Below, piece after piece: positions 1 through 64,000 of a DNA stretch of 64,000 nt (the stretch's first letter is position 1; each line of letters begins with the position of its first letter). Location of the stretch: positions 87,302,748-87,366,747 of the forward strand of contig NC_133935.1 in NCBI RefSeq assembly GCF_031877795.1, written 5' to 3'. The notes under the pieces were generated by a model. That model saw only the letters and a list, made by a program, of their open reading frames with translations, ran no database searches and had not been told where the DNA came from. A program made the position numbers and the translations under genes. This DNA is from Strix aluco. Its lineage: Eukaryota > Chordata > Aves > Strigiformes > Strigidae.

Positions 1-2514
1 GTGACACAGCACCTCAGATGTGTCCCCATATGTCACCATGTACACCTCTTAGAAGCTGGCACCTGAGGTCTCCCATGTTGAGATGGCTGCAAAGTCTCCT
101 GTCTTTCTGTGGGATCTTGGTCAACTTCATCTCTTCGTGCATTTATCACTGGAGATTATTTTTTCCCCTTTCCTCCTTTCTTTTCCTATCTGCAGCGTAA
201 GGTGTGAGTGACCTCTCAGTGAAGAAATGAAGGCTGATAATTTCAAGTTAGCAGGGCATCAAGTGCACCCCTCCTGTTGCTAATTATCTGGGGAGCAGGA
301 TGATAAGGTTTCGGAAGAAGCTGGTGGCTTTCAGACCCCATTTGTGGGCCATACTTAATAAGTGTTTTTGCATGCAAGACATGCTGGGCACCTTTTGAAA
401 TGTAACAAAAAGACTTGGAAATGAGACATGCTAATACTGTTTATGAGCAGGAACATGCTGCCCCCTGATTCTATGGTAATGAAGAGTGTCTTGCTGCTGC
501 CAACACAATGCGGAGGGAGATGCTAGAGATTAATGCTAATCACCCACCCTTAGACAGCATCCATTAAGTAACAAGAACTTTTCAAGTGAAAGAGGGCTAA
601 AAATGAAAATACCCTTCTCAGTTGTGCTGGTAGGACTGGCTGAGTTTCAGGCTTGGACAAGAGACTACATAAATTAACATGAAAGAACCGAGAACAAAAG
701 AAAAGCTGGAGTTGGGAAACTACCTGAAAGATCAACTGTTATCCACAAGTTGTCTGAGGGATAGCCCTGTTTTAACTCCTGCCAGCCTGCGGGTCTGGCA
801 GATCTTTGGGGTGTGATGTTTCACCCTTGAGTGATGTATCCCTATATAAGTATGTGTAAGGATTTAATCCTCGTGTGTTTGTATACATATATATATGTGT
901 ATGTATGTAGAGACTGTGTGTACACACACACATACGGCTTGTAAAATACTTGAGTTTTCTGCTAAATGAGAATTAGATTGTGCTGCTCCTTTGAAAACAA
1001 GGAAAGGAGGTAGATACTCTGGCAGGATTTTCTTCTTTAATCTGTTTTGCCCTGATGAATTATTTCCACCATATAAGCCAAACTCCAATCACCAGTGATT
1101 ATCCTTCACCAAGTGAGAAGCACATACAATAGCATAGAGAATTTACCTGATGTGTAGCTGCAGCTGACAGTTCAGGACTGTGCTGATAAAGATACACTGG
1201 TGAAAATTGCTTTGACTTTTAAGGATAGAAGTTGGAACAATTTAGACCCAATTTTGTATGAAAGTCTGAATGAGTCTGGACCTCATTAGATCAGCTCTCC
1301 TGGATCTCAAAGGTCTCCCCGTCTCAGAGGCCCTTGCAGGACTTCTGACTTGGGTAGTACAAAGGTGTCTATGTAGGCTTTACTGATTCTTAACCTGGTT
1401 TTCCCCCACAGAGAGAAGAGCATCACATGTTGGGAGAGTCTATATCCTGCTCTTTGGAGCCACAAAAAAAAAGCAACCCAACACTGGGTTTTAAGTCTTA
1501 GGGAAGAAGTTATTAAGGAAGGGAAAAGGCAGGCGGTGCAGCAAGGTTCACATTGCACTGATGGTCAAACTGAACATCTGTATTGTGTCCTGAGATCAAA
1601 TAAAGGCTTGACCTAGAGCAATCTGCTCTGTGGCACAAGGACACAGAGGATGCCCTGGGCCTCCAGCATTGTTCAGCACCCTATAGCTACCACCCAGTGC
1701 TTCACCACTGACAGGGTGATTATAGGAAGGACTGCCCTCAAGGCTTCTCCTAAAGGGGTGCAGGTGTAGAAAGACCCTTCCAGAACAGTAAAAAATGGAC
1801 TAGATCCAGCTTCAGACTATAGCAGCAACATTATTCTTCTTTCCCTTGCTCCCCAGGCTGTACCTTGCAATGGAAAATATATCAAAAGAATCACAGAAGG
1901 GAGGAAGGAGATAAAAGTACAAGATCCCCTCATGTATGTTTAAAAAGGCTGGAAGTTTTTATATTAGCAGTTACGAGCACTGCATGCTCAGAAAGCCGTG
2001 TATGAGATGATGAATGGCTTTCGTTTGGACGCTGATTAAAGAGAGACTGTGAGATGCCACTTTCTACACCCACACTGCTACTTGCCTTTTTCCTAAATTA
2101 AAAGAGAAAGTCCCTGGGTCTGAACTGCAGCAGTGAGGCCACCCTCATTTCTAATGTGGGAGGGTATTATCTCCATCTGCAAGTCCTTCTCCTCCCGCTG
2201 AGACTCTGTTTCTTAAATTAGTGCTGGGACAGACAGTGTCAGAGAGAGAAAACTCCCTTCTGCTTCTGCAGCATCCATCCTTTCTGCAGGGAGGGACTAT
2301 AGGAAATGCCTCATGGTTGCCCAGGGCAGAGGGGGCAACGCCCAGGGCATCATATCTGATCTGCCTGGGGAGCTTCTGAGATCGAGAGGACTCTGAGTAT
2401 CTTCTCCTACTGAAGCCCAGGTTGGGCTTTAGGGAGAAAATCCCAGCTGGTGCTGTGGGATATCTCTGGAGGGTGCCCAGGCACTGATAACTGAGCTCTC
2501 CTCTTCCTCTCTAG
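1..2514. other. Presumed collagen intron, no exon seen
   Basis: No Gly-X-Y coding run with splice sites was found on either strand. A mixed TA/TG/CA microsatellite lies at 873-934. The rest looks like ordinary intron sequence with only short chance ORFs. Confidence 0.6.
873..934. repeat. TG/TA/CA mixed dinucleotide microsatellite
   Basis: Alternating purine-pyrimidine sequence changes from TG to TA to TG and then, after a short gap, to CA. It lies in a presumed intron. Confidence 0.75.
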
Positions 2515-2592
2515 GGTCCACGAGGGAAAAGAGGGAGAACTCAGCTCTGCCTCAGGGGACCCCCGGGCATGGACGGACAAAAAGGAGAAATG
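2515..2592 (+). CDS. Collagen exon, Gly-X-Y with a cysteine-bearing interruption
   Basis: The exon has 78 bases (26 codons), phase 0 at both ends, a CTCTCTAG acceptor and a GTCAGT donor. It reads GPR GKR GRT, then an interruption containing QLC, then GPP GMD GQK GEM. The cysteine inside the interruption is unusual for a triple helix; in type VII collagen a helix cysteine pairs with NC2 cysteines of a partner molecule. No other Gly-X-Y exon was seen upstream in the window. Confidence 0.72.
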
Positions 2593-5500
2593 GTCAGTAT
2601 GGGGTTGAGCTGGTCTCACTTCCCAGTGAAGTTCCTCACCGCTCTGCAGCAGCGCAGAGCTCTGCATTGGGGCTGGGGGTTGCATTTCTCAGCTCTCCAC
2701 ATTTTGCAACAACAAAAGCACAGAGAGCATTTTACTCCCAAGTGCCTACACTTCTGCCTGAAGGTTTCTCCAGCTGGGACAACTGCTGTGAGGCCTGTGG
2801 GCTGCCAGGTTTTTTATGTAAGACTTCTTTGGAAAATGTCATATTTTGGGCCAGCACGTCCTCAACTGTGCTTGCCGTGGCAGAGCAGGAGTAAAGCAAT
2901 ACTCAGAGCAGTACTTCAGTACAGAGGGACAAAGCTCAGCTTCTTCAGAGAATACAAACAAGAGCTCCATCTCAAGATCACAACCTGCAACCAACCCATG
3001 TTCCGGGTCAGTCCCTACACACTGCAGGTCCTGCCAACACTGACTCGTGGGCTTTTTGCATCAGGAGGTGGCATTGCATTAGCTCCATGTGTTAGTGGAG
3101 GGTAATGCGATTTCTCCTCACGCTCCAGCCCCTGTAAGTGAGCATGGATTGAGAAAAATGACCATTGCAGCTTTAATTTAGATCATTCTTCCTGTGCTCT
3201 TTTTCCTTTAATAGTTTAAAGTATTTTTAATCAACAGATCCAGTTTTCACCAGTTCTGAGTAGAAAATTTCTCAAGGTATTTTCTCCTAGGAAGCAGAAA
3301 GCCCTCTTTGCTTCATCTTTTCAGCACTGGGATCGCAATCCCAGTTGCAATCTTCGGCCTGGTCTGGTTCCCAGAGGTTCTCTGGAGGCCAGATCCTCTC
3401 CACACCTCCACCTCAGCCTTTGTGGTCCCTTACAAATTGCAAAGAAACCCAACTTGAACTGTAGCTGTTAACATCCTTATTGTTTGGATAAAGCAGAGCT
3501 CCCAAAATATATGGGAGCCGGCATCCAGCTCTCTGAGACACACTTTTGTTTGTGCTTTCTTGCATGTGGATGAGTCTGTTCCTCTCTCCTCAATGAGCTA
3601 CTCACAGATATCCCTAAAATTTATAGGAAAACATTTCTCCCCATCTCCCTTCCTAGCCTATCCTTTCCTCTCTAAAGTGCACTTATTCTTGGAGCATTTA
3701 ATGGTCAATCTACTGAGTTTTGTAATGACTTAAGCATTTTTAACAGGGTGAAAATGGTCCGGCTGGCCAGAAGGGAGAAAAGGGAGATCCTGGGCTTTCT
3801 GTGAGTACTTTAGACCAAGATCACATCCTATTACACAAGCCTGAATAGAGAAAATAGGGCAAACTGCCCCTGAGAGGTGTAGGGGAGGAGGGAAATGCTG
3901 AGAAACAGATTCATTCAGAGAATATCTGGGAAATGACAGTGTTGGCCATTACCCAGACACATCAGACATGCACAGGCTGGGGTGGGAGCAGTGCTGGGTT
4001 GTAGGATGCCAAGCCCAAACAACGACCCAGAGCCCGAGGCACATTTCCCTTCTCCCATCTTCCCCATGGTTCTTCAAACTCCTGCTTGGCAGATAGGATC
4101 AGTACCAATGCCCCAGGGCTGATCAAATACAAAGAAATAGCAGGAGAGAGAAATGTGCCCCATTTTCAAAGCAATTAGAGAGCTGGCATTACTGCAAAAG
4201 CTGCTGCTCTGGGTTTATAAATCCTGAAGAAGAAAGAGTGGTTGCAGCTCCCCTAACATTAGGGTCACCATCCTGTTGCATGAACAAATGTGTTTTGTGC
4301 CACTTTACTGATACGATCCAGTACTTTCATCCTTCCAGTGTGTGGAGGCCAGGCAGGATTAGTTTTAACATGGGTGTTATGGGCAAGGGCGCCCTATGCA
4401 TGGGCTGCTGAAGAGCCCAGCTCCCTATGTAGAAAGTGCCCCCAAATTTGTCATCCCTACAAAGGATAAGAGGTGGTGGCCACATGAAATGCAGTAGGAC
4501 ACCAACCATCACACGTGGAAGATGCTCAACTGAAACAGTGGCAGTTGGCTGGCCCAAGGGTGAAGGATAGACTCAAAATGCATGAGACCAGATGTCTCAT
4601 TCTGTGGGGAACAGCGTTACCTCGTAAAGAGGCAGAGAAGAACAAAATAAGGTGCAGCTATCTCTCATCTAAATCTAGTGCTACAGCCCATTTCCGTGGG
4701 TCAAGCCTGCAGTATAATAGCCCCTTTTTATGGATGCAGGTGGCTTGATGAAGCTTCTCAGAAGTAAGGGACATCTGAGAGGCCATGGCTTCAGGGACAG
4801 TGCCAAAAGGGTGGGGAGACTCATTGAAAAGCTAGCCTGGGGTTGAGGTATGCCATGGTCCTAATGTTGGGCTCCTCGTGGCAAGAGGAGCTGGCTACAG
4901 GATGGCCATGAATTTGCAAAGGGAATCATTTCCCTGATGAGCCACAAAGCTTGAACTGAGGTCCCTGTGATACCAAAAGTACATCTCTGATCTTGGCCAT
5001 ACCCAAGCTGAGGTGGTTTCACCAGAGGCTACCTCCCATGGGGCAAGAAGAGTTGGGATGGGGCACAGAGTGGGGAGAGATGGTGGTGGGGTAGAAAATC
5101 ACCACTAACCTCTGGTTTTCCCCCATGGCACAGGAGGAAGAGGTGAAGGAGGTGGTCAGGACCGAAATGAGAGGCAGATGCGGTAAGCCAGCTGGCGAGC
5201 CACGCTCGGGGCCACCGCTCTGACACCTGCCAGCAAATAAATTGGAGCAATTTGAGTGCCGGCACATGCTGGCTTGGCAGAGCAAATATCACCCCTAATA
5301 TCAAATATTAGCAGCAAGTGGAGACATGTCACCTCTCCATGCTCAGAGACGAGTGTGGGCTTCTGGGCCACGAGGTCTCTGTCATAGTCCTGACCTCCTA
5401 CTCAAACTCTTAATTTTTTCCCTTTAAACCCTCTCTCTTCCCATTTCTTCCCCTGTGGTTTTGTCAGCAAAGCTTACCACCCCAGTCATCTCTATTTCCC

Positions 5501-8500
5501 CACTCATTGGTGAAAGATGCTGGGTCATGGGGGAAAGTTTGGAGCTGCATTTTGCCTAATAACAACCTTTTAATTCCTGTCTACTTTGCGGCACTTCTTG
5601 ACACACAGACCTCTCCTCTCCAGCAGTGAATAACTGCCAACCAGCACCACAACAGTAACAAAAAATACCACATTTGGGGATGTTTTTACCCCAGAATCCT
5701 GACATTGCAAGGGTGTCAGGCTTTTGGGATCTTGCTTTCCTTGCCCTGTCCAGCTACATGAGGGCAAGAAGAGAGCTGCCCCACTCCTGCCCCACTCCCT
5801 GGGGCCTGCCTATGGCCAAGGAGGGTTGGGGTTCACCACCACTTGTGAAGATGCTTCAGCCATTAAGCTGGAGTCACACTCACGCCTAAAGATGTTAGGG
5901 GTCATTTGAATGCTTTGAAGAGGGGGAAAAAAGGATGAAAAATAGTCCATGAAAGCATGTGCTGCCTGTAAAAATAATGATTTTGTGGAAAAATCTTATT
6001 TACATAGAGAAAAAAGAAGTAGCAGACAAACTATGCCCTGTCTTATGTTTGCAGATTGTGGAGGTGAGTTGAGAAGGATGCTCATGGAAAGGGGTAAGGC
6101 TGCTAATATCAACACAGAAATACATGTGAATTCATGCAGTAGAGTAAAGGATGTTCTCCTTGCCCCAAAACATCCCGAAACTGCAAGTGAAAAGATATTA
6201 AGAATAAGTGGTTTCTTCTGTGATTCAGTGCAGCAAATGACCCTGGATCACTTACTGCTTTTAGACCCTGGCTCTGGCAGGGGGTGTTTCTTGAGAGGAA
6301 TTTGAGAAAACAGAGTTGAGAGGGACACCAAGAGGTCCCCTGGTTCCACCCTCTGCTGCAAGACAGGATCAAAGCTATTTCTGACACCCAGCTTTAAAGT
6401 TGCACCGATGGGAACACCCCTCCCTTCCCACGGAAAAGATCCTGTTGCTCCACCATCCCAAACTGTCAACGTTATAAGCTCCAGTGAGGTGCCTACAGTG
6501 CAGGTGTCTACTCATCATTTAAGCTCCTGTTGTGGAGATCTAATCCATACGGTCTACAGAGTGAAGGGCCAATCTGCCAACCCCAAGGCAGACCTTCATG
6601 TTCAGTCAGGGGCTCATCCTCTTCCTCAGTGCTTCAGGGAAGACTTGGTTCCTCCATGTCTTTGCCTACATGTGCGCAAGTGATTCAGGGTCTAGTTTTT
6701 CCACAGAAGATACTGAACCAAGTTCTGGATCTCAGCTGGCCATAGTAGGTTTTGAAGACACTCAGCTCACATGAAGGCACCTAGAGGAAAGTTTCCAACT
6801 CTGGATCTGATACTTATCCCTGGATGTTGATCTAGTTGCCCATATATAAGTCAGATTACTTATCCTGCTGGATCCTCTCTATGGGCACAGCTGTCTCATA
6901 GGTCTGTGTTGTATCTGTCAACCCAGCTTTGATGACTCAGTTGCCCTGGGACTTCTCATCTAACCTGAATGTTTCCTACTACATTTCAAGGCCATCATCA
7001 GACCTGGAACGGGTCCCTCACCACAGCTTGTTTTTAATGTTTTAAACAGGAATAGACAAAGGAGGAACTTCAGAGCAGCAATTTGACTCTAAATGGCAGT
7101 GAACTCATGTTCTCCAGGAATGGATTTGCTTTAATTTTTCCTTCATAACTGTTATATTTTTGGGGTTGTTTTTTTTTTTTAGCTTTCATAACAGACTGTT
7201 TCATAGTGTACGAAAGCGGAGCATTTTACAAAGCAAGGACTTTCTCAATAGAGAGTTGGGTCAAGAAGCAGCATCCTTGCCCTGGATGTAAGAAGCCAGT
7301 ACTGTTGTAGGTGCCTGGAGTAGCCGAGAACTCTATTGGTGTGGGATATTCCCAATTATGCTAGACATGAGATAGTCCTTTCTGAGCTCTGTTTCCCCTC
7401 CTGTTCTGTGTTTAGAAAGCAGATCTATCAGAGTAGAGATCATCTCTCCCTGATGTCTATTCATGGTCCCATACCTGGTATCCGGCCCTTGCCCCAGCCT
7501 CCATTTGCTTCTGTAATGTAAATAAATCAGAGCAAATGAATCCTGCACCATGAATGCTCTTGGACAGCAGCCTCCATGTTCCTGCAAAGGACAACCCTCG
7601 CTGAAGTGTTTTGCCTTCATGACTCAGGTGTTATCCAAGGGCCCTGCCTGTTATCTGGCTGGTCAATCCTTCAGCCAGGAGCATGTTGTCCTTTCCATTC
7701 CTCATGCTCAGAGAATCATTTAGATAAAAAGTAAGTTACCAAAGGAAAGCAAAGCCAGATCAAAACTACAGTGGACACACCACAGAGCATTAACCTGGGA
7801 CAGATTCAGTCTGCTGGTCCACATTGCTTCAAAACAGGTTTCTGGGTTAACTTTGCACTGCCACGCTCCACTAGATCTACTGTCTTCTACCTGCAAACTC
7901 TGTACATCCACCATAAAACTAGAATTCCTAAAATATCTGCTCTGCTAATGTATGGAGGATGATGGAGCCACAGCCTCACACACATCCAGACATACAGCTG
8001 GACACGCATAACTCAGCTAACTCCTTTTGTGGATTCCCAGCCTTTTAGTAAACAAGTCTTACCTGAGAAGACAGGCAGTGCTCAGCACTTCAGGGGACCT
8101 ATCTCATGGAGATGCTGATCCAGCAGCATTTAATTATCCGTGTAGTTTTGATTACAGCTCCATCCCAACTGACAGTGGGAACATGTCCATGCAGTCATGG
8201 AGGTCCCAAGGAAGCCTAGCACACTTCTTGGGACCCACTTCCTCAAAACCAGCTTTTACTCTGAATAAGTTTAGTGTATCCCCTGCTCCCTTCCTTGAAA
8301 AGACAGTAGACAGTACAATCTCTCCTTAATTGCTTGCCCTTCTCTAGAGTGTATGTGATTTGGAAATAGGTTTCCTACCTTGACCATGTACCCCAGTGGT
8401 CTGTACACTTTGGCCCTTGAAACATTGTGTTGTGACTTATCTCCCACACTGTGTTGTGCAGTGGCACTAATTTTGTTGAGCTGCAACCATTTATCGAAGC

Positions 8501-11500
8501 ATGGTGGCTTTCAAACTGTGGCACCAGATTTCATCCTCACTGACCCACTGATTAAATTCACAGGTCTGGAGGCAGCTGAAATCAACAGGCAGCTCCAAGG
8601 GTATTTTCAGCCTCAGGAATACACCAGAAGGGATGGTGAAAGGGAGGAAGAAATGCTTAACAAAACTCAGAGCATGACCACATTGGTGACTTCGGTGAAA
8701 CCCTTCGTGGAGACACTTTCACTTATTGCAGGTAAGTGCAGCTGCGTGGTTGCATGCTTTCCATCTTTCTAACTTTGGCAGCCACTCCGTGAACCCAGTG
8801 CTGCTGAATCCTCTTCCCTGGGACAGGGCAGAAATAAGGCAGTGATGGGATTTCCAAAAAGGGTTCCCATGCTGCGATGCCCCTGTGCTGAAAAGGTCTG
8901 GCCTGTGGCTCGGAGACAAGGTGAGCTGATGCCCCTGGAAGGGGCAGTGGGTGAGGAAAAAGCCAAATATGTGTGGCTTCTGTGATGATCACCACCTTCA
9001 AAAGGATGTGTTTTGAAAGGCTAGAAGGAGGCAGCATTTTTCAGGCTGATTTTGTCCCCGTCTCCCCACCATGTCCTTTGAAACTTCTAGTAAAACTTCC
9101 TACCAGCCAGAAATTGCATCTCTGAGACCAAACACTTGAGCTATTACAGACTATTTCTGCCCAGGGCCTCATAAACCCTTTAATGGGTGAAACTACTGAT
9201 TACAGCTAATGGGAAAAAAAAGGGCTCTATTTCTGTCCTTTTGTGTTGCCCAAGAGAAAGGGGAAGAGAGAAGGGCCAAGGTCCTGCCCTGAAAACACAT
9301 GTAATACCAACCTGCCAGTACACGAACACCAGTGAGTTTGTGACATCTCCTCACACTGCATCTACCTCTACACCAGGCAACTGGACAGGGCAAAAGCATG
9401 ATCCAAGACTGGCCATGCTTTTAGGTGTTATCAAGCTCACAGTAGGATCTTGAGCAGCGCTAGGCAGCCAAGATGCAACCATCATTTTTGGGGATGAAGG
9501 CTGATCAGCCATAGGGAGGTGAACTATGTCCTGCTGCTTTCCCATGGGCTGGAGGGAGGTTCATGAGCCACTCTGTAGGCACAGCCAATGGGGTGGTTCC
9601 CCAGGAGGCTCCCAGATCACTTTGGGATGCATTGGGACACAGTGTCCTGGTGGAAAAGCCCAGGAGATGAGCCCAATGGATACAGGGAAATCCATTAATT
9701 CCTGGCTGAGAATGGCCATCTTTCCAGGGAGAGGACAGGATGGGGCAGTTTTAGCTGCATTTCAGATCATCTACCCTTTCTTCTGACCGTGAACCACTGT
9801 AGTGAACATTACAGTGAGGAGAAATGCTTGGCCCAGCTTCATGCAGACCTGATGAGCAATACGGTCCCTTTGGCACGGAAGAGCTACCAGTCGGATATCC
9901 TTCTCCTGTCCCCATGGAATAATGGCTCATGGGTGGCTTTTCCAGGTTCTATGGGCCTGCCCGTCCCCTGAGATGCTGATGGAGGCAACAAGTAGCCTTT
10001 GACATGACTGGCTTCAGGAGTTTCCTGGTAGCTCTGCCCTAAATTTTAGCAGCAACCTGAAAATGACCTTCATCCAGAAGGATCCATATAAGCTGCCCTC
10101 CTCCAGCTCCATCACATCTTCAAATCCATGCCACAGCCACCCATGGACCCTCTGACCTCCTCATCAGGGCTTGGCTTTGAATCCTGATTTATAGGAGACA
10201 GAAAGTGAAAACATGATGCAGAAGGGCTGGGGGGGGTGGGATTATGGGCTTGCTTGTGGAGGGCTTTCTGCACTTCGTGCTCAAAGTCCAAACACACTGC
10301 AAGACAGGGCAGGACTCAAAAGGAGGGAGGGTTCAGACTCATTTCTTGCAATTCAGCAAGTCAGAAATTAAGATGTGGCTGCTCAGATTTTGTCACCAGG
10401 AGGAGGAGGGTAGGGTAGCATGGATGGAGCTGCCATTGACACAGGCAGGGGGACGGCATCAGTTCTTCATCTCAGAAAAAGGTACTTACAGAGCCAGATG
10501 CATCTCAGCAGGAGGGAGCCATCTAAAATGCAACATCCCGTGACCCTAAAACAGTCCTGCACAAATTCTTGTCCCCCAGCATGTATGGGGAAAAGCTTTC
10601 TGCAGACTGGCCATGCAGCAGCTGAGTGGCCAGTCAGCACAAAAGCTGGCCAGTCAACTCACCAGTTGACCCAGCACATGGGTTGGCCAACAGTCCTTCT
10701 TCTCTATAAATAATTTTTAAAAAATAATTACACCGCACTTCCATACTGAGCAAGACACCTCAATGTTCCATACTTTTATACTCCAAACCAGGTCTTAGCC
10801 CATACAAGCTATTAACCTATAGTTTATATGTGTTGACCTTTATTACCCATGATAGCCCTTTCCCAGAGCTTTGGGAAGAGTTCTAAGTCAAATCCATTGA
10901 CCATGATCTCCATTTTTCCCCCGTGTAATCTGCTAAGGACCGTACAAATCTCCCAAATCCAGCTAAGCCTAGAACCAGGCCCCAACCATCACTGCCTTCC
11001 TCTGCCCACCCCCAAGCACTCTGCTGATGTCTGTGTTGTACGTCGAAGACATCATCCATCTGGGTTTAAACTCACTTTATATTAAGGCAACATTTGGGAT
11101 CGGGGCAGTTTCAGATCGATGGGGCGTACCACATGTTATTGAATCACAGCTGCAGCCGTCTCCAGCCAACAATCCCATTAAAGCCCAGGTCTGAGGCAGG
11201 AGGGCTCATAAATCGCTCTGCTAAGTGATGAGTGCAGATAGGCGCTCTAAATGTTAACAGGATTCTGCAATCGGAGGGTTATTACTGCCAGATTACAATC
11301 GCTCCTGGCTCTTCAACGCTCACAGATTTACAAAACTCCGGCCTGACATTTATCTCCTGCAAACAACCACAAATACTTCCATTTTCTCTGACTAACACCC
11401 AACCTTTCCAACTGAGTTGTTTAACACCATTAAGAATTTTATTGCCGCCAGTTTCTCCCTCCCCTTGCTCTGTGACATTTATTAAGAGAACTTGTTAGCC

Positions 11501-12921
11501 GGCGGAAAGCCATGTAAGGCTCCAATGATCTATATTTAAATGGTGGCTAATTTGCTTGCATGCCCTCGTTACCTGTGATTTCCATTTGCTTCCCCAGCAG
11601 CTCCCCGGGCACGGCAGATAACGGGTCCCTCTCAGCACAAGCGCCGAGAAGTCCACAGTCAATTACCAGGTGAAATGCACTGAATTAAGTGACATTTAGG
11701 GAAGTCACTTCCTGGGTGGGAAGTGCTTTTTGGCATTGAGATCAAGGGGATGTAGCACTGAAAGAGTTACACTTGCCAGCAAACAGAGGCTCAAAACAGT
11801 AGTTTTGGACTTGGCTTAAAGCAGCTGCTTTTGCCCCAGGGAGTTGAGCTGGTCGTGAATAAACTGGAGGGTGTTTTCACCTGATCCAGTGTGGTTCAGC
11901 CCCACCAGTGAGAATCCCTCAGGCAACACCCCAAATACAACTACCCCTGCAAAGACACACACCCCCCAGAACCCTTGCAAAGGTCAGAGACCACCATGAT
12001 GGGCACCACAGGGGTGAACAGGGCCATGGAGAAACAAGGAACCTCGTGCTCATCCCACTATGGAAATCCACTGCCAGATGCGCCACCTTGGTCCTTGCTG
12101 TCTCCTTTGCTCTGTCAACCCCATTGCTTTGGGGTAAGGTGCTGACTGGGGGGCAGTGGGAGTCCCTGGACCAGCCCCACACATTTGCCCAGGGGAGAAT
12201 TGGGGTGGCAGAGTGTGGATTTTTCCCACCTGGGTCCAACACTCAATTGAGGGGGGTGTTTCCCTGCAGCCCCTTGCCTGCAGCCAATGGACGAGGGTTC
12301 CTGCCAGCACTACGCCCTGCTCTGGTATTACCATGCAGAGGCCAATGCCTGCCGGCCCTTCGTCTTTGGGGGATGCCGAGGGAACAGCAACCGCTTCGAA
12401 ACCAAGTGGAAATGTGAGCGGTGGTGCAAAACCTCAGCAGGTAAGGCAGCCCCTGAACCTTCCAACCCTCCTCTTCCTCTAACGAGGAGTGAGGTCAAAG
12501 CAGGAAAACCCATCCATGATCTGCCCACCTCCATTGCCTTATGGTGCCCCACCAGGACCAAGAGAGGACTTGGAGGAGTGCCTCTGGTTTGCAAGGTCTC
12601 GTCCCCCTCCCACTCCCAGCTCACTTTGGTCACCCCCAGCCCTTCCTAGGAGCTCCTGGACATCTCTCTTGGGACACATCCACTGATGGGATATGGGTGG
12701 ACCTGTGGGTGATGAGGAGGATCCACCTGAGCACCAGCACTGGGTCCTGATAGTTTGCACTCCTCGAGTTCAGTCATCTTGCACCTTCTGAGGGCTGAGG
12801 TTTGCAGGATTTTGGGAGCTAGTGCCCTCTGAACCCTGGACTGCTCCATCCAAGCATCTCTCTGGCATCTCCAGCCACCAAAGACCCCAGGCAGAGCCTG
12901 AAGCTGGTGGAGCTGCCCTAA
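2515..12921 (+). CDS. 3' part of a Kunitz-containing, type VII-like collagen gene (multi-exon)
   Basis: Coding exons read by eye are 2515-2592, 3747-3800, 5134-5182, 6055-6063, 8564-8731, 12270-12440 and 12875-12921; the 5' part lies before the window. All have AG/GT borders and the phases join (0, 0, then 1 throughout). The product runs Gly-X-Y repeats, a short charged helix, Cys-X-Cys, a 56-residue linker, one Kunitz domain and a short tail. COL7A1 ends in this order: its helix is followed by an RQEM-type helix, CAC, an acidic linker and a Kunitz domain. COL28A1 has a von Willebrand A domain between helix and Kunitz, and I see none here. A secreted trimeric matrix collagen, perhaps forming anchoring-fibril-like dimers, is inferred. 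UCN3 follows on the same strand. I cannot exclude that it is the only COL7A1 of this species rather than a paralogue. Confidence 0.8.
3747..3800 (+). CDS. Collagen 54-base Gly-X-Y exon
   Basis: This is a classical 54-base collagen exon encoding six perfect triplets, GEN GPA GQK GEK GDP GLS. It sits between a TTTTTAACAG acceptor and a GTGAGT donor, phase 0 at both ends. It is the last triple-helical exon. The GEKGD run is typical of helix-stabilising charge pairs. Confidence 0.9.
5134..5182 (+). CDS. Collagen exon: end of helix and start of the NC2-like domain
   Basis: The exon has 49 bases, an acceptor CACAG and a donor GTAAGC. It encodes EEEVKEVVRTEMRGRC plus one base of the next codon. The V-x-x-V-V-R-x-E-M pattern resembles the DDIRGFVRQEMSQHC stretch that follows the triple helix in human COL7A1. 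It ends in phase 1, so every later exon must start with two bases. Confidence 0.8.
6055..6063 (+). CDS. Candidate 9-base microexon (Asp-Cys-Gly) in the collagen gene
   Basis: Nine bases, ATTGTGGAG, lie between a good acceptor (pyrimidine-rich tract ending TTTGCAG) and a strong donor (GAG|GTGAGT). Read in phase 1 they add D-C-G and keep the frame, giving RC-DC-GG. This recreates the Cys-X-Cys of the COL7A1 NC2 domain. The splice sites and phase are seen; inclusion in mRNA is inferred. Exon skipping would also keep the frame. Confidence 0.5.
6305..7075 (-). repeat. Possible very old CR1 LINE remnants
   Basis: Two stretches (about 6305-6370 and 6955-7060) resemble the reverse complement of CR1 3' regions, with GAGGTCCCCTGGTTCCACCC and CATCTAACCTGAAT. 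The sequence between is too diverged to place. It lies in the intron after the microexon. Confidence 0.35.
8564..8731 (+). CDS. Collagen linker exon between the helix end and the Kunitz domain
   Basis: An open phase 1-1 exon of 168 bases (56 codons) has a TTCACAG acceptor and a perfect CAG|GTAAGT donor. The encoded linker is polar and charged, with a QPQEYTRRDGEREEEM stretch and no cysteine. Human COL7A1 has an acidic tyrosine-rich linker of similar length here, but I see no clear residue-by-residue match. It is supported by its open frame, its splice sites and its position. Confidence 0.65.
11090..11710. promoter_or_regulatory. Likely conserved non-coding element in the pre-Kunitz intron
   Basis: About 600 bases differ in texture from their surroundings. 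They contain many intact CpGs, homeodomain-type cores (ATTA, TAATTTGC, CCATTAAAG), an AT-rich TCTATATTTAAATGG segment, GATAA motifs and no long reading frame. Such composition is typical of deeply conserved enhancers. Conservation itself cannot be seen from one sequence. A target could be the collagen gene or UCN3 15-18 kb downstream. Confidence 0.4.
12270..12440 (+). CDS. Collagen exon encoding one complete Kunitz (BPTI) domain
   Basis: The exon has 171 bases, phase 1-1, a CCCTGCAG acceptor and a GTAAGG donor. Cysteine spacing is exactly canonical: C-x8-C-x15-C-x7-C-x12-C-x3-C. The FGGCRGNSNRF core and WYY segment are present. The residue after the second cysteine (the P1 site in inhibitors) is Gln, not Lys or Arg, so trypsin inhibition is unlikely and a structural role fits better. 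The PMDEGSC and CRPFVFGGC segments are closer to COL7A1 (PLDEGSC, CHPFVYGGC) than to COL28A1. Confidence 0.93.
12875..12921 (+). CDS. Candidate terminal exon of the collagen gene
   Basis: After a pyrimidine-rich acceptor (CTCTCTGGCATCTCCAG) two bases complete the split codon from the Kunitz exon. The frame then encodes ATKDPRQSLKLVELP and stops at TAA. Human COL7A1 also ends with a short polar tail after the Kunitz domain. The phase fits, but a different downstream exon could be used instead. Confidence 0.5.
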
Positions 12922-14600
12922 TCTAGACCAGATCATGAGCAGTCCCAAACACCCCTACATTGGGGTCATACCTCACCCAGGGTTCAATGGGAAAAACTCA
13001 CTCCTGGAAGCCCAGCTGGGCTCCCATTGCCAGATCTGAAGTCGTGGGGGTCAATCTGTGTAGCTTTTCCTCATCTCCAGGCATGTGGTAGCTCACCACA
13101 GGGGAAATAGGCTCTTGCTGAAACTGAAAGTAATGCAAACACTACTGCTGCCAAGCAGTGCACAAACTGTGGCTGAAACAAGCCTTCCTAGAAAGATGCT
13201 CCTCTCTCAGCCTTTCCTCTGCATGGGGACAACCCCTCCAGGCATCAGGAGAAATGCATTAATTCTCCACAATACATTAAAAAACACTCTGGTGAGATTC
13301 ATCTTTTCTGTTTTTGAAGGCATGTTAAAAAAGAGAAAGGCAGAGATCTATAATTTCAGGTTCATTTCAGAATTTTCAGGTGGTCTGTATTCTGTTGGGT
13401 GGTTTTTAGACAGGCACCTGTTATACATAAAATCAAAACCATTGCGCAGGCTGTCATCATCCACTTGAATCTTTCTGATATGCAATGGATTTTGCACAGC
13501 CCGGTCTTCCTGTTCTGCAAGGAAGAAGGCAGTGCAAATATTCAGTGCTCAAAGTCTAGTTTAGGACAGGCAGCACCATCCTGGAGAGCTGAAGTGCTCT
13601 CTCAGGAAAAGGAGTAGGCATTGCCTGGCCAGGATGGAGGGATTTGCTGCCCCAGTGCAGCCAGCCCAAACTGGGTGCCCTTTTCTCTTGCCCCTCGCCG
13701 CAAGGATTAGCATCACTCCTTGGGCTCTATGGGGAGCCCATCTTTGTTTGTTGACTGTAAGGACAGTCAAGGTAGACCAGCTGGCCCATTTAGCCAATGA
13801 CCACATTTGGTGGCCTGCTTCTTTGCAATGTACTGCATGAGGGAAAGCCACTCTCAGTGCTTTAAATCCAGTCCCAGCAGCACCAGGTAATAAGTGAACT
13901 TCTTCTCAGCCAACTCTTTACACCAGGGCATAAGCATTAAGAGATAGTGTAGGCTTCATAAAGCAGCTGTAGATCCCTCCAGCACTGTGTCTATACTCCC
14001 TTAATGGGAAGAAGAAACCACTGGGGAGTGGGAGTCATCCAAAACCAAGCCAGGTCCATTTGTGTACCCATTTCTCCTGGCTGACCCTAAATGGTGCCAG
14101 GAGCTGGCCCAGATCAGGACATTTGCTTTATGGATGTCTGATGTGTTGTGACATGACCTGGCATAGACAATCCCATGGTGTCAGTAACCTCCCAAGCCTC
14201 TGTGAGCATGAGAGGTCCAAGAAGAAGCCCAAGCTGCATTCAGTCTCCAATATCTGCTTTGTTTTCTCTTTCCTCACTTTTGAAAACCAGTCCGAGGGAG
14301 GTGATCAGCTGCAGTTGCCTTGTTTAAATCAAAGAGAAATGAAGCTGTGAGAAGTGTCTCCAGGACACCTTGGAGACTGGCCAAGCAAGACAAACCATTT
14401 AATGTGAAGAGGCAAGGGATGTTTGAAAAAAGATATTGGAAAACTGTAATTATGAGCAGGAAATAAAGTGGTATGAGGAGAAGGAAACATCTGATTGCCC
14501 AGGAAAGCAGAGATGTCCAGAGGCTCATGACTGCACCACTCACCCCATAGGACTACTGTGCAAAACCAGGCGACACATAACCCTGAGTTTATTTTTGTAA

Positions 14601-14606
14601 AATAAA
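14601..14606 (+). terminator. Possible polyadenylation signal of the collagen gene
   Basis: AATAAA lies in an AT-rich stretch about 1.7 kb after the candidate stop; another AATAAA is at 14462-14467. Either could end the 3' UTR. The assignment rests on position only. Confidence 0.3.
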
Positions 14607-16971
14607 AGTGTGTTAATGTTGTATATAATTGTAGTTCATAATTCACCTGGAAGCAGTAAGCCTTTGAGAAAGGCAGAAAGAAGGGTGGGAATTTCAATTT
14701 CCCCGTGTCAGACTGGATGGGCAGGTTGAGCCCCATCCCATGGCCTTTCAGCATGACCCTAAACTCCCTGTGGCCTTTAGCAAGTCCCACCTTCTCCTTC
14801 ACTCGACCATTCCCTGGGCAGGTTAAGAGGAGCCATCCCAGACTGTATGGTAAGAAGAAAACAGTCTTCAAAACCAGGCTTCTCCCTGCAAAATGCCACC
14901 CCCAGGTCCTCAAGGTGTTTCGAGCTGCTGCCAGGAGAGGTGTGGAAAGCCAACAAGTTGGTGGCCACATGGACCCAGCTGAGATGGGTCCTAGCTGATA
15001 GCAACTCCTCTGAGCGCTCATCATGGGACAGCATGGCAGCCCCTGGGAAGGGTCACAGCAGCTCCGATGGCATGAACATCTCTCCTGACTTTTGAAATAT
15101 TTGCCAAAGAAACAGCAGAAGCAACAGGCTCTGCCTTCCACATGAGTGAGGAAAATTGCTGTCATGTTGCAACCAGGTAGGAAACATGGTGTCTAAAAAT
15201 GACACTTCTCAGCTGTGGTGTGGATCAGTTGGCCACGTCATTGCTGCCCATGCTACTGGCTTGGCAGGGATCTCTCCCCAACATTTTGGTGCTGACATTT
15301 TGGGCTCCCAGTCCTTTGCCTGGCGACCTCTGCCGTGCCTTGGTAATGTGAGCATCCATGGGTGCAAGCTGAAATTCCTCTCACCATAACAAGCCCCCGA
15401 TAGACATGCCCAAGACTTGTATAAATGATCACGCTTCTGCCCCATATAGACAAAAAATATTTTCATTAAAGAATGTACATTGCATCTTCAAGGAGGCACT
15501 GGGACTTGCCTTTCCTCCTCCAAACACCCTTGGTGGGAATATAACGGCCAAATGAGGATTCATGGTGGAGCGGGATTACTGGGGAGTTGGCTAGGAAATC
15601 AGTGGGTTTTATTAAAAGTTTTCTGCACAATTTGGTAAGGTTGAGCTCAGATTTCCCTGGTTTCAGGGTCGTCTCATTGCTACTGGTAGCATGGGTAGAA
15701 GAAGGATTCTCCTTACCCGCAATGTCCCAGGTGCTGAGGAGGGACAAGCAGAGCTTTTTGCTAAAATCTTTTTAGCTTAAAAAAAAAAAAAAATTCATAA
15801 ATGTTGGCAATGATACAAGTGCCATTTTCAGACTGACATTTCCAGCCTCTCTTCTTGAAATGATGTTCTGTATCGAAATGTACTTCGGCAAGAAAAACAT
15901 TCAGGTATTGTATCATGGCAAGAAAAATATTCCCTTGGAAAAGAAACAAAATGTTCCTCACTGAGCAAAACAGTGGGCACAGCGTCATGCCAAAGAAAGT
16001 GTTTATGTATTTCCAAGTGAGGACACGGTGTCACGCAATGGGTGTTTTTTCTGAGAAACACCCCATATTTTCACATTTTCCTGGTGTCACAGTGCTGGGG
16101 TGCACTTTGCAAGGAAGGTTGCAGGATACCGATGTCTGCAGAGCCCCGGGTGGGCTGGGGAGCTCACAGGGTTCCCGGCTGTGCAGGTGCTGCAGCCTCT
16201 GGCCCTTAGAAGTCCAGGACACACAGAGCAACTTGAACTCCAGCTCCTGCATCAGCCCAGGAGAGATGAGACCATCCAGGGGAGCAAAGCGTTTGCAACC
16301 ATCAGAAAAAACCTTCATTCCTAAATTGCATTGACAAAAATAATCACTGTACACGAGAAAACAGAGACCTAATGAAACGCACAACCCACAAGTTCATTTG
16401 CCACCCTGGTATGAAAATCCTTATTTAGGTGGGACCTTGCCAAGGGGCACAAGTCATTGAACTCCCACAGCTGTGCAGAGCAAACAGCATTTCAGAGCTT
16501 TAAAAAAGGGGAGGAAAGAAACTTAGCCATATCTTCATGGCTACGGGGGATGCACTTCCAGGAAGGTTTGCTCATGTTGATTTGATTTAGGACATCTCTG
16601 CTTGCAAAGCCCTGTGCCCCAAATGATCCTTCCTGATGCAAACCAGCCCATGGCTGGACTGGAGCGAAAGTGTCTGTATGGGCAAAAGGGGACACACTGT
16701 AAACACAGTGCTAAGAAATGACTGATAGCCCGATTATCACTTTAACAGTGTCATAGTTCTCACTATTTAATTAGTAAAGAAAAAGCTCATTGATAATATT
16801 TATTTATAAAAAGAGAAACCTCTCCTAGCATCTCCCTGCTCACACTGCCAGTGTCCCTTCAGCGAAGACACCAGTGGCCTCCGTCAGAAATATGGGGTTG
16901 TCATATTCAAGTGGCCACCACCACCTGACCCAGAGTGTGAGGTCAGTTCAAAGCCTGTGTTTTGTCATGGC

Positions 16972-17010
16972 AAAAAAAAAATATATATATATATATATAT
17001 ATTTATTTAT
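16972..17010. repeat. Poly-A followed by a (TA)n microsatellite
   Basis: Nine A residues run into an alternating AT tract and then ATTTATTTAT. It is a simple repeat likely to vary in length. Confidence 0.85.
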
Positions 17011-18339
17011 GGGGCTGCAGTAACTTTGGACCAGCTTTATTGTGACCCAGTTCTGGATGTCCCCACAAACCAGCCTCCCTGTCCTTGCCTCCTCTTGTGA
17101 TGTCCAAGACTGTGTGTTACCCAGGGTCCAGCATTTGGCCAGCCCTTCCCAGGGCTGTGGCGTTTGGCCCAGCAAGGTTGGGAGGTTTTCCCAAGGAGGG
17201 GGATTTAGGAAGAAAGGCTTCGGGTTGGCCATCAGAGGAAATGCCAGACTACTCATTACTGCCTCGTCCTACCAAGCCAGTCTGCATGTGGCTGCACCAT
17301 CTCTGGTGATACGGTGATGCATGGGGCATATCTCCACCCTACAGACCTGCCACTTCTGTGGATTTGGTGTGCAAATCACCCGATGTCCCCAGCACATGGC
17401 TCAGGGTCATCGGGTGGCCTGTCCCTATCCCACAGCTGGGCTGGCATTGCAGTTGCAGTGCCCTGCAGAATTCATGCTCCTCTGCCTCCTTCAGCTCCCC
17501 AAACCCACCCAGGACATCTCCTCTTGGGCATCTGCCCTCGAGCCCTGTCTCTGCCTTCCCTGTATGCTGCAATGTTGGGTTCCCACTGGGACAATGGAAA
17601 TGCTTCCAGGAGCTTTTCTCCAATTCAGAGTGTAACAGCATCCCCTCCTAGGGACCATTGCCATTAATAACTCAAAGTGGTAATTATTTGCCAAAACCAA
17701 GAGGACAAAGCCTCCTCCATCTTGTGGTTGGTCCCCTAGAGAGCCCAGACCTGCATTTTATTGACCCACTCCAGCTGTCAACCAGGGCATTAGAGAAGAG
17801 GAGGGTGCATTGCTGTGAGCTGGTGAATCCCTTGGCAGGCATGTTAAGTTGACATCAAGTCTGAGGAGACACTAAGCAGTAGTAATTGCATGAAGATTGT
17901 TTTTATAGCTGTGAATCAGCAGCACAGTGAGGGTCTGGAGGCAGCAGTAGGTGACCAAATGGACCTGGGGGACCTGGAACCTGAGACCTGCCTGAGAACA
18001 TAAGGAATTTCTCTTTCTGCCTCGTTATTCCCAGACACCAAATAAATGGGACAACACCTTCATTTTTCCTTTCACAACCAGTGCCATCACTTAAAATAGG
18101 ACTTCACCTCCCTATGTGCAGAATTTCTTGGCAGCTTTTGACTCCAAGCTTGGTGAGGAGTGCACGTATCCCAAAGCCAAGTTTGGGGGACAAATTTGGC
18201 CACCTGGTTTCATGGTCAAGGTGCAGCCAAAGGATAGGGGAGGAGTCTCTCGGGAGGGGTGATTTGGCTCAAGACCCTTCACCATAAACCATGCTCATGG
18301 CATAGGCCAAAGCAGCAGCTCACCAGGGAGCCAGGTGAC

Positions 18340-18660
18340 TTAATTCAGATTTGCAAAGCAACTGGAAGACTTGAGAAGTGAAAACCAATATTGTGGGCAA
18401 GTATATAAGATCAAGCTGTTCAGTTCTCTTCTAGGTATATTAAATGCAGCTTGAATTTCCCATCAGTGCTCTGGGAGCTTAGGTATAATGGGAAATTGAT
18501 AACTTGATTTTTTTTTAATACATCTAGCCTTAAATGTTTACTATTGATTGGCCATCTGAACCACTTTGACAGGGCCAAAATATTACCGGAATGCATCCTC
18601 GGTGTTTCCTTGGAAATGTCATGTCACTCTAATTGAGTTTCTTGAAATTATTTGATTGCA
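18340..18660. promoter_or_regulatory. Enhancer-like AT-rich island
   Basis: This block carries repeated TGATAA/TTGATT, CCAATATTGTGG, TTGATTGGCC and CTAATTGAGTTT motifs, is AT-rich against GC-richer flanks, and has no coding frame. It is a possible conserved non-coding element judged by texture alone. Confidence 0.3.
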
Positions 18661-19119
18661 GGGTGGGGGAGACTTTTAGGGCTGAACTATTTGCTGGTGA
18701 GCCAGCTGCTTTCCAGGCGCAGGGAGCTGGGACTGCTCCAAACAGGGAGAAGCCAGAAGATTCCTGAACACACACTGGAAAAAGGCCTTAGAAAGCAAAG
18801 AACATTGCTACGAGTAGTCAGCCCCGAGCATGTGAAAAGCTGGGGCTTTAATGCACATAAAAACAGCTTCACAAATCCTTATGGAATTTGCAAAGGGCAG
18901 TTTTGGAGCACAAGTGATCCCATCACTCTTCTCATACAGATCACACAGCTCCAGAGCTGAGCCCGTGGAGCTGTATCTATGAATATACCTGCACCTATAG
19001 CTTGAGCACATCAGCCCCTTTGCAGGAGGGAGTTTCTTGTACATCCAGCCAGCAAAGTCTTGCAAGGAGGTGCAGAGACGAGAAACTTGCCTCATTGCGG
19101 CATCCGATGTCCACAGGCA

Positions 19120-19460
19120 GTTCCTTAGCAACCCTTACAAAAGAAAATGGATCACGAGAGATGAAGAGGCTGGGCCAGCGTAATTTAGTAATTTGATAAT
19201 AGTACTGTCCCTGAAATGGCCACCAGCACTGACAGCTGGGCCCTGAGCATCTTGCAGCGTCCTCTGGCTGTGCCCAGCAGATTGGAGCAGACAGGCTGTT
19301 TGGGAGGGAGCTAACAAAAGCCCCTGTCTTCTCTCCTGCCAGAGTCAAAAGGAACAGAAAAGTTCATCGTCACGTCACCATCCTGAATTGCGCTCAGCTA
19401 GGTTAATTAATTACACAGTATTTTTAGAGCAGGAGTAATTTAGGCTCTGGAGATGCTGTC
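19120..19460. promoter_or_regulatory. Enhancer-like island with paired homeodomain and CRE-like motifs
   Basis: It contains GTAATTTAGTAATTTGATAA, CGTCACGTCACC (CRE/E-box-like), GGTTAATTAATTACAC (palindromic homeodomain site) and GAGTAATTTAGG. The clustering is greater than in its flanks. Function is inferred. Confidence 0.35.
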
Positions 19461-22400
19461 GAGGCAAATGGCCATGAGTTAATGCAGGACTGGACCTGAG
19501 CACCACCAAGTCCATCTTGCAAAAGCCTCCACCACATCCTCGGGCTTGGGCTCTGTGGGAGCTGATGGAAGTTTGCATGCCATCCGCAGCACGTACCCTT
19601 TGGGGTGATATCTATAGCTTTTCAGAGCAATAGTAATCACTACATCACGGTGTTGGTATATACAGCTTCTTGCCAGTGTTGCTGGGAGGCTGCTGGAGAA
19701 CACTATTCCCTGCCCACTGCAAAGGCAGAATTGCAACCCAACAGCCACAGCACTCTTGAGAAGGAGGGAAAATGTTGAAAAAGCCTGAAAAACCTTCTGT
19801 GTCATGAAGGCAGCTCTGCTAGTCTGAGCTGGGACAAGTAGGAGCAAAAATCAGGATGGATTTTCCCCTGACATCATTGCCGTGTGGATTAGGAAGAAAG
19901 TCAAGGAGAAATTCTCCCCATCTGGGAGCCAGTGCTCCTGCGGGAGCTGCCTCAGGCTGTCCATTCTGCCCTATTTTGCACCCCAAACCACCCTAGTAAA
20001 TCCCATTTTATCCCCCAGGCTTCCTCTGGACAGCTCCTGGCCCATCCCCTGCCTTGGGCATCCCTCAGCCCAGCACCCTGAGTCCCACTGGTGAGCCCTG
20101 CATCCCCCACGTGTGTCCCACCCTGAAACCACGCCGAGCACCTCCCCATTGATCGTGAAGCCAAGGGGCCAACCCACAGCCATGATCCCAGTGGCAAAGC
20201 AATGCTGGAGGAGCACTATAACCCATCTGTAGGGAGGAAACCATCACATTTCTTGACCAGTGTTTCTCCCACCCACCTTGTCCACCTGCTGCAGCCTCAC
20301 CAGTGGGAGCAATCCCTGTTTATGGAGGCAGGAAAAAGGAGAAGCATCTCTTTTTATACTTCACTCTGTGGGGTATAAATAGATTTTATGTCGATCCACT
20401 GTCAGGATAAACACCCTGAGGCCAGTGCTGCTCCTGCACATGGATCCAAGATCCTGATGCTGCTTTTAGATTTTTTTCTTGATTTTAGATGTTTCCTTCC
20501 AACCGGAGATATGATGCCCATGTAACTGCAGGCACATACCATGTGTACAGGTAGGTGCAAACACCTCTTTGGAGAAGGGGTAGGAGGTGCAACAGAGAGA
20601 TAGCAGATAAAAACATTGAAGCAAATACTTGGGGAAGACAATTTGGAGTATTTAATATTATTTTTTCTTCACCATTGCTTTTTAATTTCTTTGGAGGGAA
20701 AGCATCAAGAACCAAGTTTTATTCCATGCCTGAAGGCTGTCAGGGGTGAAGTTGGTCTTTGGGTTTGGCCCAAGTGATTCTTGGAGAAGCATATGTAGCA
20801 ATCTGTAAAATAGCCCCAGCCCATTTTATCCCAAAGAGGCTTTCTGATGTTACATTTGCACCAAAAGCTCAAAGCAGAGCTAATTAATTGCCAGGAACAT
20901 GAAACACTGAAGGTGGGGTGGGTAACTGTTCCTTACAGGCAGCCAAGTGCTTTGCACATGACCAAGGCTGTAAATCCCCTGTGACCCTGCAGCAGCACCA
21001 AGAGACTCGGGGCCCAAGAAGGTGAAAAAAGGGCAAGAAAGGTAAAACAATAATTCAGCCCCTGCAGAACTAACAAACTCCATGTCCCTAGCCCTTCTCT
21101 TCCCTCTGCTGAGGTCCCAGCAAAAAGTGACAGGGATTTCCAGGCCCTCAGTGCCTGCTATATGGCTACCTTGGAGACACACAGGGACTTGCCGCTGCTG
21201 AGCTGTTGGAAGGAGTGAAAATCACGCCTAAAATGGGGTTATGGGGAAGAGAAACCCACCAAAAATCAACTTCATGGGAGAGGAAGGGCCATTTGCTGTA
21301 GGGTTACAGAGAGATGGGAGATGGGCAATCTCATATCACAGAGAGGTCCTCCTCCCTCGGCAGCCTTGAAAATGCAAATTGAGTCTTAGAGATTATTAAA
21401 GAAGGGACAAAGCAAACCAGAAAACTCCCTTCTGCCCCTCTGTGGACCTACAGTGCATCCATGTCCGACTCGTCTGTGCAATTCTGGTGCTGGAAGCAAT
21501 AAACGGGACCTCACATCTCATTGCTTTGCCTCCTCGGGCCAGACAAAACTTCTGTGCTGGTAATTGGGGCATGCTTTTTGCTTTCAAGGCACAAGTCACT
21601 GTGTCTTATTTTTCCCAGTAGTGGAATGGTTATAGTGATGAAACTTTAATAAGATCCTCTTCAGCTGCCCACATTTGAGCTTTAAACAATGATTCACAGA
21701 AGAAAATTGAGCTCGGCGAGAGCAAAAGAGGCTGCAAGAGGTGGGAAGGTGTCCTGCTCCCAAAGAGATGGACGCACAAGGGAGACGTGTGAAGATGCTC
21801 GTGACAAAGCCTGCATTTTTCATAAGTTTGGCAATTTTCAGCAAAACTTTTGGGAGTTTGAGTCCCCTCTGCCACTATCCATCTCCCATGGGTGCTCCAG
21901 GCCGTTGGTAGCAGAGCTCCCTCCTTCTTCAGGGTCAGCTGGGGTTATTTTCATACCGTGACATTTTCAGTTTTGCAGCAAAATCTCCTCTCCAATCCCC
22001 TGTGAAAGCAAAGACTGAACCAGGGATCTGCAAGCCACAGTAGCCAGCCAGTGACAGCTAAAACAGTCTGGTTTGCTTTTAAAGCAGACTGAGGGATGAA
22101 CCAGGCAGTTTGACTTCTTTCATATTTCTTTCTTAGGCGCTGCTTTCTCTTTCCTATTTTCTCCTAATAAAATCATCGTGAAGACTCCATGTCTGGCATG
22201 TGGATTTGCCTCCTGCAAGGACATCGTCCTGCACCAACTCTTCCCAACAGTAAAACGTTTAATGGCTAAATAAAACATATAAATACACCCTAGTATCTAC
22301 TCGGGAGATGGAGATGGGTTTCACCGCCTGGCTCCAGCAGTGATCTGCTGAATGACGGGAAACGTGTTCACCTCCATGCTCCAGCTTCTCTTTCAGATAG

Positions 22401-25400
22401 TTTTTGTCATCTGCAGGGAAAAAATAAAGAGTCACATTTACATGGGTCATTCTGGCAGCAGAATTGACTTTTGAGGAGGACGTATGTGTATACACCATTC
22501 CTTCAAATGTAGGGTGTGTTTAGGCTTGCTTTGATTGCTTTTTACCTTTGCAGCCACAGGGATGATCTGTCTTGAGTCTGGCTGCCCAGGGAAGCAGTTT
22601 GTTAAACATTAAGTCCCTCTCTGCCTTTAGTCTGCTCTTGTGCCTTAGTCCCCTGAGACCTTTGAGATCCACTGCCACCCAATTCAGCCAAGTGGGGTGA
22701 GGTTCAACCCCAAGTGTGAATGCAGACCCATGGTAGAGGTGGGTAACTGCCCTTGTCAACCTCCTGTGCGAGGCTGCAGCTGTAGCTGCAGACACTGAAG
22801 AGCCTATCAGGGTCCTACAGAACCTCCTGGCATGTGGGTCAGCCCTTTCCCAGCATCCCCAAGACATCTCATTGCAGCCACCAGCCAGGAAGGGCTGAAC
22901 ACTCCACTTCCAACCATTCAGAGCATACGCAACCCATGGGAACAGACTGAAGCAGCTGCAATGGATAAAAACTACCTGCTCACACCTTCTCCCCGCATCA
23001 CACACACTCTCTTCTCAACCCCAGGAAAGCTTCAGTGAGAGAGGACCACCACCCCACCACAAGGGATGGGATGGTTGCAAAGGTGGATGCAGCTAAATAG
23101 ACCTTATCCCTTCCCAACCTACAGTCTTCATGTAGTTTAATTCACTTTGGAGGTTCATTGAAAGAAGTTAAAGACCTCATCTCCTCTTGGAGACAGTGGG
23201 CTTTAGGATGGCTTAAATAATCTACTTTGACATCACATCTTTTCCTAAACTACATTCCCTTCCCCAGGTATCTGAATCACACGTTCCCCATGATTTTGGC
23301 AATAGCAGGGCTTCAGGTTTGGCCTGGAGACCTGAAACTCCTGGACGTGACCAGGGACACCAGGTCCTTGCATCAGAGGGGTGCACCAGGCCTTGATCTC
23401 TGGGTACCAGCTTTGTCCTACCTTTGCGGCCAGGGATGCCAGACCCATGCCCCTTGCCAGAAGCAATAACCTTTCCACATCTTTTACATTCCCTGGCTGA
23501 TGTCCTCTGAGCAGGTGACAACTGAGTCCAAAATGCCACCGGAGGTATTTTCAGTGGCTCCCTTGGCCCTTTTAAAGTGCTCCTCAACCCCAACAGGATG
23601 TGATGCCAGGGCACAGAATGGACACATGCCTCACTGGTAGGCAGAGAAGGACCCGCTTTCTGAGTGCCCACACACCTTTCATGAAGCACCTGTTGGCCAG
23701 GTCAGCACCCAGAGCTTCCATCCCACATGTATTTATGTGTTCAACCCCCTTCTTCTATCCCCAGACCAACAAAATCAGGGGACGTGAGTCCCTAACCTGC
23801 TCTGAAGCATGCAGGGCTGTCAGTGGTCTGAACCAAACAGGGTCCAAGGGTCTCCTGAGCTTCCTGCAAGGACCACAGTCAACATCTGCAGCCCTCAGGG
23901 AGCAAAAGGATGCAAAACCCATCTCTCCAAGGAGGAATGATGGGAGAGAAATACTATCAAAGCCCTCACTGTCCACCCTAGGCACAAAGCTTCATGAAGT
24001 GGGTATCACACTACTTCCATGGGTAGTCAAACCTGGATTGAGTCAAACCTAGGTGGAGATTAGCATCACCCAAGGAAGTGCATATATTTGAAAAAGCTGG
24101 TTAGATACCTCCTGCCAAGCTTCAGACCTTGCCCTGCGATGTCCCCTAGTCCACCAACACTAATTAAGCTACCGGGTAATGGCGCTGGCTCAAGCCCTTC
24201 TTAATCCATGGAGGTCAAGGAAAGGCAGGACACAAACCAAGCAGGGGGAATCCAAAGGTTGCTGAGAATCAGCACTCACGCATCCACAACAAGCACAAAG
24301 GGAAATAATTTTTAATGGACCTCCGCTGCGGGGAACAGGTTGGAAATAGCTCTCATCTATCACTGCTTCCTCACTGCAGAGCAAGAGCTGAAGGGCTTCA
24401 TCAGCTCCAGGGACCACGCAGCCCTTAGAGAAAGCTCTTCCCTCTGCAATAAATGAGCCCACAAGCGTTTGCCAGAGGGAGAGGAGAGAAGACTGCAGGC
24501 TAGATGGTGATTTCCCTTGCTCTTGCTGGGAAGAAGTCCCACTAATGGAGTTTCCCACCCGGCTCTTTGCGTTGAAGTCTGCAAGCAGGTTTGCTTGCCC
24601 AAAAATACTTCAACAGGCTCCAAAGATTTGGATAACCAAACCGCCCTCCAGGACTCAGCGAAGAAGAGGAAAAGAAAATATCAGTCCAGGAGATGAAAAC
24701 TTCAAATGAAAATGAAAGAGGAGTGAATTGCTGGAGCAGTCGATCCGGACGTGTCTCAGCCAACAGCTGGAGGTGATTAAGGTTGAAAACGCTCTACCCA
24801 GGACTGAAGCCAAAGGGGAGCTCTCAACATTACTGGCCACTGCCTCTCGGGCAGTGGCCAGCAACTTCACAGGCTGGGTGAGAAGCTCAAAGATGCTCAT
24901 CTAAGAATATCCACAGTCATGGCTCCTCTTCTTCAAAGGAACAGGTGTGACCATTGCTGGTGCATGGCCCGGGAGCAAGAACATCTCCCCATCCTAACTC
25001 AGAGCCTAACCAGGGTCGCAACTGGCTGCTGTTACCTTTTGTGGGGTTGTTCAGAGGATTTTCCCCACTTTTGGCAGGATTTGTCCCTTCCCAGGGATAC
25101 CTGCAACCCACCAGCTCTTTGCTAGAGGAAGGTGGCAATGGCATTTCCAAGCAGGTTTCAGAGGAGCTCTGATAAGCAGGCCAGGCCAAGCAGGGTCCTG
25201 GGGCCACCAGGAGCCCCCAGCCCAGCCACAAATCTGTGGTGTCCATTGTCCACCAGCAACCTGACTCCTTTGGGTGTCTCAGCTTGGGATCCCATGGAGA
25301 AATGCCTGTTTCCAGCAGGGAAATCTCCATCCCCATCCTTTTTGTAGCACTTCTGGGCTACTAGACGTGCCCAGAAGGAACCCTCTCTCTGACCACACCA

Positions 25401-26039
25401 GGACCAGAGTGGTCCTGGGAACTAAGATTTGGGGTTTGAGTTCCTGGCTGCTCTCTTGGAGCAATTTGAGTTAATTTTGCTGGACCTCAGTGGGTTTGGG
25501 AAGCTTGAAGGGGTTTTTTTCAAGACACACTTTATCCCTACCTCCGTTCTGCACCTGGGACAGTGCTACCATATCCTGGAAAGACTTTCCCAAAATTTCA
25601 ATCTTCCAGGAGTTTTCCTGCTTACATGAGAGGACAAAAGCACCCAGAGATGGGAAACCAGACAGAGGGCAGAGCACTGTGAGTGAGGCAAGCCTGTCCC
25701 TGCTGCAGATGGGATTTAGGAGCACTGGCCCAGGGCAAAACCCTGCCAAGGTGCTGCACCAGCCCCACTCTTCAAATAGAAACATGTTAATTGGGATAAC
25801 ACTGTTAATCAATGCTGAAAACCCCAACAGGCATCCTTAGGGGACATGAAAACCTTTGCATTTAAAATATTCTTGCACCAAGTGCCTGGCTACCTGGAGA
25901 AGCAGGGGAAAAACCTGTCTGCATGACCCTGCAAAGTCCCGGCGTTGGCGACAGCCCCATTTTCAGGTGACTCTCACCAGGCTGTTGGGTTCAGACGTCT
26001 TTTTCCCCCCGCCCCTCCTTTTTTTCTTTCTGAATGGGG

Positions 26040-26190
26040 AGAGGCACCGCAGCCCCATGACGTTGCCAGCTCCCTCTGATTTCATTTTAATGAAATCATG
26101 CCCAAATGAAGGCTCCACGTCTGGAGTTACGACTCCAACCCCGTGATCGCTCATTTTTATATATACACGAGGGAGGGGAAAAGCGTTTCC
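26040..26190 (+). promoter_or_regulatory. UCN3: UCN3 proximal promoter
   Basis: A TATATA box lies at about 26158-26165 in TTTTTATATATACAC. Upstream are a CRE-like TGACGT (26058-26063) and a perfect 9-base inverted repeat GATTTCATT/AATGAAATC (26078-26097). The block precedes a non-coding exon with a strong donor, matching the two-exon UCN3 layout of mammals. The transcription start is inferred at about 26190. Confidence 0.6.
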
Positions 26191-26335
26191 ATAGAGAGAA
26201 AAAATATCACAGTCCTCTTAATAACAATAAAAGAAAAGCGAGGGTGCTGAAGTTCAGGGGAACGCGCCTGATGCCTCTCTCCTCGGAGTGAGACCGCAGC
26301 AACCCCTTCCCATCCCGACCAACGAGGACTACGAG
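26190..26335 (+). other. UCN3: UCN3 exon 1 (5' untranslated), inferred
   Basis: The exon would start about 25-30 bases after the TATA box and end at ACGAG|GTGAGT (donor at 26336). It has no useful open frame. Mammalian UCN3 also has a non-coding first exon and keeps the whole precursor in exon 2. Confidence 0.55.
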
Positions 26336-29300
26336 GTGAGTGCCTGGATTTCATTTATTAACCAGCAGACGGCTTCATTTGCACAAACTTTAAATATTTC
26401 AGTGCTTTCCTTGGGAGATCAGGTTCCACGTTTCTCTGCAAGAAAAAAAAAAAAAAAAAAAGGCAGGAGAGGGATTAGCAGTTCAAAATATTGTGTTAAA
26501 AGGCTCCCCCCACACTCCCTCTGAAGGAAAGAAATCTCTTTTTTATTATTATACCAATTTGGGGAGGCAGATGAGGCTGGGCAGCATGGGAAGGGTTTGG
26601 AAATCTTGGGAAATCAAAAAGTAGGGATACAAATCACTGCTGTGGTTAAAGGGATGGGGAGGAGAGGAGGGCACAGCCCCATCCCCACCGGCTCAGCTTC
26701 AATTTTGGAGCCCTGGGAATCAGCATCGTCAGGAGAGATTCATTAGGAAAGCGGAGGCGGCATGAGGCAGAAAGAGTTTTAAAAGTCTACGGGTCTCATC
26801 CACAGTATTATTTTATTTGAGACTTACTTTTTGACGGAGAAAAATTAGCTTAATCCAGCTCTTCTGCTGCCAAGGAGCCCGTGATAACCAGCAAATAGCT
26901 TTGTCCCCAGTTTGCAGAGCTGCCTTGCCAGAGCGATTGACTTTTCTCTTTTAAAGGCGAGAGGCAGATCTTCAGCCGATACAAATGGTCCTGCCGTGGC
27001 TCTCGGCACCATCTCAATATAATGCCTGCAATTTCTCACGGGTATCGGGGCAATTTCCACCAGCAGGAATGGCACCTGCAGGTCACCCTCCAGCAGCCGC
27101 AGATTTAACTCTGACTCCTCAGATCTGCCGCAGGTGGTTTTTCTTCTTTTCCTGCTTTTTCTGGGAGGGGAGGAAAACCCAATTCCAGGTTGCTTTCTGG
27201 ACCAAAAAAAACTTTCTGGCATGCCAGGACACAAAACCCCCACGCAAAAAAAAAAAAAATTAAAAAAAAAATCAGCTTTTGTTTTCCACCAGCACAGCTG
27301 GATGCTGTATTTTTTTGCTGCTTTGCCTTGATTTTTGCTTTTTTTGTCAGGATATCGACCCCACAGCCAAAGACCAGGAATCCAGGTGCTGGGTGCGGAT
27401 GTGTTTCAGCCACATTTCCCCCTTGCTGTGCCTTTCCCCTCACTCAGCCGAGGTCCCCCAAGAGTTTTGCTAAACAGAAAAAGCCCGAGCTGGCCATGGG
27501 GCCAAGCCACCCATTTCAGACAGTCATGAAACAGATTTTTGAGGAGAGGCAAAGTGGAGATGCTGCTCTGCAGCTCTGGAGAGGGCAGTGGCAGCTCGAA
27601 ACAGCTCAGCACTCTCTCACCAGCTGTGCCGGCTCTGCGAGGGCTTTCAAAGATTTTCCCATTCTCCATCCAGCAGCGTGGGGCCAAACAGTGTCCCCCA
27701 GGAGAGCACAGGCTGCGGGCAGCGGTGAGAAATTTAGATTTCTAAATTCATACCCCCAGCCCCCCCATCCTGCTAGCAGGGGCTGCAATGAGTTTGCTGT
27801 GGGGGTGCTGCTTCCTCTGCGGCTGAAAGGCAGCTGCAAAGGGGGAGATTTTGGGGCAGAAGAAAGATGTTTGTCCTCTTAAGCTTTTGCAAGCAAAAAC
27901 TGAGTCCCAGGATTTAAAGGAATGATTCAGGGCTAAAGGAAGGAGAGTTTTGAGCCCCGAATTGCCCTCACATGGGAGTTGTGTGCCTCAGAAGGATTTT
28001 CCATCCCCATCCTATAGTGACAACTTTGCTGGCACTGCCTGGGTCATGCCACGGCTGGTGCACATTCCTCCTCTCTCGTCTGGATGCAGGGCAGAGTTGA
28101 GGGGACAGTTGTTGCCTGGGGGAGCTCTGTGGGGTTTTGTGCAGGGGCAAGTGAGGCAAAGAAGTGGAAATTGAGCAGCTCCCTCAAATCCTGCCTGTAC
28201 AATTTACCCAAATCTCCCCCTCTGAGGGACAACAAAGGGCAGAGTTAAGGTGACCCAAGTTTCAGGGACAGTGGCTCAGTGGCAGAAGAGCAGGTCCAGG
28301 GTGAGAGCTCCTGGGGACAAGGGGGTTGATCTGGTTCTGGATCAGTCTGAGGACATCTCCCCCACCCAGCAGCCCCTCGTGCAGCGAGGCACAGCCTCCA
28401 TCCTCAGCGGTAGCCCCAAGACACAGACATCCATGGAGACTCGCAGGAGCCATCCCGCTCTGCAAGAGTTTCCCAGGGGACTCCCCCAGCCTCCTTAGCC
28501 CCTCCACGCTCCCAAACCCATGGAAAATAAATTAGCAGCTCACGACCCCAAATCAACGCTTTAACCCCAGTCCCAGGTGGGGTCCCGCACCCCTGGAGAC
28601 TGTCCCCCAGCCAGAGCTTGCCGTATGATGCATTTGCCACAAGATGGGGCCCGAAGGTTGGGAATGCCAGCTTGCCTCCAAGTACCTGGAGGGTCCTTCT
28701 GCCCTCGGGGCTGGCCCTGGGGACACTTGTCTGACCTCGACATGGGCAAAGACCCCCACCGGGAGATCCCTTGTGGCCTTTTTGGTGGTCTTTTTGAGCG
28801 GTCGGGTGGGTGTACAGAGAAATGTGTCGCTTCCCAGAGACAGGACTCAGAGACCGGGAGGTTCTGCAGACCATGAGGGTTATCCCAAGGTTTTCAGCCC
28901 CCCGCAAGACCCCAGAATGCCTGTATTTCAAGCAGGGAAGTATGCTGTTGTGCTGAGATTTTGTAGGTGCCCCCAGATCCCCAGGCAAGGCTGTCCATAA
29001 GGGGACTGCGCCCCAAATGTGCCATCAGATGGGGCAGCCTGTCCTGAACCCAGAGTGGAGGGGGGTCCTGGGGATGGAGCCATGAGGTAATGGGCAACCC
29101 TGCAGCATCCAATGTCAGGGCTGGAGAGGGAACATGGGGCCATCACACTGGATGGGTGGCAGATCACCCCTCCAGCACTGGGGCTGATTTTCCCCCACTC
29201 TCCATGCCCTTTTCAGACAGAGTTGTGTGAGAAGGTGGACAGGCAATTTCTGGCTTCAAAGAGAACAGAAACATCTCTGGTGGCTTCAGGCTGACCAGAG

Positions 29301-29800
29301 AGGAGCTGAAAGGAAAACCCACCTTTACAGCAGCTGGTGGTACCCATGGTTACTCTGTGGAGGTGTTAGCAAGGTGGAGAGGGCTGCATGGGGGCTGCAA
29401 CAGGATTTCCCCAGGCAAGGAGGTACCCACAGTAGAAACCAGCTCTCCTGCAGCAAGCACTTGTGTTTCAGCAAAGGAATGGCCAAATTCTCCCCTTCAT
29501 GGAGGCTGCAGTCTTGCCAAGCACCTTGGACATCCCACCTCCCATCCAGCACCCCAAAAACAAGGGCTGGGGGGATGCACCTCGCAGCAGGAGGCCCCAA
29601 GACAACTCATTCCCACCTGCCCTAACAATTAGATCGGACCTGGGGGTGGACCTGGGAGGTGAAGCCAAGAGCGCAGGACCTGGAAGATGAACCCAGGTCC
29701 ATGGGATGTGGGAGGGTGGGGGGATGATGATGCTCTGCCCCAGGGCCCACAGGAAGCTCATGCCCATCTCTGCCTCCCCCTCACTCTTTCCACTGGGCAG
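26336..29800 (+). other. UCN3: UCN3 intron 1
   Basis: A 3.5 kb intron lies between the inferred exon 1 donor and the CACTGGGCAG acceptor at 29791-29800. It holds poly-A runs at 26443-26461 and 27246-27272 and several long but unconvincing ORFs. Confidence 0.5.
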
Positions 29801-29809
29801 GCCACCACA

Positions 29810-30280
29810 ATGCCCCACGCCAGGCTGCTGCTTCTCCTCGCCCTCCTCTGTGCTGCAGAGACTGGCCGAGCTTTCCGCCTCTACAACACCGCCTCCATCT
29901 TCAGCTGCCTCAACGCGGCCCTCGCTGAAGCCCAAAAGAGCCACCCAGAGGAAAATGCCATCTTGGACAAGCGTGGCTTTGATTCCCCATCACCGGAGGA
30001 GGCGTCTGAGGAGGAAGAGGGGGAGGACACAGTGGATGAAGAGATGGGGAAAAGGACGTTCCCAGGGGAAGGCCATTACAAATATGTGTCCCAGGCACAG
30101 GTGAAAGGGAAGACATACCAAAACCGGGCCAAGAGCGATCGCCGCACCAAGGTCACCCTCTCCCTTGACGTCCCCACCAACATCATGAACATCCTCTTCA
30201 ACATCGCCAAAGCCAAGAACTTGCGGGCAAAGGCTGCTGCCAATGCGCATCTCATGGCCCAAATCGGGCGGCGGAAGTGA
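29810..30280 (+). CDS. UCN3: Urocortin 3 precursor
   Basis: A single coding exon encodes 156 residues (human about 161). Residues 1-20 form a signal peptide ([20 protein letters not shown]). A conserved [11 protein letters not shown] block is near residue 31, and an acidic spacer (about 63-80) is followed by KR. The YKYVSQAQ block precedes RRTK at about 111-114, then the mature peptide of 38 residues starts at [13 protein letters not shown] and ends HLMAQI, followed by GRRK for amidation and cleavage. The peptide is a CRF-family hormone selective for CRF receptor 2 (known for the family). The start has a good context (GCCACCACAATGC) ten bases after the acceptor. Human starts FTLSLD; here Val replaces Phe. 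The neighbours are as in other vertebrates. Confidence 0.97.
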
Positions 30281-30553
30281 CCCCCTGCGGGGCAGGGGGG
30301 ACTTGGAGCAGGGCTGGCTGTGTGGGGCCATCACCCAGCCCCAGCCTGCCAGCCAGAGAGGACTAACGGCTGTGTATGATATAAGTGTTGTATATTTTTG
30401 ACCCATAGAGTTACCTAACTTTCATATCTCTTCTCCCTCCTCCTCTCCTTCCCAATCTCCTCCATCACCCCCGCCCCTGACATTTCCATGCGCGGGGAAG
30501 AGGCTTGTGTCTGCAGAAGGGCAAGGGGGCATGATGCCTCGGGAAGGTCCCTA

Positions 30554-30559
30554 ATTAAA
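30554..30559 (+). terminator. UCN3: UCN3 polyadenylation signal
   Basis: ATTAAA lies 274 bases after the stop in CTAATTAAAGC, with a T/G-rich stretch following. It gives a short 3' UTR, as expected for this gene. Confidence 0.55.
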
Positions 30560-30574
30560 GCTACGATCTCTTGA

Positions 30575-33030
30575 GTTTCCAATGCTTTGTTCTCCCATCG
30601 CCTCCACAGGGTGCTCGGTCAGGTCTGTCTGGACCCATTCCCTTTCCAAAACCTCCCTCCAACTCAACCTCAAGGCCCTGTTCCCATCACGATCCAGACT
30701 CTACTCCCTCCCAAGTGCCCATGCACAAGCTGTCCCTACAAACAAGCATCATGGCATTGGGAAGGGAAAAGCAAGACTGGTCAGGGGAACTCAAGAAGGA
30801 TTTCCCAGTTTCTCCTCCACGGGCCTCGCTAGGTTTTAAGTTTGTCTTGCAACCACCCTTTTCCCCACGGGCACCTTCAGCAATCACAGCTGGGACAGCA
30901 TCAACCTCCCCATCCACATGGCCCTTCACAAGTGTCCCCAGGGTGTCGGTGGGCCCTGGACAGGGCCACCCCATGGCCTCAGGTGAGTTTGGACCCCAAG
31001 AGCTGCAGGTGACTCCCTGGCTACTCCAGAACCATCCCATTGGCTTTGTCCATGTTGCCCTATCTACACCTGCCCACCATTCCACTGCTCTCCCTTTTTT
31101 AGGTAGACCTCTGAACCAGTTTCTCAGCTGGTATAGTTTCAGCTGTCCATACACAGACCATCCCCCTTCACTCCACTCTTTTCCACCCTCCAATGAGTCC
31201 CAGCTCACCAAGCTCCCACTCCTTTACCTTGGACTATTTATCCCTTCCTCATCTCCCTTTCTCTTCACCTCCCAGTCCAATTCCAAAATGAAAGTGCATC
31301 TTCTGGCCTCCATCCCTGCATGTAGCAGGCGTGGGAGGTGGAGAGAAACTTGGCCCTCCTTCCCCAGGAGACGTTTCCCAAGAGCAGCAAAGCAGCTCCC
31401 ACCAGCCCCGTTCAGGCATCCAGGGCATGGCCATGGGGAGCACATCAGGTAGGGCATTAAGAGGGGACAGATATCAAATTGAAGGCTGGGTGGATGGACC
31501 CAGCAGCCATCTGCAGAGATGCAGCTGGAGACATCTCCCCTCCACCCCACTGGGCACCCAGAGGAGGCAACACAGCCAAATTCAACCCCAGCAAGACCAC
31601 GCTCAGGTGGCCAAGGCTCCTAGCTGGTCCGCAGCCCAGGGACTCAGGACCCAAATGCAACTGAAGCCCAAAAACAAAAACAAAATAGTGCACCAGGCCC
31701 TTCAGCATCTCCCCCTCATAGCACACATCTCCAGCAGACAACACACCAAGATGTTCACAGCATCTCCGTGCAATGACCTCTTCCCTCTTCAGCTCCGAGC
31801 ATACACCAGTGAGGTCTTTCCTTGTTGCAATCTGCTGTAGCCTTGGACTACATGGCCCTTTAGGTACACTGTATAGAGCTTTATACATTTTTATAGCCTA
31901 CACACCCATCCCCCAGTGGTATTTTTTGCTCTTGTTCAGCAGGACTTAGACATTGTCCTCATTTCGCACCCAGGGAAACTGAGGCACACATACCCGCTCA
32001 CATCTGGTCAGGCAAAGGCAGGGCAGAGCAAGGTCAGACCTGGCTGGGCACCCAGCTGGACACACTCTTGTCCCTTTGTGGATTTGGCCAGAGGTGTCCA
32101 CAGGTTGTCCAGGCTCAGCCTGTCTCATGCACAGGACTATCTAGAAGAGCCTTGGCACAGCAAGGAGCGACAGAGGGATTTGCTCAGAGCCAAGGGAGAA
32201 ATCTTTGCTTTGAGCAGAATGTTGAAGAGAGTTTCCCCTGTGCTCCCCAGTGACCTCCAGTAAAGCACTGGCTGAGGCTGGGAAAAGGCTTTTCCCCACC
32301 ACCAGCTGCCATGGGGATCTGCACCAGCCCTGCTTGGGGTTCTTTTCCAGCACCAGATTAGACAAGGGGAACATCTCAGGCCCATGCTAGAGCCTGGAAA
32401 TCAAAACATCCCATGCCCGGGGCTCACACTGGGTCTTTCTTCTGCTCCCCTTTAATGAAGGAAGTTAACATTGAAGCAACAATATGGAAGCAGAGGAGGC
32501 AAGGTGGTTGCTAGCACCAGGCTGTGCTTGCACGTGCAAAGCTGAGATGGGGATAGCAGATACCAGCTGATAACGCATGATGAGGAAAGCAGAGATCCTT
32601 CCTCCCCAGCTGCATCCCTGTAGGGGAGTCTCACCAACACCCAACACTGGCTCGGACAAACTCTTCCAAACTTAATCCTCCGTCTCAACCTCTGCCAAGC
32701 GAGACTAAGGGTTGCTTGGAGGGGCTGAGACACAGGCGGAGATCAGAGGAGACAGATTTCCTGAGGAAGCTGGATGGAATTTGGACACTGAAATCTCCCT
32801 CAGCACCCACCTGGGTCTGGGAGTTCACAGAGCCAAGGCCAACATGCTTGGGAATGACAGCGTTGCTGTTTGGGGTGATATGTGCAGTTTTGTAAAGTCC
32901 AGGTGAGGATTTAGTCTTTCCTGCCATTTCATGCAGGGATGAAACCCAATCTCTTGGTATTGCACTCCAAAACAGCGGTTTGCTCAGGCATGGGTGCACA
33001 GCCACTGCAGGCTCACTCAGGCCAACATAT
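30575..33030. other. Intergenic interval downstream of UCN3
   Basis: No gene is recognised. An 882-base open frame at 30571-31452 is proline/serine-rich with no domain, promoter or splice signals, and is taken as chance. Confidence 0.5.
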
Positions 33031-33190
33031 CCTTCTGCTCCTGCTGCCAGGTCCCTTCCAGCCTCTTCATAATCTTCCCCCACAGCAGCCAGGTCTTCCC
33101 TGGCCTCCAGGAACCCCCTTGTCCTCCTTCTCCTGTATGTGCCAATACTCAAAGGCCTCCTTCACCCACATCAGATCAAAACAGAGATGC
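33030..33190 (-). pseudogene. Alpha-tubulin C-terminal fragment (relic)
   Basis: On the minus strand the sequence reads FDLMWVKEAFEYWHIQ and then, after a frame change, [19 protein letters not shown]. These match [16 protein letters not shown] and [19 protein letters not shown] of the intact tubulins nearby. Similarity fades past about 33190, so only the last part of exon 4 survives. It lies 1.7 kb upstream of the intact + strand tubulin, in opposite orientation. Confidence 0.85.
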
Positions 33191-34800
33191 TGCAGTTGTG
33201 TAGGCAACCCCCAAGGACAGCAGGTCCTGAACCCCATCCTGGGATCAAGAAGGCCCCAGGCCCACCCAGCTGAGGAAAGGATTCAGACAGTGTAACCCAA
33301 TGGGCATTGAGCATCTGGCCAAAAACACACTCCCACTGTGCAAGGAGGAACCCACGTTCACATCCATGGGGGCTTGGCTAGAAAAACCGAGCTGATTTCC
33401 AGCAGTCACCACAGGCAGAGTTAGCCCATGGGCCTCAGGACAAAGAGCACCGGGGACATGGTGGCCTTGCAGAGAGTTACATCAGGAGCTGAACCCTAAG
33501 CAGAAGGGGTGAGGTGTACTTCAGGCTGCAGATAAACCTAGAAAGAGACATCCCTGGTGGCATGAAGGCCTCTGCTCCTGGGGTGTCATGTCCTGTTCTG
33601 AGCTGGTCCAGGTGGGGCTGTGACCAACTCTCCCAGGAACAGAGTTACCCCCAGCCACCCAGGAGCTGTGTGTGGATCACCCTCAACACAACTCCTGACA
33701 TGCACAGGAGCACATTAAGATAGAAAAGCCAACACTGTTCTTCAGAGGAAGGTGAGAAACTGCCCCCACTCCCAGCCTCAACTCCACTGGCTGCTGGACG
33801 GTTGCTCTGTGTCCCTCTCGTGCTTTTGCTTAGACTCATGGACCTTTGTCTTCCTGGCCATTTTCTGCTGACTGTACCCCTTGGGGACTCCCGTTTTCTG
33901 TTCTCCCTCTTGGCAGGCCCCAACACTCCCATGGAAATCAAGAAGTGTAGTGAGACAGGGGGTAACCCACCCATGTCCAAGGCACTAGCTCGAGCTTTTG
34001 TAGCTCCTGTAGAGCCAGCCCCCATGTCTTAAGACTAGATCAGATTTTAAAAATTCTGTTTCTGACCTCTGGGACATCCCATGTCAGTGAATTTCTTGCT
34101 TTTGTGTATCCTGCCTGGAAAATAAAACCATTGTCCATTTGCAATGGGATGGTCTCATTGGTGCTTCTCAGTCCTTGTCTTATGCCATATACTGTCACCT
34201 CTCTCCACAGCTGCATCAAGCCCTCCAGGGCATCCAGCCTTTGTGGCTCTGGTTGAAGAAAAACTAGCACTGCCCTGGGGATAGGAGAGCCCAGTTTTCT
34301 TGGGACACCAGTGTTGGAGAAGCCATCCCAAACCCATGATGTTACCCCCAAGGCAGGATCCCAATCCTGCAACTCCTGTCCATCCCCAGGAGATTCAACA
34401 GATGTGCTGTTTGCACTTGGGAAAGGGGGATGGAAAGTAGAAAGCACATTTCGAGCCCTGGAGATTGCAAAGAAAGTCTTAAAAATAAGCCTCATGCTTT
34501 AAATTAAGAAAGAAAGAAAGAAAGAAAGCCATATACTCATCCCAGAAAAAAACCTTCAAAGTTCTTTTCTTGATTTCACAGGAAGGGCTCTTAGACAGCA
34601 TAGGGAAAGCAATGCTGAATGAGTACTTCAAAGCCAAAGAAGCTCCAAACCCCACAGGTCTGCAGGTGCAAGTCCTTCAAAGCACCTTGATTACCCACCA
34701 TGCCTCCCCCTCCCAGGGCAAAAACACCTGAACCCTTTGCCCACAGGTGCCTGCACGAGGAGGGGGTAGGGGGAGGGAGCCCTTTAGCAGAGAACCCAGC
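33191..34800. other. Interval upstream of tubulin gene 1
   Basis: No gene is seen. An AGAA tetranucleotide repeat is at 34506-34529. The TATA promoter of the next gene starts at its right edge. Confidence 0.5.
34506..34529. repeat. (AGAA)n microsatellite
   Basis: About six tetranucleotide units lie 300 bases upstream of the tubulin TATA box. Confidence 0.85.
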
Positions 34801-34809
34801 TCTACCTGC

Positions 34810-34816
34810 TATAAAA
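34810..34816 (+). promoter_or_regulatory. TATA box of alpha-tubulin gene 1
   Basis: TATAAAA lies in CTGCTATAAAAGGCCC, 69 bases upstream of the start codon, so the 5' UTR is about 45 bases. Confidence 0.75.
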
Positions 34817-34884
34817 GGCCCAGGAGGGAGGCAGGCAGGGTGTGCTTTGGCTGAGGTGGTGGGGAGCTCAGGTAGTTTGGAGCC

Positions 34885-38895
<4,011 letters not shown>

Positions 38896-39055
38896 GATTT
38901 TTACTTGTGGAAGGCAGCTTGGATGAAGCTTTTTGTGTGCTAGTCCTGCGATTCTTTCTGGTGAAGGGAGCTGTGGGCTGGCTCTGAGGAAATGTAACTT
39001 GGGAATTCCACAGCTTGGCCAAAAGCAACTCTTTGTATGTGCACAGTGTTGACTG

Positions 39056-39061
39056 AATAAA
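39056..39061 (+). terminator. Polyadenylation signal of alpha-tubulin gene 1
   Basis: AATAAA lies 161 bases after the stop, followed by a T-rich CTTCTCCTGTCTTG stretch. Confidence 0.75.
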
Positions 39062-39079
39062 TGGTGACCTGAAATCGTC

Positions 39080-41284
39080 TTCTCCTGTCTTGATGTGCCC
39101 CCTAACTGGCTCCTGGGGGGGGTGGTGGCGGTGGCTGCAGGGTGGCTCCATGCTGTGTTGGTTGCTGCAGTCCTACCTGTAGCATTTTCCTGCTTGTAGA
39201 TGCTGGGGTGAGCCCTGTGAGGTGGGGTGGGTGACAGCATGATGTGAGCTGTCTGCCCTGGGGTGGAACTACTGTGTCACAACTAATGTTGGGGTGATGA
39301 TCCCCCTCAGGCACTGGCTGCCCGTAGCCTCTCTGTGTACTCCAATGCAGCCAGCTCTGGGTTTTCTGTGCTGCTCTCTGCTCCAAGGCAGAGCAGGGAG
39401 CGGGATCAGGATTCTCTGATCCCCTGCTGCAGTGCAGAGCCCTGCTAAAGCAATCCATGTCCTGCTGCCAGGGCTGGGCCTGCCTGGAAGTCTCACTGGA
39501 GTTGAGAGGAGAATTCAAATACTTCCGCTGTCTGTCTGACCCCTGCAAAAGCACCCAAACCATGGCCCAGCTCTGTGTTCTAAAGCAAGGAGCTGTCTCC
39601 CCAGTTAGACTTCTTTCCTCCTGTGCTAGCTGATGGCTGTTCCCCAGACAGGATTGATGCAAGTATCCCCACAGACAGCTAATGAGCTGAAAAAGGGGAT
39701 TTAACTTGATCTCTGCAGATCCCTTAGACTGTAGTGGATTATTTCTCCCCTGGGGACTCTCCTCCCAGTAAGGCATCCAAGAAAAGCAGCTGGCTGGGAT
39801 GTGGTGGGGAAGGTGCATCTGCAGTCAGGCTGCAATTGGAGGGCTGATAGTGTTGGCTCTGGGTTGCACTGGATTGGTTGCACTGGAGGAAGGTTTAAGC
39901 AACCTGAGGCGAGGGTGGTGGGAGGGTGGTTGTTATTAAAGCCTGTCTCCACTGGCTGGGCTCCTGGGGGTGGCAGTCTCACACGGTGGGAGCTCCTGGG
40001 GGAGCAAGGCTGCTTGGACTGGGGGGGCTGGTGATGTGATGACTCCAGAAGAGGGCAAGAGCTCTCCTGTGTCCCCTTTGAGCCTCCTGGTCCAACCAGA
40101 TGCAGCTTTATGTGCTGGGAAATGCCTCTCTGCAGAGGGCTGATGTAGAGCCCAAAGTGATGCCCAAACCACCCTCCAGCAAAGGAGGAGGGGACAGTAG
40201 CTTGAGCAGGTGCAAAGCCAGCTCTGCTTTCCACTCCTGGTTACTTGACCAAGAGCTGAGTGAGGGTTGCTTGAATTTTTGGTGGGGGGAGTTTTTCCTC
40301 TGCTCAGCACAGGTGTCCTGGTAAAGGGATCTTGTTTTGGGGTTCATGACCTGTCCTCCTTGCGGTTCATGGGCAAAGCAGGTCACCTCACCGCCTGTAG
40401 TGCAGGGCTGCAGGAGGGAGGCACAGCAGCCAGAGCGGTTGTCCCATGTCAGGTGGCCTGGGGTCACCTCTAGACCATCTCATTTTAAGACCCAGGAAGG
40501 GCTTCATCTCCATGGATCTGTTGAACTCTGCATTCCTGGAGACTCAACCTCCTGCTTGGAAAAAGTACTTTTTTTTTTTTTTTTTTTTTTATTTTCCCCT
40601 CTCATTTTAAATCTTCTGGTGTGCCTGATGACTCTTGAATGCAGAGCTGCATGGTGTGAGCTGCTGCACAGCTCTTATCCATGCTGGGAGTGAAGAAAGG
40701 TCCAGCTATTGGTTTGACTGGGGACACATGCACATCTGCAGCCACAGCACAGTCCTGCCCACTGCCCTGACAGCCCTGCAGCTCCACCAGGGTGGTTTTG
40801 TGAATGTTCATGAACTTCAGGCTCATCTGCTTGAAATGGCAGCAGGATCCTTTCTATCACATCTGTGTGTGGTGGCCCTAAACTGGGCCCAGAAGTCATG
40901 ATGGAGTGAGACAGGTTGTCCCCCAGCCACATGAAGACTGTGGTCCTTGTGCTGAACAGCAACCCCCTAAGCAGCCTCATCACCACAGGCCCCAGGATGA
41001 CCATGCACAGGTCCCCAGCTGCTCCAGACACAGCCTCAGGCCATGGGATGGAAGCAAGAGGCAGCAGGTGCTGCTGGATCAGGGCTGGATGGCACCCAGG
41101 AAGAGGGAACTTGCCCAAGACCTTGTAAGAAGTCAGTGGCAGAGCTCTACAGGCACCTTGAGCCTCCTCCCTGCAGGACAATGATGAACAAATCTGCACT
41201 GTCCTCTGTGATCTACCCATGTTGTGGTAATGAAGTAGTGAATGAATGGTGGTCACCAGCTGGAGAAATGTGGTGGAAACTCCT
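39080..41284. other. Intergenic, between the convergent tubulin genes (left part)
   Basis: No gene is recognised. It contains a 22-base poly-T at 40569-40590. A 193-codon minus frame at 40675-41256 has no family match. Confidence 0.5.
40569..40590. repeat. Poly-T tract
   Basis: A run of 22 T residues is followed by ATTTTCCCC. It could be the tail of an antisense retrocopy, but no retrocopy was recognised next to it. Confidence 0.8.
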
Positions 41285-41690
41285 CCTGTGAGGAGTGATT
41301 GAAGGAGCTGGGACTGTTCAGTGTGAGGAGGAGAAGGTGAGGGGAGACCTCATCACTCTCTACAGCTCCCTGAAAGGACGTTGTAGAGAGGTTGGTGCTG
41401 GTCTCTTCTCACAGGGAATTAGTGACAGAACAAGAGGGAACGGCTTTAAACTGCAACAGGGGAGGTTCAGACTGGACATGAGGAGAAAAATGTTTCCCAG
41501 CAAGAGTGGTCAGAGAGTGGAATAGGCTGCCCAGGGAGGGGTGGAGTCCCCATCCCTGGGTGTGTTTAAGGGCTGTTTGGATGAGCTGTTGGGGGATGTG
41601 GTGTAGGGGAGAACTTTGTAGAGTAGGGCTGAGGGTTGGACTCGATGATCCCGAGGGGCTTTTCCAACCTGAATGAGTCTGTGAAACACA
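41285..41690 (+). mobile_element. CR1 LINE, 3'-terminal fragment
   Basis: The order of hallmark CR1 3' phrases is clear: GAGGAGAAGGTGAGGGGAGA, CCTCATCACTCTCTACA, a GACAAGAGGGA-like block, CAGACTGGACATGAGGA, AGGCTGCCCAGGGAGG and TTGGACTCGATGATCC. It is 5'-truncated with no coding capacity, the usual state of avian CR1 copies. Confidence 0.9.
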
Positions 41691-43609
41691 GATCCCACAG
41701 GTTGCTTTGTCTGTTGCTGTTCAGTGAACATTTTTCATGACCTGCTTTGCTATTCCAGCACACAGGTAGGGAAAATAAAGTTGAAGCCATGCAATGAAGT
41801 GTGTGCTGCTCTTGGGTGTGAGTCTGTATGATCTACCACTCATGGAGAGGCCAAAGCATTGCCTACAGCCATTGAGCCAGAGACATCGACTCCCCAGCAG
41901 CCATGGGATCACTCTACCCCAGGGAAAATCCTTTCCTCCCCTCCCTCACTGCATTTGCAGGAGGGCAGGAGCAGGTCTGTGCTGACAGACATACTGGAGT
42001 AATTGAGTTCAGCAATAGACAACTGCTCCAATTCCATCAGCCCCGCTGCTGTGCTCATTGCTTTCCAAGCTGCAGGAGCATGTGGCTGCACTCCTGACCT
42101 TGCTCAGCCACGCTGGCTTGGCTCATGGCTCAAAGGGGGAGTGATGCTCCCTCCATGTCCCCCCAGGCTGCTGTCACTCATATTTTTGGGGGATTGAACC
42201 AGTGGCTTCCAGCCCCAGCTGTCCATAGGGAATGGACCCACTAGGGAAAGGTGGCAGCCCTCAAGACCATGCCTGGAAACTTCCCAGCACATTTATCCAT
42301 GGACACAGAGACAGAAGTCATCTTTGTTCTTTTAAAAACCATCTTTGAGCCCCAAACAGTCTCATTTCTGGCAAATGGAGCAGTTACTGTTCTCCTGTGA
42401 GGGTTATTGTCAGTGCTAGGGGCATAGTGTGGGGACAACCAACCCCAGGAGGTAGGTTGGCCTGTCCCCAGGAATCAGGGGGTGGAAAGTGGCCACTTAG
42501 GATGGATGAGAGGAGAGTCACTAGCCCCAATGTCTTTGGGTTGACAGGCCTTGGGATGTCTCAGTGGGGCCCATCACCCTAGCAGAGCTGAAGATGAAGG
42601 AGAGGACCCATCAAGTGAGGCAGGAGCTGGTTACCATCCCCATAAGGCCCAGCCTCAGAGGGCAGCCTGATGCTCAGCCTCCCCAGGAACAATGGGACAG
42701 GTAATCTCACAGCAGTGAGGAGCACAGAAAAAGCTTCAGCCCAACAGGGATCTTCCTATGGGTCCAGCCACTGCTCATTCATGCTGCCAGAGCCATGGCT
42801 TTTTTAGGCTAACTCCAGCCCACAGTGAGCTCCAGGGTCCTTCCACATCCATCTCCCAAGTATAGGGCACAGCAACACCTTCCCCTCCCTCTAACCAGCC
42901 CTGGCTGTACCTTCCAGGGCATCACTTTGGAAAATCTCCAGAACGCAACATGTAACACAACAGCTGTGAGCAGGGCACCAAGAGACTCAATGCAGCATGG
43001 AGCCAGCCCTTCTCCTGGCCCCCAGGCTTATGAACACTCTCTCTCCACATCTTACCAGGGGTATTTCATTGCTTTTCCTCCTGAGTGACCCCATCACATG
43101 GGCCTGGCTCCCCTCCTCAGGGCAAACTCCAACCCCAGGCACATGGGCTGGTTTCACACTCACACCAACTTCAGCAAGGTTGGCAACATTCCTGAGCAAG
43201 ACCCCAGCCCAGAACTACAGCAATGCCCCAACAACCAGGATTTGATCAAGGAACAAACAAGCTCTGCCACAGATGGTGAGGAGGCGGAACACCCCCAGGA
43301 AGGTGCTCTTTACCCAGGCACCACTCCCCATTATGGCACTGGTCAAACTGGGGATTCCCTGCCTGCTCCCAGACATGGTTCCTCTGGGCTGCTCCTGGAG
43401 GTAAGAGCAGCATCCAGCTCCAGACAGAGCAGTCCCTGCAGGATATAGGACACCTCCCTCACAGCAATAATTATGGTTGATGATTGGCTCACCCTGAGCA
43501 CACCCTTATCAGCATTTGCTATTCTCTGCAGGACAACATCCATGCAGTAGGGACCTACCCACACAAACACCCTGGTTAAATCCAAAAAACTGAGCCAAAA
43601 AAAAAAGTC
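41691..43609. other. Intergenic, between the convergent tubulin genes (right part)
   Basis: No gene, RNA or recognisable repeat was seen apart from short A runs near 43595-43632. Confidence 0.5.
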
Positions 43610-43615
43610 TTTATT
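43610..43615 (-). terminator. TUBAL3: Polyadenylation signal of TUBAL3-type gene
   Basis: AATAAA on the minus strand (TTTATT on +) lies about 435 bases after the stop codon. Confidence 0.7.
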
Positions 43616-44048
43616 CAAATACAAAAAAAAAAAGACAGTTGCATAGAAGTGTACAGGTGCATTTCTAGTTAAAAGGTGCTTTTACAGTAAAAGCCAGAGC
43701 AAGAGTTTGACATTTCAGCCAAAGCAGGCAGCTTGCAACATTCCCCTGGCCTAGGAACCAGGCTCCTCTGCCTAGGCAGGATGTGTCCCCAACACTAAAT
43801 CAGGCACCTATTCAGCTTCACCCATCAGTAAACAGCAGTGTGATAAAGCTCGAGACACCCATGCTACAGAAGTGCACTATGAGCACGTAGACTATGCAAG
43901 CAGAAAAGGTATAATACGTCAAACAGTGGCGTTGAGGTTCAGGACAACCCTTTGGCACCTCCAGGCACTCAGGACCAGTTTAGCCTGATGGCAGAGGGTT
44001 TGTATTTCATCTGGGGTTTGACTTCATTAAAGAACACACTGCAGTTTG

Positions 44049-50217
<6,169 letters not shown>

Positions 50218-50281
50218 GATGAGACTGGAGGCTTGCTAAGATCTAAGCAAAACAGCTGCTGCCCCTGCCTCTCCCTGCAAC

Positions 50282-50287
50282 TTTATA
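50282..50287 (-). promoter_or_regulatory. TUBAL3: TATA box of TUBAL3-type gene
   Basis: On the minus strand GGGCTATAAAGTTGC lies about 65 bases upstream of the start codon, at nearly the same spacing as in the convergent tubulin gene. Confidence 0.7.
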
Positions 50288-51169
50288 GCCCAGGAAGGCT
50301 TGACTCCACCTGAATATAAAGAAGCTTTCTGCTAGCTTAAAGGAGCAGAGCTCCTTTTCCTTTTCATCCCTAGAAATAGCAGGGGATAAAATGATCTATT
50401 AGCGTCTAGCTGGTGCAACTTCTGTGATTAAACAGCCTTGGGTACAGGGCAGTGTGAGATTTTTCTTAATTTTTAAAAAAAAAAAAACTCAGCTGGGGGT
50501 GGGGAAAAAAATAGATGTCAAAGCTTGGGTTTGACTAAAAAGAAGGAAACTCTGGGCAAGTTTGTGTGCCCCCATATGATTTGCTTTATCCAGCAGAAAC
50601 AATCTTCCCCTTACCATTATTCAGAGCACTGCCACTGATACGCTGTATCTTGTCTATTTTTAGACACAATCCTGCAATTTTTGGTCTTTGTTCTGTATGC
50701 TCGATGACCTTCATGGGAATCTGCTGACTTTTGCACCCCTGGGACATGCAGGTGGAGGCTGAGACCCTCCATCTGCCTTACCTGCTGGCCATTAAGGGTT
50801 CAGTTTGCCCTCCTGCCAAGAGCTGACAAGGACTCTGAGCCCATTTTGGCCCCATGCTGCAAATGGGTAGGTACGTCTTTAAGACTTAAGACGCCCTTAA
50901 GTCTCAGTAGTGCCTGTGTGGTTACTAGAAGCAGGTAGACAAGAGTGGTTAGTGGTAACTTGTTTACTAATTCCCTTATTTACCTCTTCTTTCTCCCATT
51001 AAAAGGTTCCCAAACTTTCTTTGGTTCGGCTATAGTTGCAACAGGCTGACAGCTCTGGGGTTGGGGGAGACAACCATGTCACAGACTGTGTCAGCACAAG
51101 CTCAGCCAGGCAGTCAAGGTCAGGAAGTTTTTTCTCTGTTCAGCATTTGTGAGACCCTCTTGGCTTACT

Positions 51170-51440
51170 GGGTTCAGTTTGAACTGACCAGTACAAGATA
51201 GACACTGGTATACTGGAGCAAGTCCAGTGTAGACTGATTTGGAGTATGGGACATAAGCAGAGAGGGTAAGTGGGCTTGTTTGTCCTCGAGAAGGGGAGAC
51301 CTTTCAACTCACCGTGAAGGTGGTCAGAGATTGCAGCAGGAACATAAAGATGGGTGAATTTTCATCCTTGAATGTGTTCAAAACTCACCTGCACAAGTCC
51401 TCAAGCAATCTGTTCTAAGTTGACCTCAAGGTATTTTTAG
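51170..51440 (+). mobile_element. Old CR1 LINE fragment
   Basis: CTGGAGCAAGTCCAGTG, GAGAAGGGGAGACC and GTGTTCAAAACTCACCTGCAC with CAATCTGTTCTAAGTTGACC are diverged CR1 3' phrases in the right order. It is more decayed than the copy at 41285. Confidence 0.75.
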
Positions 51441-54400
51441 GAGGCAAGATTAACCCTCTCACCAAGGACCTGTACACACCAACCTGATTGTAAGAACATC
51501 CTCAGCCAAAAGGTAAATTTCTTTAGAGATTTATTTCCCTGTCAGCACTGTGTATTGGCTCAGCTGAGCCTGGAGCTTTGGAGGATATTCACCCCCCAGC
51601 TCTGCTGAGGCATGGGGACAAGACTGCAGCCTTGATGGACAAAGACATGAGCTGACCTGCAGGAGGAAGGTGTCTATGGAAGAGCTCTCCTCCACTGGCA
51701 TGTTCAGCCCAGCCTCTGTCTCTGAGGGCAGATGAGAGCATTACCCTGTTCCTGCTTGGGGCTATGGCATGGATTTAGGGAATTCAAGCCAAGCAGGTTG
51801 GGTACATGGCTATGACTGTTTTGGATGTAGGGGAATTCAGCCATAATTGGGTCAGGCAGGGTTCTTCTGTTAGATAGAGCATCATGCAAACACTGCTGTC
51901 ACCATCATGGCCTCCAAACCTCTACTGGGAATAAAGGTGGCCTCTGAGTATAGAGAAGCTATTCATTTCTGGCCTAAACCAAGAGCCTCCCAAAATGTGT
52001 GCACCAAGCTTGCCAGTCAAACAAGATCTTCTCTTTCCGAGAGGCATTTGTTCATCAATGAAAAGAGAAAATGAAGAACTTGGGCAGTTTAGAACATGAA
52101 GTATTTATTTGCTAAATGATGTGCTTTTGATTAAATCCCAAGTCAAAAATTTTTGGGTCTTATTTCTTCCCTTCTTGGAAAATGGAAAGCAGAAGAGAGA
52201 ATTGCTATAGTCTGGTGGTGACAGAGACAACCTGCCTGTGATCTCAGCTCCAAGACATATTTAGAACAGCATCAACGAGAAGGACAGAGACCACCCCCCC
52301 AGAGGACCCGTTGCGGCAGCTCCCAGCCTTTTTATAGCCAGACCTCACAGCTGCTGCCTCCTTCTTCCCACTCCCACGTCCTAAATATCGCCTCCTCGTT
52401 CTGCCTGGTCTTCCTATTGCTGTCCCCACCATGTGGTCTGGCACCAGCTGCTGCTCGCCTCTACGGAGCAAATCCTTACCCATGAGGATGTGGGTGGTGT
52501 CCCAAAACATGCTGGACGAGTGCCCTGAGGTGGTGGGGAAAAATGATCTGTGGCCACGCTCTGGACAAGCACTTGACTCACCAGGCTGCTGAGGAACAGA
52601 GAAGGTGCTTCTTTTGCTGTGCTTTTTTGGAGAATGGCACTTAAATGTCACCCATCAAGCCTATCGCTTCCTTTTTTTAGGTGTGCCCCCATGCAATCAA
52701 AAGATTTTGGCCCTGGGAAGTGAAAATATTTAATTCACTATTAATTGTTGGTGTTGCTCAAGTAGGAAAAAGTGGGGGAAAAAATCTCACTTTGCTTCAG
52801 GCTGAGCCAAATGTGGGATTTTTTTTTATATTTTTGGTTTTTGGCTGAATTGAAAAAAGTGATTCGAGTAGCTCCAAAATCCGCAATTTCAGAAATAATT
52901 TGTTCCCATGTTTAATTGTTCACCTAGTTAAATTTGCTCCCTGTTTCACTTGTGAATTTCCCTAGCATCAGCTTCCAGCCACTGAATCTCATTACGCCTT
53001 TTTCTGGGGAGTAAAAGCTGCCAACTTTCCACACCCTCATCCCCCTGAAGGCAGCTGTTGTCTTTTCAAGTGAATTCAGCGCTGGCCAAATACGCAGAAC
53101 AACAGTCCTGGAGATCTCCATCCTCCACTTTAGCCTGAACTGCCAGATCCCGTTCCCCAGCAAGTCTCCACCTGCCTCCGTTGTTGTCCAGAGGCATAAA
53201 GCCACTAACACCATTAATGGGAACTCCCCAGTGACCTGGCAAACCTGGGCTCATCCCACTTAACACCACTATCCACTAACAAGCCTCTGACAGGGGACAA
53301 ACGTGCCCTGTGCCAGCGGTTCCCAAAGCTCAGCCGGCACTGAACACGTATCTCACAATGCCATTGCGACCCTCGGGAGCTTTGGTGGCCATCACATGAT
53401 GGTCCTGCAAATTTTGCTGGGTGGCCTTCAGCCTCATGTCTGATGAGCAGGTGAGGAACTTCCCAAGGGGCACCCACTTATCGATTGGCCAACTAGTCCT
53501 CTGGACACCCCTGTTTCTCCTTGTAGGGAAGCCTCAGGCCACTGTTACCCTAATTTAGGTTTTCCAGGGCTGACTTTGAAGCGCTGCTCCTGATAGCGGT
53601 TGTCCTTTATCTATCACGCAGTGAGGCCCCAACCTCAGCTCAGGCATCTGTTACTGATAACCAGAGATGATTTATCCAAGCATTAGCCTGCATATCTCTA
53701 GCGTTTCACTGTGTGTGTTTCTGTCCATGCACGGTTTGTTTTTATACTGCTCCTTCTCTCTGGCCTTGGCATCAGCCCTTTCTGCTTCATGCACGTGAAG
53801 GATGCAAGCAGGGACAACTCCACTTGTTTTGCTTGTGTGGTTTCCTAATCCCCCCTCCAATGTACAGATTTTGCTTCAGCCAAACTCCATCTGCAAACAC
53901 GTCCATGCACTGTGAGGCAGAATTTGGATGCAGGGGGATCCATTCAGATAAACTCACAAAAAAAGAATTAAACTTGCCATAAAAGTAAATTACTAATACA
54001 GTACTGTCAAAAGAAGCATTAAGCATCAGTAAGAGCTTCTGACTTTCTCTATTGTAATGCAAAAAGTGATTTAAAACCGAAAACCTTCATTTCAACGCTA
54101 TCGGGATGGGATGTTTTGACAACCCAACTTCTCCCCCATTCCCCTGATTTTTCTTTCCAAATAAAACCCTGGCAGACCCATCCCGTTCTGCTAGACGGCT
54201 CGATTGGAGTGGAACTGCATATTTCAGCAGAACACAGTTCCAGCAGAATTCCCCCAACCAGCTCTGCCTCAAAGCTATTCCCGTAACCGAGGGTGGAGAA
54301 AGCACCATCTCTTTATTTGTGTCTGCACAGCTGTGCTTCTGCTCTGCGTTCCCTAAAGCAGATAGGAACCAGCTGTGGGGTACAGGCTCCATCGCGGCAG

Positions 54401-57173
54401 CGTTAGGCTGTAGCAATAGTGAGCGCACAAGGATATATTTTTATTTATTCTCCAGTTGCAAAGGGTTATTTCTACTCTTCTTTTAATTGTCTTCAGAGTA
54501 ATGAGGTAAACGCTTTAAGGAAGAGCTTTCTTCTAAAATAACTTGTAGAAAGATGGACTTATGTTCTTTAATGAGTTTCAGGGTGGCTGTAATGTGTCAG
54601 GCAAAGGTCTGCCTCCCGGTGCCCTGCTCCCAACCTTGGCCACAAGCAGCTGCTTGAAGAAGTATAAAGGGCCAGGAAAATGTATATAACGTATCCCCTG
54701 AAGTCTCTCCTCTGATTTTTATTCAGCTCAGGGACTTTCCAAACTGCATGTGGTTTCTACATACTCAATAACCCTCAATGCGTTTCCCTGCCATCAGTTT
54801 GTCTCGTGCCCTTGAACGTTGTCCAACGTTAGCGTCAGCTCGCAGGCACTTTTAGTTTCAATTTGTTCAGCAGGACTCCAAGTAACTCACTTCCTGCTGC
54901 GTGACTTGTTTTCGTCTTTCCGATACCCATTTTTTTAATTCTTGAGCTCTCTCCTGCATTTCTCTGTCTACAAAGCTGAGACCATCTCATCAGCCAAGAG
55001 CATGTGTGTGCACATGTTTCTTGAAGAAACTGAGTTGTGTCTTTCCCCTCTGCCAATAAAGTGATTTTATCTGGTTCTGCAGAAGATCCTAGCAGCTCTC
55101 TGCTCTCTTAGTAGCTGACCCTACTACTAGTCTTGCAAGGTTTTTTTTCAGTCAAAGAGGCAGAGCCAGATTCTCCATCGTTCACTAGGGCATTGCTGTT
55201 AGTCCTCAGCGTGGAACTGCCTGGTGCTGCGTTTCACCATCGATTGAATTCATTATTGACCCTCTACGAAGGGCCCTTCTCAGTGACACTTTTCCTTCCC
55301 ACCTGTCTGTATGTGAGAAACATCTAGAGCAAAGACTGGATTAGAAAAGCTCTTGCCAAATTCACGACCAGTTTAAGAACTCAGCCTTAGTGCTTCACTT
55401 TGTGTTTAATGTCAGAGCTACTAACATTGCCTTTAGTGGGGCTGAAAACTGGAGCTTTGCATCAAGTGTTTTAGGAGAATCAGATTTCAGCACAGAGTTT
55501 TAATTTGAGTTATTGGGATTAATTTGAATGTGTGATGTAAAGAGAGCTGGTGCATTGCTGGAAAAGGTAGGTAGATACATTTGATTGTCCAGGCTGCTCT
55601 TGGCTGCAGGGGATCTTCTCATTCCTGCACATATCCTTGCTCCCTTATGGAAAAGGATTGTTCTGGAGCTGCTGAAATTAAATCCATAGCAGTGCCAAAA
55701 GGGCGTCGTAATGTTGTAGCTAGAGACTTGTTCCCCTGCTGTGCCGAGCTGTGCACAGGAGAAATTTTGAGTAAGAGCCTTTCCCACTGCCACAGACAAA
55801 GCTAATAGGTGACTGACAATTCTGATTACTCGTAGTTCACGGGGCTTCTCTAATGGTCGTAAATCTCTGACAACGATAAATGTTGTCATTAAGTCTATGT
55901 AAGCAATTGTTTTGAAGATGTAAAAGCAAAACACTTTTTATTTCATCTTCTGAAAGTTGGAATGCATTGTAAAAATACACACGGGGCTGCACTATTATTA
56001 AAACTGGTTTTTTTACATGGGTCAGCTCTCTGGCTAAGACAAAACACAAGCGAGGCCCAACTATAATGTTTGTAGAAGGTGCAAGGAGTGAGAACGGAAG
56101 AGCAGAGTGACTTGGATTATCCAAACTAATTTGCTTAAGGTCTTTTTTCTAAAATAAACCAATTCTGCATGGTGTGCAACAATTGGGAAATGCATTGCTT
56201 GAGGCTTACAGCGGCAGTTTGGCCAGCTTGGGTATCTCGTAAGCCTCATGGAAGAGCTCTGAAACCTCTCATGAGTTGATTGTGTCACTTGGCAGGGTTC
56301 CTGCCGTGGCTGTGAACCACATGTATTATCTAGCCTAATGCTTCCTGACTACCTGGAACGCAAGGGCAATTTTCATGTAGTTTTATGGCACTTATTTTCT
56401 AGGGGTTTTTTTCTAGATGAAAATACAAGACAGGTTGGTGGTTTTTTTAAATGGCTCTAAATAGTGATGGTGACACACACCCTAATCATGTGCAATTTAT
56501 GGCCTTAGGTTTTATGGCACTATAAATGTGTAAGCTGCCTTGAATCCTCCAGATGACTACTTTCGAAGTAGTGTAAGTGTTTAAATGAGCAACGTTGCCA
56601 AGTGTATAAAATTCTACAAAATAACTTGACGCTTTGAATCCTGAAAGAGATCGATGTCAATGAAGTGTGCTTTAATCTTTGCCTAATTAAGTCTGCTTGT
56701 TTGAGAACCACAAGTCCTTAATGCATGTGTTACTAATCCCCTGCCTAATCCAAAAAATCTTTCTGAAAGGGAATAGTCCTAACAAGACAGACGTTTAGGT
56801 CAATAGAGTCTCTACTACTCCTTGCTGAGAGCAGGGAGGAGAAAGCTCAGCAGGCAAAAGCCCTCCTTTGAGCAAAATCTTTCCTGGCCTCAAAGATTAA
56901 GCATGGAGCAAAGCTCAAACTTAACATTTCTCCTGAAGCATCACGACCTTCCGAAAATGCACTGAAACTGTTTTGCAACCCCTGACAGCACTTGTGATCA
57001 GGTGGGTGCTGTGGCATCGGTGGGATTCTCATCACCCTCTTCGTAAGCCCCTGAGAGGCTGTTGCTCTGTCAGTAATTCTAGCTGTGCACCACTTGTGAG
57101 ATCCCACAGATACCATGTTGGCATAATCTTCAACCATTACTTATCTTTGATGGGTACCAGGGCCCGAGTCCAT

Positions 57174-57262
57174 CTTCAGTGGTGTAAACAGTCTCAGATA
57201 CAGCTTCAGTGGTGTAAACAGCCTCAGATACAGCCTCAGTGGTGTAAACAGCCTCAGACACT
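57174..57262. repeat. Three-copy 30-base tandem repeat
   Basis: The unit TTCAGTGGTGTAAACAG plus YCTCAGATACAGC repeats three times with few changes. The unit length is a multiple of three, so both strands carry open repeated decapeptides (for example SEAVYTTEAV on -), but no gene structure surrounds it. Confidence 0.85.
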
Positions 57263-57867
57263 ACCAGGAACTCGGCCATAACGTCAGGATGTGGCCTGAA
57301 GCAAGGCAGAGCTTCTGTCCTGACCATCACTAAAGAGGCTGGCTGTACCAATCAGAGTTGAGTTAAATGCCTGACTTTGAGATAATATCTTTATATAGCA
57401 TCCTAAATCCACTTATGCTTATTAAAATTCCAAGCTCTGGTGAGCGCATAAACTACACAAGTAGCAGTTATCAGGGCTACGCAGCTGGTAAGCCTCACGC
57501 GTAAGTCAGGGGAAGAAGACACAGGGTGAGGCTGGCGTGTCTAGCTGAAGACTCTGGCTCATGTGCAGATTAGCTGAGCCACGTACCCTTCCTGCCCAGT
57601 GCTCGCCTTCCTGGCTGCCTGCGATGAGAAGCTGGGGATCCCCTTGGGCAGGATGTCTCCAGTCTGATAGGCGCTGCCATACGGCAGAGCGAGGGAGGAA
57701 TGTGTGAGAGACACATATCCTTAGTGCCAGAAAGCATTTTCTTGTGCAGCCTCTGGCTCCTCTGATGAAATCGTTGCTGTTGCTACTGCCTCTCAGCAGG
57801 GAATGGAAACTCTGGAAAGGTTTCTTTCACAGAGTGTCTTGGTTTGCCTCTCCCTGGTCCTACGCAG

Positions 57868-59572
57868 GGGTTCTGCTTTTCCATCTCTGCCAGACAGGGT
57901 GCGGTGCAGATGGACAGGGAGGTACTGCCTCGAACATGGGGTCCAACAACAACGCCCCGTTCCCGTAAACCAAGCAAATGAACCAGTTCCTCTGGGTCTT
58001 TCATTAGTGAAAGAGGACTGGGGGACCCACTGTCCAGAGCATTTCCACCAAAAATCATTGGAAATCTAATAAAGAGGATTACAAGAGACATGAAAAAGAT
58101 CCCTGAGCTGGACTGGCTTCTTGGCTTTCCTAAAATGATTGCACTAGGAATCCTGTGGCCAACAAGGAGAGGTTCTTCCCTCTTCTGAGCTGTGGCCCAT
58201 GCTTTGAGGTTCCCCTTTGTCTTCCACTGTTCAGCAGATCCTGTGACTACTGTGGATGTGAGTTCGAGGAGAGTTGTAATTTGAATTCATTTAATATAAA
58301 GACTTAAGACTCTGCTAGAGAAAGGTAACAGTGACTCTTGATTTTCAGTCTACTTCTCCCTGATGTTCCTCTCTTTCCACCGCCACCTGTCCTCCCTTTT
58401 ACTACAGTCTCCAGCGAACATGTTTCACTACGGTTGAAATTCAGATTGGTGTCCCCTGTTCTACTTTCACAGGGAGCCACATGTCAGCAGGAAGGGAGGT
58501 GCTGCCAACAGTCTGGGCCTGCTGCACCCCTGGGAAGGTAAAGCTGGATTGGGGCACTGGTTGATGAGATTTCCAAAATGGCTGATAAAGCACAATATGT
58601 GCAGAGCAGAGGCAGTCTGAGTTCTGCCGCTCTTCTGCTACTTGAAAACAGATGGAGAATTCCTTTGTCCTGAATATGTAACTAAAAGGCAAAGACAGGC
58701 AGGTGTGACAGAGGTCGATAACAAGGCAGACCTGACTCTGCTCAAGTTCAGACTTCAGGGTATGTTTCCCTCCCTAGTCTGGCCACGGCTCAATCCAATT
58801 GTGATCGACTCCGAATGAAGCATGGCCTTCAAAAATCTATATTTGGGTTGAATGATCATCTGTAGCAGCCTTTCAGAACCCCCTTCTACTGCCTACTGAT
58901 TGGTGGATGCTGCAAGGGTTCTTGGTCATTCAGATCCAAGCTGTGGCTCTGCAAATCAACTTGAAGACAGGGAGCTTCCACAGGCAGCTCCGCGCTGACC
59001 TCCCACCCCACCCTGGAGCACTCAGGCTCCACAGGAGACAAGAAGGCCATGTCATAGGTCTTTGACATCACCAACCACAACCTGGATACCCAGCATCCCA
59101 CTTGAACTTGTTGACAAGGTGGTGTCCTCTCCCATCCCATCCTTGGTTTAACAGAGCCTTCAGTATTGACTTCACCAAGAGAGACACAGCTGGTGACCCC
59201 ATCCTCAGATATGCTTTGCCCTCAAGACCTACATACCTATAGTTTCAGCAGAGGAGGCCTGCCACAAGCACCTCTCAGCTCACCAATGTCTGTGCTGAGT
59301 TCTCCAACTAGATGGAAAAGTCATTTTCTAAGTCCATGGCTCGCTGCCTGCTGTACGGGGGGGATGCAGTGCTCAGGGATGCAGCTGCAGCCACTGCAGA
59401 ATGCAAAAAACAGGAGGTCTTGAAAGACTGGAAGCTTTTCAAAAGCAGGAGGACATATCAGTTTGTAGATGGCTGCTGCAGAAACCAGGGTCCAACCGAG
59501 CAGGGGAGGTCTCTGAGGCAGGAGAGAGCTGTGGGGAAGGACTGGAAAGAAGTGAAAGAATTTGGCTGGTAG
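57868..59572 (+). pseudogene. Unprocessed alpha-tubulin (TUBAL3-like) pseudogene
   Basis: Three decayed exons lie in the normal order with intron-like gaps. Exon 2 is 57868-58060 (after a CAG acceptor; YCLEHGVQQQ; donor GT changed to GA). Exon 3 is 58434-58580 (GAAATTCAGATTGG, GGTGCTGCCAACAG, CTGGGAAGG, TTCCAAAATGG; donor GC). Exon 4 is 58891-59572 (CAAGGGTTCTTGGTC, DITNHNLDTQHPT, QFVDGC, SEAGES). Exon 4 lacks about 80 codons between the QFVD region and the SEARED region and has stops and frame changes. The exon 2 loop is as long as in TUBAL3, so the source was a TUBAL3-type gene. Kept introns show duplication, not retroposition. Confidence 0.85.
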
Positions 59573-59639
59573 AGATGAAGTGTATGAATGTCTGAAGTGT
59601 ACTGAATGTCTATCAGTAACTATAAGCCAATATAAATGA

Positions 59640-61180
59640 AATACCAAGTGAGGCAATGCAACTTGCTAAACTGTTTAGGTTTGAACAAAAATAGAAACTT
59701 CACAGTTTTGTCATGTTAAGTCTGCACTGGAATAAAATAAGCAAAATTAATTCCCTCAGCTTTGGCATCATATCAGTGCTGGGTCTGGCTCCTCTGGCGT
59801 ACTCTGCTGAGAGTAAGCCTGGTGTACTGGGTATGCTTACTCTTTCTCCCAACCTAATGGAATATTTCAAAATAGAAGCACAACTTCTTTCTAAAACCTA
59901 CAAATCTTTGTCTCACATATGGTTATGTTAAACCTTTTGTCAGGCTGCTGTATTCAGCTTAAAGAGGGGGCTTTTCTGAATCGAGTTGCTGGTTCCACTT
60001 CAAAAGCTCGACGTGTTTTTAAGTATCTCTGAAGAATCCATTTCTGATTCATTACTAAAATACAGCCAAGTCAGTGAAATGCCTTGTGCATATGTGGGGT
60101 TTTTAACGGGTTTCAGAGAATCTCATCCAACTGCTACACAGAAGTTGAGATCAACCTGTGACTGCAATGAACATGATCAACTGTAAAAGGCCATTCCAGC
60201 ATAGCTGTCTGGGGTGCCAGTATTGTTAAATGGAGATCTTTCTGCCAAAAGTGTCTGGTCTAAGGCAGATACGCACTCCAGAGGAGATACTTCCAATTTA
60301 TAAGCAACAATAAACCATAGCCCACCCTCTCTTCTGGGACCAGTTGGGGCTGCCACCCCATGAGGGGAGAGACCCCACGCCCTCCATGACAGCCACTTTC
60401 CACAGAGGGAAAGGGCTGAAATGGAGGAAAATCAAAATCTCAGCCAAGTGGGATGCATTCCCAACTGATACCCTCACCTGAGCTGACTAAACATTCACCC
60501 AGAATCTTGCTCAAAGCACCACTTAACTCGAAGTGGGTCAGGAGGAACCGTGAGGGCTCCTGATCACTTTTCAAGGCAGAGTTTCTGGGGTTTGCTAGCC
60601 AATGTCTGTCTAGCCAAGTTGTCTGCTTTTCTCTAGTGCTATCAGAATTGAAGACCCCACTGCAAATGGTTTACACAGTGGTTTCGTGCCAGGACGTGGC
60701 TCTGGGATGACGGCCCAAAGCCTGCAAGATCCCACCCTCCCTGCACCGCCGAGCAGGAGACAAAAATTCCAACTTCTTCCATGCAAACGTGGCTTCGTGA
60801 TGCTGCAGGAATGGGGTGGTCCAAGCACATCCTGTGTTGTCTGAGGAGAGTGAAAACCCTGTAAAAGTGAGAGGGGAAAGGGGATGGAGGGCACAGGCAG
60901 GATGCTCTGTGAGGGAAGACACTGCCTCAGTCTCATGCCCACACCCAGGCAACATCCCCAAGCTCACGGGGGATTTAAATCACTCCTGTGTGTTTTGAGG
61001 GGGGTGTCTGGGGTAAATTTTTGAGTTTTGAGCTGATTTCTGACGTATGGGTTTTTCTTTTTGGGAGGGAGTTGTTTCTCCTCTGACGCCATGTTGATTT
61101 CTGCCTCTCTCTGATGGGCATTGCTCCCCTCCTCGGGGCTGTGGGGTGCTGGCCTGGTGTTCGCTGAGAGAAAAGGGTGA
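59640..61180. other. Intergenic upstream of NET1
   Basis: No gene or repeat is recognised. Base composition becomes GC- and CpG-rich towards the right edge. Confidence 0.5.
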
Positions 61181-61800
61181 AGGGAAGGATGGAGGACAGG
61201 AGAGGGAGCACAGCGCCGGCCGGGACGGAGAGGGCGAGCGATGGCCGGGCACAACGGCTCCTTGCCTCAGTTTCCCCCCGCCAGCCGGGGTCCTCCCACC
61301 CTACGGAGCACGAGGGGGCGCTGTGCTCGTTGGGGGCGACAGCCAATCACCCCCGCCGCCCCCCTTCCCGCCGAGACGCGGCCCTCGAGTCTCCTAGCAA
61401 CTCGCCCCGCCCACCGCGCTGATTGGCCGCCGCCGCTACCGCCGCCATTTTCAAACCGCCGGTTCGCCGCCGCCGCTACCGCCGCCGCCATTATCAGCCC
61501 TAGCGGAAGCGGTGCAGCTCGGTCCGGTTCCCCACCTTTCCCCCCCCCCTCCCCTTCCCCGGCGCGACGTGTCATCATGGAGGCAGAGCTCGTGGGCCAG
61601 AAGTCCCCTCGGCGGAGACGGGGCAGGGCCAGTGCCGGGGCCCGCGCCAGCCGCTCGCCGCCGGCGGACAGCACCCCCGGTGTGGCGGCCTCGGCCGCCT
61701 CCTGCAGCCGGTAGGAGCCGCGATCCCTCCCTGTCCCCCCGTCAGGGGCTGGAGCCCTGCCAGTGGCCCGCCGTTCCTCCTGAGCTGTGCGTGCCCTGCG
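61180..61800 (+). promoter_or_regulatory. NET1: NET1 CpG-island promoter
   Basis: Dense CpG, no TATA box, CCAAT boxes on both strands (61343-61347 on +, 61422-61426 on -), and two YY1-type GCCGCCAT sites (61441-61451 and 61484-61493) inside a near-duplicated GCCGCCGCCGCTACCGCCGC block. Typical of a broadly expressed gene. The start of transcription is inferred near 61450-61520. Confidence 0.75.
61577..61710 (+). CDS. NET1: NET1 first coding exon (RhoA guanine nucleotide exchange factor, N-terminus)
   Basis: ATG at 61577 opens MEAELVGQKSPRRRRGRASA, closely matching the N-terminus of human NET1 long form (MEPELAAQKQPRPRRRSRRA). The exon ends CAGCCG|GTAGGA in phase 2 after 44 codons. NET1 activates RhoA through DH and PH domains encoded further downstream, outside this window. 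The basic N-terminus carries nuclear-localisation-type clusters (PRRRRGR). Position next to UCN3 and TUBAL3 agrees with human 10p15.1. Confidence 0.85.
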
Positions 61801-62300
61801 AAGGGGGACCCCACCGTTTCCCTGTCTTATAAGGGGGGGCTCCTTTCAGCCTGCAGAGGACTCTACGCCCTCCTGCTTTGTAAACGGAAACCCCCGGCAG
61901 GCTGGGGGGGACCTCTCACCTTGCTTTCTCTTACAAGGGAAATTCCCTTCCTCCGGCTGTACGGGACGCCCTCCTATCTCATAAGGGGAATTCCTTTGCT
62001 GTAGGGGACCCCTTGCCCTACTGCCTTATTAGATGGACACTTCTTTCCTTCCCCCTTGCCCCCTACCCACACCCCAGGTTGTAGGGGACGCCTCCCTCTG
62101 TGTCAGAGGACACCCCCCAACCCACCCCCGGCAGGCTTTCCCTCCTGTCTTATACGGTGCATGTGTCCCCTATAATTAGGCAAGGGGTCCACCAACACCG
62201 CATCTCAGACGGTAAGAGTCGGGGAGGGGCGTTCCTCAGGCCATAACCGGTTTCCCTGCCTGTTCCTGTCCCATAAGGGGGGGTAAGCTGCTCTTATCTC
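61790..62300. repeat. Decayed minisatellite in NET1 intron 1
   Basis: About six to eight diverged units share the order CCCTCCTGTCTTATAAGGGG, AATTCCTTT, GGCTGTAGGGGAC. The GGGAC junctions recur at about 61908, 61962, 62004 and 62086, 42-80 bases apart. The unit is no longer uniform. Confidence 0.65.
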
Positions 62301-63699
62301 CTCTGCCCCTGCGTGCCAAACTTCCCCTAGGCTTTCGTGCAAAGACTTTCCTCCTCCCTCATCTCTTGTGGTGGTGTCTGGCAGGCTGCCTACAGCCCAC
62401 ATCAGTTTGGGAGAAGGAGGAGAGGACCCTTGTTGCTCCTCGGGGTGGGACTAATGTGGAGGTGGGGTGTCTTTTCCATCTCCTGGAGAGATTGGCTGAG
62501 CCTCCAGGATCTCTGCGGGCCATAACACCAGATCAACTCCCTCTCCTGGGTGTGGAGAGACCCGCCTCAGCTCCACTGTCAGCTCTGGTTTTTACTCTGA
62601 ATTTTAAATCCCTGTGTGTGCTATTTATCAGTGTTATTTTGATATGTGGAAATTGTGAGACTTTCCCAAGACCACCCAGTGAAAGAAACTGTTATTACTT
62701 AAGTTAACCTGAAGATCAGCTTATCTGTGTTGACCCCAATAATGTTACCTGGGTGTGTTTATAAGTAGCTCATGCCCTATCAGCAGCTGACCCCTGAGTG
62801 ACCCATGTCCTGCTGACTCGTATCTAGACAAACCCAGATTGATCAGCAGAGGCTTGTGTTTTCTGTTGACCTCAAGGTTAGGAAATGACTTCTCCGAGCG
62901 CACAGGTGATGTAGAAACAACCTGTTTCTGACAAATGTGGCTCTAGTTACCTCAGCCCAATTTCTACTTCCAAATGCTGGTTTTTGGGTAGAGGTTCACT
63001 CCTAGATGTGATCAGGATCTTTTCCTTGCTGCCTGGGTTCTTTGTGCCTGATAGAGGATTGCAGCCCTTTGCATCCCAGCCTGGCAGCTGCTTGGGGTGG
63101 AGTGGTGAGAGATGCTCCTGCTCTTCCTCCAGCTTAATTTGTGCCATGGGAATGAGTGGGAAGAAGGTGACTGGGGCAGTCCCTTGTTTTGAAACCTGGT
63201 GAAATTCCCCACAGGCTGGAGTGGATGTTCTTTATTAGGTGACTTAAATGAAAGCAAGGTAAACTTCGATGAGCCTGGGTTTTGTAATCGCTGGTCTTAG
63301 TAACCATTGTGTGATCTGGATGGCAGAACATTTTAATGAACTTTTAAAAATAAATGTTTTCATAGAAGCATGCGGCAGTATCATCCTGAGGATCAAATCG
63401 TAGCTCCCTAATTACCACACTTGAAAAGCATAGCATAATTGAAGGTTTCAGTGATTCGGTGAGGTGATGAAACACACTGGCTCAGTTTCTGGGATGGTCG
63501 TGCATTCCTTTGTGAGGCTTGTCTGTGTGGAGAGGCCCAGGGAAATTGTGATAAAACTGGGAAAGGAGTTCATGCAGATAAGACATGCATGTATTAAACC
63601 TTCATCTGGAGACTCACAAGCAAGAGGATGCCAGCTTGGCACCTAGATGTGATCTTGTGATGTAGATAGAGAAATTCAAGAAGTTGCTGGCTTGAGGCT
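62301..63699 (+). other. NET1: NET1 intron 1, no exon seen
   Basis: No open exon with NET1-like sequence or strong splice borders was found up to the CR1 copy. Confidence 0.5.
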
Positions 63700-64000
63700 T
63701 GTTCACAGAGTAATAGAAATGTTTAACTGGAAGTGACTTCTGGGAGGTCTCCAGTACAACACCTGCTCAAAGCAAGGCCAACTTCAAATTTAAGTCAGGT
63801 TGCTCAGAGCATTGGCCAGGTAAGCTTCAGAAACCTCCAAGGACAGCGATTTTCTTACCTCTCAGGGTCCCTATTCCAGAGTTTGATCACACCCATTGTG
63901 GGGGAAAATATTTTTCCTTCTATCTAATGGGAATTTTCCTTGCTGCAGCTTGTGCCTGTTGCCTCTTTTCATTCTGCTGTGCGTGCTCAAGAAGGGTCTA
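63700..64000 (-). mobile_element. Old CR1 LINE fragment at the window edge
   Basis: Reverse-complement CR1 phrases occur in order: GGAAGTGACTTCTGGGAGGT, ACCTGCTCAAAGC, GGTTGCTCAGAGC and CTTGTGCCTGTTGCCTCTT. It runs off the right end of the window. Confidence 0.8.

Follow-up and report, generated by a model that had tools for sequence, protein, structure and literature searches.

The 64,000-nt stretch of DNA analysed here (the window; contig C5:87302748-87366747 of a searched genome of 1.41 Gb in 202 contigs, probably that of a bird judging by gene content and repeats) contains the 3′ part of a collagen gene of ~102 kb that looks intact; UCN3 lies 17 kb beyond its Kunitz exon on the same strand, in agreement with an earlier note on this DNA that had read the locus as a type VII-like collagen and then UCN3. 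Window coordinates are used throughout, with negative numbers denoting positions upstream on contig C5, and the features are collected in Table 1. Gly-X-Y exons extend upstream as far as -59.7 kb, and with a custom protein-to-genome spliced aligner and splice-site checks we followed NC1 exons on to -89.9 kb. The model reads, in order, a signal peptide, a vWA domain, seven FN3 domains, a second vWA domain, an interrupted Gly-X-Y helix, an NC2 motif and a Kunitz domain, and Pfam assigned two VWA and seven fn3 domains to the assembled NC1 product. The 23 NC1 exons are all phase-consistent, from the signal-peptide exon (-89923..-89854) through the end of vWA2 at -61881; a 38.6-kb scan for the signal-peptide exon gave two candidates, which were nested start codons sharing one donor, and the 5′ half of FN3-1b was trimmed by three bases in the final NC1 model. 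We infer from its frame only that a 132-nt exon (-61390..-61259) joins vWA2 to the helix. The helix model comprises 50 exons (46 from an exon-chaining script after two had been dropped, and four added by inspection) and 905 residues. Base 2515 opens the 78-nt helix exon, the border reading cttcctctctag followed by GGTCC..., and base 30280 closes the UCN3 stop codon. The cysteine of the 49-nt NC2 exon is presumably the counterpart of human Cys2802 (human row provisional). No consistent exons were obtained for the NC2 linker: the two spliced alignments contradicted each other, and the single hit of a motif scan was irrelevant. A final exon carrying the stop codon was not found either.

Table 1. 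Collagen and urocortin features, in window coordinates unless a contig is given
Feature	Position	Strand	Remarks
Type VII-like collagen gene, 3′ part	1..12440	+	Start 89.9 kb before the window, C5 about 87212825; traced to the Kunitz exon
Helix exon, 78 nt	2515..2592	+	Imperfect Gly-X-Y with a cysteine, GPRGKRGRTQLCLRGPPGMDGQKGEM; length equals that of the C11 COL7A1 counterpart
Last helix exon, 54 nt	3747..3800	+	GENGPAGQKGEKGDPGLS; length equals that of the C11 COL7A1 counterpart
NC2 exon, 49 nt	5134..5182	+	EEEVKEVVRTEMRGRC, cysteine motif; matches TEDEIRTFVRQEMNQHC of C11
NC2 linker	5183..12269	+	Two reference proteins gave conflicting, implausibly small exons
Kunitz exon	12270..12440	+	Weak acceptor, strong donor; Pfam PF00014, E = 7.3e-19
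UCN3 coding region, single coding exon	29810..30280	+	One of five CRF-family matches in the genome
UCN2	C11:13885978-13886085	-	CRF-family match

The five CRF-family matches fall on contigs C1, C3, C5, C11 and C17 and, judged by their peptides, are CRH (C1), UCN1 (C3), UCN3 (C5), UCN2 (C11) and CRH2 (C17). Within 30 kb upstream of UCN2, and on its strand, lies a full set of Gly-X-Y exons with a Kunitz exon, and within the next 10 kb upstream lie the vWA1 and first FN3 exons. The NC1 of this gene aligned with that of a provisional human COL7A1 sequence, with 594 identities among 1202 aligned residues, and its vWA2 matched the solved mouse collagen VII vWA2 (6s4c; E = 1.4e-40, with the first letter of the query mistyped), on which grounds we identify it as COL7A1, ~4 kb from UCN2 on the same strand. 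This provisional human sequence, used here and below, was checked only by its fit to the C11 gene and to mouse 6s4c. In human, COL7A1 and UCN2 lie at 3p21. The two human genes are neighbours, separated by less than 20 kb (PMC5834868). The earlier note had proposed checking whether this same genome also has COL7A1 next to UCN2, and it does; because it does, the possibility that the window gene is the only COL7A1, moved here by rearrangement, is ruled out. The C11 model carries an extra FN3 (1b) after FN3-1, without counterpart in the provisional human sequence, and seemingly lacks human FN3-5.

We searched the genome with individual domains of the window gene. The Kunitz domain gave 27 matches, namely itself (100%), C11 COL7A1 (58%, 2.4e-18) and then others from 49% downwards, while the vWA1 exon gave three: apart from itself, these were C11 COL7A1, with E = 0.032, and, with E = 0.079, a C6 locus taken here for COL28A1; E values so weak indicate that vWA1 has diverged strongly. 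In a Kunitz tree of this genome with the provisional human sequence, a narrower form of the NC2-Kunitz tree of birds, reptiles, fish and mammals suggested in the earlier note, the window gene, C11 COL7A1 and human COL7A1 formed a clade with support of 97 against four other genomic Kunitz domains, which places the window gene with COL7A1 and not with the COL28/COL6 type. An ordered alignment of the helix exons of the window gene and C11 COL7A1, scored so as to favour equal lengths, produced 45 pairs, 39 of them equal in length, and scored 1719 against 841 ± 55 (maximum 985.5) in 100 shuffled exon orders. The last 21 helix exons, where no alignment choice enters, have equal lengths at 21 of 21 positions (36 to 126 nt), with residue identity of 224/436, or 81/293 where the position is not glycine in both genes, and a further run of seven equal-length exons lies farther upstream. 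Directly behind the second cysteine of the Kunitz domain, presumably at P1, stands Gln in the window gene (12270-12440) and on C11 (C11:13890033-13890191) and Thr in the provisional human sequence, none of them basic.

The window gene thus shows the vWA-FN3-vWA head, Kunitz grouping, helix exon pattern and NC2 cysteine of the type VII family, but lacks features of a COL7A1 orthologue, namely grouping with human at the closeness of C11, adjacency to UCN2 and the helix Cys2634. It resembles COL7A1 (C11 and human) in its vWA-FN3s-vWA head, interrupted helix, C-terminal exon lengths, NC2 cysteine motif and Kunitz domain, and in having a same-strand UCN2/UCN3 hormone as the next gene, whereas it differs from the C11 COL7A1 model in FN3 count (seven versus nine), in gene length (about 102 kb versus about 29 kb) and in its neighbour (UCN3 versus UCN2). 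On domain layout, Kunitz clade and exon lengths, the second type VII-like collagen that the earlier note had postulated therefore exists in this genome alongside COL7A1 on C11. We consider it highly probable that this is a further type VII collagen gene, apparently intact and paralogous to COL7A1, whose 2R ohnologue it most likely represents. An ancestral same-strand pair of collagen VII, a skin-anchoring collagen, and urocortin 2/3, a stress hormone, would have been copied with its chromosome in a whole-genome doubling, leaving COL7A1-UCN2 (C11; human 3p21) and the window gene with UCN3 (C5) as its descendants; the collagen copy at human 10p15 would have been lost.

The age of the split was assessed in trees rooted by using the two vWA domains, with three FN3 domains on each side, as mutual outgroups. 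Both domain halves gave (window gene,(C11,human)) with support of 99 and 100, and with the provisional human row the duplication thus appears to predate the bird-mammal split. A very improbable alternative is that COL7A1 was copied later, within the sauropsid or bird lineage, and that this copy came to lie beside UCN3 by chance or block copying and then evolved fast. Such a copy would make the window gene sister to C11 COL7A1, a grouping rejected by the AU test (P = 0.0012 for both halves, 0.0091 for half A and 0.0003 for half B; under WAG+F+I+G4, 5.6e-5, 0.0044 and 0.0007, respectively) but retained by the SH test where it is confined to half A (P = 0.15, or 0.085 under the other model) and recovered at 55 in the Kunitz tree of 52-55 residues. 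FN3-1b, which both local genes carry and the provisional human sequence lacks, would by itself suit a sauropsid duplication; under the tree above it would have been lost on the human side. The site patterns tell against a recent copy: among 935 gap-free NC1 columns, 238 are alike in all three sequences, 299 differ in all, and the pairwise-only sites number 242 for C11 and human, 82 for the window gene and C11, and 74 for the window gene and human (provisional human sequence). A copy made on the bird line would have more sites in common with C11, and this is scarcely so (82 versus 74), which speaks against a bird-line duplication. Nor would a late copy readily account for a neighbour that is UCN3, the very paralogue of UCN2, or for the occurrence of ITIH and PFKFB on the same two contigs. 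Support for C11 and human vWA1 was lower in a vWA-only tree (59, or 67 with an added outgroup). In an FN3-only tree the FN3-2, 3, 6 and 7 positions were not recovered as clades: FN3-3 and FN3-6 of the window gene grouped together (81), and its FN3-7 grouped with FN3-6 of C11 (68). As positions are mixed in this way, some of the FN3 pairings may be in error, and the placement of the window gene may also be affected by long-branch attraction to the root.

The surroundings of the two pairs were compared through PFKFB and ITIH, the only two families tested, picked from the human map and without a control family. A PFKFB search gave 14 matches, falling on C5 (85.02 Mb), C11 (18.54 Mb) and C25, and a search with the ITIH C-terminal domain gave 10, on C5 (84.36 and 84.44 Mb) and C11 (17.97 Mb). 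The PFKFB neighbourhood invoked in the earlier note was therefore borne out in that both contigs carry the family, but not as close proximity, the distance between the collagen-urocortin pair and the nearest PFKFB being 2.3 Mb on C5 and 4.7 Mb on C11. Its central proposal, common descent from one collagen-urocortin pair, is supported by the pair on C11, by the rooted tree and by the presence of PFKFB and ITIH on C5 and C11. UCN2 and UCN3 have been described as a pair dating from the two rounds of genome doubling early in vertebrate history (2R; PMC7406891), and a word search of that paper gave no mention of collagen. Very improbable, too, is an older split with hidden paralogy, in which the collagens would have diverged earlier than 2R, by tandem duplication for example, with each urocortin-bearing copy then losing a different one; the deep divergence and long branches would fit such a history, but it requires extra losses, and no third collagen VII Kunitz domain appeared among the 27 genome matches.

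That the window gene is a decaying pseudogene is very unlikely. The shorter helix, the seemingly reduced hinge, the weak Kunitz acceptor and the NC2 linker and last exon that were not found would agree with decay, but no stop occurs in the 5919 nt of the 73 exons modelled for NC1 and helix, 71 of these exons have AG..GT borders (the other two being one with a GC donor and one first exon), and the 23 NC1 exons are in phase. Because the exons were picked to be open, the stop-free reading is only partly independent, and it speaks for consistency more than it gives proof. COL28A1 and COL6A3 have vWA and Kunitz domains in common with the window gene, but are not known to have an FN3 array between two vWA domains, and their Kunitz domains fall in another clade. 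The chance that the window collagen is COL28A1 or another vWA-Kunitz collagen is negligible, for although the domain kinds are the same and the third-best match to its vWA1 exon was the COL28-like C6 locus (the name being ours), COL28A1 is ruled out by the Kunitz clade with COL7A1 (97), the seven FN3 between two vWA domains and the exon-length fingerprint. Two COL28-like Kunitz domains (C6:22754973 and C1:132074294) share 62% identity; there may be two genes of COL28 type in this genome.

Taking the window gene as a 2R ohnologue of COL7A1, we compared the two paralogues. MIDAS motifs bind metal. In vWA1 the first such motif, DxSxS, reads DGSSS in C11 and human COL7A1 (provisional human sequence) and GQSQG in the window gene, which also has SLKT in place of NTRT. 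In vWA2 the window gene has DESSS and NTKT, and the motif is lost in C11 (HGTRD), the provisional human sequence (HATQD) and mouse 6s4c (HATRD). By these residues, each paralogue keeps one full MIDAS motif, in opposite vWA domains, and a metal-dependent ligand site would be expected in vWA2 of the window gene, replacing that of vWA1. The mouse vWA2 has been reported to bind type I collagen, laminin-332 and integrins (PMC7137805). The helix residues found number 905 in the window gene versus 1527 in C11, with about the middle missing in the former; no perfect Gly-X-Y exon of at least 36 nt was found from -38.0 to -25.4 kb. A 42-nt exon, ISSLENIITLKGDK, at -40039..-39998 was left unpaired by the exon alignment with C11, and judged by eye the hinge, about 39 residues in COL7A1, seems reduced to it. 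The equivalent of human Cys2634 is absent from the matching 54-nt exon, and the only helix cysteine of the window gene lies in the exon at 2515-2592.

By its anatomy and by what is known of collagen VII, the product of the window gene would be a secreted homotrimer. Its NC1 head (vWA, seven FN3, vWA) would bind basement-membrane and stromal partners, its Gly-X-Y helix would form the rod, and its NC2 end, with the conserved cysteine motif and Kunitz domain, would drive antiparallel dimers and hence a linker of the anchoring-fibril type. Collagen VII dimers are described as antiparallel, formed via NC2 and fixed by disulfides (PMC8172798, PMC7760980). With 905 versus 1527 residues found and a seemingly reduced hinge, the rod is expected to be shorter and stiffer than that of COL7A1, and a changed disulfide set is expected, the Cys2634 equivalent being absent and a cysteine newly placed in the exon at 2515-2592. 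We tentatively suggest, as a reading about as open to doubt as to belief and perhaps slightly more so, that after the doubling the paralogues split the head between them, MIDAS being kept in vWA1 of COL7A1 and in vWA2 of the window gene, and that the latter also lost its mid-rod and came to carry a different set of cysteines. On this view sauropsids would possess two types of anchoring fibril, differing in length, stiffness and ligands, and mammals one.

Collagen VII, on which dystrophic epidermolysis bullosa and autoimmunity depend in human, is regarded as the product of a single gene. A preserved second sauropsid gene would offer a natural comparison of which collagen VII parts are needed, and the mammalian collagen-urocortin neighbourhood would be explained as a relic of genome doubling. 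Chick collagen VII data may mix two genes, for example in a report on the inner limiting membrane that PMC4692387 cites. Among the papers listed in searches of the PMC literature, three of which contain both COL7A1 and UCN3, none has a title on a collagen VII paralogue beside UCN3. The symbol col7a1l appears for zebrafish (PMC9456529, PMC8608873) and denotes, by its name, a second gene of collagen VII type. The window gene may already stand in the genome annotation as a collagen VII-like gene.

Downstream of UCN3, the window contains two alpha-tubulin-like genes in inverted, head-to-head arrangement, at 36606-38865 (+) and 44088-47486 (-), at what we take, from the human map, to be the TUBAL3 position. 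Their last coding exons show 98.3-98.4% identity over about 960 bp, and among the inverted matches listed no other was longer than 150 bp, a pattern suggestive of gene conversion. Further tubulin-like fragments, of low identity and with shifting frames, lie at 33039-33180 (-) and 58986-59476 (+).
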